Below are positions 1 to 64,000 of a stretch of DNA of 64,000 nucleotides, piece after piece. The stretch is from contig JAUIIR010000001.1 in the NCBI GenBank assembly GCA_030431485.1, positions 124,001-188,000 of the forward strand, given 5' to 3'. A program made the translations under genes and the position numbers. A model generated the notes under the pieces. It was given only the letters and a program-made list of their open reading frames with translations. It searched no databases and was not told where the DNA came from. The DNA comes from Alphaproteobacteria bacterium (GTDB lineage Bacteria; Pseudomonadota; Alphaproteobacteria; Rhodobacterales; Rhodobacteraceae). Every line of letters starts with the position of its first letter. Position 1 is the stretch's first letter.

Positions 1-646
1 TCGGGTGGATCGCATCGAACAGGTAAAACAAAGTGGAATTGCGCGCCTGCACGTGAATCGGGATGACAGGCAGATCGAATTTCCGCGCCAGCATAGCCGC
101 CGAGGCCATCCAAGGGCGCTCGTGGAGTCGAACGCCGCGTCGCTTGGCCAAGCGGCCGGATGGAAAAATCACCCCAAGCCGGCCCTCGTTGACCGCGCGT
201 CTGGCAAAGATCATCGTCTCACGGGTCTTTGCGTGGCTGCGTCGATCCTTGCGCCACTCCACCGGAGCGATCATGTCCGCCATTTGCGGCAGGACTTTAA
301 GCATGTCGTGATTGGCGAAATAATAGGCGTCCTGCCGCACCTGTCTCAGCACGGCATGCAAGATTATACCATCCGCAATCCCGGTCGGGTGGTTGGCGAC
401 AATCAGCGCTGCGCCGTTTCGTGGCACGTGGCCCAGTCCGGACACGGTGACGTCGCGGGCCAGCCTGTCGGCCATCATGTCCATGATGTCTCCCGAGCCG
501 AGCGGCTTGACCGTTTCGGCCAGCGAAACCGTTTGGCTGTATGCCAACATCTGGTGCAGTACTGGCCGCGCCAAAGCTGCCGTCAACGTCGGTTTAAACA
601 GCCAGGCAGCGCGATCTTCAATCAAAGGGTCGATGCGGTCTTTCAT
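1..646 (-). CDS. PlsC-type lysophospholipid acyltransferase, 3' end outside window
   Basis: The minus strand reads from an ATG at 646 without a stop to the window edge, giving about 215 residues of an incomplete protein. Around residue 83 is the acyltransferase motif NHPTGIAD (HX4D, the catalytic His-Asp pair), and around residue 147 is FPSGRLAKR, which matches the glycerophosphate-binding FPxG motif of the PlsC family. Family members transfer an acyl group to a lysophospholipid or related acceptor at the inner membrane. The precise acceptor cannot be told from sequence. A Shine-Dalgarno-like GGAG lies just before the start. It is on the same strand as pepN and the small membrane protein, but a 163-bp gap separates them. 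Confidence 0.8.
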   Translation of the reverse strand, partial: MKDRIDPLIEDRAAWLFKPTLTAALARPVLHQMLAYSQTVSLAETVKPLGSGDIMDMMADRLARDVTVSGLGHVPRNGAALIVANHPTGIADGIILHAVLRQVRQDAYYFANHDMLKVLPQMADMIAPVEWRKDRRSHAKTRETMIFARRAVNEGRLGVIFPSGRLAKRRGVRLHERPWMASAAMLARKFDLPVIPIHVQARNSTLFYLFDAIHP

Positions 647-809
647 GCAGCCTCTCCTGGCAGAGCAGCGTGACAATGGCATGACACCCGCAAAACACTT
701 TGCACCGGGAGGCAAGTCGGAAATCCGATGCACCGAATTTTGCGCAATGTCATGCCACTTGTCGCTCAACGCCGGCAAGGGCCCGCCGGTTCCCGGACAT
801 CCTGCGATA

Positions 810-1250
810 TCAGAACAAACGGAAATGGTGCCGCTCGTGACGCACCCCGGCCGCATCCAGCGCGCCGCAGAATTGCGTGTAGGGTGGCACGACGTCGATT
901 GGCAATCTTTGGACCGCGCCGCTCGCGAGGTGCAGGCGGGCCGTCACCGCGAAATCCATGCGGGTGTCAAACCGCACATACGCGATTTCGGTCAATGGGA
1001 TTTCACCGCTGTGTCGCTTGTTGTCCCAGAACAGCCTATCGCGCGACAGAACGAGCCGAGCCGTGTCGTTGCGCAGCGCTTCAACAAGGGCGGGGACCGT
1101 CACACAACATAGGAATGTGGGCACCCACCAGATCACGCCGGCAAACCAAAGTCCGACGGCGCACATCCAGAAAGCGGCGATGGCGGCCAGTGCCCTGGGA
1201 CGACGGGCACTGATCCTGTGACCAAGCAGCACTTCACCGCTGTCTGCCAT
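810..1250 (-). CDS. small two-helix membrane protein of unknown function
   Basis: This 146-residue protein is not recognised as a named family. Residues about 20-55 are very hydrophobic and Trp-rich and can form two closely spaced membrane helices. The remaining C-terminal 90 residues look soluble and alternate strands, a layout seen in small bacterial PH-like membrane proteins, though this is only an impression. Its start lies 3 bases after the pepN stop, so it is almost certainly cotranscribed with and translationally coupled to pepN. No catalytic motif is visible. Confidence 0.65.
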   Translation of the reverse strand: MADSGEVLLGHRISARRPRALAAIAAFWMCAVGLWFAGVIWWVPTFLCCVTVPALVEALRNDTARLVLSRDRLFWDNKRHSGEIPLTEIAYVRFDTRMDFAVTARLHLASGAVQRLPIDVVPPYTQFCGALDAAGVRHERHHFRLF

Positions 1251-1253
1251 ATC

Positions 1254-3803
1254 TCACCCTAGGATACGGCTGATCATTTCATCTGTGTCGCGGCTCAGGT
1301 TTGGCTTGGCTTTGATCCGTTCCAGCTGCTTTCGGATCAACGCCTGCCGGCTATCATCATAGCGTTTCCAAGTCTGGAACACCGAACACATGCGGGCTGT
1401 GGTCTGCGGGTTCTTGTCGTCCAGCCTGATCAGCCAGTCGGTAAGGAACGCATAGCCGGCACCATCCTTGCGGTGGAACCCGGCATGGTTCATCGCGAAA
1501 CCGCCCATCACCGCGCGGAAGCGGTTAGGGTTGCCCATGTCGAACGCTGGATGCTGCACCAGACCTTCGGCCACATCGACCGCCACATCCGGTTTCGCCA
1601 TGCCCACCTGAAGCCCGAACCATTTGTCCATGACCAGTCGGTCATGGTGCCACTGTTCCTCGAACGCCTTGATCGCATCAGCGCCTTTGCCCGCCGAGAT
1701 GAGCTGCGACAGCGCCGACAACTGCAATGTCATATTGTCCGCAGCCGCATATTGCGCCCGTGCCGCAGCACCATTGTCGAGCCGCGTCTGCAAGGCCAGC
1801 AAAGCCGACCCAAGTGACCGCTTGCCGGATTGGTCCGCATCCGGCTGATACGGCACATCAACCGCCACCGACGCGCGCAGGTCGGGCAGGAAGCCCTGCC
1901 ACGCTTCGGCCATGTGTGCGCGCAGGTCTTCTGCCGCCTGCCAGATCACATCGGGGTCGGGGGTCGTGCCCAAATCGAAGAGCACCTGCGCCATTTCCGA
2001 CTGTGTCGGCAGCGACAGCATCAGCGCGCGGAAAGCAGGGTCAAGCGCATCGTCCCGCACAACCCGTTCCAACCCATCAAGCCAGGCGGTGTCGGGTCCG
2101 GCGCCATCTCGGATCATGGCTACCAGGCAGTCGCGTGCCAGGTTGCGGCTCGCCTCCCATCGGTTGAACGCGTCGGTGTCATGCGCCAGCAGAAACGCGC
2201 GTTCTTCGCGGCTGGTCTCTCGCTCCAGCACGATGGGCGCAGAGAACCCCCGCAGGATCGACGGCACCGGTTTGCTGGCAAGGCCATCAAAGCGGAAGCT
2301 TTGCTCGGCTTTTGTCATCTCCAGAACCTGCGTCGGCACAACCTCATTGCCATTGGGGTTGAGAAGACCCACGGCAATCGGAATGACCTTGGGGTCTTTC
2401 ACGTCCTGACCGGGCGTCGGTGGTGTGTGCTGTTTGAACGTCAGGGTATAGACCCCGTCCGACCAATCCTCGAACACTGCCACACGGGGAGTGCCGGATT
2501 GCGAATACCAGAGTTTGAACTGCGCAAGGTCGCGGCCCGTGGCATCCTCGAACACGCAAAGCCAGTCCTCGATGGTGCAGGCCTGACCATCATGGCGGTC
2601 AAAATAGAGATCAAGGGCACGTTTATAAGCATCGTCACCGACCAGCGTTTTGAGCATGCCGATCACCTCGGCGCCCTTTTCGTAGACCGTGGCGGTGTAG
2701 AAATTGTTAATTTCCTGAAAACTCTCCGGCCGCACCGGATGGCTCAGCGGGCCCTGATCCTCGGGGAACTGACGGGCGCGCAGGTCGATCACGTCGCTGA
2801 TCCGCTTCACCGGTTCCGATCGCATATCGGCAGTGAACTGCGCATCGCGGAACACCGTCAGACCCTCTTTCAGACACAGCTGGAACCAGTCGCGGCACGT
2901 GATCCGGTTGCCTGTCCAGTTGTGAAAATACTCATGCGCAATAATCGCCTCAATTCTTTCGAAATTCATGTCGGTCGAGGTTTCGGGAGACGCTAGAACG
3001 CAAGACGAGTTGAAGACATTCAGCCCTTTGTTCTCCATTGCGCCCATGTTGAAATCGTCGACGGCCACGATGTTGAAGATGTCCAGATCGTATTCGCGCC
3101 CGTACACCTCTTCATCCCAAGCCATTGATTTCTTTAGCGCTTCCATTCCAAACGCGCATTTGTCCTCATCGCCGGGGCGGACCCAGATGTTCAGTTCCAC
3201 CTCCTTGCCGGACATAGTCGCGAAGCTGTCGGGATGGTTCACCAATTCGCCGGCGACCAATGCAAAAAGATAAGCCGGTTTCGGCCACGGGTCGTGCCAT
3301 TCGGCCCAGCCCTCGCCGCCGCCAATCGGGTTACCATTGGACAGCTTCACCTTTTCTTCACCCTCGATCCGCACCGTGAAAGTGCTCATCACGTCCGGGC
3401 GGTCGGGATAGTAGGTGATCTTGCGGAACCCTTCCGCCTCGCATTGGGTGCAATACATGCCGTTTGACATGTAAAGCCCCTCCAGCGCGGTGTTGGTCTG
3501 CGGGCTGATCTCAACCTCAGCCTCCCACACGAACGGCTTGTCCGGAGCGGCGCAGCGCAGCCCGTCGTCCGTCAGGTCAGGCGTCACGTCTTGCCCGTCG
3601 ATCTTCGCCCAGATCAGGGAAAGCTCCTCGCCATGCAGGAAAAACGCACGGTCCGTCGCGTCCGGGTTCGGCGCAAACGCAATCCGGCTGATCACCCGTG
3701 TGGAGGTTGGCGCCAAACGAAAGGTCAGGTGAACGCTCTCCACCACATAGCCGAACGGCGTGTAGTCCTTAAGATAGATCGTCTTGGGCGCTGCGTCTTT
3801 CAT
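1254..3803 (-). CDS. pepN: aminopeptidase N (M1 metallopeptidase)
   Basis: The 849-residue protein matches E. coli-type PepN along its whole length (870 residues in E. coli). It removes N-terminal amino acids from peptides in the cytoplasm. The substrate-binding GAMEN motif is at residues 254-258, the zinc site HEYFH is at 290-294, and the third zinc ligand Glu is at 313. The conserved CTQCEAEGFR segment near residue 120 and the C-terminal ARM-like helical domain are also present. The frame is open 26 codons further upstream, but the ATG at 3803 is preferred because the protein then begins like its homologues. It is divergent from the photolyase gene across 116 bp, and the small membrane protein follows directly. 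Confidence 0.97.
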   Translation of the reverse strand: MKDAAPKTIYLKDYTPFGYVVESVHLTFRLAPTSTRVISRIAFAPNPDATDRAFFLHGEELSLIWAKIDGQDVTPDLTDDGLRCAAPDKPFVWEAEVEISPQTNTALEGLYMSNGMYCTQCEAEGFRKITYYPDRPDVMSTFTVRIEGEEKVKLSNGNPIGGGEGWAEWHDPWPKPAYLFALVAGELVNHPDSFATMSGKEVELNIWVRPGDEDKCAFGMEALKKSMAWDEEVYGREYDLDIFNIVAVDDFNMGAMENKGLNVFNSSCVLASPETSTDMNFERIEAIIAHEYFHNWTGNRITCRDWFQLCLKEGLTVFRDAQFTADMRSEPVKRISDVIDLRARQFPEDQGPLSHPVRPESFQEINNFYTATVYEKGAEVIGMLKTLVGDDAYKRALDLYFDRHDGQACTIEDWLCVFEDATGRDLAQFKLWYSQSGTPRVAVFEDWSDGVYTLTFKQHTPPTPGQDVKDPKVIPIAVGLLNPNGNEVVPTQVLEMTKAEQSFRFDGLASKPVPSILRGFSAPIVLERETSREERAFLLAHDTDAFNRWEASRNLARDCLVAMIRDGAGPDTAWLDGLERVVRDDALDPAFRALMLSLPTQSEMAQVLFDLGTTPDPDVIWQAAEDLRAHMAEAWQGFLPDLRASVAVDVPYQPDADQSGKRSLGSALLALQTRLDNGAAARAQYAAADNMTLQLSALSQLISAGKGADAIKAFEEQWHHDRLVMDKWFGLQVGMAKPDVAVDVAEGLVQHPAFDMGNPNRFRAVMGGFAMNHAGFHRKDGAGYAFLTDWLIRLDDKNPQTTARMCSVFQTWKRYDDSRQALIRKQLERIKAKPNLSRDTDEMISRILG

Positions 3804-3919
3804 CGGATGCTCCGGAACTGTGTCATTGCGGTTTGAGGTAATACCTACGCCGCGTTTTGGAAGAAGGGAAACCGGTTCCAAGACTGGTCACGCTGCGCTG
3901 CCTTCCTAGATGTCGGGGC

Positions 3920-5437
3920 ATGACAACGGTTCTTTGGTTCAAACGCGACCTGCGAATCCATGACCATCCGGCGCTGGCACTGGCCGCGCGGGATGATGAC
4001 GTGGTGCCGCTCTTTATTGTAGAGCCAGAGTACTGGGCATTGCCCGACACCTCTGGCAGGCAGTTTGCTTTTTTGCAGGAGAGCCTTGCCGATTTGCAAA
4101 CTGCGCTTCGGGGTCTGGGCAGCGAACTGGTGATCCGCGCGGGGGACGCGGTGCAGGAGTTTCAAAAATTATACCAAACGGTAAAATTCGACCAACTGGT
4201 CAGCCACGAAGAATCCGGCAACGCCTGGACCTTTGACCGCGACAAGCGCGTTGGCGCTTGGGCACAAGGGCAGGGCATCCGGTGGACGGAACTGCCACAA
4301 TCGGGCGTGGTGCGCCGCCTGCGAGGGCGCGACGGCTGGGCGGGACAACGCAACGCCTTTATGGCGCGGGCTCAGGTTGAGGCTCCAAAGGCGTTGCCGC
4401 CCTGTGACCTGCCATCGGACTCGGTGCCGTTGCTCTGTGCGCCCGATTCCTGTCCAGACAGGCAGCAGGGCGGACGCGATCACGCTCTGTCTTTGCTTGG
4501 CGGATTCCTGATCGAGCGTGGGCAGAGCTATCGCAAGGACATGTCCTCGCCGCTCCAGGGTGCAACGGCCTGTTCGCGCCTCAGCCCGCACCTTGCGCTG
4601 GGCACCGTCACGATCCGCGAGGTGGTGCAGGCCACCGCCGCCCGCCAGCGAGAGATCAAAGGCGGGTCGCGTGATGGCTGGGCTGGCAGCCTAAAGTCGT
4701 TCCAATCCCGGCTCGCATGGCGTGATCACTTCATGCAGAAACTGGAGGATGAACCTGCACTCGAACACCGCTGCCTGCACCGCGCCTATGAAGGGATGCG
4801 GCCTTTCGAACCAGACCACAGCCGCCTGTCGGCATGGGAAAACGGAGAAACCGGGCTGCCGTTTTTAGACGCCTGCATGCGGTCGCTTCGGGTTACCGGG
4901 TGGCTCAATTTCCGGATGCGGGCAATGGTGGTGAGCGTGTCAAGCTATCACCTCTGGCTCGACTGGCGCAGCACAGGCCCTTATCTGGCGCGGATGTTCA
5001 CCGATTATGAGCCAGGTATTCATTGGTCCCAAATGCAGATGCAATCTGGCACCACCGGCATCAACACGCCGCGCATCTATAACCCGATCAAACAGGGTAT
5101 GGATCAGGACCCGACAGGCGCGTTTACCCGGCGCTGGCTGCCGGAACTGGCGGATGTGCCGGACAAACATCTTCAAACGCCCTGGACGTGGGATGGGGCA
5201 GGGCGTGTGCTGGGCAAGACCTATCCCACGCCGATCATAGACGTAGCCGAGGCGGCACGCGCCGCCCGTGAGCGCATTTTCTCCATGCGTCGTACTGTTG
5301 ACCGATCCGAGACGCAGCGTGTGATCCAGAAACATGCCAGTCGCAAGGACAGCGCCGGGCATTTTGTCAACGATCGGGCCCTGCGCAAGCCGCGTCGGTC
5401 GAAACCCGATAACGCGCAATTGAAACTGGACCTGTAG
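3920..5437 (+). CDS. photolyase/cryptochrome-family flavoprotein, divergent FAD site
   Basis: The 505-residue protein has an N-terminal Rossmann-like photolyase domain (residues about 2-165, opening [16 protein letters not shown]) and a helical FAD-binding domain (about 200-460) with [19 protein letters not shown] and TGWLNFRMR. These mark it as a photolyase/cryptochrome, which repairs UV pyrimidine dimers or senses blue light. The flavin-proximal stretch at residues 365-392 reads [15 protein letters not shown]. The usual CPD photolyase pattern there has WxW followed by STGTD, so it is not an ordinary class I CPD enzyme. The ATG at 3920 was chosen because the 21 codons upstream do not match the family. 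The stop overlaps the GTG of the DUF2256 gene. Confidence 0.9.
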
Positions 5438-5586
5438 TGCCAAAACAGCGCAAAAAATCTGATCTGCCGACCAAGACCTGCGCCACCTGTGGGTTGCCTT
5501 TCAAATGGCGCAAGAAGTGGGAAAAGGTCTGGGACGAGGTGAAATATTGCTCGGACCGGTGTCGCAAGTCGAAGGGCAAAACCTGA
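5437..5586 (+). CDS. DUF2256 small zinc-ribbon-like protein
   Basis: This 49-residue gene starts at a GTG whose G is the last base of the photolyase stop codon (TAGTG), so the two are translationally coupled. Four cysteines are arranged as CATC near residue 15 and CSDRC near residue 38, around the basic WRKKWEKVW segment. This is the DUF2256 pattern and probably a zinc site. DUF2256 genes are often found beside photolyase/cryptochrome genes, but their role is not established. Its short length makes it easy to miss. Confidence 0.88.
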
Positions 5587-5644
5587 GTTTCAAGGATCGC
5601 CAAACAACACGGATGGATTATCAAAAATTCCCGAATGCACCCTT

Positions 5645-5667
5645 TTTGGTCAGATAACCTGACCAAA
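5645..5667. promoter_or_regulatory. inverted repeat upstream of glcB, candidate operator
   Basis: Nine-base arms TTTGGTCAG and CTGACCAAA flank a 5-base spacer, 65 bp before the glcB start. The symmetry is perfect. The TGGT/ACCA ends recall sites of GntR-family (FadR subfamily) regulators. No T-run follows on either strand, so an operator is more likely than a terminator. The regulator is unknown. Confidence 0.5.
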
Positions 5668-5731
5668 CCTGTTGCGGATCGGAAACTTTCTTTCTAATTG
5701 AGTACCGCCGTATACAGCGAGGGAGACGGAC

Positions 5732-7882
5732 ATGGGCACGCGCATTGACCGCCACGGATTGCAGATCGACCAGACGCTTTTTGACTTCATCGAAGGGCAG
5801 GCGTTGCCCGGCACCGGTGTCGAGCCCGATGCTTTCTGGGACGCGCTGTCGACTCTGGCACATGAGTTCGGCCCGAAAAACGCGGCGCTGCTCAAGACCC
5901 GCGAAGACCTGCAGACCAAGATCGACGAATGGCACATCCGCCATCGCAATCAGCCGCATGACCACGAGGCCTACAAGGCGTTCTTGTCCGAGATTGGCTA
6001 CCTGCTGGACGAAGGTGATGATTTCGAGATCGAGACCGCGAACACGGACCCCGAGATCGCGTCGGTTCCCGGCCCGCAGCTTGTGGTGCCGATCACCAAT
6101 GCGCGTTACGCTCTGAACGCCGCGAATGCCCGCTGGGGCAGTCTCTATGACGGGTTCTACGGCACCGACGCGATGGGCACGCCCGCGCCCAGGGGCGGCT
6201 ATGACAAGGGCCGCGGCGCGCGTGTCGTCGCGCGCGCGCGCGTCTTCCTGGACGAGGCGTTCCCGATTGACGGCGGCAGCCACGCGGATGTGCGTCGCTA
6301 CTACGTTCACAACGGTGCGCTGCTGATTGACGATATGCCGTTGGCGCAGCCGGAGAAATTCATCGGCTACAAAGGCCACCCGAAAGCGCCTGACGCGGTG
6401 CTGCTGCGCAACAATGGGCTGCATGTCGAACTGGTCTTTGACCGCACGCATTTCATCGGCAGCCGCGACCAGGCGGGTCTGGCCGACGTGCGTCTCGAAA
6501 GCGCCGTGTCCGCGATCATGGATTGCGAAGACTCGGTCGCCTGCGTCGATGCCGAGGACAAGACGCTGGCCTATGCCAACTGGCTGGGCCTCATGAAAGG
6601 CGATCTGGCCGACACCTTCGAAAAGGGCGGTACCACCGTAACCCGCGCGCTTAATCCCGATCTGGTCTACACCGCGCCTGACGGTCAGAGTGAGGTCACA
6701 ATCAAGGGCCGCGCACTGATGCTGGTGCGCAATGTGGGCCACCTGATGACCAATCCGGCAATACTGCTCAAGGACGGGGCCGAGATCTACGAGGGCTTGA
6801 TGGACGCGATGATCACCGCGCTCATCGCTAAGCACGACCTTGCGAAAACCGATGGCCTGCGCAATTCGCATCACGGCTCGGTCTACGTTGTGAAGCCCAA
6901 GATGCACGGGCCCGACGAAGTCGCCTTCGCAGACGAGACCTTCACCTTTGTCGAAAAGGCGCTGGGCCTGCCGCAACACACGGTCAAACTGGGTATCATG
7001 GACGAGGAGCGCCGCACCAGCGTCAACCTCAAGCAGTGCATTCGTGCGGCCAAGCACCGGGTTGCTTTCATCAACACAGGCTTTCTTGACCGCACAGGCG
7101 ACGAGATCCACACCTCGATGGAGGCCGGTCCCTTCAGCCGCAAAGACTTTATCAAGCGCAAGGCCTGGATCGGCGGCTACGAGAACCGCAACGTGGATAT
7201 CGGCCTCGAATGCGGGCTCAGCGGCAAGGCACAAATCGGCAAGGGCATGTGGGCAATGCCCGACATGATGGCGGCGATGCTTGAGCAGAAGATCGAGCAC
7301 CCGAAATCTGGCGCAAATTGTGCCTGGGTGCCGTCGCCGACAGCGGCCACTCTGCACGCGCTGCACTATCACAAGGTCGATGTGTTCGCCGTTCAGGACA
7401 AGCTGCGCAAAGGCGGCCGCCGGGCGCATGTGGACACGATCCTCGATATTCCGCTGGCCGCGTTCCAGAAGTGGTCGAAAGACCAGATCACTCGCGAGGT
7501 CGAGAACAACGCGCAGGGGATCCTTGGCTACGTCGTGCGCTGGGTCGATCAGGGTGTCGGTTGCTCCAAGGTGCCGGACATCAACAACGTGGGCCTGATG
7601 GAAGATCGCGCCACCTGCCGCATCAGCGCGCAACACATCGCCAACTGGCTGCACCATGACGTCGTGTCGAAAGACGAGGTGATGGAGATCCTGCAACGCA
7701 TGGCCGCTGTGGTAGATGAGCAGAACGCGGGCGACCCGGCCTACACGCCGATGGCCCCGGGCTTTGAAACGATTGCCTTCAAGGCTGCCTGCGATCTGGT
7801 CTTTGCCGGCCGCGTGCAGCCCTCGGGCTATACCGAACCAGTGCTTCACCAGCGTCGTCTTGAACTGAAAGCCGCCAGCTGA
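5732..7882 (+). CDS. glcB: malate synthase G
   Basis: The 716-residue protein condenses glyoxylate with acetyl-CoA to malate in the cytoplasm, the anaplerotic step for growth on C2 compounds or glycolate. Its length fits isoform G (723 residues in E. coli). Visible family segments are [14 protein letters not shown] near residue 268, the substrate-binding KMHGPDEV region near 390, and [10 protein letters not shown] near 625, which carries the catalytic Asp. GGGAG sits just before the ATG. No isocitrate lyase gene lies nearby. It stands alone between the photolyase pair and a tRNA, with a palindromic candidate operator upstream. Confidence 0.97.
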
Positions 7883-7960
7883 GCCGGCGCGTTTTGGTCG
7901 ACCGAAACGGACGATGCGTTTACGCTTCGTCAGCTGGCGATGCCGGAGGCAAGAAACAGG

Positions 7961-7988
7961 GGCGCAAAGCAAGATTTGCGTTTGCGCC
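7961..7988. terminator. stem-loop between glcB and tRNA-Arg
   Basis: GGCGCAAA and TTTGCGCC pair perfectly and enclose a further GCAA/TTGC stem with one bulged base. It lies 78 bp after the glcB stop and 30 bp before the tRNA. No T-tract follows, so it may be a factor-dependent terminator or an RNA-end structure rather than a classical terminator. Confidence 0.4.
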
Positions 7989-8018
7989 GCGAAATCCTTC
8001 TGCGTATAGAGACCGCAG

Positions 8019-8095
<77 letters not shown>

Positions 8096-8243
8096 TCTCA
8101 TTTATGCCATTCAAGCGCTTAGGTGTTTGTGTCGCCGGGCGCTTCAAACCTGAATGGGAGACTCCGGCCGCGCGGACAGGTGACTGGCAGCGCTGCGCGC
8201 AACGCTGAGGGAGAGGCCACTTGCCGATTGCCGACAGCTGCCG

Positions 8244-8861
8244 TCACTCATCGTCGCGTGACGTCACTTCCTTGGCGTAAAACCGTTCCGCGATGCGGGC
8301 AACGCGGCCTGTTCTGAACAGTTCGGGCATGGTCCATTCCGGCTCATCTCCGGCAAAAAGGTCGAGGAAAGCTATCGCCAGAGAGGGATCCTGTTGCACA
8401 TTCTCGCGAAAACTCCACCATGTCCGGTTGTCCGCAAGCCGATCGCTCGGGTGTTGTTCCGCGTGGAAATCTGTCTCGAGCACCAATCCGCGCACATTCA
8501 GGCAGAATGCGACATAGAGATACCCTTCAGCCCAGAAGTATGCCGGATTTGACTGGTCTGCATTGTCAGGCTGTTTCACGACCGCGACCGGTTTGTGCTT
8601 GATCAAAGTCCGGAGCATGAGGCCAGCTGCAAAACCAACATAGGCGGGTTTATCATCCTCGCGCGTCGGTTTCTGGGCTTCGAACGCCTTTAGCCAATCG
8701 GCAAAGACGTGCGCCAAAGCGCCCCGGTCGACGGAAAACTGGTTACCCGTCTGAGCTTCGGTGTTTTGGATTTGCTGATCGAACGCATCTACGAACCACC
8801 GCAGACGTTGCGCAGATTTGCGCAACGGTTGGTCTGTCTTGGTCAAATCATGCGTCGACAT
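8244..8861 (-). CDS. unrecognised protein, second of an orphan pair
   Basis: This 205-residue protein has no family that I recognise. It is acidic and mostly helical by composition, with no signal peptide, no membrane segment and no catalytic motif. Aromatic stretches such as AYFWAEGYLYVAFCLN and TWWSFREN stand out. The ATG at 8861 is preferred over an in-frame TTG three codons upstream because AGGA lies 9 bases before it. The preceding gene ends 11 bases upstream, so the two genes form an operon and may encode interacting partners. Confidence 0.6.
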   Translation of the reverse strand: MSTHDLTKTDQPLRKSAQRLRWFVDAFDQQIQNTEAQTGNQFSVDRGALAHVFADWLKAFEAQKPTREDDKPAYVGFAAGLMLRTLIKHKPVAVVKQPDNADQSNPAYFWAEGYLYVAFCLNVRGLVLETDFHAEQHPSDRLADNRTWWSFRENVQQDPSLAIAFLDLFAGDEPEWTMPELFRTGRVARIAERFYAKEVTSRDDE

Positions 8862-8872
8862 AGAGCCCAATC

Positions 8873-9577
8873 CTAAAGATGCGATGACGTTTCATCAAGA
8901 AACTGGGCCAAGGCTTCTTGGCTTTGAAAGGCAGTTGCCGCCTCTGACTGGAGCGCGCGGACAAGGGCCATGGACAGGTCCAGAAGCTTTTCTTCTTCCT
9001 CAAGGCTGTCCGCTCGAGTCGATGATAGCCAGACGGCAATGGCCATCAATGCCAGGTCGACTTCGGCGTCTTCATCCGCAGTGATACCGCGCGTCAATCC
9101 CGGCATTACGCCGATGGCTGAGGATTGGCGCAGGTCGAGGAACAGGGATGCAGCGAAGGTAAAACCGGTCGTGCCGCCGTCCGGTCGTAACCGTGACAAC
9201 CGGTCTGCAACAATGGTTTCACTGATAAGGTGGCGGTGGTCGACGCGGGATTGGTTAAGGTGCTCCCAGGCGAATACGATCACGCTCGCGGTCGTGTTCA
9301 CTGCGGATTGGTCCAACGTGGTGCCACGAGCAAACTGCGCGGCATCGCTGATCCTCTCCATGTCGATCGGTGCCTGGAGCAGGCGTTTGCCGGCTTGCTC
9401 GAATGCCTGCATCGCGCTGTGAAAGCGGCTGCGCAGCGGTTCCGGCAACAATTTGGAGGCGGGCTCCAGCATGTCTTCTGTTGCGTCTGCCAAGCTCACC
9501 ACGCCACGCAACGCGTCGCGGATTGGCATGTTCATGTCATGCAAGAGAGTGAATTTCTTCGGGCTGGCCACCATCAT
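8873..9577 (-). CDS. unrecognised helical protein, first of an orphan pair
   Basis: This roughly 234-residue protein is not recognised. It is helix-rich and soluble, with a segment around residues 50-80 (PLRSRFHSAMQAFEQAGKRLL) of amphipathic character and an acidic stretch DSLEEEEKLLDLSMALV near residue 195. A strong AGGAGG precedes two adjacent ATG codons (9577 and 9574); either may be used. An upstream in-frame GTG overlaps the ribosome site and is unlikely. It is paired with the gene ending at 8244. The 138 bp before it carry no gene. Confidence 0.6.
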   Translation of the reverse strand: MMVASPKKFTLLHDMNMPIRDALRGVVSLADATEDMLEPASKLLPEPLRSRFHSAMQAFEQAGKRLLQAPIDMERISDAAQFARGTTLDQSAVNTTASVIVFAWEHLNQSRVDHRHLISETIVADRLSRLRPDGGTTGFTFAASLFLDLRQSSAIGVMPGLTRGITADEDAEVDLALMAIAVWLSSTRADSLEEEEKLLDLSMALVRALQSEAATAFQSQEALAQFLDETSSHL

Positions 9578-9715
9578 ATCCACCTCCTAGTTTTGATTTT
9601 AGCACATGGTCGGTTGACCAAGCTAGGCTCCACCGGTGTCGTGTTTTCCGGCTGTTTTGCAGTCTTGTTGCGGTCGACTTCAAGACGGCTGGCAGCGTGC
9701 CTGACATCACCAATC

Positions 9716-10690
9716 TCAGTCCGCAGTGGCAGCCGCACGCGGGATTTTTGCGTCAGCGGTTTCAAGTAAGGTTCGCGCCGTAATCTCATCGGTGATCAGG
9801 ACATTGGGCGCAAGCGACATGATGCTGGCTCGCAGGATTTCGATCTTTTCCCGGCCCCCTGACATGAGCACTTTTCTTGGCACACGTTTCAAGCGATCGA
9901 GGGACACCGAGATCGACCGATTGTTGACCGGATGGTCCACGATATTCCCGTCTTTGTCGAGAAAGTGATAGAGAAAATCGCCGACCGCACCCGCCGCGAT
10001 CAGCGATTGACGGTCCGACTCCGTGATGTGACCAGAGCGATAGGACGTGGTCAAAGAGGTGATCCCGCCGCAGGACAGCAAAGCCACATCGCAGGCTTCG
10101 GCGAGTTGGAGGATTTGATCGAGGCCACAGTTTTCGAGCAGCGCGTGCCGTGTTTGCGGCGAATCCACAACTGCCGGCGCCGAGATCAGATAGCCTTCGG
10201 CTTCGAAGAGTTCGGCAAATTGCCACGCAAATTCGGCAGGGTTAAAGCGTCTGGCCTGTGCAATGCCGCCAAGAAGGGACACAACCCGCACGTCCGACAG
10301 GGGCTTTTCCTCGATATAGGGCAACATCGCATGCAGGGTCTTGCCCCAACCGACACCGACGGTCATCCCGTTTTCCATCAGGTTAGAAACATAGGTGCCT
10401 GCCGCCGCAGCGATCACCCGTGTTGGGTCGTCTTCTATGGCTTCCACGGGCGCGACAATGGCCTGTTCGAAATCGTAGTGGTCCTGAAGCTGTTGTTGAA
10501 GCTCGATCAACTCGGTCAATTCCGACTTGATCCGGATCACAACCTCACCACGTTTCTTGGCTTCGGATAACAAACGGGTCACCGTGATCCGGTTCACGCC
10601 AAGCTTTTTCCCGACATCGGATTGGGTCATGCCTTCGATGTAGTAAAGCCATGCGGCGCGGACCCGAAGCTGGTCTTGCGATTTTGCCAT
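9716..10690 (-). CDS. SorC-family sugar-responsive transcriptional regulator
   Basis: The 324-residue protein has an N-terminal helix-turn-helix (residues about 18-50, GMTQSDVGKKLGVNRITVTRLL) and a C-terminal sugar-phosphate-binding domain of the SorC/DeoR(Bacillus) type (about 60-315, with VGVGWGKTLHAML and LLSCGGI). Such proteins usually bind a phosphorylated sugar or polyol intermediate and control the adjacent catabolic operon. It lies 84 bp downstream of the acetoin-dehydrogenase-like genes on the same strand. A near-palindrome related to TGAAC-N4-GTTCA at 10764-10777 lies upstream of it, and perfect copies lie in two promoters of the neighbouring importer units, so it is the prime candidate for their regulator. 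Confidence 0.9.
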   Translation of the reverse strand: MAKSQDQLRVRAAWLYYIEGMTQSDVGKKLGVNRITVTRLLSEAKKRGEVVIRIKSELTELIELQQQLQDHYDFEQAIVAPVEAIEDDPTRVIAAAAGTYVSNLMENGMTVGVGWGKTLHAMLPYIEEKPLSDVRVVSLLGGIAQARRFNPAEFAWQFAELFEAEGYLISAPAVVDSPQTRHALLENCGLDQILQLAEACDVALLSCGGITSLTTSYRSGHITESDRQSLIAAGAVGDFLYHFLDKDGNIVDHPVNNRSISVSLDRLKRVPRKVLMSGGREKIEILRASIMSLAPNVLITDEITARTLLETADAKIPRAAATAD

Positions 10691-10763
10691 CGGATCGCCC
10701 CCTTGTGATCTGTCTTATGTCTTTGGCTTTTGACAGGTAACCGATGTTTTCGGTGGGTGACAA

Positions 10764-10777
10764 TGAACAACTGGTCA
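10764..10777. promoter_or_regulatory. near-palindromic copy of the TGAAC-N4-GTTCA motif
   Basis: TGAAC-AACT-GGTCA differs from the perfect motif at 15537 and 26623 by one base. It lies 74 bp upstream of the SorC-type gene and overlaps the stop codon of the lipoyl-hydrolase gene. It could serve autoregulation, but its position inside a coding end makes this uncertain. Confidence 0.35.
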
Positions 10778-12079
10778 AAGGTTTGACGACAGGATCCGGC
10801 CCAACTCAGCACTGCACTCGATCTGGGGCATGTGCCCAACGCCGTCAAAAAGGTGAAGCGCCATCTTGCCCGGGGCGCGCAGGGCGTGTTTCCAAGGGAT
10901 GATCGCGTCCTGTTTGCCCCATATGATCCGGGTCGGCGTGTCGATCCGTTCTAGTGCCGCGCGTAGGTCAAAAGCCTGAACCCCATCGGGGAAAAGTGCA
11001 TCGGCAAGACGCGACTGCGCCGCGCGCAGGTTCGTGTCTTCCCGCCCCGCCATGGCAAGGCGGACATAGCTGTCGGTCACGATGTCTTCGTTTGCCACAA
11101 GGCTGCGCAGCCACGGACCAAGGCTTTCGGCGCGGGTAGCCCTGCAGATCCCCGACAGCGCATTGCCGTTGATATCCGGGCCAAGCCCCGCAGGTGCGAT
11201 CAGGGTCAGGGACGACAATCGTTTTGCCCGGGTATCGGCCAGTGCAATACTGACGGCACCGCCAAGGCTGTGACCAACCAGATGTGCGGCGTCAAGGTTT
11301 AGATCGTCAAAGGCACGCCGGACCTCGCGGACCAGATCGGCAAAGCTGTCGATGCGCAGTTTTGGTGATTTGCCGTGACCGGGCAGGTCGATCCGGATCA
11401 ATGGGCGGTGCTTCAGATGTGTCTCCATCGGTGACCAGGACGTGGCATCACTGGCAAAGCCGTGGATCATCACGATCGGTGTCCCGGTGCCGCCTTTGGA
11501 GCGGGTCACTGCCAGACTACCGGTTTCCGCTTTGAAGACGAGCGGTGACGCCAGCGGGGCAGGGCGCGTGTCACGCAGAGCGATTTCGGTTTCGACGTCC
11601 AGCGCCTGTACCCGCCCGCGCGGACCGGTGCCGATCAGGTCTGCGATGTTCAGGCCCGCACCGCTTGCCAAGGAGCGTGCGCGCGGGGTGGCGCGGACCT
11701 TGTCCGTAGCTTCCCCAGCAATGGCGTCGACCAGTTCCAATTCGGCCTCGACCGGCACGTCCGCTTCGACTTGTTTCGGCTCGGGTGCAGCCCCAGCTCC
11801 GGCTTGGCCCGCAAACGGCGCGGGTTGTTCGCCTACTTCTTCGCCCTCGGCATAAAGCCAGGCGCAGGGTGTGCCGATTGGGATGTCCATCCCCTCGGAG
11901 GCGGTGTGGTGCAGGATGCCATCGGCAGGCGCCTCGACCTCCATCGCGGCCTTATCTGTTTCGATGTCGAACAGCGGCTCGCCCTTGGACACCCGTTCGC
12001 CTTCGGCGATGTGCCACGACATGATCTTGCCCTTGGCCATGTCCATGTCGACCTTGGGCATGATGACTTCGGTCGGCAT
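10775..12079 (-). CDS. AcoC-like lipoyl-domain/alpha-beta hydrolase fusion (E2 component)
   Basis: The 434-residue protein joins three parts. A lipoyl domain (residues 1-80) carries the lipoylated Lys43 in TDKAAMEVEAP. A peripheral subunit-binding segment lies around 128-165 (ATPRARSLA to GTGPRGRV). An alpha/beta hydrolase domain (about 200-434) has oxyanion HGFASD, nucleophile GHSLGG, acid GKQDAI and His in VGHMPQ. This is the plan of AcoC, the acetyltransferase of acetoin dehydrogenase, and not of pyruvate or branched-chain E2, whose HxxxDG catalytic domain is absent. The start overlaps the E1 beta stop by 4 bp. No E3 gene is nearby, so a general lipoamide dehydrogenase is probably shared. 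Confidence 0.88.
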   Translation of the reverse strand: MPTEVIMPKVDMDMAKGKIMSWHIAEGERVSKGEPLFDIETDKAAMEVEAPADGILHHTASEGMDIPIGTPCAWLYAEGEEVGEQPAPFAGQAGAGAAPEPKQVEADVPVEAELELVDAIAGEATDKVRATPRARSLASGAGLNIADLIGTGPRGRVQALDVETEIALRDTRPAPLASPLVFKAETGSLAVTRSKGGTGTPIVMIHGFASDATSWSPMETHLKHRPLIRIDLPGHGKSPKLRIDSFADLVREVRRAFDDLNLDAAHLVGHSLGGAVSIALADTRAKRLSSLTLIAPAGLGPDINGNALSGICRATRAESLGPWLRSLVANEDIVTDSYVRLAMAGREDTNLRAAQSRLADALFPDGVQAFDLRAALERIDTPTRIIWGKQDAIIPWKHALRAPGKMALHLFDGVGHMPQIECSAELGRILSSNL

Positions 12080-13089
12080 CAGACACGTCCCTTCGCCAGA
12101 TTGCGCGCGGCCTCCAGGATGTCGGGCACCTGTGGAACAACCGCTTTCTCAAGCTCCGGATTATAAGGGATCGGGCATTCGGCCCCTCCCAACCTGATGA
12201 TCGGCGCATCAAGATAGTCGAACGCGTCGCTTTCTGCGACCATCGCCGATACTTCGGCACCCACGCCCAATGTCTTGACCGCCTCGTAGACGCAGACCAG
12301 ACGTCCGGTCTTGCGGACCGAGGTGAGCACCGTGTCGCGGTCCATCGGGCGGATCGTGCGCAGGTCGATCACCTCGGCGTCGATGCCTTCGGCGGCCAAT
12401 GTCTGGGCAGCATCAAGCGCCTTGTGCACCATGATTGACGTGGCAATGATGGTCAGGTCCTTGCCCTCGCGCATCACTGCCGCCTTGCCGATGGGGGTGG
12501 TGTAATAGCCTTCCGGCACATGCCCCTTCATCTTGTAAAGGATCTTGTGCTCGTAGATCATCACCGGATCGGGATCTTCCAGCGCAGCCAGCAATAGACC
12601 CTTGGCATCAGCAGGTGTCGCAGGTTGAACCACCTTCAGACCGGGCACATGCGCGGTCCATGCCTCTAGGCTCTGGCTGTGCTGTGCCGCAGCGCCGGTG
12701 CCGGACCCTGAGGGAAAGCGCATGACCACAGGCACCGACACTGCGCCACCCAGCATGTAACGGATCTTGGCCGCTTGATTGACGATCTGCTCCATCCCGA
12801 GCGTCGCGAAGTCCGAGAACTGGAATTCAAAGATTGGCCTTAGCCCGGTCATCGCGGCACCGACCGCGACGCCAGCGCCGCCCAACTCGGAAATAGGCGT
12901 ATCCATGACACGGTCCGTGCCGTATTTCTCGACCAGTTCGCCAGTGACGCCAAAGGCCCCGCCATAAACTCCGATATCCTCACCCATAAGGATGACGCGT
13001 TCATCGCGGGCCATGGCGATGTCCATGGCTTCGCGGATGGCCTCGGCATAAGACAATTCGCGGAGGTCGGTCTTGCTGTGCATGTTCAT
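12079..13089 (-). CDS. 2-oxoacid/acetoin dehydrogenase-type E1 beta subunit
   Basis: This 336-residue transketolase-like subunit pairs with the E1 alpha protein encoded directly upstream (4-bp ATGA overlap). Typical beta-subunit segments are [15 protein letters not shown] near residue 36, the [22 protein letters not shown] region near 92, and [21 protein letters not shown] near 125. Together the E1 subunits use thiamine diphosphate to cleave or decarboxylate the substrate and transfer the acyl group to the lipoyl arm of the hydrolase fusion. The E2 type next door suggests an acyloin (2-hydroxyketone) substrate rather than a 2-oxoacid. Confidence 0.93.
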
Positions 13090-14102
13090 GATGCGGTCTC
13101 TTCGGTGTAGACGTCGCGTGTGACCTCTTCGATCTTCGGATTGGCCCCCTCGGTTGCAAAAGCGATGGCCTCTTCGATAATCCGGGTCGCGTCGGCTTCG
13201 ATCCCTGCAACCTCGTCCTCGGTGGCGATCTTGTGGTCAGTTAGCAGCTTAGCCATCGCGGCAATCGGGTCGCGGGACTGCCAGTCTGCGATCTCTTCCT
13301 TGGTCCGGTAGCGGTTGCGGTCCGACTTGGAATGCCCGCGCCAGCGGTAAGTAACGTTCTCGACAAGGCTCGGGCCTTCGCCGTTGCGGGCGCGTTCGAC
13401 TGCCGCGTCAACAGCTTCGGTCACGGCGGAAAAATCGTTCCCGTCCACTGTCACGCCCGGCATGGCATAGGCCACCGCCCGGTCCGCGATGTTCTTGACT
13501 GAGGTCGAGCGCTCGGTCGAGGTTGACATGCCGTACTTGTTGTTTTCACAAACAAAAACCACGGGCAGCTTCCAGACCGACGCCATGTTCAGCGCTTCGT
13601 GAAACGCGCCCTCGTTGTTGGCGCCATCCCCAAAGAAACAGACGGTGACAGCGCCGGTGCCCAACCGCTTGGCCGACAAGGCTGCGCCGACCGCAATCGG
13701 CAGACCGCCGCCCACGATACCGTTGGCGCCTAGATTGCCCTTGCTTGGGTCTGCGATATGCATCGACCCGCCGCGCCCTTTGCAATAGCCACTTTCCTTG
13801 CCGAAAAACTCGGCGAACATGCGGGACAGGTCCGCACCTTTGGCGACGCAATGGCCATGACCCCGGTGGGTCGAGGTGATCTTGTCCTCATCACTCAGCG
13901 ACATGCAGGACCCGACTGCTGACGCTTCCTGTCCAATGCTCAGGTGCATCGTGCCGTGGATCAGACCGCGCATGTAGCTGTCTTCCGCGCCTTCCTCGAA
14001 TTTGCGGATCAGGTACATCTTTTTCAGAGCGTCTTTTAGCTCCTCCGCACTGTACCGCGCGATGGCGTAGGGGATGTTATTGGGTGTCACGGTGTCACGC
14101 AT
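13086..14102 (-). CDS. thiamine-diphosphate-dependent dehydrogenase E1 alpha subunit
   Basis: The 338-residue protein carries the thiamine-diphosphate/Mg motif beginning [10 protein letters not shown] and ending in ENN, which is the GDG-X(22-30)-N pattern, with HRGHGH and GGSMH segments before it. The chosen ATG at 14102 has AAGGA 8 bases upstream and overlaps the stop of the oxidoreductase gene by 8 bp; an ATG 6 codons earlier lacks a ribosome site. It is the second gene of a tightly overlapping five-gene unit (SAF oxidoreductase, E1 alpha, E1 beta, E2-hydrolase, SorC regulator). Confidence 0.93.
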
Positions 14103-15426
14103 TGAGAAGGTCCTTCCCATAAAGCATCATGTCCTGGCGGCGGCGCAGCTCGACCAGCCGCGACTGCGGAAGGGTGGCATTGGCCAATGTGATCAGCTCA
14201 CCTTTCTTGATTGGCGCGGTCACTTTGGCTCCGGTCAGCATCCCGGCAGGAAGGGCGCGCGCGGCTTGCGCCCGACCCACTTCCATCGCCCATGCTCGGT
14301 AGGCGTATTCGCCAATCTGGTCGAGAGTATCGCCCGGCTGCAGATCCTTCTTGGCCAAGGCACAGACTTCAACCACCGGCTTTTCCAGTGGGATCATGTC
14401 GGCTTTGCCGTAAAGCACGGAACGCGCGCAGGTCAGCGGCACTTCGAGCGATGTCAGGTGATAGGGGCGAATGAACTCATAGTAGGGCCCGTCGCCCATC
14501 TTGAGGTCTTTCATCCGCTCATGGATGCGCGGATGTTCGGCCTCGACGATGCAGAAAACGCCCGGTGACACGCCCTTGCCGATGGAATAATCCACCTTGC
14601 CGATGCCCGACAGAATGCCGCCGTCCTTTTCCGGGATAAGCACTTTCGCCAGTTCCTTGGGGCCTGCCGCTGGGCCGTGCATGCCGTCCACATCCGGGAT
14701 CAGGCCGGTGGCATTGCCGATGGCGGCCATTTCAACGGCGGTTTTTGATCCGTCCACAAACTCCACCAACAGACGCGGGTTCATGTGGCGTCGGACCGCT
14801 TCTGCCTCGTAGGCGTCCGGTGTAGCGTCGATGTTCAGCGGATTGTTCTTGCCTTTGCCGGCGCAGACCACCTTGTGACCCATGGCGGTCACGAACTCGA
14901 TCAGCTCCATGCAAGAAGACGGCTCGTCGCCTGCGCCCAGCGAATAGACCACGCCCAACCGGTCCGCTTCGTTGCGCAGGTATGCACCAATGGTCACGTC
15001 CGCTTCGACGTTCATCATGGTCAAATGCTTGCCGCGCTCCATTGCCTTTAGGCCAATTTCTGCACCTACCGCGGGAATGCCGGTCGCGTCGATCACTACG
15101 TCGATTAATCCTGATTCGAGGATCAAATCGGCATTGTCCGTTATCGCTGTTTTGCCGGATTCGACGATCGCATTGAGGTCACCTGTCGATTTTGCGTCCT
15201 GGCTATGGCCGTCCTCGCCTGTTGCGATGGACACGGCCTTGTGCGCGTTCGGAACGTTCAGCTCCGAGATCGCCGCCACGTCGACGCCGTCCATCATTGC
15301 GGCGCGCGTGACGATATCTGTCCCCATTTCGCCGGACCCAATCAGTCCGATGCGGACAGGTTTGCCAGATGCGGCTCGCGCGGCGAGGTCTTTCGCCAGT
15401 CCGGTCAATGCGATGTTGGAGGCCAT
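14095..15426 (-). CDS. SAF-domain NAD(P)-binding oxidoreductase, homoserine-dehydrogenase-like (COG4091 type)
   Basis: The 443-residue protein begins with a Rossmann fold (GLIGSGEMGTDI, residues 27-38) and ends with a SAF domain (about 355-430, KKDLQPGDTLDQIG and APIKKGELI). This combination is that of predicted homoserine-dehydrogenase-like proteins of COG4091, whose reactions are largely unassigned. It leads the operon with the acetoin-dehydrogenase-like complex, so it probably oxidises or rearranges the imported substrate to the compound that the complex cleaves. AGGA lies 9 bases before the ATG. Its promoter region is shared with the divergent importer and contains a perfect TGAAC-N4-GTTCA palindrome. 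Confidence 0.8.
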   Translation of the reverse strand: MASNIALTGLAKDLAARAASGKPVRIGLIGSGEMGTDIVTRAAMMDGVDVAAISELNVPNAHKAVSIATGEDGHSQDAKSTGDLNAIVESGKTAITDNADLILESGLIDVVIDATGIPAVGAEIGLKAMERGKHLTMMNVEADVTIGAYLRNEADRLGVVYSLGAGDEPSSCMELIEFVTAMGHKVVCAGKGKNNPLNIDATPDAYEAEAVRRHMNPRLLVEFVDGSKTAVEMAAIGNATGLIPDVDGMHGPAAGPKELAKVLIPEKDGGILSGIGKVDYSIGKGVSPGVFCIVEAEHPRIHERMKDLKMGDGPYYEFIRPYHLTSLEVPLTCARSVLYGKADMIPLEKPVVEVCALAKKDLQPGDTLDQIGEYAYRAWAMEVGRAQAARALPAGMLTGAKVTAPIKKGELITLANATLPQSRLVELRRRQDMMLYGKDLLNA

Positions 15427-15536
15427 ACGAGTTTTTCCTGTCGCTCTTGTTTGAGGCGAATATCCTGAACTTTTGTATGTGCGTCAAGATTAATGTTCAA
15501 AACTTGCAGAAAAGTTCTTGACGTCAGGTGGTATGG

Positions 15537-15550
15537 TGAACAATGGTTCA
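15537..15550. promoter_or_regulatory. palindrome TGAAC-N4-GTTCA in divergent promoter, candidate SorC operator
   Basis: TGAAC and GTTCA flank AATG. The site lies 111 bp before the SAF oxidoreductase start and 94 bp before the binding-protein start, so it could control both directions. Isolated half-sites occur at 15466-15470 (TGAAC) and 15495-15499 (GTTCA). The same palindrome recurs at 26623-26636. Confidence 0.6.
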
Positions 15551-15643
15551 GTTGTGCAGTTACGTGTTCCGGCGACGTGAAGCGGCAGTGGAGGCTGCTT
15601 GAGGCGGAAAATTCGATAATTGTGCCATCAAGGGAGGAAAATG

Positions 15644-17197
15644 ATGGAATTCAGAGGAAGACTATCCAGACGGTCGTTCATGGCGAGCGCATCGGCTATG
15701 GGAATCGCCGCAACCGGCTCGACATGGGGTGGCAAGCTACTTGCGGCCAGCCACTTGCCGGACCCACAAAGCGTGCTCGACGGGATTTCGATCTCCCAGT
15801 ACGTCCGCGCGGATTATCGCGACCTCTATGGCATGTCGGATGACAAGCCGATGTGGGACAGCAACAAAGACTGGATCCGTACCGTCGACTGGGAAAAAGT
15901 TCGGTCCGAACTCGCTGGCACCACTGTGCGCTTTGCGGTTGGCGCGGCTGACGCCGAATCCGCCGCTGAGGGACTTGTCCCGTTCGAGGCGCTCTCCGGC
16001 ATCACGGTTGAGCTTGTTCCGATTCCGGATGACAGCTTCTATGACAAGGCCCTTGCCGAATTCATCTCGGGCAATGCATCCTTCGACGCGTTGCAGTTCT
16101 TCTCGCCCTGGCTGGGTGACTTCGCAGCGCCGGGCTTCCTCTATCCTCTGCAGGAATTTGCAGACAAGTGGAGCCTGCCGCTCGACGATTTCTACGACAC
16201 CTATCGCCTGAACTATGGCTATTTCAACGGCCAGATGTACGGCATCCCGTTCGACTGCGACATTCAGATGGTCCACCTGCGCAAGGGCTATGTTGAGCAG
16301 GTTCTGGGTGGTCCGATTGACAAGGTGAACTCTGTTCCGACCTATGATGAACTGATCCGTCTGTCCGGCGAGTTGAACAAGGTCGAGCCCGGTGTCTCTG
16401 GGGTCGGCCTGATGGCAGCTCCAGGCTTCTGGTCGACCTACACATGGGAGCATGTATCGGCGCAGGCTGGCATGATGCTCTTTGACGAGAATTGGGAACC
16501 AATCTTCAACGGCGATGCCGGTATGAAGGGCCTGGAGATCATTCTCGAACTGTCCAAAAACGCCAACGAGGGCCATGCAGGTGCCGGTTGGCCGGAAAAC
16601 CGTGCCGCATGGCTTGGCGGTCAGGTGGCCACCAATATCAGCTGGCAGGACAGCGGCACGCAGGCGATGCGGCCGGATCAGTCGCAGATCGTCGACGATT
16701 TCGTCACCATCTACGAACCGCGTATCGCAGGCGGCCGGTTCGCGCCGCCGAACATCGCGGGCTCGACCTCGTGTGTCTCGGCCTCTGCACAGAACCCCGA
16801 AGGCGCATTCCTCATGCTTGGCTTCCTGACGACAGCGTCGATCATGGCGATGAATGAAGCGAACGCGAACGGTGTGGCCCCCGGCTACAAGTCAGTTCTG
16901 GAAAACGAGAACCTTCAAGCCGTCTCGCAACCTGCGAAGGTCTGGGGTGACAGCCTGCATCACGCATGGTGCAGCCCGCGTCTGCCTGGTGCGTTCCCGA
17001 TCGAGCAGGCCATCGGCAACGAGATCAACCGCGCTGTGGTCGGTCAGATCACGGCAAAAGAAGCGCTCGACAACGCGGCCGCGGCCGTCAAGCAGATCAT
17101 GTCGTCCAACGGCTTCTATCAGGGCAATGATCCGGTAGAATACGCACAGGCGGCACCCGGTCTCTATGTCGGCGAAGGCAAGGACCTGCCGTTCTAA
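15644..17197 (+). CDS. family 1 extracellular solute-binding protein of a sugar ABC importer
   Basis: The 517-residue protein has a Tat-type signal (SRRSFMAS near residue 8, then a hydrophobic segment ending GGKLLAA), so it is probably exported folded to the periplasm. The mature part resembles UgpB/MalE-like binding proteins, with a DALQFFSPWLGDFA region and an NISWQDSGTQ region. It would capture the sugar or polyol for the two permeases that follow. Two adjacent ATG codons exist (15641, 15644); the second has better spacing to GGAGG. The protein is longer than the usual 410-440 residues, mostly in an N-terminal segment of about 60 residues after the signal. Confidence 0.9.
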   Translation: MEFRGRLSRRSFMASASAMGIAATGSTWGGKLLAASHLPDPQSVLDGISISQYVRADYRDLYGMSDDKPMWDSNKDWIRTVDWEKVRSELAGTTVRFAVGAADAESAAEGLVPFEALSGITVELVPIPDDSFYDKALAEFISGNASFDALQFFSPWLGDFAAPGFLYPLQEFADKWSLPLDDFYDTYRLNYGYFNGQMYGIPFDCDIQMVHLRKGYVEQVLGGPIDKVNSVPTYDELIRLSGELNKVEPGVSGVGLMAAPGFWSTYTWEHVSAQAGMMLFDENWEPIFNGDAGMKGLEIILELSKNANEGHAGAGWPENRAAWLGGQVATNISWQDSGTQAMRPDQSQIVDDFVTIYEPRIAGGRFAPPNIAGSTSCVSASAQNPEGAFLMLGFLTTASIMAMNEANANGVAPGYKSVLENENLQAVSQPAKVWGDSLHHAWCSPRLPGAFPIEQAIGNEINRAVVGQITAKEALDNAAAAVKQIMSSNGFYQGNDPVEYAQAAPGLYVGEGKDLPF

Positions 17198-17239
17198 AGG
17201 CCTAGGCCATCACGCAAACTGGACAGGAACGAGATTGTC

Positions 17240-18184
17240 ATGAGCAATCCAGAACTGTCGGATGCCGGGGCGGCACACGCCGCCCCGGTCCAGCCGACGC
17301 AGCGCAGATTCAAGCGTCGCAGCAAGCGTATGAAAACCTTGCTGCCCTATATGCTGGTTGCGCCGGCTGTATTGTATTTGATGCTGATCACGCTCTATCC
17401 AGGCATCTTTGCCATTACGCAAAGCTTCTACCATGTGAAGTTCGGACCATGGCAGCCCGCCGGATTTGAGAACTACACCCGGCTGATGGGCGACTACCAG
17501 TTCTGGGGTGCGCTTTGGAACACGCTGGTGATCGGCTCCATTTCGTTGATCCTGCAATGCGTCATCGCTTTGGCGCTGGCCTTCTATGCCTATCGCGATC
17601 CTTGGGTGCAGGGTTGGCGGATCATTTTCCTGATCCCGATGCTGTTCATGCCCTCCGCTGTCGCCTTCATCTATAAGCTGGCGTTTCTCGACGGACGGGT
17701 GGTTGCAGACCTTCTGATGAGGGTCGGGTTGATCGACGGCAACATTGCCTATCAATCCTCGACATGGCTGAGTCGGATGATCCTGATCATTGCTGATGTC
17801 TGGCAGTGGACTCCGTTTCTTTTCATCATCTTCGTCGCCGGTCTTCAGGCGCAGGATGAAGAAGTGGAAGAAGCCGCGCGGCTGGATGGCGCATCATGGT
17901 ATGCGATCTTCTGGAACATCTCACTACCGATGATGAAGCCGATCATCGCGGTCGCGCTGATCCTTCGGGCCATCGACATCACCACGATGTTCACCAACGT
18001 GTTTATCATCACCAAGGGTGGTCCGGCCTTTGGCACCGAGACGATCAGCTATTTCATTTACCGCACCGGCTTCAAGTTCTTCAACTTCGGCTACGCGTCA
18101 GCGGCTTCAGTGATCATGCTGATCATAACAATCATCATCGCGCAGTTTGTTGTCAAACGCGCCTTTGTCTCGGCGAGGGCCTAA
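17240..18184 (+). CDS. sugar ABC transporter permease, MalF/UgpA type
   Basis: This 314-residue inner-membrane protein has about six hydrophobic segments, the first at residues 35-60. The EAA loop is present near residue 210 (EEVEEAARLDGASWYAIFWNISLPMMKP) and contacts the ATPase. It pairs with the next permease, which starts 2 bases after its stop. The N-terminal 30 residues are basic and cytoplasmic. Confidence 0.93.
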   Translation: MSNPELSDAGAAHAAPVQPTQRRFKRRSKRMKTLLPYMLVAPAVLYLMLITLYPGIFAITQSFYHVKFGPWQPAGFENYTRLMGDYQFWGALWNTLVIGSISLILQCVIALALAFYAYRDPWVQGWRIIFLIPMLFMPSAVAFIYKLAFLDGRVVADLLMRVGLIDGNIAYQSSTWLSRMILIIADVWQWTPFLFIIFVAGLQAQDEEVEEAARLDGASWYAIFWNISLPMMKPIIAVALILRAIDITTMFTNVFIITKGGPAFGTETISYFIYRTGFKFFNFGYASAASVIMLIITIIIAQFVVKRAFVSARA

Positions 18185-18186
18185 GC

Positions 18187-19032
18187 ATGGCATCTCAACG
18201 CAAGCGCTCCCGCGGCGAAAGCCTTGCTCTGCGCTACGCAATTCTTGGGGCATGGGCGCTTTTCTGTCTCGTTCCGGTCCTGTGGTTTCTGTCGATTGGG
18301 CTGCGCCCCCGCACCGAGATCATCACCCCACAGCCGATCTATTTCCCGACCTTCAGCCTCGATGCATGGCACATGATCTGGGAAGACTGGCCGATGGGCA
18401 AATATCTGCGAAACTCGGTGCTCGCCATCATCGGGTCGGTCATCATCGACCTGGTGCTGGCGATCCCGGCGGCCTATTCACTGTCGCGCTTTGAATATCG
18501 CGGCAGGGACGACATCGGCTTTTACATCCTGTCGACCCGCATGATGGCTCCCGCCATTGTGGCGGTGCCGATCTTCTTTCTCTTCCGCAATTTCGGCCTG
18601 CTCGACACGATCTGGGCGCTGATGCTGATCTATGCCGCCATCAACCTGAGCTTTGTGACATGGATCATCCGGTCCTACATGCTCGACATCCCGAAAGAAC
18701 TGGAAGACGCCGCCAAGACCGACGGGGCTGGCCAGATGCGCATCCTGTGGGAAATCATCATCCCGGCAATCCTGCCCGGGATTATCACAGCCTCTGTCAT
18801 CGCGATGATCTTTGCGATCAATGAATTCCTCTTCACGCTGCTCATCGCCTCGACGCCCGACGCCTACACCATGTCTGTGGCGCTCGCGAACTTCACGGGT
18901 GGATCTGACGGCGTGATCTATAACGCGATTGCGCTGGTCGCCTTCCTCGCGTTCCTTCCGGTGTTCCTCGTGGTCGTCCTGATCCAGAAACATCTCTCAC
19001 GCGGTCTGACAATGGGGGCCGTCAAAGGATAA
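18187..19032 (+). CDS. sugar ABC transporter permease, MalG/UgpE type
   Basis: The 281-residue partner permease has six membrane segments and the EAA loop (PKELEDAAKTDGAGQMRILWEIIIP) near residue 170. The ATG at 18187 is used because the preceding permease ends at 18184 and the longer open frame upstream lies inside that gene. It forms the heterodimeric channel with the preceding protein and is followed 3 bases later by the ATPase gene. Confidence 0.93.
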   Translation: MASQRKRSRGESLALRYAILGAWALFCLVPVLWFLSIGLRPRTEIITPQPIYFPTFSLDAWHMIWEDWPMGKYLRNSVLAIIGSVIIDLVLAIPAAYSLSRFEYRGRDDIGFYILSTRMMAPAIVAVPIFFLFRNFGLLDTIWALMLIYAAINLSFVTWIIRSYMLDIPKELEDAAKTDGAGQMRILWEIIIPAILPGIITASVIAMIFAINEFLFTLLIASTPDAYTMSVALANFTGGSDGVIYNAIALVAFLAFLPVFLVVVLIQKHLSRGLTMGAVKG

Positions 19033-19035
19033 AAA

Positions 19036-20085
19036 ATGGCAAGAATCCAACTGAATAATATCCAGAAACGCTGGGGCGCGGTCTGGGGTGTGCGTGACGT
19101 GAATCTCGACATCGCGGACGAGGAGTTCGTCGTCTTCCTTGGCCCATCGGGCTGCGGAAAGACCACCACCATGCGTATGATTGCGGGCCTAGAAGACCCA
19201 ACCGAAGGCGAGATTGTTATGGATGGCGAGGTGATGAACGACATCGACGCCCGTGACCGTGACGTGGCGATGGTGTTCCAAGGCTACGCGCTCTATCCCA
19301 ACATGACGATCTATGAAAACATCCGCTTTCCTCTGCGGATGCGTGGTGTTCCGAAAGAGCAGCAGGATGGCCTGATCCGCCGCGCAGCCGGGCTGGTGGA
19401 ACTGGAAGACTACCTTGACCGCAAACCCGGCGCCTTGTCGGGCGGCCAGCGTCAACGGGCGGCTCTGGCCCGCGCCATCGTGCGGCAGCCCCATGTCTTT
19501 CTGATGGACGAGCCGCTGTCGAACCTCGACGCCAAGCTGCGCCAGCACATGCGGGTACAGATCAAGCATATCCAGCGCGAGTTGAAGATCACCACTGTCT
19601 ACGTGACCCATGACCAGATCGAGGCGATGACACTCGCCGACCGGATCGTCATCATGGACAAAGGAGCCATCCAGCAGATCGGCACGCCGGATGAGATCTA
19701 CAACGATCCGGCCAACACCTTTGTCGCCAATTTCATCGGTGCGCCGCCCATGAATCTGATATCAGGCACGATGGAGCAGGGCGTTTTCACCGCGCCGGGT
19801 GTCCGCGTTGATGGCTTGCCCGCAAAACATGATGGCAAGATAACGCTGGGTGTGCGCCCCGAGGATTGCACAGTCACCGCCGATGCAGGCCATTTGCAAG
19901 GTACTGTTTACGGGGTGGAGCCCACTGGTGACATGACGTATCTGACACTCAAGGCGGGCGACAAACTGATAGAGGTGAAGGCGCATCGCGACTATCGCGC
20001 GGACTTGAATTCCGACGCGACTGTTGGCTTTGATCCCAAGCGGATTTACCTCTTCGACAGCAACTCCGGGCAACGCCTGCGCTGA
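19036..20085 (+). CDS. sugar ABC transporter ATPase, MalK/UgpC type
   Basis: The 349-residue protein has Walker A GPSGCGKTTT (residues 36-45), Q-loop MVFQGYALYP, signature LSGGQRQR near 134, Walker B VFLMDEPLSNLD near 155 and the switch His in YVTHDQ. The C-terminal 110 residues form the TOBE-type regulatory domain typical of MalK/UgpC ATPases. It energises the two permeases encoded just upstream. Confidence 0.95.
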   Translation: MARIQLNNIQKRWGAVWGVRDVNLDIADEEFVVFLGPSGCGKTTTMRMIAGLEDPTEGEIVMDGEVMNDIDARDRDVAMVFQGYALYPNMTIYENIRFPLRMRGVPKEQQDGLIRRAAGLVELEDYLDRKPGALSGGQRQRAALARAIVRQPHVFLMDEPLSNLDAKLRQHMRVQIKHIQRELKITTVYVTHDQIEAMTLADRIVIMDKGAIQQIGTPDEIYNDPANTFVANFIGAPPMNLISGTMEQGVFTAPGVRVDGLPAKHDGKITLGVRPEDCTVTADAGHLQGTVYGVEPTGDMTYLTLKAGDKLIEVKAHRDYRADLNSDATVGFDPKRIYLFDSNSGQRLR

Positions 20086-20110
20086 CACCGCACAGCATGG
20101 AGACCAAGCC

Positions 20111-21055
20111 ATGACCTTTGACTATACCTCTATGGGGTTCCACACCTTTGATGCGCTCTGCCGACCGGTGACGGAAATTCCTCCCGGCGGGAACACATTC
20201 TTCGTCGACGAATTTACGCTGGCTGTGTCCGGTGCGGCCGGCTCGGCCGCCATCGTGGCTGCCAAGCACGGTCTTTCGGTGCAGGCCGTGGGTGGTGTCG
20301 GCAATGACCTGATGGGCGATTGGGTGCTCCGCCGCTTTGGCGATTTCGGCGTCGATACCGAAATGATGCAGCGCATCCCCGACATGACGACGTCGTCCAG
20401 TGTCGTCACCACCCGGCCCGACGGCGCGCGCCCGGCGTTGCACAAGCGCGGAGCGACGGCGGGGTTCTACATCACCGATGACATGGTCGACCGGGTGCTC
20501 GACACCAAGATATTCCATGTCGGCGGCGTCGGCCTGATGAACGCGATGGACAAAGGCCGCAATGCCGAACTTCTGGCGGAGGCAAAGACCCGCGGGATCA
20601 CCACCACGCTCGACGTCTTCGCGTCCACGCCTGACGACTTGCCGCTGATCCGCCCGCTGCTATCGCATACAGATTACTTCATGCCCTCCGAGGAAGAGGC
20701 AATGGCGCTGTCGGGCATGACCGACTACGAAGAAATCGCGTCTTTCCTTCTCGATCAAGGCGTCGGTGCGGTGATCCTGACACTTGGCGCTGATGGCGCC
20801 ATGTACCGCGATCAGGCAGGCAAGAAGATCGACATCCCGTCCTACAAGATCGACGTGGTTTGCACCTGTGGCTGTGGCGATTGCTTCAACGCGGGCTTTG
20901 CCACCGGGCTGCACCTGGGCCGATCCATCGAAGACTGTATCCGCTTTGGACAGGCATCCTCGGCGCAGAATGCGATGGGGTTGGGCTCGCAGGCGGTTGT
21001 GTCGTCGCTTGAAAACACAATCACTTTCATGGAGACCACGCCGACCCGCGCGTGA
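20111..21055 (+). CDS. PfkB-family carbohydrate kinase
   Basis: The 314-residue cytoplasmic kinase has the N-terminal glycine-rich pattern of the ribokinase/PfkB family (SGAAGSAAIVAAKHG, VGGVGNDLMGDWV) and the C-terminal signature near residue 258. There the usual GAGD anion-hole motif reads GCGD in CTCGCGDCFNAGFATG, with the catalytic Asp kept and three Cys in the motif. It would phosphorylate the imported sugar or derivative, giving the phosphate ester that a SorC regulator could sense. The ATG at 20111 is chosen because it follows the ATPase by 25 bp and matches the family start. Confidence 0.9.
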   Translation: MTFDYTSMGFHTFDALCRPVTEIPPGGNTFFVDEFTLAVSGAAGSAAIVAAKHGLSVQAVGGVGNDLMGDWVLRRFGDFGVDTEMMQRIPDMTTSSSVVTTRPDGARPALHKRGATAGFYITDDMVDRVLDTKIFHVGGVGLMNAMDKGRNAELLAEAKTRGITTTLDVFASTPDDLPLIRPLLSHTDYFMPSEEEAMALSGMTDYEEIASFLLDQGVGAVILTLGADGAMYRDQAGKKIDIPSYKIDVVCTCGCGDCFNAGFATGLHLGRSIEDCIRFGQASSAQNAMGLGSQAVVSSLENTITFMETTPTRA

Positions 21056-21088
21056 TCCCACCTGAAACATCAACGCGAAAGCTTTTAT

Positions 21089-21778
21089 ATGTCCCCCGCG
21101 ATCATCTTCGATCTCGACGGTTGTCTTGTGGAAAGTGAAGTGCTGTCGCTCAAAGCGATTGCCGATGAGGCGCACCGGCTCGGTGCCAAGGAGCTTGACC
21201 CGCGCGAGCTGGGCAAAGAGGTTCTGGGCCTCAAGATGTCACGGATTGCCGAATGGGTTGGTGGCAGGGCAGGGCGACCAGCACCCGAAGATTTCGCGGA
21301 GCGCATTGATCGGTTGCTGATGGAGCAGTACCCGACGGATCTGAAACCGGTCATCGGTGCCCATGAGCTCTTGGCTGCGTTGCATCGCGAAGGCTGTCAA
21401 ATGGCGGTTGCAACAGGCAGTTCACTGGCGCGTATGGCCCTGGCCCTTCGGACCACCGGGATCGACGATTTTTTCGAAGGCCGCTCCTGCAGTGCCGATC
21501 AGGTTGCCAATGGCAAACCCGCTCCGGACCTGTTCCTCTTTGCAGCGCAAGCCATCGACCGCGACCCGACCGATTGCATTGTGATCGAAGACTCACCGCA
21601 TGGCGTCGAGGGTGCTTTGGCTGCGGGCATGACCCCCATCGGATTTGTTGGTGGCGGCCATCTCGAAGGTCGGCGCGATGACCATGCCGAGACACTCAGG
21701 CGGGCTGGGTGCGTGGCAGTTGTGGATCGTCTGGACGCATTTCAATCGCTCGTTTTGTCCGGACGCTTCCCGACCTGA
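21089..21778 (+). CDS. HAD-superfamily phosphatase/mutase-like hydrolase
   Basis: This 229-residue protein carries HAD motif I FDLDGCLVES (nucleophile Asp near residue 8), motif II ATGSS near 109, motif III Lys in NGKPAPD near 146, and motif IV EDSPHG near 171. The cap domain between motifs I and II is of the beta-phosphoglucomutase/phosphatase type. Motif I fits either a sugar-phosphate phosphatase or a phosphomutase. It is the last gene of the importer-kinase unit and is followed by a terminator. A kinase and a possible phosphatase in one operon suggest handling of different intermediates. Confidence 0.88.
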   Translation: MSPAIIFDLDGCLVESEVLSLKAIADEAHRLGAKELDPRELGKEVLGLKMSRIAEWVGGRAGRPAPEDFAERIDRLLMEQYPTDLKPVIGAHELLAALHREGCQMAVATGSSLARMALALRTTGIDDFFEGRSCSADQVANGKPAPDLFLFAAQAIDRDPTDCIVIEDSPHGVEGALAAGMTPIGFVGGGHLEGRRDDHAETLRRAGCVAVVDRLDAFQSLVLSGRFPT

Positions 21779-21791
21779 TCAGAACCCAAAA

Positions 21792-21823
21792 ACGCGAGGC
21801 CCATCCGGCCCCGCGTCTTTTTT
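21792..21823 (+). terminator. intrinsic terminator after the importer-kinase-HAD operon
   Basis: ACGCGAGGCC pairs with GGCCCCGCGT with one mismatch and is followed by six T. It starts 13 bp after the HAD gene stop. The convergent minus-strand permease ends at 21840. Confidence 0.85.
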
Positions 21824-21839
21824 ACCATTTGGTCAAATT

Positions 21840-22817
21840 TCAGCGGCTGGGCTTTTTGCCGAAGGCCACCGCAAGAACAATAATCGCACCCGCCACCATC
21901 ATCTGCTCGGACACGTCCAGTCCCATGATGATCAGACCGTTGTTGATCGTTCCGATCAGCAGGGCGCCAACGAAAGTTCCGATGATCGTACCCTTACCTC
22001 CAAACAGGCTTGTGCCCCCAAGGATCACCGCCGCGATCGCGGCCAGTTCCGCGCCTTCACCGAAATTGTAGCGCGCGGTTCCCATCATCCCGGTCCAGAG
22101 CATCCCGGCCAAAGCCGCGCCGACACCGGTGATCAGGAAGCAGATGATTTTCACACGCTTGGTGTTGATGCCGGAATAGCGCGCCGCTTCGCGGTTGCCG
22201 CCGGTGGCCAGAACTTGCCGACCGAAGGGTGTGTAGCGCAGCACCACATGGCCGAGGATTGCCACGGCAACAGCCCAAAGGAACAGGGTGGGGACCACAC
22301 CGATCGTTCCGGGGCCGAACACCGTGTCGAAGGTCTCGTTCCGCACGGGGACTGGGTTTGTGTAGGTGATCCGCATGTCGATGCCGCGCACCAGCTGCAT
22401 CATGCCCAGCGTCACAAGGAAAGACGGGATCGACAGGGCGGTCACGAAGAACCCGTTGACCAGACCGACCGCCACGCCGCACAGCAAACCTGCGATTACG
22501 CCTCCGACAAACCCGTATCCCGCCTGTATCGCCAGCGCCGACACAAGCGCCGCCAGCGCGGCTGTCGACCCGACGGACAGGTCCAGTTCGCCCGACGAAA
22601 TGATGAAGGTCATGGCAATCGAGATCACCGCGATCATTGCTGTGGTCCGGGCGATGTTGAACAGGTTTGACACCGTCAGAAAGCCCTTGTCGCCAATGGT
22701 GATGGCAAAGAAAAGAAGCACACCGGCAAAGCAGATGTACACGATGTTTTCGCGCCAGTTGATCCGTCCAAAGGTGAACGAACGGTCCTGGGGCATGGGG
22801 TCAGCCTTGGACTGCAT
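21840..22817 (-). CDS. ribose-type ABC transporter permease (RbsC family)
   Basis: The 325-residue protein has eight to ten hydrophobic segments and typical RbsC-family stretches: SGELDLSVGSTAALAALV near residue 75, IPSFLVTLGMMQLVRGI near 128, and AAVILGGTSLFGGKGTIIGTFVGALL near 265. It probably forms a homodimeric inner-membrane channel. The ATG at 22817 has GAGGAGG 9 bases upstream and overlaps the end of the ATPase gene by 17 bp, which implies coupling. Confidence 0.94.
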   Translation of the reverse strand: MQSKADPMPQDRSFTFGRINWRENIVYICFAGVLLFFAITIGDKGFLTVSNLFNIARTTAMIAVISIAMTFIISSGELDLSVGSTAALAALVSALAIQAGYGFVGGVIAGLLCGVAVGLVNGFFVTALSIPSFLVTLGMMQLVRGIDMRITYTNPVPVRNETFDTVFGPGTIGVVPTLFLWAVAVAILGHVVLRYTPFGRQVLATGGNREAARYSGINTKRVKIICFLITGVGAALAGMLWTGMMGTARYNFGEGAELAAIAAVILGGTSLFGGKGTIIGTFVGALLIGTINNGLIIMGLDVSEQMMVAGAIIVLAVAFGKKPSR

Positions 22818-24294
22818 GGTGCAGAGCCTCCTCAGATTGCACGTCTTTGCGGTTCATGTTCCCGATCACGCTGCCATCGTATATGATCAGCAGCCGGTCG
22901 CTGATCGCGAGCAGCTCTTCGAACTCGGACGAGATGACGACAACCGCCGTGCCCGCATCCGCAATCTCGCGTACTTTGCGCACCAGTTCCGATTTCGCGC
23001 CGATATCGACACCGATGGTCGGCTCATCAAGGATCAGGACTTTGGGTTTGCGCTCCAGCCACTTGGCGAGAACGATCTTTTGCTGATTGCCGCCGGACAG
23101 AAGGTAGACCTCTTGTTCCGGGCCTTCGCACTTGATCTTGAGGTCCGCGATATGCCGGTCGGATGCCGCGCGCGCGGTCGTGTCCCCGACAAACAGGTTG
23201 CGCGTGAAGCGGGCAAGGTTCGGCAGGATCACGTTGTCCCGAAGGCTGTGATCCAGAATTAGGCCCTGTGTCCGGCGGTCCTCGGGCACCAGCCCGACGC
23301 CTGCCTCAATGGCATCGCGATTACTGCGCACGGAATGGCCATCAATCCGGACAGACCCGCCGTCAATCTGGCGAATGCCGAAAATGGCCTCGACAATCTC
23401 GGTGCGGCCCGAACCGGTGAGTCCGGCAAGTCCAAGGATCTCGCCGGGGCGGACATCAAAGCTCACATCGTCCACATATCCGTTCACCCGCAGGTTCTCG
23501 ACCTCGAGAACAGGGGCGGCGGTCATGTCCACATCGCGTGGGATCCAGTCCATCGCGGCGGTTCTGTCTGATCCCAGCATGGCGCGGATCAGTTCTTCCA
23601 TCGTTACGTCGCTGGTGTCAGCCGTCAGCATGTCGCGCCCGTCGCGCATCGCGGTGATGCGGTCGCAGATCTGGTAAATCTCGGCCATGCGGTGCGAAAT
23701 GTAGACGATTGAAATGCCTTGCTTTTTCAACTGGTTCACCAGTCGGAATAGGGTCTCGACCTCGCTTTCGGACAGCGATGCGGTGGGTTCGTCCATCACG
23801 ATGATCCGTGCATTCTTGGACAGCGCTTTGGCGATCTCGACCATCTGTTTCGCCCCAACGCTCAGGTCTTCGACACGGGTGCGTGGGTCAATGTTTTCGC
23901 CGAACTCCCGAAGGATCTCGTGGGCGCGGCGGATCATCTCGGCATCGCGGATGAAGATTTTGTTGCCGCGCTTCGGCTCGTGCCCCAGAAAGATGTTCTG
24001 GGCAACGGTTAGCGTCGGGATCAGGCTGAATTCCTGAAAGATCATCGCGATCCCGGCGGCTTCTGCATCGCGGGGTGCAGCAAAGCTGACATCCGTCCCG
24101 TCGATCTGAACGGTGCCGGCATCCCGTTGATAGACGCCTGTCAGGATCTTCATGAGGGTGGACTTGCCCGCGCCGTTTTCGCCCATCAGCGCATGGCATT
24201 CGCCCTTGCGAAGAGTGAACCCGGCATGGCGCAGCACGGGGTTCCCGTTAAACGCCTTGTCGATGTCCCGCATGATCAAAACATCTGTCGTCAT
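22801..24294 (-). CDS. ribose-type ABC transporter ATPase with two nucleotide-binding domains (RbsA family)
   Basis: The 497-residue protein has two ATPase halves. The first has Walker A GENGAGKST, signature LSVGAKQMVEIA and Walker B IIVMDEPTASL. The second has a degenerate Walker A (GLTGSGRTE), LSGGNQQKIVLAKWL and VLILDEPTIGVD. This tandem layout is that of RbsA/MglA. The ATG at 24294 has GAGGAG upstream; the open frame extends 19 codons further but would run into the hairpin before the gene. Confidence 0.95.
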   Translation of the reverse strand: MTTDVLIMRDIDKAFNGNPVLRHAGFTLRKGECHALMGENGAGKSTLMKILTGVYQRDAGTVQIDGTDVSFAAPRDAEAAGIAMIFQEFSLIPTLTVAQNIFLGHEPKRGNKIFIRDAEMIRRAHEILREFGENIDPRTRVEDLSVGAKQMVEIAKALSKNARIIVMDEPTASLSESEVETLFRLVNQLKKQGISIVYISHRMAEIYQICDRITAMRDGRDMLTADTSDVTMEELIRAMLGSDRTAAMDWIPRDVDMTAAPVLEVENLRVNGYVDDVSFDVRPGEILGLAGLTGSGRTEIVEAIFGIRQIDGGSVRIDGHSVRSNRDAIEAGVGLVPEDRRTQGLILDHSLRDNVILPNLARFTRNLFVGDTTARAASDRHIADLKIKCEGPEQEVYLLSGGNQQKIVLAKWLERKPKVLILDEPTIGVDIGAKSELVRKVREIADAGTAVVVISSEFEELLAISDRLLIIYDGSVIGNMNRKDVQSEEALHHAVQG

Positions 24295-24318
24295 GTCGTG
24301 CTTCTCCTCACGAACAAA

Positions 24319-24348
24319 CCGTACGCCACGGGGAGGCGTGGCGTACGG
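24319..24348 (-). terminator. perfect 12-bp stem-loop between binding-protein and ATPase genes
   Basis: CCGTACGCCACG and CGTGGCGTACGG flank a 6-base loop, 9 bp after the binding-protein stop and 25 bp before the ATPase start. There is no T-tract. Such hairpins after binding-protein genes often act as mRNA stabilisers or partial terminators, giving more binding protein than membrane components. That role is inferred. Confidence 0.6.
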
Positions 24349-24357
24349 CAAGCTGCA

Positions 24358-25539
24358 TCAGTTGCTGGCCAGATCGGCTTGCATCGTTTCCGGCAGCTGG
24401 ATGCGGTAGATCTTCTCATACGCCTCGGCGAGGTTGTCGCGGCTCACGCGCACCGGCGGCACCGAGATGTAGGAGGGCAGGCTTTCACCGATCAGCGCCA
24501 GCGCACCGGCGCTCGCTTCGGTCACACCCTGAGTGTAGGGCTGTTGCGTCGAGATACCGGCGATAAAGCTGTTGGCAGCCATCTCCGCGGCGACGATCTG
24601 ATCGAAGTTCTCGTTTACGATCTTGAAGTCCGACGGACGCTTGCCGTTGATGCGGGCAGCGGTCGCAGCACCCATCGCCGGGATCGACCAGGAGCCATAG
24701 ACACCCTTGAGCGTCGGGTAACGGGCGAGCAGGGCCTGCGCCACTTCCTGACCCTTGTTCGGGTTGTCGTGACCGGCCGCCGCGACCAGTTGCAGGTCGG
24801 GATACTTGGCGATCATGCGGGCTATGAAGCCGATGTAGCGCAGGTTGGTCACGTGGAAGTCGTTGGCGTAATACATCGCCGCGACATCGCCTTCGCCGCC
24901 GACTGCGTCGTTCAACAGGTCAGCCAGATACATCCCAAGCGCAAGGTTGTCGGACGAAATCACCGAAACGTAATCCTCACCGGGCTGCATGCCGTCGGCG
25001 GCCTGGTCGATGAACACGATCTGTGAACCGGCATCGGCAAGGCGCTGGAACGCAGAAGCGGTGGTTGCAGTGTTGAGCGGGATGGACACGACCAGATCGG
25101 GCTTCAGAACCGAAATTGCGTCAAGGTCGGAAATCTGGCGTGCGTCTTCCCAGTTCGCGTTGGTTTCGGCGACCACTTCGATGCCGAGGTCTGCAAAGGT
25201 TTCCTTGAGGCCCAGAAGCTGCTGAGAGGCCCAGTCGTCACCCAGCCAACCCATTGAGATCGCTGCAGTAAAGTTGCCAGCGCGGATTTTCTCTTTTTGC
25301 TCTTCGGTGATCTGGATTTCGGTGTAGAGCACACCTTCCTCACCGCGTGGCCCAAGGCTGACAACAGTTTCCGACAGGTCGTCGATCTTGGCCAGTTCCA
25401 GCGTTCGTTCTGTCGGCGCCTTGTACCAGAGCGGGTGCCGGACGTCGCCGATATTGTCCTGCGCAAAGGCGGGCAGGGAGAGGCCAAGGATTGCAGCGGT
25501 TGCGCCAGTGGCCATGAGGGTTCTACGGGTCAACTTCAT
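24358..25539 (-). CDS. periplasmic sugar-binding protein of a ribose-type ABC importer
   Basis: The 393-residue protein has a signal sequence (KLTRRTLMATGATAAILGLSLPAFA, residues 2-26 in part; twin Arg suggests Tat or Sec) and a substrate-binding body of the RbsB class. FTAAISMGWLGDDWASQQ lies near residue 90, SIPLNTATTASAFQRLADAGSQIVFID near 155 and the GVYGSWSIPAMGAATAAR hinge near 285. The mature protein is larger than RbsB (about 270 residues), so the ligand may be larger or modified. It lies in one operon with the hydrolase upstream and the ATPase and permease downstream. Confidence 0.92.
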   Translation of the reverse strand: MKLTRRTLMATGATAAILGLSLPAFAQDNIGDVRHPLWYKAPTERTLELAKIDDLSETVVSLGPRGEEGVLYTEIQITEEQKEKIRAGNFTAAISMGWLGDDWASQQLLGLKETFADLGIEVVAETNANWEDARQISDLDAISVLKPDLVVSIPLNTATTASAFQRLADAGSQIVFIDQAADGMQPGEDYVSVISSDNLALGMYLADLLNDAVGGEGDVAAMYYANDFHVTNLRYIGFIARMIAKYPDLQLVAAAGHDNPNKGQEVAQALLARYPTLKGVYGSWSIPAMGAATAARINGKRPSDFKIVNENFDQIVAAEMAANSFIAGISTQQPYTQGVTEASAGALALIGESLPSYISVPPVRVSRDNLAEAYEKIYRIQLPETMQADLASN

Positions 25540-25590
25540 TTGGTTCTCCTCCGATGGAAGTTTTCGCGTTTTGGGGGTTGCGACCGCAGA

Positions 25591-26502
25591 TCAGCGGTCG
25601 AGCATGAATTCCTTGAGCATCGTCGCAAGGCGATCCTGAGCTTCGAGGGCAAGCGAGTGCCCGCATTCCTCGAAGACGGCGGCTTTCTCGACGCCGTTGG
25701 ACAGCCGCGCCATCTGTTCCTCGACCAGCGGGCCGAAGAATTCCGGCGCACCGACGGTCATGATGGGCAGGGTGAGTTTCTCGTTGCGCAACTCGCGCAC
25801 GATCTCCGCGTTCTTGAAGGCGGCGCGATAGGTTTCGAGCGTGCCTCGCAGACCACCCGGTGCCTTGAGGCAGGCGACCCATTCATTCATCGCCTCCTCG
25901 CTGATGGCGTTGGGGTTCCACGTCTCGGCCTTGATCCAGAACTCCCAGAACTCGCGTTCCTTGCCGTTGATCAGCATCTCCGGCAGGTGAGGGATCCAGA
26001 AGAACGGGATGTGCCAGACCCAGACGCCGCTCTGGCGGAATTGCGATGTGATGTTGTCGGGGGTGAAAAACGATGCCTCTTCAAGGCCTTCGCTCGACAG
26101 CAGCATTTCGCAGAACGACAGCGTCTTGACCCTATCGCGCTCGGTTGCCGCCAGCACATAGGCGAATTCCGCGCCACGATCTTCGCCATGCACATGGAAC
26201 GTGTCGTGGCCCAGGAAGGTCATCAGCTCTGCCAGGTCCTGCGCATTGGTGCGGCTGTCATAGCCATCGCTGACTGGCGGTTTGTCGGTGTAGCCAAAGC
26301 CGCGCAGGTCGGGGGCGACCACGGTGAAATGTTCGGTCAACAGCGGGATCAGCTTGTGCCAGTAGTAGTTGGTCTTGGGTGTGCCATGGACCAGCAGCAG
26401 CGGTTCACCCTGACCGGCTGTCACATAGTGCATCCGGATGCCGTTCACGCGGGCACGCCCATGCTTCACCGGTGCGCCTGTATGATCGAAAATCTCGGCC
26501 AT
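25591..26502 (-). CDS. alpha/beta hydrolase of the dehalogenase/epoxide hydrolase type
   Basis: The 303-residue enzyme has oxyanion motif HGTPKT (residue 39), the elbow HGEDRGAEFA with nucleophile Asp108, DLRGFGYTDKP near 65 and His in ECGHSL near 285. An Asp in place of Ser at the elbow is the mark of haloacetate/haloalkane dehalogenases and epoxide hydrolases, and GEDRG closely resembles the GHDRG of fluoroacetate dehalogenase. The ATG at 26502 has GGGAGGG just upstream; the 45 codons of open frame before it are promoter sequence. It is the first gene of an operon with a sugar-type importer, which is unusual. The reaction remains inferred. Confidence 0.82.
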   Translation of the reverse strand: MAEIFDHTGAPVKHGRARVNGIRMHYVTAGQGEPLLLVHGTPKTNYYWHKLIPLLTEHFTVVAPDLRGFGYTDKPPVSDGYDSRTNAQDLAELMTFLGHDTFHVHGEDRGAEFAYVLAATERDRVKTLSFCEMLLSSEGLEEASFFTPDNITSQFRQSGVWVWHIPFFWIPHLPEMLINGKEREFWEFWIKAETWNPNAISEEAMNEWVACLKAPGGLRGTLETYRAAFKNAEIVRELRNEKLTLPIMTVGAPEFFGPLVEEQMARLSNGVEKAAVFEECGHSLALEAQDRLATMLKEFMLDR

Positions 26503-26622
26503 TTTTCCCTCCCTAAAGGTCTCTTTGACCACGCTCTTCGCGGTGTTTGGTCTGTCTGTTTGCTGCGGGTCAGAACGGTTTCGGGTGCGTCCCTCACACG
26601 GCCTGAACTTGCGCCATCTTTC

Positions 26623-26636
26623 TGAACTATTGTTCA
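26623..26636. promoter_or_regulatory. second perfect TGAAC-N4-GTTCA palindrome
   Basis: TGAAC and GTTCA flank TATT, 120 bp upstream of the hydrolase start. It has the same half-sites and spacing as the palindrome at 15537-15550, which argues for one regulator over both importer operons. Confidence 0.55.
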
Positions 26637-26648
26637 CTAAAGAGTCAT

Positions 26649-26674
26649 TATGTCAAAATAATTATTTCGACATA
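26649..26674. promoter_or_regulatory. 26-bp near-perfect AT-rich palindrome
   Basis: TATGTCAAAATAA faces its complement with a single mismatch at the seventh position (right arm TTATTTCGACATA). It lies 147 bp upstream of the hydrolase start and 12 bp from the TGAAC palindrome. It looks like an operator for a dimeric regulator, possibly the adjacent GntR protein; it is not identical to the palindrome at 27760. Confidence 0.5.
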
Positions 26675-27012
26675 CATGATGTTTCGATCTGGAGGGCGGT
26701 GAGTGTAAACGGAGATTTCGAAAATTTAGTAATATAAAACAAAAGCCTAATTAAGTATTATGAGGTCCAGAAATTTTTCCTTCAGCGCGAAGCTTGCTCC
26801 GTCCGCCGTTCTGGGCGCTGAGAGATGGAACATATGAAATGTAGTATTATTATATGTTCATTTCTGGTTGGATGGGTGTATCTTCACGAATACCGCCCCA
26901 TCTGCGGTCTTGTTAGCGAATCATTCCTTCGGCTTGTGGTGCAATCTGGGGCTTTAGGCGGGCCCAACGCGACTGGCGACCAAACCCGACCCACGACCAG
27001 GAAGACCGCCCA

Positions 27013-27696
27013 TTATGGAGCGTCCTGCGCTGACTCAGCATTGGAGAAAAGCGTTACTGTCTTGTCCATTGCGCGGTCTATATGCGCCTTCATTTCCACT
27101 TCGGCGCCTGCAACATCCCCCTGCATGAGCGCGCCAATCATGCGGCTGTGCTCAGTCCACGAGGTCTCGGCCGATACGACACCCCGCACAACCACAGCCA
27201 TCGCCCGGCGGATGTGATGCCAGTTGGTCCGCATCGAGCTTTGAATGGTGTCATTACCGGCCCAGGCGTAGATCATCTCGTGAAACTCGAAATCGACGGC
27301 GATCTGCAAATGCGGATCGTTGGACTTCACGGCCTCCCATCCGCGCTTCAGCATGGCGGCCGCCTCGTCTGGGGCGTCTGCGGGCATGCGCTCATGCGCG
27401 AGGCGAATCGCAAAGGGCTCGACGGCGCTGCGGAATTCGTAGATCGAGAGGAACTGCTCGGGGCTGATGCGTGAAACCACGACACCCCGGCGTCCGGTGT
27501 CTTCGACGAACCCGTTGGCCTTGAGCAGGGAGATCGCGCTGTTCACCGGCTGTCGCGAGACTTTCAGGCGGGCTGCGATCTCGTCCTGATTGAGCCGCTC
27601 CCCCGGTTCGAACTCTCCGGAACAGATCGCATTCAGCAGGATATCGTATGTTTGCTCGGTCAGCGATTTGGGCTGTTCTATCGTCTGCATGTCCAT
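27013..27696 (-). CDS. GntR-family transcriptional regulator, FadR/FCD subfamily
   Basis: The 227-residue protein has a winged helix (residues about 12-75, with LNQDEIAARLKVSRQPVNSAISLLKANGFV) and a helical FCD ligand domain (about 85-215). Metal-site-like residues lie in DFEFHEMIYAW, EHSRMIGAL and KAHIDRAM. FCD regulators commonly sense small carboxylic acids or sugar acids. It is divergent from the RHH gene across 120 bp containing a perfect 16-bp palindrome, and it is upstream of the hydrolase-importer operon on its own strand. Confidence 0.93.
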   Translation of the reverse strand: MDMQTIEQPKSLTEQTYDILLNAICSGEFEPGERLNQDEIAARLKVSRQPVNSAISLLKANGFVEDTGRRGVVVSRISPEQFLSIYEFRSAVEPFAIRLAHERMPADAPDEAAAMLKRGWEAVKSNDPHLQIAVDFEFHEMIYAWAGNDTIQSSMRTNWHHIRRAMAVVVRGVVSAETSWTEHSRMIGALMQGDVAGAEVEMKAHIDRAMDKTVTLFSNAESAQDAP

Positions 27697-27759
27697 CCTT
27701 TCACACGCAGACCAGACCTTGGTCGCATGTCTTTTTCGAAGCCATAGACTAAATTAAAA

Positions 27760-27775
27760 ATTTCGTATACGAAAT
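27760..27775. promoter_or_regulatory. perfect 16-bp palindrome, candidate GntR operator
   Basis: ATTTCGTATACGAAAT lies between the divergent gntR and RHH genes, 42 bp before the latter's start and 64 bp before gntR. Size, symmetry and central GTATAC fit operators of FCD-type GntR regulators, so it is a likely autoregulatory and divergent control site. Confidence 0.65.
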
Positions 27776-27816
27776 ACGTGTTGAATGCTTACGCATGATT
27801 TTTGGGAGGATGAACC

Positions 27817-28110
27817 ATGTGTGAAGTCTTTGCGGGACAAGATCCCGAACGCTACACAAGCACCACGCGGCGTTTACGCCTGAACGGTCAAAGTACGTCA
27901 ATTCGCCTCGAAAACGCGTTTTGGGCAACGCTTGACGAAATTGCGGCCCGCGATGGCGTATCGACCCCGATGTTCATATCGACCCTGCATTCCGAAGTTC
28001 TGGAACGTCGCGGCGAGCCGAAAAATTTCACCTCGCTGCTGCGCTGCGCCTGCCTGAAATTCATGGAGATCAACCAATCCGCGCCCGTGCACGCCATGGC
28101 GGCAGAGTGA
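27817..28110 (+). CDS. ribbon-helix-helix domain protein (RHH_4 type)
   Basis: The 97-residue protein contains the segment RLNGQSTSIRLENAFWATLDEIA (residues 19-42 in part), a beta strand followed by helices that matches the RHH_4 family of proteobacterial small proteins, and ends in a conserved LLRCACLKFME segment. It may bind DNA as a dimer, but members are also fused to or found beside oxidoreductases, so its role is open. GGGAGG lies 7 bases before the ATG. It leads the block that contains the glyoxalase and GMC dehydrogenase genes. Confidence 0.8.
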   Translation: MCEVFAGQDPERYTSTTRRLRLNGQSTSIRLENAFWATLDEIAARDGVSTPMFISTLHSEVLERRGEPKNFTSLLRCACLKFMEINQSAPVHAMAAE

Positions 28111-28138
28111 CTTTGTCCCTCTGAGCGCCAGAAAAAAT

Positions 28139-28165
28139 GCGGGGTAGTACAGGCATACTACCCGC
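28139..28165. promoter_or_regulatory. inverted repeat between RHH and glyoxalase genes
   Basis: GCGGGGTAGTA and TACTACCCGC pair with one bulged G around CAGGCA. The site is 29 bp after the RHH stop and 61 bp before the next start. It may be a terminator-like stem without a T-tract or an operator for the glyoxalase-dehydrogenase genes. Confidence 0.4.
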
Positions 28166-28225
28166 ACCCCCCATAGGCCGGACTAGCCTGCGAACGGACA
28201 CAGAAACCAACCGCAGGAGTCACCC

Positions 28226-28621
28226 TTGGCCAAGCAAATCCATTCGATGATCCGCGTTCTTGATGAGGATCGGTCGGTCGCGTTCTACGACAAGGCATTC
28301 GGCCTCAAGGTCGCGGACCGGCTCGATTTCCCGGACTTCACGCTGATCTATCTGAGCAACCTCGAAACCGAGTTCGAACTCGAGTTGACCGTGAACAAGG
28401 GTCAGACCGAGCCTTACGATCTTGGCAACGGCTATGGCCACCTTGCTGTCTCGGTCAGCGATCTGGATGCCGAACACGCGCGGTTCGAGGCGGAAGGCCT
28501 CAACCCTCGCAAACTCGTGTCCTTTGCACCGGCAGGCGAGGTGATCGCCCGGTTCTTCTTTGTCGCCGATCCAGACGGGTACCAGATCGAGGTGCTCGAA
28601 CGCGGCGGAAGGTTCAAGTGA
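28226..28621 (+). CDS. glyoxalase I (lactoylglutathione lyase), VOC family
   Basis: The 131-residue protein aligns with E. coli GlxI and keeps all four metal ligands: His in QIHSM (residue 6), Glu in ELELTVN (near 53), His in YGHLAVSV (near 72) and Glu in QIEVLE (near 122). It would convert the methylglyoxal-glutathione hemithioacetal to lactoylglutathione in the cytoplasm. Its start is a TTG with CAGGAG 7 bases upstream; starting at the next ATG would remove the first metal ligand, which decides for TTG. Its place in a dehydrogenase block suggests a reactive aldehyde by-product. Confidence 0.88.
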   Translation: MAKQIHSMIRVLDEDRSVAFYDKAFGLKVADRLDFPDFTLIYLSNLETEFELELTVNKGQTEPYDLGNGYGHLAVSVSDLDAEHARFEAEGLNPRKLVSFAPAGEVIARFFFVADPDGYQIEVLERGGRFK

Positions 28622-28677
28622 TCAGGCCGCACTCGTCCTACCCAACGGGTGCACATCAAACAGGGAGGAGACTACAC

Positions 28678-29202
28678 ATGTCACAGAAAGAAAGCCTGCG
28701 TGGGCTGACCCGGCGTGACCTGCTCAAGCGCGCAAGTGCTGCGGGTGCGTCCTTTGTCGTCGGGGCCGGGTTCCTTGCCGCGCCTGACGCGGCATGGGCC
28801 TATGAAGCCACGCATCTTGATGCAGAAACCTTTGCCACACTCGTCCAGATGGCGCGCGATATCTATCCGCACGATCAGGTGGCCGACGAATATTACGTGA
28901 TCGCGGTTAAAGGCTATGACAGCGCTGAAGCGGCCGCAGCCATCACCGCCGGTATCGCCGCACTGAATGCGGCCGCACAGGGCAAAGGCTTTGACAGCTA
29001 CCTTGCCACCGGATGGGAGCGCGACCGCGTCGATATCCTGCGCGGCATGGAAGACAGCGCGTTCTTCCAGCAGGTCCGCGGCGGTCTGGTCACCGGCCTT
29101 TATAACCAGAAAGCGGTCTGGCCGATCTTTGGCTACGAGGGCGAGAGCTTTAGCCAGGGCGGTTACATTGATCGCGGTTTCAACGACATCAACTGGCTTT
29201 GA
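28678..29202 (+). CDS. gluconate 2-dehydrogenase subunit 3-like small subunit of a GMC dehydrogenase
   Basis: The 174-residue protein begins with a twin-arginine signal (TRRDLLKRASAAGASF, ending AWA) and continues with a helical body in which LVQMARDIYPHDQVADEYY and GFDSYLATGWERDRVDILRGM resemble the small gamma subunit of membrane-bound sugar and alcohol dehydrogenases. It is thought to aid folding and Tat export of the catalytic subunit, which here is encoded 21 bp downstream. GGGAGGAG precedes the ATG at 28678; the longer frame is not supported. Confidence 0.9.
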   Translation: MSQKESLRGLTRRDLLKRASAAGASFVVGAGFLAAPDAAWAYEATHLDAETFATLVQMARDIYPHDQVADEYYVIAVKGYDSAEAAAAITAGIAALNAAAQGKGFDSYLATGWERDRVDILRGMEDSAFFQQVRGGLVTGLYNQKAVWPIFGYEGESFSQGGYIDRGFNDINWL

Positions 29203-29223
29203 GCCATAAGGGAGGACAGACTT

Positions 29224-30795
29224 ATGGCAGCCCCATTTGATCTGAACGACGACAGCGTTGTCGTCATCATCGGCACCGGCGCAGGCGGTGGTGTTCTTGC
29301 AAATGAACTGGCCCAGAAGGGTATCAGCGTTGTCGCGCTGGAAGCCGGCGGGCGCTACCTGCCCGAGGATTACATCAACGACGAATGGGAAAGCTTTGGC
29401 CAGCTGGCTTGGCTTGACCCCCGCACCACCAGCGGCGACTGGCGTGTGGCCAAAGATTTCTCGGGCCTTCCCGCGTGGATCGTCAAGGCTGTCGGCGGCA
29501 CCACCACCCACTGGGCGGGCGCAAGCTTGCGCTTTCAGGATCACGAGTGGAAGGCCAAGACAACCTATGGCGACGTGCAGGGGGCAAACCTGCTCGACTG
29601 GCCCATCGACCCGCGCGAGATGGACGACTATTACACCAAGGCGGAAAACAAGCTGGGTGTGACGCGCACCGGGGACCGTCCGGGCCTGCCGGGCAGCAAC
29701 AACTACATGGTGTTCGAAAAGGGCGCCAAGGCGCTGGGGTATAAAGAAGTCAGCACCGGCCGCATGGCGATTCAGACGCGCGACGATGGCGACCGCATTC
29801 CCTGTCAGCAGACCGGCTTCTGTTTTCAGGGCTGCAAATGGGGCGCGAAATGGTCGTCCGCCTATACCGACATTCCCGAAGGCGAAGCGACCGGCAATCT
29901 GGAAGTGCGCGAACGGGCGCATGTGGCCCGCATTCTGCACAACGAAGCCGGCAAGGTCACGGGCGTCGAATATTATGACGCGAACGGCACGCTGCAGATG
30001 CAGAAGGCGCGCATCGTCTGCGTTGCGGGCAACTCTTTCGAAAGCCCGCGTCTTCTGTTGAACTCGGCCTCGGCAATGTTCCCGGACGGGCTGGCCAACA
30101 GCTCGGGTCAGGTGGGGCGCAACTACATGCGGCACATGACCGGGTCGGTCTATGGCGTCTTCGACAAGCCGGTGAAGATGTGGCGCGGCACGACGATGGC
30201 GGGCATCATCCAGGACGAGGCACGCCATGACCCATCGCGCGGGTTCGTCGGCGGGTACGAGCTTGAAACCCTGTCTCTGGGTCTGCCCTTCATGGCGGCT
30301 TTCCTTGATCCGGGTGGCTGGGGGCGTGAGTTCACGTCGGCGCTTGATCACTACGAGAACATGGCGGGCATGTGGATCGTGGGCGAAGACATGCCGCAGG
30401 AAACCAACCGTGTTACGCTCAACCACGATGTCAAAGACCAATATGGTCTGCCGGTGGCCAACGTGCATTTCGACGACCACCCCAATGATGTCGCGATGCG
30501 CAACCATGCCTACAAAACCGGTCAGGCGATCTACGAAGCGGTTGGGGCAACCCGCACCTTCCCGACGCCGCCCTATCCGTCGACGCACAACCTCGGCACC
30601 AACCGGATGTCCGAAAACGCGCGGGACGGTGTGGTGAACAAGTGGGGTCAGACCCACGACATTGCGAACCTGTTCATCTCGGATGGCTCGCAATTCACCA
30701 CCGGGGCCGCGGAAAATCCGACGCTGACCATCGTGGCGCTGGCGATCCGGCAAGCGGACCACATCGCGCGGGAAATGAGCGCGCAGAACCTTTGA
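29224..30795 (+). CDS. GMC-family FAD-dependent dehydrogenase, large catalytic subunit
   Basis: The 523-residue flavoprotein has the FAD-binding motif GTGAGGGVLANELAQKG near residue 16, a second flavin segment VGGTTTHWAG near 90, a Cys cluster CQQTGFCFQGC near 194 and a C-terminal NLFISDGSQF region with the catalytic His in STHNLGTNRM. The Cys cluster resembles the iron-sulfur or electron-relay cysteines of FAD-glucose and gluconate dehydrogenases. It has no signal of its own and is probably exported with the small subunit. No cytochrome subunit gene follows; a terminator comes next. The substrate is an unknown sugar, alditol or alcohol. Confidence 0.92.
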   Translation: MAAPFDLNDDSVVVIIGTGAGGGVLANELAQKGISVVALEAGGRYLPEDYINDEWESFGQLAWLDPRTTSGDWRVAKDFSGLPAWIVKAVGGTTTHWAGASLRFQDHEWKAKTTYGDVQGANLLDWPIDPREMDDYYTKAENKLGVTRTGDRPGLPGSNNYMVFEKGAKALGYKEVSTGRMAIQTRDDGDRIPCQQTGFCFQGCKWGAKWSSAYTDIPEGEATGNLEVRERAHVARILHNEAGKVTGVEYYDANGTLQMQKARIVCVAGNSFESPRLLLNSASAMFPDGLANSSGQVGRNYMRHMTGSVYGVFDKPVKMWRGTTMAGIIQDEARHDPSRGFVGGYELETLSLGLPFMAAFLDPGGWGREFTSALDHYENMAGMWIVGEDMPQETNRVTLNHDVKDQYGLPVANVHFDDHPNDVAMRNHAYKTGQAIYEAVGATRTFPTPPYPSTHNLGTNRMSENARDGVVNKWGQTHDIANLFISDGSQFTTGAAENPTLTIVALAIRQADHIAREMSAQNL

Positions 30796-30802
30796 GCCAT
30801 GG

Positions 30803-30833
30803 ACGGCGCTCCTTCGGGGGCGCCGTTTTTTTT
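30803..30833 (+). terminator. intrinsic terminator after the GMC dehydrogenase gene
   Basis: ACGGCGCTCC pairs with GGGGCGCCGT (one G-T pair) around a TTCG tetraloop and is followed by eight T. It lies 8 bp after the stop and separates the dehydrogenase from the class II aldolase gene. Confidence 0.93.
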
Positions 30834-30867
30834 CCATCTGATACAATTTGCAGAAGGCAGCATTATC

Positions 30868-31680
30868 ATGCTCGATCTTGGGAACCGCGTTTCGATCTAT
30901 CAGCCTGAACAGGATGGGCTGATTTTTCCCGAGCTGCCGGAATTCGACAGTATCGAAGCCGAACGCCAGCACCGCAAGGAGCGGCTGGTCGCGGCGTGCC
31001 GTGCCTTTGCACAACAGAGGTTCGACTACGGCTTTGCCGGGCATTTGACCGTGCGCGATCCGGAACGGCCGGAGCTCTACTGGACCAACCCGATGTGCAT
31101 TCATTTCGACAAGGTGAAGCTGTCAAACCTGATCCTCGTCGATCACAAAGGCACCGTGATCGAAGGCGATTACGCTGTGAACCGCGCGGGCTTTGTCCTG
31201 CACGCGAATGTGCACGAAGAGCATCCCGACATCATTGCCATGTGCCATGCTCACACCACCTACGGCACCGCATGGTGTGCGACGGGGCGGCCCATCGACC
31301 CTTTCACGCAGGACGCCTGTGCGTTCTTTGAGGACCATGTGGTGATCGGCGAGCAGGGCGGACAGGTCGCGGTGGAGAACCACGCGGGTTCAGACGTCGC
31401 CAAAGCCTTCAAGGGTGTGAAAGCCGCGCTGCACCAGAACCACGGTCTGTTGACCGCCAGCCGTCACAGCATCGACTCGGCCGCGTTCTGGTTCATCGCG
31501 TTGGAGCGCTGCTGCCAGCAACAGCTCGACATTGCCGCCTCCGGTATCACGCCGATCCGCATCCCCGACGACCGCGCGCGCTACAGCCGCGAGCATGTGG
31601 GTAGCGACTATATCGGGTGGCTGCATTTCCAGACGATCTGGAACCAGTTGGTGATTGACCAACCCGACATGTTCGCCTGA
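30868..31680 (+). CDS. class II aldolase/adducin-family protein
   Basis: The 270-residue protein has the aldolase/epimerase fold signatures FAGHLTVRDP near residue 55, the zinc-site histidines in CHAHTTYG near 125, and QNHGLLT near 190. Family members cleave sugar phosphates such as fuculose or ribulose phosphate or epimerise them, though many in alphaproteobacteria are unassigned. The ATG at 30868 is used because the frame before it runs through the terminator hairpin. It follows the GMC dehydrogenase but is probably transcribed separately or by readthrough. Confidence 0.88.
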   Translation: MLDLGNRVSIYQPEQDGLIFPELPEFDSIEAERQHRKERLVAACRAFAQQRFDYGFAGHLTVRDPERPELYWTNPMCIHFDKVKLSNLILVDHKGTVIEGDYAVNRAGFVLHANVHEEHPDIIAMCHAHTTYGTAWCATGRPIDPFTQDACAFFEDHVVIGEQGGQVAVENHAGSDVAKAFKGVKAALHQNHGLLTASRHSIDSAAFWFIALERCCQQQLDIAASGITPIRIPDDRARYSREHVGSDYIGWLHFQTIWNQLVIDQPDMFA

Positions 31681-31846
31681 CCGCTTGGGGTGGCAGGACC
31701 GGTCGAAAACCTTGCGCCATATTTTGTAGGCCACACATCGACCCGCCTTGGCATTGCAACGCGCCAGGCGCTCCGGTAACCCAAGTCGCTATACCCAAGC
31801 GTCTGAGATGCAGCGACATACTGTGCGGTGATGAGACGCGCGACTG

Positions 31847-33028
31847 TTACTGTGCTTTTGCTTTTGGGAGGTAGTGGTTCTGCGCACTAACACCCACAGC
31901 CGTAACAAATGGATCAAAGTACAGCTCTCTTGCCATAGCCATGATCTTTTTGGCATGCTTTGATTGCACAGTGCCACATGTGCCATCCCAGGCCAGCTGG
32001 AAATCTCGGTCCCGACCTGTAGCCGTGCTGTCCGGACCGCGGCTTCGCAGAGGCTGGCTGAGCGTGAAGTCACCCGTTGGCAGGTTCCGCTTTTGGCCAG
32101 CATCCACGATAGCACCACCACGATGTGTAAAGTAATGCCCGGTTAAGGCGCAAAGCCGCTCATTTAACGCGTCGTGGAATTTGTTGCCAATGTCATCCAT
32201 CTTGCCCCACTTGCCTTTCGTTTTCCGTACGGAATTGAACATTTGAATATATCTTGAGATTTCAAAGAATGTGGTGAAATCATGTTCAAATGCCGCCAGA
32301 TCATGTACCGGGGGACGGCAGAATGGCGCCTCGACAAGCCGCTCCACTACGAAACGCTTGTGCTCTGCACTCCCATTGCCACGGGATACCTGATCTCTGA
32401 ATGCGTCATCCAGGCTCTGCCAAGCAGACTTAAAGTACTTCTCCATGTTTAGATTGAAAGCCACAGGACCGAAGACTGCTCCTGTTGTGGTCGGTGATGT
32501 GACCGCTGCAGCGCCTTTCGCAACTTGAGCAGCATAAACCTTCCCGACAGCGATTGCCTCTTTCGCCTTTCCTGTCGACAACTGACCGCGAAGCGTGCTG
32601 TCCAAGTTCCCAAGCATTGCATCGGCCCATGTATCGCTTTGGTTTGTGAAGCCCAACCAAGCTGTTTCGAAATCATCGGATGAGTTTCGAAACGACTCAA
32701 AACTTTGCTTGGACGAGAATTTCCTTTGCACGTTTATCAAGCGACTTGCAGCTGACGCTGTAAAGATATCGACACCAACCAGACAAATCCCAATGATAAT
32801 ATCCTGAGTCTGCTGTATCTTTTTTAAGTGGATCTGCTGATTTTTCTGACGGCCAACAGCAATTTCCTGAAGCTTCTTGACGCGTTTTTCACTTGCTTCG
32901 TAAGCGGTTGAGATAGGCGTGACGTAATGCGTTTCCCATTGTGAGAGGACGCGGTTCAAATCACCTTGGAAATCACTGTGGTGGGCAAGATAGTGGTCAA
33001 CGTTTTGATTCATTTTTACGACGGTCAT
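31847..33028 (-). CDS. orphan protein of unknown function, lower GC than neighbours
   Basis: This roughly 393-residue protein is not recognised. An N-terminal helical, probably coiled-coil segment (residues about 5-75, rich in Lys, Glu and Gln) is followed by one hydrophobic stretch near 80-95 (IIIGICLVGVDIFTASAASRL) and a mixed C-terminal half containing HYFTHRGGAIVDAG and FQLAWDGTCGTV. The coding region is visibly less GC-rich than the genes on either side, which suggests acquisition. The ATG at 33028 has AAGGA 6 bases upstream; the frame is open to 33139. It has no operon partner. An effector or toxin is possible but nothing proves it. Confidence 0.6.
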   Translation of the reverse strand: MTVVKMNQNVDHYLAHHSDFQGDLNRVLSQWETHYVTPISTAYEASEKRVKKLQEIAVGRQKNQQIHLKKIQQTQDIIIGICLVGVDIFTASAASRLINVQRKFSSKQSFESFRNSSDDFETAWLGFTNQSDTWADAMLGNLDSTLRGQLSTGKAKEAIAVGKVYAAQVAKGAAAVTSPTTTGAVFGPVAFNLNMEKYFKSAWQSLDDAFRDQVSRGNGSAEHKRFVVERLVEAPFCRPPVHDLAAFEHDFTTFFEISRYIQMFNSVRKTKGKWGKMDDIGNKFHDALNERLCALTGHYFTHRGGAIVDAGQKRNLPTGDFTLSQPLRSRGPDSTATGRDRDFQLAWDGTCGTVQSKHAKKIMAMARELYFDPFVTAVGVSAQNHYLPKAKAQ

Positions 33029-33497
33029 ACCGAGGTCCTTAATAGCAGTTTGAAATTGAATTCTTCGCAAAGCGGCGTTGGGTTGGGGAAAGAGTTTGAC
33101 CTTTGAGCGAAAATCTCGCTGGTAGGTTGCGATAAGCAAAGTTCATGATCGTAGCATTCGTTGGGGTGCTGAAGCGGAACCCACAATCTCGGATCGGCTG
33201 AGCAAAAAATCTTGCAATAAATAATAATAACTGGGGCACTGTAAGTGCCTTTACGATGAGGATGGCAAAATACTGCCACAAAATCAACGTGGCTGTTTCG
33301 TAGCCCAAGACCACAGGCGCACCCGGATGTGGCTCTGTCCTTGTCATCCGTGCTTTGATGCCCGTTACCTATTGAGTGCAGTCACCTGACGTCACTTGTG
33401 GAAATCTTGCAATTTCCCGTTGACTTGCGGGCTGTCGGCTCTGTTCAGTTGAGAGCAACAACATGGCAGCAGAAAACCGCCGACGGGAGGACTACCG
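33029..33497. other. 469-bp intergenic region between divergent genes
   Basis: No convincing gene lies here. A small hairpin GGCACT-GTA-AGTGCC followed by TTT is at 33235-33252. The stretch 33200-33240 is AT-rich. The autotransporter promoter should lie in the last 150 bp. Short minus-strand frames upstream of the orphan gene have no ribosome sites. Confidence 0.5.
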
Positions 33498-35453
33498 ATG
33501 ACATTCAAGACACTCGCGCTTGCGAGCACGATGCTGACTGGGCTGACAAGTCTGGCTGCAGCCGAGGAACTGCGGTTTGACGACCTTTTCATCATTGGCG
33601 ACTCGCTGAGCGACGCGGGCGCATATTCGCAATCGGTGATTGCGGGCGGGCAGGGGCTCTTGCCGGTGATCAATTACAAATTTCTGACCAACGCGCCGGA
33701 TGGCTCTTCGCTGACCTACGGAGAGGTTCTGGGCGCAGAACTGGGTCTGACGCTTGGACCGAATGTGTATTCTGCGGTGCCTTTGGCCGGACAGGGCGAA
33801 GTGGCTCTGGGCGGCACGATCTACGCAGAGGGTGGATCACGCGTGACCGACCCGGCGGGCATTGGCTTCAATCCCGATCTGGGCATCACCACGCGGTCCC
33901 TGACGGAACAGGTAGACCGGATGCTGGCGGACCGGCCAGAACTCGGTGAGAATGATCTTGTTATCCTCTGGGGCGGTGCAAATGATGTGTTTGCTCAGGC
34001 TGGCGCCGTTGGTGGAGGCTTGATCGCACCGGACGCGGCAGCGGCCAATATGGCTCAGGCCGCCACCGAACTGGTCGGGCTGGTGGACCGGGTCCGTGAT
34101 GCCGGTGCAGACTCAGTGATTGTTGTCACCATTCCCGATATCGGAACCACGCCCTTTGGCATTGCATCGGGCCCGCAAGGCGCCGGACTGCAAACCGCGC
34201 TGACCGATGCGTTCAACAACACGCTTCTAGCCTCCATCGATGATCGCGCGGTGATCGTGGACAGCCAAAAGCTTTTGGGTGCGGTGCAGGCTGATCCGGC
34301 GAAATACGGCTTCACCGCGCCGAATGCTGCGGTGGTCCCGGCATGTCCGGACACCTCGCTGAGCTGTGTGCAGGGCCTTAACGCCAGTGCCGACAGCGAA
34401 GACCGCGTCTTTGCCGATGGCGTCCATCCGACCACCTCGGCACATGCACTGTTCGGGCAGGCGGCCTTTGCCGGGTTGCAGGCCGCGACCCAGACCGGCG
34501 CGATTTCAGTGGCCACAATGACCGCGCTGCGCCAGCATGGTCTGTCCATTGAAAACCGGATGAACCCTACCGTTCTGCGGACGACGGACGAAAACGGAGT
34601 GCCGCGGCGGCGCGAAGTGGGTGAGGTCGATGTCTATGCGAGCCTCGATGTCGGCCGGTTTGAGGGCGACGCACAGCAGGTCACACCGGGTCTTGAAGGC
34701 ACGACAAAAGTGCTGAAAGCCGGGGCCGATATCGCCGTTGCGCCCAATGCCACCATCGGTGCGGGCATCAGCCTAGATTACGGTGACGTGGATTTCGACA
34801 ACAATGCGGGCGGGTTTGAAAGCGACCTGATGATCGGTGTTGTCTTTGGCCAGATCGCGTTGTCGCCGAAATATTATGTGAATGCAGCATTCGGCGGAGG
34901 CCGGATCAATGTCGATGACATCACCCGCAGCTTTACGCTTGGACCGGCGACCGAGACGTACACGGCAGATACCGAGGGCAGCTACCGGTTTGCCCGTATC
35001 GGCGGGGGTGCGCTCTATTCGCTGAACGATCAGGTGCGGCTCAACCCGTTTGCACATTATACATGGGAGAAAGTGTCGATCGACGGCTTTACCGAGTCAG
35101 ATGGCGCGGCAAGCCTGTCTTACGGGGACACCGAATACGAATCGCAGCGCCTGACCGCCGGCCTGTCTGCGATCTTCTCGCCTGCAAATATGGACGGCTT
35201 GGTGTTCAACCTGCGTGGCTCCATTGAGCATGATTTCAACGATGATCCGTTGAAAGTGTCGCTTGGGCCGAATTCGGACACGCTGGGCACTGTTTCTGCG
35301 CCGCGTCCGGACCAGACCTGGGGGTATATCTCGGGGTCGATGGTCAAGGAACTGGGGTCCGGATCGTTCCTGAGCGTGACGGGGGCAAGCTCGGTTGGTC
35401 TGGACGGGTCGCGCGGTTTCACCGGATCGGTGACGTACAAGATGACGTTCTGA
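33498..35453 (+). CDS. autotransporter GDSL lipase/esterase
   Basis: The 651-residue protein has a signal peptide (residues 1-22, ending LAAA), a passenger GDSL hydrolase domain (about 28-340) and a C-terminal outer-membrane beta-barrel (about 380-651, ending VTYKMTF with the terminal Phe). GDSL block I is IIGDSLSDAG with the nucleophile Ser near residue 36, block III is GGANDVF near 155 and block V is DGVHPT near 312. This is the layout of EstA/ApeE-type surface esterases. GGGAGG lies 8 bases before the ATG. It stands alone and ends at a strong bidirectional terminator. Confidence 0.95.
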   Translation: MTFKTLALASTMLTGLTSLAAAEELRFDDLFIIGDSLSDAGAYSQSVIAGGQGLLPVINYKFLTNAPDGSSLTYGEVLGAELGLTLGPNVYSAVPLAGQGEVALGGTIYAEGGSRVTDPAGIGFNPDLGITTRSLTEQVDRMLADRPELGENDLVILWGGANDVFAQAGAVGGGLIAPDAAAANMAQAATELVGLVDRVRDAGADSVIVVTIPDIGTTPFGIASGPQGAGLQTALTDAFNNTLLASIDDRAVIVDSQKLLGAVQADPAKYGFTAPNAAVVPACPDTSLSCVQGLNASADSEDRVFADGVHPTTSAHALFGQAAFAGLQAATQTGAISVATMTALRQHGLSIENRMNPTVLRTTDENGVPRRREVGEVDVYASLDVGRFEGDAQQVTPGLEGTTKVLKAGADIAVAPNATIGAGISLDYGDVDFDNNAGGFESDLMIGVVFGQIALSPKYYVNAAFGGGRINVDDITRSFTLGPATETYTADTEGSYRFARIGGGALYSLNDQVRLNPFAHYTWEKVSIDGFTESDGAASLSYGDTEYESQRLTAGLSAIFSPANMDGLVFNLRGSIEHDFNDDPLKVSLGPNSDTLGTVSAPRPDQTWGYISGSMVKELGSGSFLSVTGASSVGLDGSRGFTGSVTYKMTF

Positions 35454-35492
35454 TCCAGTCGGGGGCGTCTCGCCCCCGGTGGTTCACGCAAC

Positions 35493-35522
35493 AAAAAAGG
35501 CTGCCGGATCGGCAGCCTTTTT
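35493..35522. terminator. bidirectional intrinsic terminator
   Basis: AAAAAGGCTGCC pairs perfectly with GGCAGCCTTTTT around a 5-base loop. It serves the autotransporter on the plus strand and the convergent DUF882 gene on the minus strand. Confidence 0.93.
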
Positions 35523-35547
35523 CAGATCAGTTTGTCGGGTTGGGGTG

Positions 35548-36117
35548 TTATCGGCCCCAGCTGCGGACCGGGCCGCAATCCATGTGGACGAAGTTCGATC
35601 CGGAATAACGGCCAACGCCGCCAGCCTTACAGGCCGACGCCGCGCGCGCAATCTGGTTCACCGAGCGGGAATTCAGACGCAGGTCTGCCGCTTGTCCCTT
35701 GAGATGCAACGAATTTTTCGCAACGCCGGAGCTGCGGCTGCGCAGCATGGCGTTGGTTTTCGGGCTGCGATACCCGCTAAGAAGCATGTAAGGTTCGGAA
35801 ACAGCCATCATGTTATGTGCGGCTGCCATGATGTCGATGGTGCGCAGGTCGATGGATTTCACATCATTTGTGCGCCAGTCGCGCATGAAGTGGTGGATCT
35901 CTTTGACGGCGTCTTTGATGTAGTCGCCTTCGATCCAGTAGATCATGTCGATCCGTTCACCGGTTCGGCCCGAGTACATCTTGATCCGTCGGATATCGCC
36001 ACCGCCGCGCAGAAAGCCTGCCGCATTAGCATAGGTTGGCGCCGCTGTGATTGCCGTTGCTGCGAATGCTGCAAGCAAACCACGGCGTGTTAAGCCGCCA
36101 GATACCGTGTCAGTCAT
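35548..36117 (-). CDS. DUF882/YcbK-type M15-like peptidase
   Basis: The 189-residue protein begins with a twin-arginine signal (TRRGLLAAFAATAITAAPTYANA) and contains the M15-like zinc residues in SLHLKGQAADL (His and Asp near 137-143) and FVHMDCG near 178. The family is predicted to act on peptidoglycan peptides in the periplasm. It is divergent from an L,D-transpeptidase gene, matching the E. coli neighbourhood of ycbK beside ycbB (ldtD). Confidence 0.9.
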   Translation of the reverse strand: MTDTVSGGLTRRGLLAAFAATAITAAPTYANAAGFLRGGGDIRRIKMYSGRTGERIDMIYWIEGDYIKDAVKEIHHFMRDWRTNDVKSIDLRTIDIMAAAHNMMAVSEPYMLLSGYRSPKTNAMLRSRSSGVAKNSLHLKGQAADLRLNSRSVNQIARAASACKAGGVGRYSGSNFVHMDCGPVRSWGR

Positions 36118-36459
36118 TTGAAAGTGCCTGTCCCGTTTTCACTTTGCCATTCGCTCGTGTCGTTCCACGAGCCTGCCGAATGCCTGTCGTGTCGAGACTA
36201 TGACACATGACGAATCCCAAAAAAACCTAAAGTTCCCGAAAAATTTTTAGTTCAAGAGTTTTCGGCAGGAATCTGCTTAAAGTGTCCAAGTGTGTTAAAG
36301 TTACGCTACACCCTGAAGAGGGCGATGCAGCGGTGCCGCAGGTGCCTCTTAAAACGCAAAAAGCAAGACTTTGTGAATAGACAGTCCTTCTGGCGCGCGG
36401 GATTTTGGAACCAACGGCCAGAAAAACTGTTGGTTTTGGACGATTTAGGAGAGTGATCA
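36118..36459. other. 342-bp divergent promoter region
   Basis: The region separates the DUF882 peptidase from the L,D-transpeptidase gene and presumably contains both promoters. Part of it (36215-36300) is AT-richer. I see no gene, no strong palindrome and no terminator. AGGAGAG precedes the transpeptidase ATG. Confidence 0.5.
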
Positions 36460-38070
36460 ATGACCCACCGGACGTTTTTACGCGGCGCAGCGATGATTGC
36501 CATTGTCGCGGCAAGCTATTTGTCGCCGCAAAGCGCCGGGGCGGTTCAGGTTACTGCGTTCCAGCAGGCGGTGGCGGAAAACGTGTCCAACGATGACCAG
36601 ATTGCTGCCTTTTACCGCGAGCGCGGGTTTGAGCCGATCTGGACGGGCGGTACCGACGCCGATCTGGAGCGTCGCACGGCATTGCTCGAAGCCTTGAGCA
36701 TGGCGCGCTACCACGGTCTGCCGACATCGAAATACAACACCGACGCCCTGCTGTCGCGTATGGCGTCTGTCCGCAGCGGCTTTGATCGTGGGTCGCTCGA
36801 AGTTGCGCTGACTGAGTTGTATCTGGATTTCGCCCGCGACCTGCAAACCGGTGTCATCGACAATCCGCGCAGTGTGCGCAGCGAGATTGTCCGCGACGTT
36901 CCTCTGCGCGAGACACAATTTTATCTCGACGGGCTGATGTCGGATGCACCGCGCAGCTTCCTTGCGTCGCTTGCGCCCCAATCACAGGAATATGCCCGCT
37001 TGATGAAGGCCAAGATGCGGCTGGAACATGAGATCGCACATGGGGGCTGGGGCGCAACTGTTCCCTCGGGCAAATACGAGCCGGGTGACACGGGTGCGGG
37101 GGTTGTCGCATTGCGCGACCGTCTGATCGCGATGGGGTATCTCGACCGTACGGTGACTGCGCGGTACGACACATCCATCACCGATGCCGTGCGCCAGTTT
37201 CAAGAGGACCACGGTCTCATGGTTGATGGTGTCGCTGGGGGCTCTACGCTGGATCAGATCAACACAGCGCCGCAGGACCGTCTGAAATCCGTCATGGTCG
37301 CGATGGAGCGCGAACGTTGGCTGAACCAGCCCGGGGGGCTCGGTCAGCGCCACATTCTTGTGAATATCGCCGACTTTCAGGCGCGGATCTTTGACGATGG
37401 CAAGCTGACCTTTGAAACCCGGTCCGTAGTGGGGCATCAGGACAGGGATCGTCAGACGCCCGAGTTCTCGGACGAAATGGATCACATGGTGATCAACCCA
37501 AGTTGGTACGTTCCGCGCTCGATCATCGTGAACGAATACCTTCCGAAGCTGCGGAACAACCCGGGGGCGGTCTCGCATTTGCAGATCACCGACAGTCGGG
37601 GTCGCGTTGTCAGCCGCAACCAGAGCTTTTCGCAATACTCCGGCAACAGCTTTCCGTTTGCCATGCGTCAGCCGCCGGGGCCGCGCAATGCTTTGGGGAC
37701 TGTGAAGTTCATGTTTCCTAACAAGTATAACATCTATCTCCATGATACACCTGCAAAATCTCTGTTTTCAAGAGAGGTGCGCACCTATAGCCACGGCTGC
37801 GTTCGTCTGAATGATCCGCATGATTTTGCCTACACGCTTCTGGCGCGTCAGACCGATGATCCGGTTGGGTTCTTCCAGTCTCGTCTGCGCAGCGGGTCTG
37901 AGACTCGGGTCAATCTGGACCAGCCGGTACCGGTGCATCTGATTTACCGCACCGCCTTTACTCACGCCAAAGGCCACACCCAGTTCCGCCGCGATGTTTA
38001 TGGGCGCGATGCTGCGGTCTGGAATGCGCTCAGCGCGGCAGGGGTGGAGATTGCGGGCATTCGCAGCTAA
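36460..38070 (+). CDS. L,D-transpeptidase of the YcbB/LdtD type
   Basis: The 536-residue periplasmic enzyme has a signal peptide (ending SAGA, residue 27), an N-terminal scaffold domain, a peptidoglycan-binding domain near residues 205-270 (YEPGDTGAGVVALRDRLIAMGYL) and the YkuD catalytic domain (about 300-480) with YSHGCVRLNDP, catalytic Cys near residue 447. It forms 3-3 cross-links between peptidoglycan stems. The length fits the YcbB class (about 615 in E. coli, shorter in alphaproteobacteria). Confidence 0.95.
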   Translation: MTHRTFLRGAAMIAIVAASYLSPQSAGAVQVTAFQQAVAENVSNDDQIAAFYRERGFEPIWTGGTDADLERRTALLEALSMARYHGLPTSKYNTDALLSRMASVRSGFDRGSLEVALTELYLDFARDLQTGVIDNPRSVRSEIVRDVPLRETQFYLDGLMSDAPRSFLASLAPQSQEYARLMKAKMRLEHEIAHGGWGATVPSGKYEPGDTGAGVVALRDRLIAMGYLDRTVTARYDTSITDAVRQFQEDHGLMVDGVAGGSTLDQINTAPQDRLKSVMVAMERERWLNQPGGLGQRHILVNIADFQARIFDDGKLTFETRSVVGHQDRDRQTPEFSDEMDHMVINPSWYVPRSIIVNEYLPKLRNNPGAVSHLQITDSRGRVVSRNQSFSQYSGNSFPFAMRQPPGPRNALGTVKFMFPNKYNIYLHDTPAKSLFSREVRTYSHGCVRLNDPHDFAYTLLARQTDDPVGFFQSRLRSGSETRVNLDQPVPVHLIYRTAFTHAKGHTQFRRDVYGRDAAVWNALSAAGVEIAGIRS

Positions 38071-38099
38071 ACCTCTGGCCAATCAGGCCGGAGGCTTTC

Positions 38100-39191
38100 A
38101 TGTCATTTACAATCGCGCAGATCGCGGACGCCCTCGGCATCCGGGCCGAAGGTGAGACTTCGCTGACCGTGACCGCCGTCGCCGAACCTGCGCAGGCAGG
38201 CGTGTCTGATCTTGCTCTGGCGATGAAGCCGGAATTTGCCGAACAACTGTCCGAAGGCACCGCCCGCGCGGCGATGCTCTGGGACGGGGCAGATTGGCAG
38301 GCTATGGGTTTGAAAGCCGCCCTGATGTCGCCGCGCCCGCGCTACGCGATGTCGGGACTGTCTGCGATGATGGACGCGGGCGCCGGCTACGCTCCGGGCA
38401 TTCATCCAACCGCGGTCATTGACCCAACCGCGCGGCTGGCCGAGGACGTCTCTGTCGGGGCCTTCGCGGTCATCGGTGCCGGGGCCGAGATCGGCGCAGG
38501 ATCGGTCATTGGCGCGCAGGTTTTCATTGGACAGGGTACCGTCCTCGGTGCAGATGCGTTGCTGCATTCGGGTGTCAAAATTGGCCACAGCGTCACCATT
38601 GGTGACCGGTTCATCGCGCATTTTGGCGCGACCGTAGGGGCGGACGGATTTTCTTTTGTCACTCCAGAGCCCTCTGCTGCGGAGAAAGTGCGGGAAACCT
38701 TGGGCGATCAGGCTGGTGCCACCGCACAAAGCTATGCCCGCATTCATTCGCTGGGCGGAGTTGTGATCGGTCATGACGTCGAGTTGGGGGCCAACAGCTG
38801 TATCGACCGTGGCACAGTGCGCGCCACCCGTATCGGCAATGGCTGCAAGTTCGACAACCTGGCTCAGATCGGCCACAACGTGGTGATCGGAAATGATTGC
38901 CTGATCTGCGCGCAGGTCGGCATCGCCGGGTCCAGCCGCATTGGCAACAACGTCGTGCTGGGCGGCCAGACCGGGGTCAGCGACAACATCTTCATTGGCG
39001 ACAATGTCGTCACCGGCGGAGCGACCAAAGTGCTGTCCAACGTGCCTGCGGGGCGGGTGATGCTGGGCTATCCGGCGATGAAAATGGACAGCCAGCTTGA
39101 GATCTACCGCCAACTGCGCCGCCTGCCGCGCCTCATCGCGGATGTCGCATGGCTCAAGAAAGCGGTTTCAAAGACGGACGCGAGCGACTAA
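38100..39191 (+). CDS. lpxD: UDP-3-O-(3-hydroxyacyl)glucosamine N-acyltransferase
   Basis: The 363-residue protein has the LpxD N-terminal domain (residues 1-100), a left-handed beta helix of hexapeptide repeats (about 100-320) and a C-terminal helix. The catalytic His is in QIGHNVVIG (residue 259). An insertion of about 25 residues after GADGF (residue 185) is usual in Rhodobacterales. The enzyme adds the N-linked hydroxyacyl chain in lipid A synthesis, taking it from acyl-ACP. The common lpx neighbours (bamA, fabZ, lpxA) are absent; an ACP and a ketosynthase follow instead, so this may be a second, specialised copy. Confidence 0.9.
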   Translation: MSFTIAQIADALGIRAEGETSLTVTAVAEPAQAGVSDLALAMKPEFAEQLSEGTARAAMLWDGADWQAMGLKAALMSPRPRYAMSGLSAMMDAGAGYAPGIHPTAVIDPTARLAEDVSVGAFAVIGAGAEIGAGSVIGAQVFIGQGTVLGADALLHSGVKIGHSVTIGDRFIAHFGATVGADGFSFVTPEPSAAEKVRETLGDQAGATAQSYARIHSLGGVVIGHDVELGANSCIDRGTVRATRIGNGCKFDNLAQIGHNVVIGNDCLICAQVGIAGSSRIGNNVVLGGQTGVSDNIFIGDNVVTGGATKVLSNVPAGRVMLGYPAMKMDSQLEIYRQLRRLPRLIADVAWLKKAVSKTDASD

Positions 39192-39229
39192 AGCACAGGC
39201 GCAGACGCAACAGCCTTTGGAAGACAGCC

Positions 39230-39490
39230 ATGAGCGTTCAAGACAGGGTCATCCGCATCATTGCAGAGCAGGCCATGATCGAACCCTCGGATGTGGCCCT
39301 GACCGACACGATGCAGGATCTGGGCATCGACAGTATGGGTCTGGTCGAATGCATCTTCGCGCTAGAGGAAGAATTCGACATCGAAGTGCCCTTCAACGCC
39401 AATGAGCCGGAAGCGAGCGATTTTGACATATCGTCGGTGCAGACGGTCGTGGCCGGGATTGAGGGGCTGATCGCCCGTCAAAAGGCGTAA
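39230..39490 (+). CDS. acyl carrier protein
   Basis: The 86-residue acidic protein has the phosphopantetheine site DLGIDSMGLVE with Ser near residue 37. Its sequence differs from the highly conserved housekeeping AcpP (DSLDTVE), so it is a specialised carrier. The ATG at 39230 is preferred over a longer frame because the carrier fold begins there. It sits between lpxD and the ketosynthase gene, 6 bp before the latter, and should carry the chain that these enzymes elongate or transfer. Confidence 0.93.
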   Translation: MSVQDRVIRIIAEQAMIEPSDVALTDTMQDLGIDSMGLVECIFALEEEFDIEVPFNANEPEASDFDISSVQTVVAGIEGLIARQKA

Positions 39491-39496
39491 ACCGCC

Positions 39497-40705
39497 ATGA
39501 AGCGCGTGGTCATCACCGGGGCGGGTACCGTCAACGCGCTGGGGCTGACCGTGCCAGACACGCTTGAGGCGATGCGCGAGGGCCGCTGTGGCATCGGTCC
39601 GCTCAGGTTCCGCGATGTCGAGCGTCTGGCAATCCAGATCGGCGCACAGGTGCACGAGTTTGACGAGACCGCGCATTTCAACCGTCAGCAATTGTCGCTT
39701 TATGATCGGTTCACCCAGTTCACCCTGATCGCCGCCCGCGAGGCGCTGGCGCAGGCCGGGCTGGACTTTTCGGGGGAACTGGCTGCGAAATCCGGCGTGG
39801 TGCTGGGCAATTCCGGTGGCGGCATGACCACGCTCGATGAGAATTATCGAAGCGTGTACGAAGAGGGCAAGAACCGGGTCCATCCGTTTGTCGTGCCGAA
39901 GCTGATGAACAACGCCGCCGCCTCCCACGTGTCGATGGAGTTCAACCTGAAAGGCCCTTCTTTCACCGTCTCCACCGCCTGCGCCTCAAGCAACCACGCC
40001 ATGTCACAGGCGTTCCAGATGGTGCATGGCGGGCTGGCCCCGGTGATGATCACGGGCGGGTCGGAATCGATGTTGTGCTTTGGCGGCGTCAAGGCGTGGG
40101 AAGGGCTGCGCGTCATGTCCAAAGACGCCTGCCGCCCGTTCAGCGCCAACCGCAACGGCATGGTGCAGGGAGAAGGCGCGGGGGTTTTCGTATTCGAAGA
40201 CTACGACCACGCCCGCAAACGCGGTGCCGAGATCCTCGCGGAGGTGGTGGGGTTTGCCATGACGTCAGATGCTTCTGACATCGTGATGCCGTCCAAGAAC
40301 GGTGCAGCCCGTGCCATCGCCGGTGCGATGGCGGATGCGCGGATCAATCCCGAGGATGTGGGCTATATCAACGCCCACGGAACCGGCACCGCCGCCAATG
40401 ACAAAACCGAATGCGCCGCTGTTGCGGATGTATTCGGCGCGCATGCGGATCGTCTGATGATCTCATCCACCAAGTCGATGCATGGGCACTGCATCGGTGG
40501 CACAGGTGCTATAGAGCTTCTGGCCTGCATCATGGCGCTGCGCGACGGGGTCATCGCCCCCACCATCGGCTACGAGGAACCTGACCCCGAATGCGCGCTG
40601 GATGTGGTGCCGAACGAGGCGCGCGAGGCGAAGGTCGATGTGGCCCTGTCGAACGCCTTTGCCTTTGGTGGGTTGAATTCCGTGCTGGCGCTGCGGCGGG
40701 TGTGA
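39497..40705 (+). CDS. beta-ketoacyl-ACP synthase, FabF/NodE-like
   Basis: The 402-residue condensing enzyme has the catalytic triad of the FabF class: Cys in STACASSNHA near residue 160, His in NAHGTGT near 295 and His in SMHGHCIGGTGA near 331. The pairing with a dedicated ACP 6 bp upstream recalls NodF-NodE and other special-chain elongation pairs. It probably extends a particular acyl chain for the LpxD-like enzyme rather than bulk fatty acids. Confidence 0.92.
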   Translation: MKRVVITGAGTVNALGLTVPDTLEAMREGRCGIGPLRFRDVERLAIQIGAQVHEFDETAHFNRQQLSLYDRFTQFTLIAAREALAQAGLDFSGELAAKSGVVLGNSGGGMTTLDENYRSVYEEGKNRVHPFVVPKLMNNAAASHVSMEFNLKGPSFTVSTACASSNHAMSQAFQMVHGGLAPVMITGGSESMLCFGGVKAWEGLRVMSKDACRPFSANRNGMVQGEGAGVFVFEDYDHARKRGAEILAEVVGFAMTSDASDIVMPSKNGAARAIAGAMADARINPEDVGYINAHGTGTAANDKTECAAVADVFGAHADRLMISSTKSMHGHCIGGTGAIELLACIMALRDGVIAPTIGYEEPDPECALDVVPNEAREAKVDVALSNAFAFGGLNSVLALRRV

Positions 40706-40792
40706 GGGTGCATCGAAGGATGTAAGACCGCTTCGAGCCCAATGCCACTGATGCTGCAGGATGCACGAACGTCTGCTATGCCAGACAGCGCA

Positions 40793-41599
40793 CTAAACTG
40801 CCCGACCCGAAAAAACGACACTCGGCATCGGTAACTTGAAAACTCCATCCGAGAGATATGGTGCCGTCAATTCATCAATTTCCTTTTGAATTGTGTTCTG
40901 AACATCCTGTTCCTGCCGCTCCAAGATAAGAGGAACGCGAACGCCAAATTTCATAAAAAACTTGAAAAAGCTGGGACCTGGAGCATGCAGAATATTCTCG
41001 ACGATCTCAGATTTGATGTCGGTGAAACCCACGCGTTTCATCATCTCAAAAACGTTGACCTCATCAGACAGTATGTACGCGTTTGGCGCAGGGTCCGCAC
41101 GCGACATATCTGCGTGTCGTCCCAAAACATCGAACAAAAGTCGGTAGCACTCCGAACGGTCAGGTCCGAGCCATTGGCTAAACACAAACCTTCCGTTCGG
41201 CTTGAGGACCCGCCGGGCCTCGGACATCGCCTTCTCCGGATCGGTGACGTGAAATAGAACGATGTTGCTCAGGACTGCGTCAAACGTTTCGTCCTGGGCG
41301 GGCAAATTTTCAACGTCAGCGACAGAGAAATTGATGTCTGGAAACTGATTTTTCGCTTGCTCAACCATCCCTTCCGAGAAGTCGATGCCTTCGGCGACAG
41401 CGCCAAGTAATTTTGCATTCGCTGCAACAAAACCGGGGCCACAGCCGGCGTCCAGCACCTTTGCGCCGGGGAACAGCCTTGCATGATCTAGAAGCTTTGG
41501 AATGGTCTGAAGTGTTGCTCGAGCCGTAGCGTCACCGTACAGTTCCGCGCGTTTCGACCATCCAACGCGTTCGCCGTCTCTAAATGCTGAATAGTCCAT
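40793..41599 (-). CDS. class I SAM-dependent methyltransferase
   Basis: The 268-residue protein has the SAM-binding motif I VLDAGCGPGFVAANA near residue 46, acidic motif EGIDFSEGM near 68, motif II VADVENLP and the post-motif region LSNIVLFHVTDPEKAMSEARRVLKPNGRF typical of UbiE/methyltransferase-11 proteins. The acceptor cannot be predicted. The ATG at 41599 has GGGAGAAG upstream; the frame is open 55 codons further through non-coding sequence. It stands alone. Confidence 0.88.
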   Translation of the reverse strand: MDYSAFRDGERVGWSKRAELYGDATARATLQTIPKLLDHARLFPGAKVLDAGCGPGFVAANAKLLGAVAEGIDFSEGMVEQAKNQFPDINFSVADVENLPAQDETFDAVLSNIVLFHVTDPEKAMSEARRVLKPNGRFVFSQWLGPDRSECYRLLFDVLGRHADMSRADPAPNAYILSDEVNVFEMMKRVGFTDIKSEIVENILHAPGPSFFKFFMKFGVRVPLILERQEQDVQNTIQKEIDELTAPYLSDGVFKLPMPSVVFSGRAV

Positions 41600-41772
41600 A
41601 AAACTTCTCCCAATCAGGAGGAGGAGAACACAGGCGTCTGTTTGCTGACAATCCCAAAACGGACTTTGGGCATGGATGCACAAAGGTCCGCTCCGTCCCG
41701 CACATCGGCCATTCGCTCCTGACGTGACCGTACGCCTGCTTTCCAAATTCTTAACCGCTTGCACCGCATACC

Positions 41773-41936
41773 CCCGCCCACGATGCGCATCGAGCGGGCA
41801 GGGTCACTCCCAGGCCGCGACACCACAGAACTGACACTCTCTTGATCCCCGGCTTCGGGGCGACCATGAGAAACCGGTTTCATAAGGCCCTTGGCACGGG
41901 CACAGGTCCCGGGGAACACCCCGGCGGATGAGAGAG
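41773..41936. ncRNA. candidate structured RNA, family and strand unknown
   Basis: Several perfect stems are packed together. CCCGC/GCGGG encloses the palindrome CGATGCGCATCG (41773-41798), CCCCG-GCTT-CGGGG is at 41847-41860, the palindrome GAAACCGGTTTC is at 41870-41881, and CCGGGG-AACA-CCCCGG is at 41909-41924. The last three are enclosed by CTCTCT (41837-41842) and AGAGAG (41931-41936). I could not match it to tmRNA, RNase P RNA, SRP RNA or a riboswitch by eye. It could also be a DNA-level repeat cluster. Confidence 0.35.
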
Positions 41937-41980
41937 CCGTCAGGCCCAACAGGGCGGCGCCGCTTCTTCTCCGATATTCA

Positions 41981-42048
41981 CGTCATCCTCGGGCTCGACC
42001 CGAGGACCTCCACCCACAGAGATCCTCGGGTCACGCCCGAGGATGACG
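41981..42048. repeat. alphaproteobacterial intergenic palindromic repeat
   Basis: CGTCATCCTCGGGC and GCCCGAGGATGACG form perfect 14-bp outer arms, and inside them GACCCGAGGACC and GATCCTCGGGTC form a second inverted pair with one mismatch. Read on the plus strand in one frame it gives the familiar ILGLDPR...DPRVTPEDD peptide of this widespread intergenic repeat class. It is 68 bp upstream of glnE. Confidence 0.88.
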
Positions 42049-42115
42049 GCGCGGCGTGCCCATCGCACCGTCGGGCCCCATTGCACTTTCCGCAAACCCG
42101 TGGCCATCTGCGGCC

Positions 42116-44908
42116 ATGAATTTTGCCACCCGCATCACCCGACTTCCTCATGCGCACGAGCCCGAACAGGGGGCCGACGCGCTGACTGCAGCACATTGGG
42201 CGACCGGGGATGTGGCGAAGCTGATCCATGGGGCGGGCGGGTGCAGCCCCTATCTCAAATCGCTGATCGACAAGGAAAGCGGCTGGCTCGAAGGGGCGCT
42301 GGACGATCCCGAAGCAGCACTTCTGCACGAGCATGCGACCCTACGGGACACCGCCCCCGATGCGCTTCCGGCCCGCCTGCGCCAAGCCAAACGCCGCGTC
42401 GCGCTTCTGACCGGGCTGGCTGATCTGGCCGCGGTCTGGCCGCTCGAAACCGTCACACAGGCGCTGACCGATTTCGCCGATCTCTCGGTGCATCTGGCCC
42501 TGCGCGCCACCACCCTGCACGAGATCAAACGCGGCAAACTGCCCGGCCAGACCGAAGAGGACGCCGAACAGGCGGGCGGCATGGTGGCGTTGGCAATGGG
42601 CAAGATGGGCGCGGGCGAGCTGAACTACAGCTCGGATGTGGACCTGATCTGTCTCTTTGACGAAACCCGTTTTGATCCTGCCGACTATCACGAAGCGCGA
42701 TCGGCGCTGGTGCGCGCCACCCGCAAGATGTGCGCCATGCTCAGCGATCTGACGGGTGACGGTTATGTCTTCCGCACTGATCTGCGGCTTCGGCCCGATC
42801 CTTCGGTGACGCCGGTATGCCTCGCGATGGAGGCTGCCGAGCGGTACTACGAAAGCCTTGGGCGCACTTGGGAACGCGCCGCCTATATCAAGGCGCGGGC
42901 CTGTGCGGGCGACATTGGTGCGGGGGAAAAGTTTCTCAAGACACTGACACCCTTTGTCTGGCGCAAGCATCTGGACTTCGCCGCCATCGAAGATGCGCAT
43001 GACATGGTGCGCAAGATCCGCGACCACAAAGGGCTGGGCGGGCCGATCACCCTGCCGGGGCACAATATGAAGCTGGGGCGCGGTGGCATACGCGAGATCG
43101 AGTTCTTCACCCAGACCCGTCAGATCATTGCTGGCGGACGCGATCCGGATCTGCGGGTGCGCGGCACGGTGCCGGGGCTGGCGGTGCTGGCGGACAAGGG
43201 CTGGGTGCCGCAGGATGTGGCGCAGGCACTGACCAACCATTACCGCGCCCATCGTGAAGTGGAACATCGGGTGCAGATGCTGCGCGATGCGCAGACGCAT
43301 GATTTGCCGCAATCCGACTCCGGGTTTGATCGACTGGCAGCCTTTATGGGTACGGACCGTGCGGCGCTTCAAAAACAGCTTCGCGCGCGGCTTGAGGAAA
43401 CCCACACGCTGACCGAAGGCTTCTTCGGCGGTGACAGTACACCGTCGCGGCGCAGTGCGGTGCCGGAAGAGTTGGAGAACTCCGAGATTGTCAGCCGCTG
43501 GCGCACCTATCCGGCGTTGCGTTCGGCGCGGGGCAGTGGGATTTTCGAACGGCTGCAGCCAGAAATCCTTGGCCGTCTTGCAAAGACTTCGCATCCAATG
43601 GACGCGCTGACGGCCTTTGACGGGTTCCTCAGCGGGCTGCCTGCGGGCGTTCAGGTTTTTTCTCTGTTCGAGGCCAATCCGCAATTGATCGATCTCTTGA
43701 TTGACATTGTGGGTGTCTCGCCGGACCTCGCAAAATACCTCTCGCGCAATGCGTCGGTGTTCGATGCTGTGATCGGCGGAGATTTCTTTGCTGACTGGCC
43801 GGGCGCTGACGCGTTGGACGACCACTTGGCTGATCTTCTTGCGCGGGAAGGCGATTATGAGAACAAGCTCAATGCCGCGCGGCGCTGGGGCAAAGAATGG
43901 CATTTCCGTATCGGCGTCCACATGCTGCGCGGGTTGATCGGGGCCGAAGAGGCGGCGGAACAATACGCCGATCTTGCCGATGCCACTCTGCGCGCGCTGG
44001 CCCCTGAAGTGCAGGCCGAGTTCGCGCGGAAACACGGGCCGTGCCCCGGTCGTGGCGCGGTCGTGGTGGGGATGGGCAGTCTCGGGTCACGCCGCCTGCA
44101 TGCCCGTTCGGATCTCGACCTGATCGTGATCTACGATCCCGGCGATGTCGATATGTCCGAAGGCCGCCGTCCGCTCGCGACTCGGCCGTATTACGCGCGT
44201 CTGACACAGGCATTGATCACCGCCGTGACAGCGCCGATGGCCGAGGGCCGGATCTACGAGATCGACATGCGCTTGCGCCCTTCAGGCAATCAGGGTCCGG
44301 TGGCCACCAGCCTTGAATCGTTCCGCAGCTATCAGAAATCCGATGCCTGGGTGTGGGAGCATCTGGCACTGAGCCGCGCGCGGTGTGTCGCCGGGCCGTC
44401 CGCATTGATGCAGGACGTGGCTGCGGTTCAGGCCGAGGTCATGGCGGCATCCCGCGACCGGGATGACGTGCTGCGCGAGGTTGCGATCATGCGCAATCGG
44501 ATCGCTGCAGCAAAAGGCGACGGCGGGCCGTGGGAGGCCAAGCTTGGGCAGGGGCGGCTGCAGGACATCGAACTTGTCGCACAAGCGGCTGCCCTGATCG
44601 CAGGGCGTCCTCTGGGGTCGGTGACCGATGCGCTGTTGCTTGGGGCAACTTGTGGCTGGCTTTCGCAGGACGCGGCCGAGGCGTTGTGTGACGCCTATCG
44701 TCTGTGCTGGTCGCTGCAGATCGGGTCGCGGCTGATTTCAGAGACTACGGTTGCTCCGGATCAGGACAGTAGCGCGGCAACGGAGTTTTTGTGCAGGATC
44801 ACTGGCACAGAAAGCATCGAGGGGCTGCGATCCCTGCTGGACAGCACAACCCGACGCGCGGCCGAGATGATCAACGTGGCCTTGCCTGACATCGGCGAGG
44901 AGGAGTGA
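42116..44908 (+). CDS. glnE: bifunctional glutamine synthetase adenylyltransferase/adenylyl-removing enzyme
   Basis: The 930-residue enzyme adds and removes AMP on glutamine synthetase in response to PII. It has two nucleotidyltransferase domains. The N-terminal one has ALGKMGAGELNYSSDVDLI near residue 160, and the C-terminal one has VGMGSLGSRRLHARSDLDLIVIYD near 652. Both keep the GS...DxD pattern, so both activities are expected. Length is close to the usual 950. The ATG at 42116 was chosen because the 20 preceding codons run into repeat sequence. A small conserved-looking gene follows 3 bp after the stop. Confidence 0.96.
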   Translation: MNFATRITRLPHAHEPEQGADALTAAHWATGDVAKLIHGAGGCSPYLKSLIDKESGWLEGALDDPEAALLHEHATLRDTAPDALPARLRQAKRRVALLTGLADLAAVWPLETVTQALTDFADLSVHLALRATTLHEIKRGKLPGQTEEDAEQAGGMVALAMGKMGAGELNYSSDVDLICLFDETRFDPADYHEARSALVRATRKMCAMLSDLTGDGYVFRTDLRLRPDPSVTPVCLAMEAAERYYESLGRTWERAAYIKARACAGDIGAGEKFLKTLTPFVWRKHLDFAAIEDAHDMVRKIRDHKGLGGPITLPGHNMKLGRGGIREIEFFTQTRQIIAGGRDPDLRVRGTVPGLAVLADKGWVPQDVAQALTNHYRAHREVEHRVQMLRDAQTHDLPQSDSGFDRLAAFMGTDRAALQKQLRARLEETHTLTEGFFGGDSTPSRRSAVPEELENSEIVSRWRTYPALRSARGSGIFERLQPEILGRLAKTSHPMDALTAFDGFLSGLPAGVQVFSLFEANPQLIDLLIDIVGVSPDLAKYLSRNASVFDAVIGGDFFADWPGADALDDHLADLLAREGDYENKLNAARRWGKEWHFRIGVHMLRGLIGAEEAAEQYADLADATLRALAPEVQAEFARKHGPCPGRGAVVVGMGSLGSRRLHARSDLDLIVIYDPGDVDMSEGRRPLATRPYYARLTQALITAVTAPMAEGRIYEIDMRLRPSGNQGPVATSLESFRSYQKSDAWVWEHLALSRARCVAGPSALMQDVAAVQAEVMAASRDRDDVLREVAIMRNRIAAAKGDGGPWEAKLGQGRLQDIELVAQAAALIAGRPLGSVTDALLLGATCGWLSQDAAEALCDAYRLCWSLQIGSRLISETTVAPDQDSSAATEFLCRITGTESIEGLRSLLDSTTRRAAEMINVALPDIGEEE

Positions 44909-44911
44909 AAC

Positions 44912-45175
44912 ATGCGCAAAGGTGATGCCACCGACCCGAAAGGCCTTATCGAGGAATCTTATAAGATTGACGGCATCACCTACGAGGAGTGCCGGTCAAT
45001 CTTTCTTGATTGGGCGCTGGCGGTGCCGCTGGATGCGGACAGCGCGGCTTTGATCCGCGAATTGCTGACCCGCCATCCGGCGGAAGATCACCCCATGACG
45101 AAGGTACTGACCGAAGGGCTGAGCGCCTCGAAACCCGCCCGCCGACGCGGCGGCTGGAAGGGGCGGCGCAGCTGA
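44912..45175 (+). CDS. small protein cotranscribed with glnE
   Basis: This 87-residue protein is not recognised as a named family. It has an acidic N-terminal half (EESYKIDGITYEECRSIFLDWALAV) and a strongly basic tail (ARRRGGWKGRR). GGAGGAG lies immediately upstream and overlaps the glnE end, so expression is coupled. A role linked to glutamine synthetase control is possible but rests only on position. Confidence 0.7.
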   Translation: MRKGDATDPKGLIEESYKIDGITYEECRSIFLDWALAVPLDADSAALIRELLTRHPAEDHPMTKVLTEGLSASKPARRRGGWKGRRS

Positions 45176-45202
45176 CAGTCCGCGCGCGTGTCGTGCCGTC
45201 CG

Positions 45203-45844
45203 TCAGTGTTGGGGAAGCAGTTTCTGCCGCTGAGCCCGAACGACTGCCTGCGTCCTGTTGGTGGCGCCCAGTTTCTTGCAAATCGACCGGACCCGCATTT
45301 TGACGGTCGACTCGTGAATGTTCAGATTGCTTGCGATTTCCTTATTGGCCAGCCCGAGAGCCATGCTACTGAGCACGCTCATCTCAGGCGGTGACAAAAG
45401 CTTTGTGTCGTCCTGCTGTGTTTTCTTAGCCAATGGCTGCAGGTCTGCGGGGATAAAAACCTGTCCCGAAGAGACAAGTCCCATAACACTCTGGAACGCT
45501 TCAAGAGGCAGGCTCTTGGGTATGAAGCCATAGGTTCCCAGTTGGATGCAATTTTCGATGAAAGCTTGCTCGGCAATTGTTGAAAATAGCACTGTCTTGC
45601 CGGGCAAAGCGGCTTTTGCGAGGTGTCCAACCGATCTCACGGTCACAGGTTCGGCGAGATCAAGCTCCAGAAGTACGAGGTCAAACGGCTGAGACGGCTT
45701 GGACGCCAGACACTCAACTGCACCATCTATGGTGACGGCAGTGGAAACTGAGAATTTGCCCGTCGCATTCAGAGTGGTTTCCAAAAGATCGGTGATCAAT
45801 TTATGTCGATCCACGATCAAGAGTTTGGTGACGTCGTCTGTCAT
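45203..45844 (-). CDS. LuxR/NarL-type response regulator with atypical receiver
   Basis: The 213-residue protein has a receiver domain (residues about 6-120) and a LuxR-type HTH (about 145-205, LSPPEMSVLSSMALGLANKEIASNLNIHESTVKMRV). In the receiver the phosphoacceptor position is Glu (DLVLLELDL) rather than Asp, and the acidic pair reads VDRH rather than DD, while the conserved Lys is kept (PKSL). Phosphorylation is therefore doubtful and the protein may be constitutively active or controlled otherwise. The ATG at 45844 has GGGAG 8 bases upstream. It is divergent from an amino-acid importer and no histidine kinase is nearby. Confidence 0.9.
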   Translation of the reverse strand: MTDDVTKLLIVDRHKLITDLLETTLNATGKFSVSTAVTIDGAVECLASKPSQPFDLVLLELDLAEPVTVRSVGHLAKAALPGKTVLFSTIAEQAFIENCIQLGTYGFIPKSLPLEAFQSVMGLVSSGQVFIPADLQPLAKKTQQDDTKLLSPPEMSVLSSMALGLANKEIASNLNIHESTVKMRVRSICKKLGATNRTQAVVRAQRQKLLPQH

Positions 45845-46177
45845 GCTCACAGCTCCCGTACTCAGGGGGGTGTTGCTTGCAAACTCGTGTTGTCCGAGGC
45901 TCATGCCCTTTGCATCGCATCGGAGTAACTCGCACAGGGTTGCCGTACCTTAACGTCGTCACGGGCACTTTGGTTTCCAAACTTTTGGCTAAGTCAGTAA
46001 ACTTTATTCTCAGAAACATATTTGCCTGTCGGAGCGACGATGAGCCTGCGATTGCGGAAATCCCGGGCTGGCTTGTCGTTGACGCATGGGTTTGTCCAAA
46101 TGCTCTGCTGGTCGCTGGACAAATTCCCGCCGCCGTCTAACCTCTGGACGACTCAACAGGGTAGGACGATCAGACAA
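45845..46177. other. 333-bp divergent region between regulator and amino-acid importer
   Basis: No gene is supported. An inverted repeat with 8-base arms, TTTGTCCA at 46091-46098 and TGGACAAA at 46116-46123, lies 55 bp before the binding-protein start and could be an operator. An AT-richer stretch at 45970-46025 may hold promoters. Confidence 0.45.
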
Positions 46178-47002
46178 ATGAAAACCGTCATAACTTCCGC
46201 ATGTCTTCTTGCTGCCACGTCGTCTGTGGCCCTCGCTGCCGGGCATGGCAGTTGCGCCGATGGGTTGACGCTGGAAGAGAATGTTTTGACCATCGCCACT
46301 GGCAACCCGGCCTATTACCCTTGGGTGCTCAACGATGCGCCCGAAAGCGGCGAAGGGTATGAGGCGGCTGTGGCCTATGCCATCGCTGAAGAGCTTGGGT
46401 TCGAGGCCGACGCGGTGAAATGGGTCCGCACGTCGTTTGACGAGGCGATCCAGCCTGGGGCCAAGGACTTCGACTTCAACATGCAACAATACTCGATCAC
46501 GCCCGAGCGCGAGCAAATGGTCGATTTCTCGCTGCCCTATTACACATCGGCGATGGCCGTGTTGACCACGAAAGGCGTGGTGGACGCAGGGGCAACGGCC
46601 ACGCTCGACAGCCTCAAGGGTCTGGTTTGGGGCGCGGATGCCAACACCACGGCGCTTCCGATGCTGACCGAAATCGTCGCACCGGAAAAAGACCCGCTGC
46701 TTTATGGCGACAACACTGATGTGACCGCCGCGATGCAGGCCAATCAGATCGATGCGGCGTTGTTCGATCTGCCGACCGCGCTTTATCTGTCGGCGGTTGT
46801 GGTCGAAGGAGGGGTGCTTCTGGGCCAGTTCCCGGCAGAGCGCTCTGAAAACCCGGATCAGTTCGGTCTGCTCTTTGAAGAGGGCAACCCGCTGCGCGAT
46901 TGCGTGAACACGGCGATCACTGCGCTGACCGAGAGCGGCAAGCTGGCCGAGATCGAAGCCACCTGGTTGCAGGAAGCCACCGGCGTTCCCGTGATCGAGT
47001 GA
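46178..47002 (+). CDS. family 3 amino-acid-binding protein of an ABC importer
   Basis: The 274-residue periplasmic protein has a Sec signal (residues 1-22, ending VALA) and family 3 segments: YPWVLNDAPESGEGYEAAVAYAIAEELGF near residue 50, DFNMQQYSITPEREQMVDFSLPYYTS near 103 and LFEEGNPLRDCVNTAITAL near 235. It would bind a polar amino acid or similar compound and deliver it to the permease encoded next. The frame is open further upstream but the signal peptide sets the start. Confidence 0.93.
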   Translation: MKTVITSACLLAATSSVALAAGHGSCADGLTLEENVLTIATGNPAYYPWVLNDAPESGEGYEAAVAYAIAEELGFEADAVKWVRTSFDEAIQPGAKDFDFNMQQYSITPEREQMVDFSLPYYTSAMAVLTTKGVVDAGATATLDSLKGLVWGADANTTALPMLTEIVAPEKDPLLYGDNTDVTAAMQANQIDAALFDLPTALYLSAVVVEGGVLLGQFPAERSENPDQFGLLFEEGNPLRDCVNTAITALTESGKLAEIEATWLQEATGVPVIE

Positions 47003-47003
47003 C

Positions 47004-47855
47004 ATGACCGATCAGACAAGTGTGCCACGCGGGTCAGCCCCCGGGCTGACCCGTCGCCAAGCCTACGAACAACGTTTGCGGCGACGGTCGAACACCCTCG
47101 CCGCAGGATCAACGCTGGCGGTAGTGCTGGCCGTGGTGGTGCTGGTGCCGCTGGCCCCCGGCTGGGACGCGGTCAAGCGCAGCTTCTTCAATGGTCAGGT
47201 GTTCGCCAAGACCTTTCCGGGGCTTCTGGACGCGTTCCTGATGAACGTCGCCATCTTCCTCTGGTGCGCGCCGATCATCGCCATTCTGGGTCTGGTGATC
47301 GCGCTCTTCCGCGATGTGCGTTCGCCCGCGCTTTACCCGCTGCGGCTTTTCGGGGCGATCTATACGGATGTGTTTCGCGGGTTGCCGGTGATCCTCGTGA
47401 TCTACTTGATCGGCTTCGGCGTTCCCGGCCTTGGCCTGCCGCGCCCGTGGAATTCGCCCTATGTCTGGGGGTCTCTCGCACTGATCCTTGTCTATGCAGC
47501 TTACGTGGCCGAGGTGATCCGGTCGGGCATCGACTCCATCCATCACAGCCAGCGCGCGGCGGCGGCCTCGCTTGGGCTGTCGGACGGCGAAACCATGCGT
47601 TATGTCGTATTGCCACAGGCGATCCGCAACGTGGCTCCGGCCAATATGAACCTCTTTATCGCGCTGCAAAAAGACGTGGCACTTCTCAGCTTCATCGGTC
47701 CGGTCGAGGTGTTCCGGCAGGCGGGGGTCTACAAGTCGCTGCTGGCGAATTTCACGCCCTATGTCGGTGCCGCAGTGATCTTTCTCGCGCTCACCATTCC
47801 GGCCACGCGCTATGCGGATTACCTGATGAATAAACAGCGGCGGCGGCAAAGCTGA
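47004..47855 (+). CDS. polar amino-acid ABC transporter permease (HisM/GlnP family)
   Basis: This 283-residue membrane protein has a basic N-terminal tail and about five hydrophobic segments. The EAA loop near residue 185 (AEVIRSGIDSIHHSQRAAAASLGLSDGETMRYVVLPQAIRN) is typical of the HisMQ class. Only one permease gene is present, so it probably works as a homodimer. It starts 1 bp after the binding-protein stop and its stop overlaps the ATPase start. Confidence 0.94.
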   Translation: MTDQTSVPRGSAPGLTRRQAYEQRLRRRSNTLAAGSTLAVVLAVVVLVPLAPGWDAVKRSFFNGQVFAKTFPGLLDAFLMNVAIFLWCAPIIAILGLVIALFRDVRSPALYPLRLFGAIYTDVFRGLPVILVIYLIGFGVPGLGLPRPWNSPYVWGSLALILVYAAYVAEVIRSGIDSIHHSQRAAAASLGLSDGETMRYVVLPQAIRNVAPANMNLFIALQKDVALLSFIGPVEVFRQAGVYKSLLANFTPYVGAAVIFLALTIPATRYADYLMNKQRRRQS

Positions 47856-48583
47856 TGGCGAAACTGGCTCTGCAAAGCGTCACCAAGAGTTTTGGTGACA
47901 ACATCGTTTGCCGTGGCATCGATCTGTCAGTGGATGAGGGCGAGATGGTCTGCCTGATTGGTGCGTCGGGGTCGGGCAAGTCAACGCTGCTGCGCTGCAT
48001 CAACCTGCTGGAACCGATCGACGACGGGCGTATCCTGCTTGACGGTGTGGACATCAGCGAACCCGGCCTGGACCCGCAGCCGATCCGCGCGCGCATCGGG
48101 ATCGTGTTCCAGTCGTTCAACCTTTTTCCGCACATGACAGCCGCCGAGAATGTCATGCTTGCCCCCCGCCGGGTGTTGGGCAAAAGCCGCGAGACGCTGG
48201 AGGCACCGGTCAAGGCGCTGTTTGACCGCTTCGATCTGGGCCAGCGGATGCAACACTACCCAGACCAACTTTCAGGTGGGCAACAACAGCGCGTTGCCAT
48301 CATCCGCGCGCTGGCGATGCAACCCGAGATCATGCTTTTTGACGAGATCACCAGCGCGCTTGACCCCGAACTGGTGGGCGAGGTGCTGGACGTGTTGCGA
48401 CAGCTGCGCACCGAAGGCATGACGATGATCCTTGCCACCCACGAGATGGCCTTTGCTCGCGAACTGGCCGACAAGGTCTGTTTTCTCGACGCCAGTCGTA
48501 TCCTTGAGGAAGGACCACCAGAAACGCTCTTTTCAAACCCGCGCGAAGATCGCACGCGGGCCTTTCTCAAGCGCGTCCTGTGA
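47855..48583 (+). CDS. polar amino-acid ABC transporter ATPase (GlnQ family)
   Basis: The 242-residue ATPase has Walker A GASGSGKST near residue 34, Q-loop IVFQSFNLFPHM, signature LSGGQQQR near 140 and Walker B LFDEITSALDPE near 162, where the usual DEP reads DEI. The switch His is in ATHEM. The length equals that of GlnQ/HisP. It overlaps the next gene by 4 bp. Confidence 0.95.
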   Translation: MAKLALQSVTKSFGDNIVCRGIDLSVDEGEMVCLIGASGSGKSTLLRCINLLEPIDDGRILLDGVDISEPGLDPQPIRARIGIVFQSFNLFPHMTAAENVMLAPRRVLGKSRETLEAPVKALFDRFDLGQRMQHYPDQLSGGQQQRVAIIRALAMQPEIMLFDEITSALDPELVGEVLDVLRQLRTEGMTMILATHEMAFARELADKVCFLDASRILEEGPPETLFSNPREDRTRAFLKRVL

Positions 48584-49554
48584 TCCCGCGCAACACTCTG
48601 GACCGGACAGGTCCGTCGCAGCCTCAGCGCGGCGATAAGGCGAAAACCACCGAGAACGCCGTGCTGGGGATTCTGATCAGCATCGCAGCCCTCATCCTGT
48701 TCGATCTCATGGGCCTGATCATAAAGTATCTTTCGCCCCGTTACTCTGCCTCAGAACTGTCAGCTTATCGCAACCTGTTCGGCATCGTACCCAGCGTGAT
48801 TGCGCTTTGGATGTCGACAGCGTGGCGTCGCGGAGGACGCCCGATGCGTATCCGCCAATGGCGACTGGCGCTTCTGCGTGGTGTCGCGGTGACCTTTGCG
48901 CAACTGATGTTCTACCTGTCACTGGGGATTATGGCCTTTGCCACGGCGACCACGATTTCCTACACAACCGCGCTTTTTACCACCGCATTGGCTGTGCCGA
49001 TCCTGCGTGAGAGCGTCGGCTGGGCACGCTGGATAGCGGTGGCCATTGGGTTTGTCGGCGTCATCATGATCTTGCGTCCGGGCAGCGATGCCTTCACCTG
49101 GGCGCTTGTTCTACCGGTGGGGGCGTCCTTTCTCTACGCGCTCAGCGCAGTCACTGCCCGGCTGATCGACGCTGAGGTGCCGACGCCGCTTTTCAATTTC
49201 TACTCCTCCATAGTGGCGGCAATGGGCGCTTTCACCTTGGCGATGTCGCTCGGCGGCTTCACGCCCCTCGACAGCCTGATGGACCTTGGCTTCATCGTAC
49301 TGATGGGGCTGTTCGGCGGATCGGCCGTGCTGTGCCTTGTGGTAGCGTACCGGATGACGGAACCCAGCAACCTTGCGCCGTTCAGCTATTTCGGCATCCC
49401 CATTGCCTTCCTTCTGGGCTGGGTGTTCTTTGACGAAGCCCCGGTGCAGGATCTGTGGCCGGGGGCGCTGCTGATCGTGATCGGCGGGTTGATGATCGTC
49501 TACCGCGAACGCCGCAAGCGGCGGCCCGGCCTGCGTCCGGGCAAACCGGACTGA
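48580..49554 (+). CDS. EamA-family (DMT) transporter
   Basis: The 324-residue protein has about ten hydrophobic segments in two EamA halves, with FATATTISYTTALFTTALAVPILRE in the first and LAPFSYFGIPIAFLLGWVFFDEAP in the second. DMT proteins commonly export metabolites or amino acids. The start is a GTG within the ATPase stop (GTGA overlap), so it belongs to the amino-acid importer operon; it may act as a relief exporter for the same class of compounds. Confidence 0.9.
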   Translation: MIPRNTLDRTGPSQPQRGDKAKTTENAVLGILISIAALILFDLMGLIIKYLSPRYSASELSAYRNLFGIVPSVIALWMSTAWRRGGRPMRIRQWRLALLRGVAVTFAQLMFYLSLGIMAFATATTISYTTALFTTALAVPILRESVGWARWIAVAIGFVGVIMILRPGSDAFTWALVLPVGASFLYALSAVTARLIDAEVPTPLFNFYSSIVAAMGAFTLAMSLGGFTPLDSLMDLGFIVLMGLFGGSAVLCLVVAYRMTEPSNLAPFSYFGIPIAFLLGWVFFDEAPVQDLWPGALLIVIGGLMIVYRERRKRRPGLRPGKPD

Positions 49555-49555
49555 G

Positions 49556-49584
49556 CCAAAAGAAAAGGCCGCCCGGAGGCGGCC
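49556..49584 (-). terminator. intrinsic terminator for the bactofilin operon
   Basis: GGCCGCC and GGCGGCC pair around CGGA (49567-49584); read on the minus strand the stem is followed by TTTTCTTTT. It ends the M23-bactofilin transcript. The plus-strand side has no T-tract. Confidence 0.85.
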
Positions 49585-49609
49585 CCATTCAGATCAGATG
49601 ATCCGGAGA

Positions 49610-50107
49610 TCAGCCGTTCGACGCTGCCGGGGCAGGGGCGGCCGCAACGGGCTTCTTGCCACCGTTGAGCGGATCGTCCTGACGCTGCACCGAGCCTTCG
49701 AAATGCGCACCGGATTCGATGGCGATGGTCTTGTGGATGATGTCACCCTCGACGCGTGCCGTCGCGGTCAGGCGCACCTTGAGACCGCGTACACGGCCCA
49801 CAACGCGACCGTTCACGACCACATCGTCCGCCACCACTTCACCCTTGATCGTGGCGCTTTCGCCAACGGTCAGCAGATGCGCGCGGATGTCACCTTCGAC
49901 GGTACCTTCGACATTGATGTCACCGGTTGTCTTGAGATTGCCGGTGATGTGCAGGTCGCTCGACAGGATCGACGCCGCCGGCTTGGCCTTGGGGGCAGAC
50001 GCCTTGAATTCGGTCGACGTGCGCGACGTGTCCGGCATGGCGGGTTTCGGTGCGCTCGCCTCGTCAGCCTTGGGGCCGGGCTCATTGATTTTGCTTTTAG
50101 AAAACAT
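49610..50107 (-). CDS. bactofilin (polymer-forming cytoskeletal protein)
   Basis: The 165-residue protein has Pro/Ala/Lys-rich flexible ends and a central beta-helical bactofilin domain (residues about 45-140, SSDLHITGNLKTTGDINVEGTVEGDIRAHLLTVGE in part). Bactofilins polymerise without nucleotides and position cell-wall enzymes. The start overlaps the end of the M23 peptidase gene by 11 bp, and this pairing supports a joint role in cell shape. Confidence 0.95.
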   Translation of the reverse strand: MFSKSKINEPGPKADEASAPKPAMPDTSRTSTEFKASAPKAKPAASILSSDLHITGNLKTTGDINVEGTVEGDIRAHLLTVGESATIKGEVVADDVVVNGRVVGRVRGLKVRLTATARVEGDIIHKTIAIESGAHFEGSVQRQDDPLNGGKKPVAAAPAPAASNG

Positions 50108-51410
50108 CGTTTGCAGCCTTGATGTAGATCATGGGGTTGACAGGTTTGCCGCCGACACGGACTTCGTAATGCAGATGGGTGCCGGTGGAACGTCCAGTGT
50201 TCCCCATAGCAGCAATTCTATCTCCGCGCGAGACCCTTTGACCCTTCTTCACGTAGAGTTTCGAGTTGTGCGCGTACCGGGTCTCGATGCCAAACTCATG
50301 CTGGATTTTGACGAGCCTACCATATCCTGATTGCCAGCCTGCATAGGTCACTACACCGTCTGCGGTTGCGTAAATCGGCGTGCCATGTGCACCGGCGAAA
50401 TCGGTGCCCGCATGCAGGCGGCCCCAGCGATATCCGAATCCGCTGGTAAAGCGGAACGAATCCTTGATGGGCATCGCGAAAGGCGCTTTTTCGGCAGCGA
50501 TCCGATACAGGTTCAAGCGGTCCATCTGGTTCAGAATGCGGTTGGCGCGCAGCACATCCTCGGACGGGTCTTCGCCACGGGTGGAAAAGCTGAGTGGCAT
50601 CAGCGGGCCACCCTGGCCGGAATAACCACGGCGCACCTGGTTCAGGATCGTGTCGGGGTTCATGCCTGCCGCTTCAAACATCTTATCGAGCGGTTTGACC
50701 GATACCGTCATGGCTTCTTCGAGCTGGCGGAAGATGGTGTCGTTCTTCTCCGCCATCAGCTTGATTTCGGTTGCCATCTCGTCGGCGCGGATCAGCGCGT
50801 CCTGAGCGTCAGCGACAACCTGATCGCGTTCCTCGGCCGTGCGCGCAAGCGCGGCTGACAGGAAGTCCAGCGTTGTCGTGTCCACGTCCCCGGTCGTTGC
50901 CAGAGCGCTGCCGCCTTCGGCGATATCGCTCTGCAACGCAGCCAGTTCCGTGCGAACCTCCTCGCGAGCGCGGATGGCGTCGCGCAGTTTCAGCTGAACC
51001 GCTTCCAGACCAGCTTCCAATTCCATCTGCCGGGTCTCGGCATCCAGCAGTTTGGACTGCATGACCGACACCTGCTCCAGCGCCGTGTTGAAGCGTTCCT
51101 GCGCGGCCACCGCTTCGGCGGCGCGGGCATTGCGCTCTTCCGACAGGATGTTCAGCCGCAACTGATAGGTTTCAAGGTCCCGGCGGGCCTGTTCACGGAA
51201 ATTGCCCGATCCGATCGAGTCCATCAAAAGCACCGCCGTGGCGATAATGCTCCAGGCCAAAACAAGAGAGGCGCCCGCGAACGCGAACGCCTGTGTGCTG
51301 GATTTCAGTCTGATGAATCGTGTGTCGGTGTCGGAGCGCAGGAACAGACGACGTTCCGGAAAATAGCGTTCGAGTGTGGCATGCAGTTTGATCGCAAGAC
51401 GTGTGCGCAC
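50097..51410 (-). CDS. M23 peptidoglycan endopeptidase with membrane anchor and coiled coil
   Basis: The 437-residue protein has a cytoplasmic basic segment (1-35), one membrane helix (about 42-65), a long coiled coil (about 75-250) and a LytM-type M23 domain (about 315-430). Zinc ligands are in RLHAGTDF (near residue 332), and YAHNS and HLHYEV near 415 carry the catalytic His residues. The motifs are complete, so it should be active. The start is a GTG with GAGGA 8 bases upstream. The direct repeat AATTGGCAA occurs at 51501 and 51554 upstream. Its gene overlaps the bactofilin gene, as in known shape-control modules. Confidence 0.93.
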   Translation of the reverse strand: MRTRLAIKLHATLERYFPERRLFLRSDTDTRFIRLKSSTQAFAFAGASLVLAWSIIATAVLLMDSIGSGNFREQARRDLETYQLRLNILSEERNARAAEAVAAQERFNTALEQVSVMQSKLLDAETRQMELEAGLEAVQLKLRDAIRAREEVRTELAALQSDIAEGGSALATTGDVDTTTLDFLSAALARTAEERDQVVADAQDALIRADEMATEIKLMAEKNDTIFRQLEEAMTVSVKPLDKMFEAAGMNPDTILNQVRRGYSGQGGPLMPLSFSTRGEDPSEDVLRANRILNQMDRLNLYRIAAEKAPFAMPIKDSFRFTSGFGYRWGRLHAGTDFAGAHGTPIYATADGVVTYAGWQSGYGRLVKIQHEFGIETRYAHNSKLYVKKGQRVSRGDRIAAMGNTGRSTGTHLHYEVRVGGKPVNPMIYIKAANDVF

Positions 51411-51624
51411 CTGTATGTTCCTCTATCCCGTCCCTAGGTCGCGCCTCTAAAGCCCCAACTCCGGGCGCGTATCTGTTACGGCTCTAAAGACCGATTCCCA
51501 AATTGGCAACGTTTTTGGACCAGTCGCGGCCCCCCGCGCGCAATCCGGCGCCGAATTGGCAAGATTTCGCCGATCTTTTCGGGGCTTATGAAACGATGCT
51601 CAATTGCCACAGCCGGGCAAGAGG

Positions 51625-52434
51625 TTACCCGGTCTCGGTCAGGGGCCAGTAGAAATCCGGCGGCAAACCTGCCTCAGCGCGCTTTTCCTCGTTGAAAGGC
51701 GGCTTCAGCGCGCCCTTGAAGTACCGCCGCACCAGTGTGTGGAAGGCATCTTTGGGGTCATCCTCGTGACGGCCACACAAGAAGTGAAACCACTTCGAGC
51801 CATAGGCCACATGCCCCACTTCTTCGGCATAGATGGTCTCTAGCGCAGCCACGGCGCTGGTGGCATCGGCCTTGCGGAAGATCTCGATCATACCGGGGGT
51901 TACATCAAGCCCACGGGCCTCAAGCACCATTGGAACCACGGCAAGCCGGCCCATGAAATCCTCGACCGTGTCCTCGGCGGCGCGCCACATGCCGGCATGA
52001 GCGGGCAGGGCACCGTAAAAGCTGCCCATCTCTTCGAGGCAATCACACATGAGGTTGAAATGCTTGGATTCCTCGTCCGCCGCTTTGACCCAGTCATCAT
52101 AAAAGCCCATCGGCATTCTGACATGCGCAAAGCGGGGAATGATGTCCCAGTGTAAATCGACCGCGTTCAGTTCGATATGCGCCACTGCGTGCAAAAGCGC
52201 GATGCGCCCCTGCGGGCTGCCGGGCTTGCGCTTGGGCACATCGCGCGGGTCCAGCAGTTCTGGCGCGTCAGGTCGTGACGGGCGCAGCGGCGGAGTGGCG
52301 CTGCCGATCTCAAGCGGTGTGCCCGCGTCGCGCGCCGCGAACCATTGCGCGGCATAGTCTCGCGATTTTGCGGTCTTCTCTCGTCCGTCCGCGGTGGTCA
52401 GAACGTCCACCGCCATATCACATAAAGTCATCAT
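51625..52434 (-). CDS. DUF455 ferritin-like protein
   Basis: The 269-residue protein has metal-ligand-like patterns on paired helices: HIELNAVDLHWDI near residue 90, EESKHFNLMCDCLEEMG near 120 and EEVGHVAYGSKWFHFLC near 205. These are typical of the ferritin-like DUF455 family (COG2833), a predicted di-iron oxidase-type fold with no established reaction. Two adjacent ATG codons exist at 52434 and 52431. It lies downstream of the peroxidase gene, separated by tandem hairpins. Confidence 0.88.
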   Translation of the reverse strand: MMTLCDMAVDVLTTADGREKTAKSRDYAAQWFAARDAGTPLEIGSATPPLRPSRPDAPELLDPRDVPKRKPGSPQGRIALLHAVAHIELNAVDLHWDIIPRFAHVRMPMGFYDDWVKAADEESKHFNLMCDCLEEMGSFYGALPAHAGMWRAAEDTVEDFMGRLAVVPMVLEARGLDVTPGMIEIFRKADATSAVAALETIYAEEVGHVAYGSKWFHFLCGRHEDDPKDAFHTLVRRYFKGALKPPFNEEKRAEAGLPPDFYWPLTETG

Positions 52435-52570
52435 GTCCTGCTCATCGCGCGGTGCGCCCCGGACTGCAAGCTCAACCTTTGAGCTTCTTATGTTGAAAAA
52501 TCCTTCGGGAGGCCGGTCATCGTGGCGCCATCGGTTCAAGCCCGATGGACGGCGGGCAGAGCCCTCATGC

Positions 52571-52617
52571 GCGCCGAAGGCGCACTCCGCTCGGATCGGG
52601 CAAAGCCCGATCCGAGC
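52571..52617. repeat. tandem hairpins downstream of the thiol peroxidase gene
   Basis: GCTCGGATCGGGC and GCCCGATCCGAGC form a perfect 13-bp stem with an AAA loop (52589-52617), next to GCGCC-GAA-GGCGC (52571-52583). They begin 9 bp after the peroxidase stop on the minus strand. With no T-tract, they look like a repeat element or an mRNA-protecting structure. Confidence 0.6.
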
Positions 52618-52626
52618 CAAGTCCCG

Positions 52627-53094
52627 TCACAGCGTCTTTGCGGCCTCAAGGACCTCTTCGGCATGGCCCGGCACCTTGACCTTGCGCCATTCCCGCGCAA
52701 TCCGACCCTCGGCATCAATCAGAAAAGTTGACCTTTCGATCCCCATGAACTTCTTGCCGTACATGGATTTTTCCTTCCACACCCCGAAATCCTCGGACGC
52801 TGTGCCGTGTTCGTCCGAGATCAGCGGGATGGTCAGTTTCTTTTTGACCATGAATTTCTCGTGGCTTTCCAAACTATCTTTGGAAATGCCGAACAACTTC
52901 ACGCCGATCTGGGCAAACTCATCCTCCAGCGCTGTGAAGGCCTCGTTTTCCTTGGTGCAGCCCGAGGTGTCGTCGCGGGGGTAGAAAAACAGCACAACCG
53001 GCGTGCCGCGCAGGTCCTTCAGCGAAACTTCGCTGTGATCGCCGCCCTGAACCGGCAGGGTGAAGTCCGGAGCCAATTCCAGTGTATCGCTCAT
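52627..53094 (-). CDS. bcp: thiol peroxidase of the Bcp/PrxQ family
   Basis: The 155-residue cytoplasmic protein reduces hydroperoxides. The peroxidatic Cys is in YPRDDTSGCTKEN (near residue 46), with the conserved Thr and Pro of the family before it. No second Cys follows in the usual +5 position, so resolution probably needs another thiol (1-Cys type). The length is standard. It is divergent from the AsmA-like gene. Confidence 0.94.
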   Translation of the reverse strand: MSDTLELAPDFTLPVQGGDHSEVSLKDLRGTPVVLFFYPRDDTSGCTKENEAFTALEDEFAQIGVKLFGISKDSLESHEKFMVKKKLTIPLISDEHGTASEDFGVWKEKSMYGKKFMGIERSTFLIDAEGRIAREWRKVKVPGHAEEVLEAAKTL

Positions 53095-53176
53095 GGCGCT
53101 ATCCTTTAAAAAGATGAAAACGGATCGGGGTCATCCCCGGCTGGGCAGACAATAACGCAAAAGGACGCCGCTTCCA

Positions 53177-56100
53177 GTGACCGCGCAGGATCAGTCACAT
53201 CTTCTCCCATCAGAGCCGCGTCGCAGACGGCGGGTGCAATGGGTCATGGCTGTCCTGTTTGCAGTGGTGCTCATGATGCTCGCCACGGGCTGGGCGTTGG
53301 TTGGACGCAGCCTTTCGGCACCTGACTGGGTGCGCGATACGGTTGAAGACCGCCTTGCATCTGCGCTGCCGGGGTTCCGGGTTCTGTTCGGCGATGTGCA
53401 GGTGCGGCTGGAGCAGGACGGACGTACGCGGATCATTCTCCTTGATGTGGATGTCGAGACCGCCGCCGGGTCGCCTGTCGCCGTGTTGTCGGATGTTGAG
53501 ATCGGTCTGGCGGTGCACGATCTGATCCGCCGCAAGGTGGTGTTGCGCGACCTGAGCGTGAGTGGCGCGTTCGTGACGCTGACCCGAAATCGCGCGGGCC
53601 AGCTGGGTCTGGCGCTGGGGGACGCTTTCGCAATGGACGGCAGTGGCGCGCCCGACGTGCCCACCCTTGTGGCCCGGATCGACACGCTATTGATGGATGA
53701 CCGGCTGTCGCGCTTGCAAAGCGTTGAGGCCAATGCGCTCACCCTGCGGTTCGAGGACGCCCGCGCCCGACGCGGTTGGACTGTCGATGGCGGGCGTCTG
53801 CGGCTGGACCGGGTCAATGACCTGCTGCGCCTGTCCGGCGATTTCGCATTGCTGGGAGGGGGAGCTACAGCGACACGGCTGCAACTGGATGCGTCCTCTA
53901 CAATCGGCGATCCTCAGGTCGCATTCGGCGTGTCGCTCGATGACATGCCGTCACAGGACATCGCGACCCAGGGGCCAGCACTGGCCTGGCTGGGGGCGCT
54001 CAGAGCGCCGATTTCGGGAGATTTGCGCGCGTCGATGCAGGCCGATGGAACGCTTGGCACGCTGAACGCAAGCCTGCAGATCGATGCCGGTGTTGTGCAG
54101 CCCACGCCGGACACGCCGCCCATCCCGTTCAACGCGGCACGCAGTTATTTCAGCTACGACCCGGACCGCTCGCAGATCAGTTTCACCGAATTGTCCGTCG
54201 ACAGCGATTTGGTGCGTGCGGCAGCCGAGGGCCGTGCCACACTTGCGGACCTGCGGGATGGAATCCCGTCGCAGATGCTTGGTCAGGTGCGCTTTACCCG
54301 GCTTGAGGCGGCGCCCGGCGCGCTGCTTGATGCGCCGTTGTCTTTGGATCGCGCCGAGGCCGATTTCCGGCTCCGGCTGGCTCCGTTCGAACTTGATCTG
54401 GGGCGGTTGTGGATTGATGACCCGCAGGTGCCCTTGCGCGCGACCGGCAAGCTGCGCCCGTCAGAGGATGCTTGGGAATATGCGCTGGATGGTCGTTTCG
54501 GTGCGCTCACACCGGATGCGCTGTTGCATCTCTGGCCGGTGTCGCTGGCCCCCCGCACCCGCAAATGGGTGGTCGAGAACATTCAGGGCGGGGCGATCAC
54601 CGGCGGCCAGTTTGCCCTGCGGTCGCAAGACGGCCCGCGCCCGGTGGTCTATCTCAACGCGAGCTTTGATCAGGCGCAGGTGCGCTATGCCCGGACGCTG
54701 CCGGTGATCACGGACGGGGTCGGCACGCTGACGCTCAACGCCAACCGGTTTGCCGTCCGGATGACTGAGGGCAGGATCACGCCGCCACAGGGGGGCGCGA
54801 TCACGCTGGATGGAAGCACATTTGTCATTCCCAACACGCGCCAGCGCCCGGCAGACGGTCAGATCAGGCTAACCGGAGAAGGCTCTATCGAAGCGATGTT
54901 GTCCTATCTCGACAGTCCGCCGATGGCCCTCATGCAGAAGGCGCGCCGTCCGGTGGATCTGCTGTCCGGACGGGTCCGCTTTGAAGGTGAACTGGATCTG
55001 CCGCTGCGGCGTGGGGTGCGCCTGCCGGACATGGTGCTGAAACTGGACGGTCAGGCGACCTCGGTGGAAAGCGACCAGATCGTGCCAAACCGGGACCTGA
55101 CCGCGCGCGTGCTGGACGTGTCGGTGACTAATGAAAGACTGCGGGTGTCAGGGCAGGCGGCGCTGTCCGGGGTGCCGTTCACCGGATCGTGGACGCTGCC
55201 TATTCCCGAACCGGGAACGCCGTCTGCCGGCAGTACGGTTGAGGGGCAGGTGACGCTGTCCGACGCTGCGGCGCGTGCCTTTGGTGTGGCACTGCCCGAA
55301 GGGTTTCTGAGCGGCTCTGGCCCGGCGGACCTGCGGGTTGATCTGAAGCGCGGGGCGCCGCCGGAGTTTTCTCTGACGTCGCGCCTGACCGGGATCGGGC
55401 TGTCTTTGCCCCCCATCGGGTGGACCCTGCCGCAAGCTTCGACCGGCACGCTTGAGGTCGCGGGCGTGCTGTCGCGACCGGCCCGCGTGGAGCGGTTGGC
55501 GTTGGAAGGTCCGGGGCTGGAGACCGAGGGCGCAATCACCCTGAACAGCAATGGATCGCTTGGCAGCATTGATCTTGAGCGGGTGCGCGTGGGCGGTTGG
55601 CTTGACGCGCCTGTGACGCTCAGCGGGCGCGGCGTCGGTGTGCCACCTGCGGTGCGGATCACCGGCGGCAGTGTCGATCTGCGCAATGCGCCGTTTGGAC
55701 GGGGGCGCGGTACGGGAGGCCCCGGTGGCGGGCGGGTGCCTTTGACGCTGGCGCTGGATCAGTTGCAGGTGTCCAACAGCATCCGCCTTACCGATTTCCG
55801 CGCAGATTTGCAGTCCGGTGGCGGTCTGACCGGCTTCTTTGTGGCCAATGTGAACGGCGCGGTTCCTATCGCCGGAGAGGCCTTGCCGCAGGGGGGCGGC
55901 ACCGCGTTTCGCATCCGATCGGACGACGCGGGCAAAGTGATCCGCGAGGCGGGCATCCTTAAAACCGTGGCCGGGGGCGACATGACGCTGGCGCTGGCCC
56001 CTGTGGCGGGTCAGCCCGGCAGTTATGACGGAGCGCTGGATGTGGTGAACACACGGCTCCGCGAAGCACCGGGGATTGCGTCACTTCTGGATGCAATCAG

Positions 56101-56476
56101 CATCGTTGGATTGCTCGACCAGTTGGAAGGTCCGGGCATTCTCTTCACGGAAGTCGAGGCGCGGTTCCGCCTGACCCCTGACCGGCTGGTGCTGACACGG
56201 TCGAGCGCAACCGGGCCGTCGATGGGCATTTCGATGGACGGGACCTACAATCTTGGCGCGGGCACGCTGGATTTTCAGGGTGTGTTGTCGCCGATCTTCT
56301 TCCTGAACGGCATTGGCAGCATCTTTACCCGAAAGGGCGAGGGTCTGATTGGATTCAATTTCAACCTGACGGGCCCCGCCAATCAGCCGAATGTCAGCGT
56401 CAACCCGCTATCGGCCCTGACGCCGGGCATGTTCCGCGAGATTTTCCGCAGGCCGGCGCCGGAGGTGGGGGAGTAA
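53177..56476 (+). CDS. very long AsmA-like/YhdP-type envelope protein
   Basis: The 1099-residue protein has one N-terminal membrane anchor (residues about 20-45) and a long periplasmic body of repeated beta-rich segments. The segment TRKWVVENIQGGAITGGQF near 455 and the C-terminal FRIRSDDAGKVIREAGILKTVAGGDMTL and GIGSIFTRKGEGLIGFNFNLTG region are typical of DUF3971/AsmA_2 proteins such as YhdP and TamB-like bridges. These are thought to carry phospholipids between the membranes. The start is a GTG with AAGGAC upstream. Confidence 0.9.
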   Translation: MTAQDQSHLLPSEPRRRRRVQWVMAVLFAVVLMMLATGWALVGRSLSAPDWVRDTVEDRLASALPGFRVLFGDVQVRLEQDGRTRIILLDVDVETAAGSPVAVLSDVEIGLAVHDLIRRKVVLRDLSVSGAFVTLTRNRAGQLGLALGDAFAMDGSGAPDVPTLVARIDTLLMDDRLSRLQSVEANALTLRFEDARARRGWTVDGGRLRLDRVNDLLRLSGDFALLGGGATATRLQLDASSTIGDPQVAFGVSLDDMPSQDIATQGPALAWLGALRAPISGDLRASMQADGTLGTLNASLQIDAGVVQPTPDTPPIPFNAARSYFSYDPDRSQISFTELSVDSDLVRAAAEGRATLADLRDGIPSQMLGQVRFTRLEAAPGALLDAPLSLDRAEADFRLRLAPFELDLGRLWIDDPQVPLRATGKLRPSEDAWEYALDGRFGALTPDALLHLWPVSLAPRTRKWVVENIQGGAITGGQFALRSQDGPRPVVYLNASFDQAQVRYARTLPVITDGVGTLTLNANRFAVRMTEGRITPPQGGAITLDGSTFVIPNTRQRPADGQIRLTGEGSIEAMLSYLDSPPMALMQKARRPVDLLSGRVRFEGELDLPLRRGVRLPDMVLKLDGQATSVESDQIVPNRDLTARVLDVSVTNERLRVSGQAALSGVPFTGSWTLPIPEPGTPSAGSTVEGQVTLSDAAARAFGVALPEGFLSGSGPADLRVDLKRGAPPEFSLTSRLTGIGLSLPPIGWTLPQASTGTLEVAGVLSRPARVERLALEGPGLETEGAITLNSNGSLGSIDLERVRVGGWLDAPVTLSGRGVGVPPAVRITGGSVDLRNAPFGRGRGTGGPGGGRVPLTLALDQLQVSNSIRLTDFRADLQSGGGLTGFFVANVNGAVPIAGEALPQGGGTAFRIRSDDAGKVIREAGILKTVAGGDMTLALAPVAGQPGSYDGALDVVNTRLREAPGIASLLDAISIVGLLDQLEGPGILFTEVEARFRLTPDRLVLTRSSATGPSMGISMDGTYNLGAGTLDFQGVLSPIFFLNGIGSIFTRKGEGLIGFNFNLTGPANQPNVSVNPLSALTPGMFREIFRRPAPEVGE

Positions 56477-56645
56477 GAGGGGCTGACGAGTATCTCAGTC
56501 GTGTGGAAGTCGGGGATGTGGACTTAGCCGCCGTTGGCGATATTTTGGAAAATGGCTGCAACCGGCACATTACGGCCATTGGTTTCCCCCCGAATTCGGC
56601 AGTTGCATGAGGCGAGAACAGGCTCGGATCAGCGCGCATAGGGCG

Positions 56646-57995
56646 TCAACTGTCTTCGAGAGCGCGTACAACGCTTTCTGCAGTAATCTCTGGTCCTTGG
56701 GTGAGTTTGTTCATCGGTTGAATGATCGATGCGATGGCCGAACTACGTGTCTCGGCGGCCAGGTCAGCTACGCTCAGAACAAAGTCGACTTGCTTGGTGT
56801 TCTGATGAGCCCGGTAGTCCATGCTGTAGTAGACCCTGTTGTTGGGGGACTTGAGATTTCGTCCGCTTAGCCCGCTGAAAAGCACTCGGATCCGGACGTC
56901 ACCAGTGAAGTTGAAGTAGTTAGCGATGTGTTTCACGGTCGAGAGGAAGCTGTTTGCATAGGCAATTTGCTGCGCGATCCAGATGTGCTGACCTTTCTCC
57001 CACGGGCGTGACGATCTGCCCTCTACGGCGCTTTTTATCCATTCGGTGTCTTCCCAGTAAGAAATAACTTCCGCTCCACTTAAGCACTCGCTTAACCGCC
57101 AGATCGCACGATGATCGAAGTCCGCCGTATTCACGTGAACTTCGAGCCCGTCATGTTCCGCAACTTCTATGACAAAGGGGCGGTAGGGAGAATTGTAGCC
57201 TTCGTCGAAGAAGACATGCGTGCGACGCGTGTCGTTTGGGCGATGGCGCAAACACTCTTTCAACTGATCGGTTGTAATCGGTTCAGCACCAACCAGTTGG
57301 AAACCATAGGCGACAAAAGAATCTGTGAGATCAACTGCATACGGATGCTCTTGTGCTTCTTCTTTCCACCGTTCGATCATGTGCTCAAAGTTAGCATCTA
57401 GTACGTTTTGCTCGTCAGTCTCCGGCGCTGGTCGAGGTTGCTCGATCATGGTAGATAATGCACCAAGCAGAGATGTCTTATCGCTCAGCACACAGCGTCT
57501 GATGACGTCCTGCCATTCATCCGGAGACTCAATTGGTGCAGAAACAGGGCCTGCCTTCCTAATGTAGTGTACACCTTTGGCAATGCCTTGTGTGCGGCCA
57601 CGGTCATCATCTGGGCCATTCTTCTTTCCGCAAACCGGCGACGTACCGCAAGCTGGCACCCAAATTACTGGAACCCTGAAGTCTGTACCGTCGGGTTGCT
57701 GAGTGCTGACAGTACAGTGGGGCGACGGTTGAAGGTACGCTGCAGCGATTTGGTTGATCTGATCTTGGTCGACGCCCGCAAGCTCTTCCGGAAGAGCCGC
57801 TGGGTACGATCCGTCGTCTTCGCGCCCCAACACGATCCACCCACCTCCATGGTTTGCCAGTGCGCAGATTTCCTTCGCGAGCTTCGCTTTGCCGATACTG
57901 TCGTTCAGCGGGAGGGAACGCTTGAACTCGACGTCCAAGTCTTCGTTTGGAAATTCGAGGGCTTGCGCGAAATTGGGTGGAAGTTCGTTAGGCAT
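56646..57995 (-). CDS. AlbA_2 (Schlafen-like) domain orphan protein
   Basis: The 449-residue protein opens with an AlbA_2 domain (residues about 12-150; DVEFKRSLPL near 21 with the characteristic EFK, then AKEICALANHGGGWIVLGRED near 39). The C-terminal two thirds (180-449) are mixed alpha-beta and not recognised. AlbA_2 proteins bind nucleic acid and recur in regulatory and defence settings. The gene is isolated, visibly less GC-rich than its neighbours and flanked by non-coding DNA on both sides, which suggests acquisition. No partner gene is present. Confidence 0.82.
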   Translation of the reverse strand: MPNELPPNFAQALEFPNEDLDVEFKRSLPLNDSIGKAKLAKEICALANHGGGWIVLGREDDGSYPAALPEELAGVDQDQINQIAAAYLQPSPHCTVSTQQPDGTDFRVPVIWVPACGTSPVCGKKNGPDDDRGRTQGIAKGVHYIRKAGPVSAPIESPDEWQDVIRRCVLSDKTSLLGALSTMIEQPRPAPETDEQNVLDANFEHMIERWKEEAQEHPYAVDLTDSFVAYGFQLVGAEPITTDQLKECLRHRPNDTRRTHVFFDEGYNSPYRPFVIEVAEHDGLEVHVNTADFDHRAIWRLSECLSGAEVISYWEDTEWIKSAVEGRSSRPWEKGQHIWIAQQIAYANSFLSTVKHIANYFNFTGDVRIRVLFSGLSGRNLKSPNNRVYYSMDYRAHQNTKQVDFVLSVADLAAETRSSAIASIIQPMNKLTQGPEITAESVVRALEDS

Positions 57996-58291
57996 AGTCT
58001 TTTTCGACGCATTTGTTGTTTAAAGCTTAATATAGAGTGAAGAGCTCGGCATTATGCTACGCTGTCCTCACACCGAAGTTTCATCAAGCTTTGCCTCTTT
58101 GCAATGAATGTTTCGACTGCGCATTGCTGCCGTTTATGCGCTGCGCAGCATTCAACACATTGGGTTCACTCCCGCCATTCGCATTCCAGCATTTCGCCTG
58201 ATACGCTCAGCGGAATGCGCGCTCGGTGCTTTTGTTGCGCGCGCGAGTTCGGTATGGGCAGCGGCGACACTGAATGAGCGGATGCAGCCCC

Positions 58292-59338
58292 ATGAAACTC
58301 AGCGATTTCGATTTCCATTTGCCTGAAGAGCTGATTGCCACGCGGCCGGCCTCGCCACGGTCATCGGCGCGGCTTTTGCATGCCGAAGCGGGGGGGATTG
58401 AAGATCGGATCGTCAATCAGTTGCCGGATATCCTGCGCCCGACGGACCGGCTGGTTCTGAATGACACCAAGGTGATTCCGGCGCGGCTCTTCGGGGTGCG
58501 GCGGCGGATGGGGGACACCGGGCTGACCGAAGCCAGGATCGAGGTCACGCTGCTGGAGCCACAGGCGGATGGCACGTGGTCGGCTCTGGTCAAACCGCTG
58601 AAGAAGCTGCGCGAGGGAGAGGTTGTGGAATTCTCGTCCGACCTCTCGGCCAGCCTCGAAGGGCGCAGCGATGGGCAGGCGCTGTTGCGGTTCAATCTGA
58701 CCGGCGACGATTTCGACGCGGCGTTGGCCGAGGCGGGGGCGATGCCCTTGCCGCCGTATATCGCGGCCAAGCGGCCTGCGGATGAGAAGGACAAGGAAGA
58801 CTACCAGACCATCTGGGCACGCAATTCTGGTGCGGTGGCGGCCCCGACCGCATCGCTGCATTTCGATGAGGCGCTGGTGGCGGTGCTGAAGGCGCGGGGT
58901 GTGGGTGTGAGCTTTGTCACCTTGCATGTCGGGGCGGGCACGTTCCTGCCGGTCAAGGTCGAGGATGTGACCACGCACAAGATGCATGCTGAATGGGGCC
59001 GGGTGTCAGAAACCGCTGCTGCTGAGATTGCCGAGACCAAGGCCGCGGGTGGCCGGGTGATCCCGGTGGGAACCACAGCACTGCGGCTGATAGAAAGCGC
59101 GGCGCGGGGTGGCAGTATCCAGCCTTGGGAAGGTGATACGGATATTTTCATCTATCCGGGATTCGAGTTTCAGGTCACGGACGGGTTGATGACCAATTTT
59201 CATTTGCCGAAATCCACGCTGATGATGCTGGTCTCGGCATTGATGGGGCAAGAGCGTGTTCGCGAGATTTATGCGCATGCCATCGAGAGCCGGTATCGTT
59301 TCTTTTCGTATGGCGACAGCTCGCTTTTGATCCCCTGA
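58292..59338 (+). CDS. queA: S-adenosylmethionine:tRNA ribosyltransferase-isomerase
   Basis: The 348-residue enzyme transfers and isomerises the ribosyl group of SAM onto preQ1-modified tRNA to make epoxyqueuosine. Family segments include [23 protein letters not shown] at the start (in part), [14 protein letters not shown] near 55, APTASLHF near 190, TLHVGAGTF near 214 and [19 protein letters not shown] near 303. The length fits (356 in E. coli). The ATG at 58292 gives the family start. tgt, often adjacent, is not in the window. Confidence 0.97.
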
Positions 59339-59468
59339 CGGTGACGGCGGTGTGACCAAGGAAACGTCAAAAAAGGTCGCTGATGTGATTGCGGTTGGGC
59401 GCTGGCTGTTCTAGCCGGGGCGGACCACGTGGCCCGCTTTCGGGCCGCAACCATCACAAGGGGGCTTC

Positions 59469-60761
59469 ATGCTGACCGTTCTGCGCACATCCTGGCCACT
59501 GCTGCTTGGCATGCTTTTGTTAATGCTGGGCAATGGTTTGCAGGGGTCGCTGCTCGGGGTGCGCGGCTCCACACTCGGCTTTTCTTCGGTCGAGTTGTCT
59601 GTGGTGATGTCGGCGTATTTTGCGGGGTTCCTGCTTGCGTCGCGGATGACGCCCAATATGATCCGCCGGGTCGGGCATGTGCGGGTCTTCGCGGCGCTCG
59701 GGTCGCTTGTGTCCGCCGCTTTGCTGTTGTTTCCCACGATACAAGACCCCATCGCCTGGGTCCTTGGTCGTGTGGTGATCGGCTTCTGCTTCTGCGGTGT
59801 CTATGTGACGGCAGAAAGCTGGCTGAACAATTCAGCCACCAATGAAACGCGTGGGCAGGCCTTGTCGGCCTATATGATCGTGCAGATGCTGGGCATCATC
59901 ATTGCGCAGGGCCTTCTGGTGGTGCCGGACCCCTCGGGCTATCTGCTTTTTGTGATCCCGTCGGTGCTGGTTTCTATCGCGTTCGCGCCGATCCTGCTGT
60001 CGATCTCGCCGACACCGGCGTTTGAAAGCACAAAGCGGATGACGCTTGCGGAACTCTACAAGGTGTCGCCGCTGGGCTGTGTTGGGATGTTCCTAATGGG
60101 CAGCGTTTTTGCGGCGCAGTTCGGCATGGCTGCCGTATATGCAACAGAGGCCGGGTTGAGCATTGCACAGATCCCGATTTTCACGGCGGCGTTTTATGTG
60201 GGCGCGTTGATCTTTCAGTATCCGGTCGGATGGTTGTCAGACCGCTTTGACCGTCGTGTTCTGATCGCTCTTTCGGCGTTGATCGCCGGGTTGGCCTCGC
60301 TGATGGGGATGCTGCTGGGCGGCTATTTCTACGTGTTGGTGGCGGCAGCGTTTCTGATCGGGGGCCTGTCCAACCCGCTCTATTCCTTGCTGATTGCCTA
60401 CACGAACGACTTTCTGGAGCATGAGGACATGGCGGCGGCGTCGGCCGGGCTGTTGTTCGTGAACGGGGTCGGGGCCATCACAGGCCCTTTGATCATCGGC
60501 TATGCGATGCAAGTGATCGGCCCGCCAGGATATTTCGTTTTGTTGTCCGTCGTTCTTCTGACGCTGACCGCTTATGCCGTCTACCGGATGACACAGCGTC
60601 CGGCCCCGTCAGCGGACGAGACCAGCGCCTATCAGGGCATGATGCCGACCGCGTCGCCTGTGACGGTTGAGATCGCGTCGGAATGGGCCATCGAAACTGC
60701 CGAGGCAGAAGCCGAAGCGCAGGAAGACGCTGCGGACATGTCGAAAGGCGCCGCGTCGTGA
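59469..60761 (+). CDS. MFS transporter, YcaD-like
   Basis: The 430-residue membrane protein has about twelve hydrophobic segments with the MFS loop motif GWLSDRFDRRVL near residue 255 and a first-half loop SRMTPNMIRRVGHVRV. The order TLGFSSVELSVVMSAYFAGFLLAS and RVVIGFCFCGVYVTAESWLNN resembles the YcaD group of MFS proteins, whose substrates are not known. The last 50 residues are acidic and cytoplasmic. A hairpin GGCCCG-CTTT-CGGGCC lies at 59431-59446 before the gene. Confidence 0.9.
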   Translation: MLTVLRTSWPLLLGMLLLMLGNGLQGSLLGVRGSTLGFSSVELSVVMSAYFAGFLLASRMTPNMIRRVGHVRVFAALGSLVSAALLLFPTIQDPIAWVLGRVVIGFCFCGVYVTAESWLNNSATNETRGQALSAYMIVQMLGIIIAQGLLVVPDPSGYLLFVIPSVLVSIAFAPILLSISPTPAFESTKRMTLAELYKVSPLGCVGMFLMGSVFAAQFGMAAVYATEAGLSIAQIPIFTAAFYVGALIFQYPVGWLSDRFDRRVLIALSALIAGLASLMGMLLGGYFYVLVAAAFLIGGLSNPLYSLLIAYTNDFLEHEDMAAASAGLLFVNGVGAITGPLIIGYAMQVIGPPGYFVLLSVVLLTLTAYAVYRMTQRPAPSADETSAYQGMMPTASPVTVEIASEWAIETAEAEAEAQEDAADMSKGAAS

Positions 60762-60879
60762 TGCAAAACGGATACGAAGCGCGGGCCATGTGTCGGCGCT
60801 GACATGAAAAGTGACTGTTTCACGAATCATTTCTTGATTACCGTCGCAAGATCAGACCGCGCGAGAGTGGGAGAAAAGC

Positions 60880-61458
60880 ATGGTCACGCCTGATGAGGTA
60901 TTGAGTTTTTGGATCGACGACGTTGGTCCAGGTGGGTGGTATAAATCCGACGAGGCCTTGGATCAGGAGATCCGTGACCGGTTTGGTGACGGCTGGGAAG
61001 GTGCGATGGAGGGCCGCCACGCCCTTTGGCTGACCTATCCAAGCGGCACGCTGGCCTATATCATTCTGATGGATCAATTTCCGCGCAATATGTTCCGGGG
61101 GTCCGGTAAGGCTTTTGCGTCGGACCGCTTTGCCCTTGCGGCGGCCAAGCAGGCCATCGGGAAGAACTGGGATCTCAAGATTGACGAACCAGCGCGGCAG
61201 TTTTTCTATCTGCCGCTGATGCATTCCGAGAACCTGTGCGATCAGGATCGCTGCGTGCGTCTGATGCTGGAACGCATGCCCAAACATGGCGCCAGCAACC
61301 TGCTGCATGCCCGCGCGCATCGAGAGGTGATCCGCAAGTTTGGCCGGTTCCCCTATCGCAACACCGCGCTGGGGCGTCATTCAACGGCGACTGAGCTCAG
61401 CTATGTCACTGGCGGTGGCTACGGATCGACGGTTGAGGAATTGAAAAAGGCGGGGTGA
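60880..61458 (+). CDS. DUF924 protein
   Basis: The 192-residue soluble helical protein matches the DUF924 family, with EVLSFWIDDVGPGGWYKSD near residue 6, LDQFPRN-type segment ILMDQFPRNMFRGSGKAFASD near 62 and FFYLPLMHSENL near 108. The fold is TPR-like in known members and the function is unassigned. A short hairpin (GGCGGG/CCCGCC) spans the stop codon. Confidence 0.9.
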   Translation: MVTPDEVLSFWIDDVGPGGWYKSDEALDQEIRDRFGDGWEGAMEGRHALWLTYPSGTLAYIILMDQFPRNMFRGSGKAFASDRFALAAAKQAIGKNWDLKIDEPARQFFYLPLMHSENLCDQDRCVRLMLERMPKHGASNLLHARAHREVIRKFGRFPYRNTALGRHSTATELSYVTGGGYGSTVEELKKAG

Positions 61459-61497
61459 TGCCCGCCTCTCTGCCATCCTGAACTTTGCGTTCGGACT

Positions 61498-62385
61498 TTA
61501 TTTCGACGCGTTGAAAATCTTGTCGATGTTGGCACCAAGAGCGGCGTTGAACTCTGCATCCGACTGCTGCTTGGACAGACCTTCGGCCAGGGCGCGCGAG
61601 AAGCTTGCGATCATCTTGGGATTCCGGGCAAGCCGTTCGCAGGCGTCGTCTGTGGTGTAGCCACCCGACAGGGCGACAACGCGCAGCACCATGGGGTGAT
61701 CGGCCAATTCGACGTAAAGTCCATCCTCGGTCGGGATGGTGAGCTTGAGCATCACCGCCTCGCCATCGCCCAAAGCGTCGAGATGGGTCGCGATTTCCTG
61801 TTTCAGGATCGCTTCGGCTTCCGCCTTTGTTGGGCTGTTGATGTCAACTTCCGGTTCGATGATCGGCACCAGACCGGCAGCGCATACGGTCTTGGCGACC
61901 TCAAATTGCTGCGCCACGACGACCTTGATGCCGTCTGCATTGGCTTCGTGAATGACCGAGCGTTCCTTGGTACCAAAGACCCCCATTGCCTTGGCGTCGG
62001 CCAGCAGTGCCTCTAGGCCCGGCATTGGCTTCATCACCTGTGCGCCGTTTTCCTTGTCCTCCAGCCCCTTGTCGATCTTCAGGAACGGCACCACGCCACG
62101 GTTTTCCCACAGGTAGGTGGGCACTGGAACACCTTCGACCGTGTCACGCATGGTGCGCTCGAACAGAATTGCGCCCAGCACCTTGTCCGAGGTGAAGTCG
62201 GGCGCTGTCATGATGCGGCAGCGCATCTCGTGAATAAGCGAGAACATTTCGGCATCGCCGCTATAGGCGTCTTCCTCGATGCCATAGAGGCGCAGCGCCT
62301 TGGGGGTGGACCCGCCGCTTTGGTCAAGCGCGGCGATAAAGCCAGCGCCGTTTTCGATGCGGTCTGCCATTGCGGTTTCGGTCAT
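61498..62385 (-). CDS. class I fructose-bisphosphate aldolase
   Basis: The 295-residue enzyme cleaves fructose 1,6-bisphosphate through a Schiff-base lysine. Recognisable segments are ALDQSGGSTPKAL near residue 19, FLKIDKGL near 101, PIIEPEVDI near 175 and the VVALSGGYTTDDAC phosphate-binding segment near 232. This is the bacterial class I type common in Rhodobacterales. GGGGA lies 7 bases before the ATG. A perfect palindrome GGTTAGCGCTAACC at 62465, 80 bp upstream, may be its operator. Confidence 0.93.
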   Translation of the reverse strand: MTETAMADRIENGAGFIAALDQSGGSTPKALRLYGIEEDAYSGDAEMFSLIHEMRCRIMTAPDFTSDKVLGAILFERTMRDTVEGVPVPTYLWENRGVVPFLKIDKGLEDKENGAQVMKPMPGLEALLADAKAMGVFGTKERSVIHEANADGIKVVVAQQFEVAKTVCAAGLVPIIEPEVDINSPTKAEAEAILKQEIATHLDALGDGEAVMLKLTIPTEDGLYVELADHPMVLRVVALSGGYTTDDACERLARNPKMIASFSRALAEGLSKQQSDAEFNAALGANIDKIFNASK

Positions 62386-62464
62386 GTAAAATCCCCAAGC
62401 TGGAATGGTGTGGTTGGCGTTGTCCTAGATCAGCCGTTTTCAAAAAGATAGAGGCAGGTCAGGA

Positions 62465-62478
62465 GGTTAGCGCTAACC
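62465..62478. promoter_or_regulatory. perfect 14-bp palindrome GGTTAGCGCTAACC, candidate LacI-type operator
   Basis: The site overlaps the last codons of the P450 gene and lies 80 bp before the aldolase start. A symmetric site with central GCGC/CG and flanking TTA is typical of LacI-family operators in carbohydrate regulons. No LacI-family gene is in the window. Confidence 0.55.
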
Positions 62479-63849
62479 GTTCGAGTCTGTGTCGACTCTG
62501 CGCCGGGGTTGGGCATTCAGCCAGATGCCGTCACGGGCGCGCACGGTGAGATGGGCGACGGGCTGGGGCGTTTTGCCGGCCACGGGTGTGACTTCGACCG
62601 CGCGCAGGAGCAGTGACAGCAGCAACGGGCCTTCGGCCATGGCAAAGCCCGCACCGGGGCAGACACGGGGGCCTGCGCTGAACGGCATATAGGCGTCGCG
62701 GGCGGATTGGCGAGTTTGGTCGTTTTGCCAGCGGGATGGATCGAAGGTGTCGGGGTCGTCCCAGAGTTTTGTGTGCCGGTGCAGGTGCCACGGGCTGAGC
62801 ACCAGTTGCGCGGCATTGGGAATGGGGCGTTTGCGGAAGGTCTCGGGACGTGTGGTTTCGCGCACCATCATCGGAACCGGGGGATAGAGCCTTAGGGTTT
62901 CGCGGAACACGTCGCGGCTGGTGGTCAGGCGCTTGACCTCTTTCGGATCGGTCAATGCGCTGGCCTCCTGCGCGATGCGATCTTGCCATTTGGGGGCCGC
63001 AGCACAGCAGTAAAGCGCCCAGCCAAGCGCGCTGGCGCTGGTTTCGTGCCCGGCGAGGAAGAAGATCGCGACCTGATCGACCATTTCAGCGGCGGTGAAA
63101 CACTCACCGGTGTCGGAATCGGGGGTGGTCATGATCCGGGTCGCCAAATCGTCGGGCGCGCTGCCGTTTGCGATGGCCTCCCGCCGCTGATCTACAAGCT
63201 GGGTGATCAGTACTCGGATGCGTTTTGCCGCGCGTTTGGTCTCGGCTCGGTGAAAGCGGGGAAACCACCGCGGCAGGGGCACGAAGGCAGCAAGGTTCAG
63301 GATCGGCTGGCTGCGCTGGTAGGCGCGGAATTCGTGGAAGACCTGTGCCGCGATACTGTCCTCGATGGGGATCGAAAACAGGGTTCGGAAGATCACGTCG
63401 GCGGCGGCGTGGCTGGCGATTTCCTCGATCTCGATCACTTTGCCATCGCCGATCTGTTCCAGCACACGCGCCACCATCGCGTGACCGGCGTCCCACATGG
63501 CTGGCAGGCTATGCGCGAGGCGTCCACCCTCGAAGGCCGGGTCGATGATGCGGCGTTGGTGATCCCAAACCGGTCCGTTGGTCAGGAACACCGATTGACC
63601 CAAGAGCGGGCGCAGTCCTTCGCCGATGCGGTCAGATTTCGGGAAATCGCGCGGGCGGTCGCGCAGGATCGTCTGCACCAAGGCTGGATCATTGGCGAGG
63701 TAGGAGCGAAAGAACGGCGTGCGAAACTCGGCCATCCAAGCGCCATAGAGCCGCTCGGGTTGGGCCGACAAGATGTCCTGCCTGAAAAGCCGCAGATAGC
63801 GCCACAGCGACACGCGGTCGGGGCGTGATATGGGCTTGGGTGGGATCAC
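62473..63849 (-). CDS. cytochrome P450
   Basis: The 458-residue monooxygenase has the I-helix oxygen motif FLAGHETSASAL near residue 265, the ExxR motif FRETLRLYPP near 320 and the heme ligand loop FSAGPRVCPGAGFAMAEG with Cys near 401. The substrate is unknown. No dedicated ferredoxin or reductase is adjacent in the window. The start is a GTG at 63849 within the stop of the preceding gene (GTGA overlap), and the protein then begins as P450s do; a longer open frame upstream lies inside the other gene. Confidence 0.94.
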   Translation of the reverse strand: MIPPKPISRPDRVSLWRYLRLFRQDILSAQPERLYGAWMAEFRTPFFRSYLANDPALVQTILRDRPRDFPKSDRIGEGLRPLLGQSVFLTNGPVWDHQRRIIDPAFEGGRLAHSLPAMWDAGHAMVARVLEQIGDGKVIEIEEIASHAAADVIFRTLFSIPIEDSIAAQVFHEFRAYQRSQPILNLAAFVPLPRWFPRFHRAETKRAAKRIRVLITQLVDQRREAIANGSAPDDLATRIMTTPDSDTGECFTAAEMVDQVAIFFLAGHETSASALGWALYCCAAAPKWQDRIAQEASALTDPKEVKRLTTSRDVFRETLRLYPPVPMMVRETTRPETFRKRPIPNAAQLVLSPWHLHRHTKLWDDPDTFDPSRWQNDQTRQSARDAYMPFSAGPRVCPGAGFAMAEGPLLLSLLLRAVEVTPVAGKTPQPVAHLTVRARDGIWLNAQPRRRVDTDSNG

Positions 63850-64000
63850 AGGGCGGTGTTTGTGTATTTTGACACCGATACGTCGATCCGGCTGGGGGAG
63901 GGCGCGCGGGTGGCGTATCGCTGGCCGAGGGTCAACGGGCCTGCGGTGATCTGGAAGTAATCGTAGTCGAGCGGGTTCTCGAAGGCGCACAAATACTGAA
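63846..64000 (-). CDS. C-terminal end of an unrecognised protein, 5' part outside window
   Basis: An open frame enters from the window end on the minus strand and stops at 63846-63848, giving about 50 C-terminal residues (containing CAFENPLDYDYFQITAGPLT). Its TGA overlaps the P450 GTG start, which supports it as a real gene in an operon with the P450. Too little is present to identify it. Confidence 0.65.
   Translation of the reverse strand, partial: QYLCAFENPLDYDYFQITAGPLTLGQRYATRAPSPSRIDVSVSKYTNTAL

What the first reader, a model, noticed from the sequence alone, without database searches (positions are those of the whole stretch)
9716..26636. One 14-bp palindrome links three catabolic transcription units
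TGAAC-N4-GTTCA occurs perfectly at 15537-15550 (shared promoter of the SAF-oxidoreductase/acetoin-like complex and the first importer) and at 26623-26636 (upstream of the hydrolase/second importer). A one-mismatch copy at 10764-10777 lies upstream of the SorC-type regulator. The sites sit in the expected promoter gaps with identical half-sites and spacing. This points to a single regulon in which two importers and three enzyme sets act together.
Basis: partly seen in the sequence, partly recalled or inferred. Interest (0 to 1): 0.72.

Follow-up and report, generated by a model that had tools for sequence, protein, structure and literature searches.

The report
Sugar-phosphate regulon with repurposed isoprenoid enzyme
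The repeated DNA palindrome is probably a binding site for a SorC-family switch that controls two sugar-type importers and a set of enzymes that may run an early isoprenoid-building step backwards to feed on a five-carbon sugar alcohol, which would explain why some bacteria keep a second, seemingly redundant enzyme for that step.

Summary
Two of the three are well supported as operators of the SorC-family regulator: a weight matrix learned from other lineages, close relatives left out, ranks 26623 first and 15537 second of all positions in 64 kb; 10764 ranks 16th and is weak. Across relatives the operator is often two imperfect palindromes 20 bp apart around the -35 hexamer, like the Bacillus DeoR operator; the window has one at the enzyme promoter. 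The 'SAF oxidoreductase' is a type II DXP reductoisomerase (DXR-II; 10 of 10 key residues checked). The host also has DXR-I. In the family sample all 16 DXR-II genomes with full-length DXR-I have DXR-II beside E1/E2 genes; of 6 without DXR-I, 5 have only DXR-II outside such a cluster. Of 50 other cluster genomes 5 lack DXR-I, and 4 of these (two lineages) have a second DXR-II beside dxs. I infer a catabolic route: polyol kinase to MEP, DXR-II backwards to DXP, E1/E2 to acetyl-CoA plus glyceraldehyde-3-phosphate. Substrate, direction and binding are untested.

The parts
9716..10690 (-). SorC/DeoR-family regulator (PF04198 effector domain, HTH)
   Evidence: Pfam 193.7 bits against cut-off 27; best solved relative is Bacillus DeoR 8r7y, E 4e-41
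10764..10777 (+). weak, possible autoregulatory site, one mismatch, overlapping the E2 stop codon
   Evidence: 6.5 bits, rank 16 in the window; site at this place mainly in the nearest relatives
10775..12079 (-). E2 dihydrolipoyl acyltransferase of acetoin-dehydrogenase type (lipoyl, E3-binding, alpha/beta-hydrolase domains)
   Evidence: NF011457 358.7 bits against cut-off 307; Pfam domains
12079..13089 (-). E1 beta, thiamine-diphosphate dehydrogenase
   Evidence: NF006667 406.8 bits against cut-off 321
13086..14120 (-). E1 alpha, thiamine-diphosphate dehydrogenase
   Evidence: PF00676; TIGR03182 386.7 bits, just under its cut-off of 393.85
14095..15426 (-). DXR-II (DRL), type II DXP reductoisomerase
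   Evidence: PF21135; aligned over residues 1-435 to 3upl, E 3e-186; 65% identity over 418 columns, 10 of 10 key residues checked
15458..15499 (-). bipartite SorC operator with embedded predicted promoter of the DXR-II operon: TGAAC half-site starting at 15499, TTGACG (-35) 15487-15482, GTTCA half-site ending at 15466, GATATT (-10) 15464-15459
   Evidence: pair with 20-bp spacing, architecture shared with relatives; promoter scan 1 found against 0.5 in shuffles
15537..15550 (.). perfect palindromic operator on the importer-1 side of the divergent promoter
   Evidence: rank 2 of all window positions under a matrix from other lineages
15641..17197 (+). importer 1 solute-binding protein (ORF opens at 15620)
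   Evidence: PF01547
17240..18184 (+). importer 1 permease
   Evidence: PF00528
17896..19032 (+). importer 1 second permease (real start probably later)
   Evidence: PF00528 at residues 190-371
19036..20085 (+). importer 1 ATPase, UgpC/MalK type
   Evidence: NF008653 430.3 bits, just under its cut-off of 432
20024..21055 (+). PfkB-family sugar kinase (real start probably later)
   Evidence: PF00294
21089..21778 (+). HAD-family phosphatase
   Evidence: PF00702 / PF13419
21840..22817 (-). importer 2 permease (ribose/arabinose type)
   Evidence: PF02653
22801..24351 (-). importer 2 double ATPase
   Evidence: PF00005, two stretches
24358..25539 (-). importer 2 periplasmic sugar-binding protein
   Evidence: PF13407
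25591..26502 (-). alpha/beta hydrolase
   Evidence: PF00561; DXR-II is present in 5 of the 7 genomes that have it, P 1e-5
26623..26636 (.). perfect palindromic operator of the hydrolase/importer-2 operon, over a predicted -10
   Evidence: rank 1 of all window positions; promoter scan TTGACA-16-AACAAT on the minus strand, 2 promoter-like hits in the region against 0.7 in shuffles
27013..27696 (-). GntR (FCD) regulator next to the hydrolase promoter, a rival regulator of that operon
   Evidence: PF07729, PF00392

Best explanation
The palindromes are operators of the SorC/DeoR-type regulator at 9716-10690, probably a repressor released by a phosphorylated C5 intermediate. A dimer would bind each TGAAC-N4-GTTCA-like site. 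At the DXR-II promoter two sites 20 bp apart flank the -35 hexamer, so a tetramer there would block RNA polymerase. The window also has strong single palindromes at the importer-1 promoter and the hydrolase/importer-2 promoter. The regulon takes in a 2-C-methylerythritol-like C5 polyol, or a conjugate cleaved by the hydrolase. The PfkB kinase would make MEP, DXR-II would run in the oxidative direction (MEP to DXP), and the acetoin-dehydrogenase-like E1/E2 complex would split DXP to acetyl-CoA and glyceraldehyde-3-phosphate, with a housekeeping E3. Shown by computation: operator conservation and architecture; DXR-II identity by key residues; clustered DXR-II found mostly in genomes that have another DXR. 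Inferred: binding by this SorC, direction of catalysis, substrate, inducer.
For: Operator: rank 1 of 13,312 de novo palindromes, 25 of 48 regions with <=1 mismatch, mean over hypotheses 0.39. Cross-validated matrix: 102 held-out sites >=8 bits in 45 regions against 5.35 in shuffles; spacing of 20 bp seen 44 times against 0.05. Embedded -35 in the consensus. Window sites rank 1 and 2 with a matrix that excludes close relatives. The DeoR operator has the same half-site, and its base-contacting R34 and R39 align with arginines here (PMC11229326 passages; numbering offset inferred). Pathway: 10 of 10 key DXR-II residues checked; DXR-I in the host. Family sample: 16 of 16 genomes with full-length DXR-I have clustered DXR-II; 5 of 6 without DXR-I have only non-cluster copies and the sixth has both. 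In 50 other cluster genomes a second DXR-II in 4 of 5 without DXR-I against 0 of 45 with it, Fisher P 2e-5. Those four copies sit about 300 bp before dxs and group with the solved Brucella enzyme. Mutant PDH E1 leads to DXP in vivo (PMC3424233 passages).
Against: No binding, activity or growth data. The exact 14-mer occurs in 10 of 80 loci. A SAF-side pair at 19-21 bp passes threshold in 42 of 71 regions and an importer-side pair in 26 of 52. In ten Rhizobiaceae-type loci the SBP1/SorC promoters hold 7 sites >=8 bits against 1.15 in shuffles, most of them weak. 4 of 11 hydrolase promoters have no significant site. The E1 subunits match pyruvate dehydrogenase models and structures; no acetoin-specific E1 model was hit. 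Three of the four genomes with a second DXR-II are close kin (their dxs are 96-100% alike), so these are two lineages and the P value overstates the evidence. dxs was seen beside 5 of 12 non-cluster copies, not all. G817, a MAG, has clustered DXR-II but neither DXR-I nor a second DXR-II.
Confidence: 0.65

Rival explanations
1. The two operons share a SorC-family motif but are run by different regulators: the window's SorC for the enzyme/importer-1 promoter, and a paralogous SorC or the adjacent GntR for the hydrolase/importer-2 operon.
For: Two more SorC-family genes lie on the same contig. A GntR gene lies just upstream of the hydrolase. Three relatives read (G163, G320, G165) carry a SorC of 38-40% identity near the hydrolase operon.
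Against: A matrix learned from the enzyme/importer-1 promoters alone scores the hydrolase site highest in the window. The stretch with the other two SorC genes, C135:44000-63000, holds no site with <=1 mismatch. No GntR motif search was made.
Confidence: 0.2
2. The cluster degrades another deoxy- or branched sugar (for example AI-2/DPD phosphate, or 1-deoxyxylulose entering as DXP); DXR-II acts there on a related substrate.
For: The SorC relative LsrR and Lsr importers serve AI-2 (recalled). Two stretches read carry two permease genes of that importer class near a SorC (L137 of G165; L131 of the own genome). The kinase matches no substrate-specific model at its cut-off.
Against: DXR-II is present in 73 of 80 SorC loci and the window's copy keeps all 10 key residues checked. 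1-Deoxyxylulose alone would not need DXR-II. Non-cluster copies from genomes without DXR-I nest inside the clustered clade, so the clustered enzyme probably handles MEP/DXP.
Confidence: 0.3
3. Clustered DXR-II is a biosynthetic backup or booster of isoprenoid synthesis, and the importer salvages methylerythritol to MEP for isoprenoids.
For: DXR-II is known as an MEP-producing enzyme (PMC3847144 abstract). G817 has the clustered copy as its only DXR found.
Against: Salvage would not need DXR-II or E1/E2. Genomes that lack DXR-I have a non-cluster DXR-II in 6 of 6 of the family sample (one, G227, with context cut at a contig end) and 4 of 5 of the others. Linkage is to importers and a thiamine dehydrogenase.
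Confidence: 0.1
4. The palindromes are chance matches in A/T-rich promoters.
For: The loose motif is not enriched in the window. The third-ranked matrix hit in the window, 32236, lies in an ORF.
Against: Conservation and specificity.
Confidence: 0.04

Closest known systems
Bacillus subtilis DeoR (SorC/DeoR subfamily) and its 39-bp dra-nupC-pdp operator
   Same: Regulator family; TTGAAC-type half-site; two operator halves; overlap with the promoter (PMC11229326 passages)
   Different: Sites 20 bp apart here (22 in DeoR by my count); strong single palindromes at two promoters; other target genes; the effector-binding lysine that I recall for DeoR aligns with leucine here
DXR-II / DRL (solved chain 3upl)
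   Same: 65% identity over 418 columns, all 10 residues checked conserved
   Different: Here in an import/catabolic cluster in a genome that has DXR-I; the solved enzyme groups with the dxs-linked copies
Acetoin dehydrogenase complex (AcoABC)
   Same: E2 with alpha/beta-hydrolase domain above the curated cut-off; separate E1 alpha and beta
   Different: Linked to kinase, DXR-II and sugar importers; no E3 among the cluster proteins scanned; substrate proposed is DXP, not acetoin
LsrR-LsrACDB AI-2 system (pathway recalled; LsrR as solved relative)
   Same: SorC-family regulator, ribose-type importer, kinase, acetyl-CoA-forming cleavage of a phosphorylated C5 compound
   Different: PfkB kinase, DXR-II and a thiamine/lipoyl complex instead of LsrK, LsrG and LsrF

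Membership tests
SorC/DeoR transcriptional regulators | PF04198 effector domain with N-terminal HTH | tested here: met
   193.7 bits against 27, HTH_23 27.3 against 24.6
SorC/DeoR transcriptional regulators | TTGAAC-type operator with two dimer sites | tested here: met
   Comparative operator, spacing 20 bp; in the window met at the DXR-II promoter only, single sites at the other two promoters
SorC/DeoR transcriptional regulators | DNA binding and release by a phosphorylated sugar | not testable with these tools
   No bench data
DXR-II | Functional and family-specific residues G121, E174, F178, K191, K193, T229, H250, R320, Y322, V351 | tested here: met
   10 of 10, residues from PMC3847144 section 6
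DXR-II | MEP/DXP activity | not testable with these tools
   Indirect: non-cluster copies nested in the clustered clade come from genomes without DXR-I
Acetoin dehydrogenase complex | E2 of AcoC type | tested here: met
   NF011457 358.7 bits against 307
Acetoin dehydrogenase complex | E1 specific for acetoin | tested here: inconclusive
   E1 subunits match pyruvate dehydrogenase models and structures; no acetoin-specific E1 model was hit

The most novel reading that the evidence does not exclude
DXR-II is at root a catabolic enzyme in Alphaproteobacteria: it runs the MEP-pathway step backwards so that cells can eat 2-C-methylerythritol (a terpenoid-pathway or isoprene-derived polyol) via DXP to acetyl-CoA and glyceraldehyde-3-phosphate. 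The biosynthetic use of DXR-II is a side use, taken up more than once after loss of DXR-I.
Probability: 0.4. Interest if true: 0.82.

Novelty: new variant of a known kind. Interest (0 to 1): 0.64.

Why it matters
A 2013 family study asks how DXR-II arose in strains that already have DXR-I (PMC3847144 section 9). [quoted passage not shown] The genomic partition found here offers such a pattern and a testable reason: clustered DXR-II serves a SorC-controlled catabolic route, stand-alone DXR-II serves isoprenoid synthesis. It also gives comparative support, from 42 of 71 promoters examined, to a two-site operator like that proposed from the DeoR structures. I saw no description of such a route in the listings; these cover open-licence PMC papers only, and the longer lists were capped (20 of 66, 20 of 312, 15 of 58 shown).

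Tried and rejected
The third site (10764) as a firm regulon member: left as unproven. The pair of matrix hits at 32236 (rank 3 in the window) and 32275: inside a hypothetical ORF, treated as chance. A strict 14-mer as the whole operator: rejected in favour of an often bipartite element. A class-wide sample for DXR-II was thin, 3 of 385 genomes, the own one included; the two others (G580, G584) were placed in the tree, but their DXR-I was not tested. Listeria DXR-II context: only a literature search, no answer. Solved relatives of SBP1, SBP3 and the kinase gave no substrate. No structure prediction was run.

Rows dropped: tree used 67 of 95 DXR-II rows (clustered rows over 90% alike removed; L098, a short locus, removed before). 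One search used 48 of 52 divergent regions. One search used 45 non-redundant regions, window included. One search trained on 45 after leaving out 6 close relatives. Hydrolase promoters: 11 read; L129 is cut and the own copy (L123) was not counted. Fisher P 5e-5 for the family sample left out G227, G162 and G157. Relatedness is not corrected for in any P value. G227's first DXR-II copy is cut by a contig end, so its downstream context is unknown. Thresholds for calling a neighbour present are in the scripts.
Full report
What was checked. The palindrome TGAAC-N4-GTTCA is exact at 15537 and 26623 and has one mismatch at 10764. Counting alone does not make it special: matches with up to two mismatches are at chance level (20 against 22.9 in shuffles). 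The genome has 9 exact copies against 3 for the reversed control. The case rests on conservation.

Conservation. A search with the SorC protein gave 80 loci in named genomes (89 found, best 80 kept). In 73 of 80 the locus also holds the DXR-II gene at 60% identity or more. Three of the other seven still show E1/E2 genes beside SorC, and four (L081, L083, L085, L088) do not. The usual order is DXR-II, E1 alpha, E1 beta, E2, SorC, divergent from importer 1 and the PfkB kinase. In 48 non-redundant divergent promoters I scored every 5-base half-site with every spacer from 0 to 12. TGAAC with spacer 4 came first of 13,312, present with at most one mismatch in 25 of 48 regions; the mean over all hypotheses is 0.39.

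Operator architecture. A symmetric weight matrix, tested on loci it was not trained on, finds 102 sites at 8 bits or more in 45 regions against 5.35 in shuffles. The distance between sites is 20 bp in 44 cases against 0.05 expected. The consensus on the DXR-II side, from 37 loci with exactly 20-bp spacing, reads TGAACA-tatGtaTTGACa-a--aACaaAaGTTCA, with the -35 hexamer between the two outer half-sites. In the window this element lies at 15458-15499 on the minus strand, with TTGACG and GATATT as a 17-bp-spaced promoter-like pair (the promoter scan itself is barely above shuffles). A pair at 19-21 bp passes threshold in 42 of 71 DXR-II promoters, and an importer-side pair in 26 of 52, so the pattern is common but not universal. 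In ten loci with SorC beside importer 1 (Rhizobium, Sinorhizobium, Ensifer, Agrobacterium) that were not used for training, the SBP1/SorC promoters hold 7 sites of 8 bits or more against 1.15 in shuffles, while their DXR-II promoters each hold at least one site above 10 bits. The DeoR operator has the same half-site and two halves (PMC11229326, passages). Two arginines that contact bases in DeoR (R34 and R39 in that paper) align with arginines in the window protein (the numbering offset is my inference).

Do the promoters belong together? I retrained the matrix on 45 loci, leaving out the window's close relatives. Of all positions in 64 kb, 26623 ranks 1 (19.8 bits), 15537 ranks 2 (15.7), 32236 (inside an ORF) ranks 3 (11.5), 15466 ranks 4 (10.5) and 10764 ranks 16 (6.5). 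The refined pattern TGAAC-N-WW-N-GTTCA has exact copies in the genome only at 15537 and 26623. Of 11 orthologous hydrolase promoters, 6 have a site with shuffle p of 0.01 or less, one has p 0.04 and four have none; one of these four (L126) has an 18.3-bit site just before the apparent head of its operon. The hydrolase occurs in 7 of 394 family genomes and DXR-II in 24; 5 genomes have both, P 1e-5, and the two exceptions are 79% and 70% complete. Before SorC, 10 of 80 regions reach 6 bits, five of them the nearest relatives at the same place, so autoregulation is possible but unproven.

What the regulon does. The SAF oxidoreductase aligns over residues 1-435 with the solved DXR-II chain 3upl, at 65% identity over 418 columns, with 10 of 10 functional or family-specific residues checked (residues from PMC3847144 section 6). 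The host also has DXR-I, 402 bits against a cut-off of 316. In the family sample 24 of 394 genomes have DXR-II. Sixteen have full-length DXR-I, and in all sixteen DXR-II sits with E1/E2 genes; so it does in one with a partial and one with a fragmented DXR-I. Six have no DXR-I although 96-98% complete: five have only a DXR-II outside such a cluster, and G227 has one clustered copy and one at a contig end (for the window's own genome and for G010, G034, G163, G165 and G320 the cluster was read). I then tested 50 further genomes that have the cluster: 45 have DXR-I (one of them partial) and 5 do not. The prediction that these five need another DXR-II held in four of five, against 0 of 45 of the others at more than 40% identity; five of the 45 have a distant homologue at 34-37% (Fisher P 2e-5). 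Three of these four genomes are close kin, so the four stand for two lineages. The exception, G817, is a MAG. All four second copies lie about 300 bp before dxs, and a fifth non-cluster copy (G014) lies beside it in divergent orientation; the other 7 of 12 non-cluster copies showed no dxs in the stretch read. Two of the dxs genes were confirmed by TIGR00204. The solved enzyme groups with the four dxs-linked copies, support 0.966. Five other non-cluster copies nest inside the clustered clade, and the tree needs 5 label changes, so clustered enzymes were probably re-used for biosynthesis more than once; the root is not certain and some branches are long or weakly supported.

Mechanism proposed. 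PfkB kinase, DXR-II, and an acetoin-dehydrogenase-type E2 (358.7 bits against 307) with E1 subunits fit one line: 2-C-methylerythritol to MEP, MEP to DXP, DXP to acetyl-CoA plus glyceraldehyde-3-phosphate. Acetoin cleavage and DXP cleavage share the hydroxyethyl-thiamine intermediate (established chemistry, recalled), and mutant pyruvate dehydrogenase E1 leads to DXP in vivo (PMC3424233 passages). The E1 subunits match pyruvate dehydrogenase models and structures, and no acetoin-specific E1 model was hit. The substrate is the least certain step. SorC-family effectors are often phosphosugars (dR5P for DeoR), so MEP or DXP is the expected inducer (inference).

Limits. No binding or enzyme data. 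Genomes named G are unnamed species representatives and some are incomplete. Literature searches cover open-licence PMC papers only; I saw passages of PMC11229326, PMC3424233 and PMC13001223, the abstract, passages and sections 6 and 9 of PMC3847144, and listings of the rest.

Noticed in passing
L131 (own genome C135:44000-63000): A second SorC-linked system outside the window: ribose-type importer with two permeases, Dak1-domain kinase, SorC paralogue (29%), xylose-isomerase-like TIM barrel, E1 alpha, E1 beta, E2. It suggests a wider theme of SorC control over acetoin-dehydrogenase-like complexes.
   Followed up: partly
window 8244-9583 (-): Two small proteins without a Pfam family next to SorC; relatives of the 208-aa one recur near the cluster in several genera.
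   Followed up: no
window 27013-31680: GntR regulator divergent from a Tat-signal protein, a GMC oxidoreductase and a class II aldolase-like gene, next to the hydrolase operon.
   Followed up: no
window 32236-32288: Two matrix hits 39 bp apart (11.5 and 8.2 bits, ranks 3 and 5 in the window) inside a hypothetical ORF; probably chance.
   Followed up: partly
window 33498-35453 (+): Autotransporter with a GDSL-lipase passenger.
   Followed up: no
G320 C11:174059-174247: A short DXR-I-like stretch (39.6 bits) near the SorC paralogue of the related cluster in G320, whose contig length equals that of the Maliponia locus L013.
   Followed up: no
L185 (G227 second DXR-II): Clustered DXR-II on a long branch (1.05) in a genome without DXR-I; possibly decaying or mis-assembled.
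   Followed up: no
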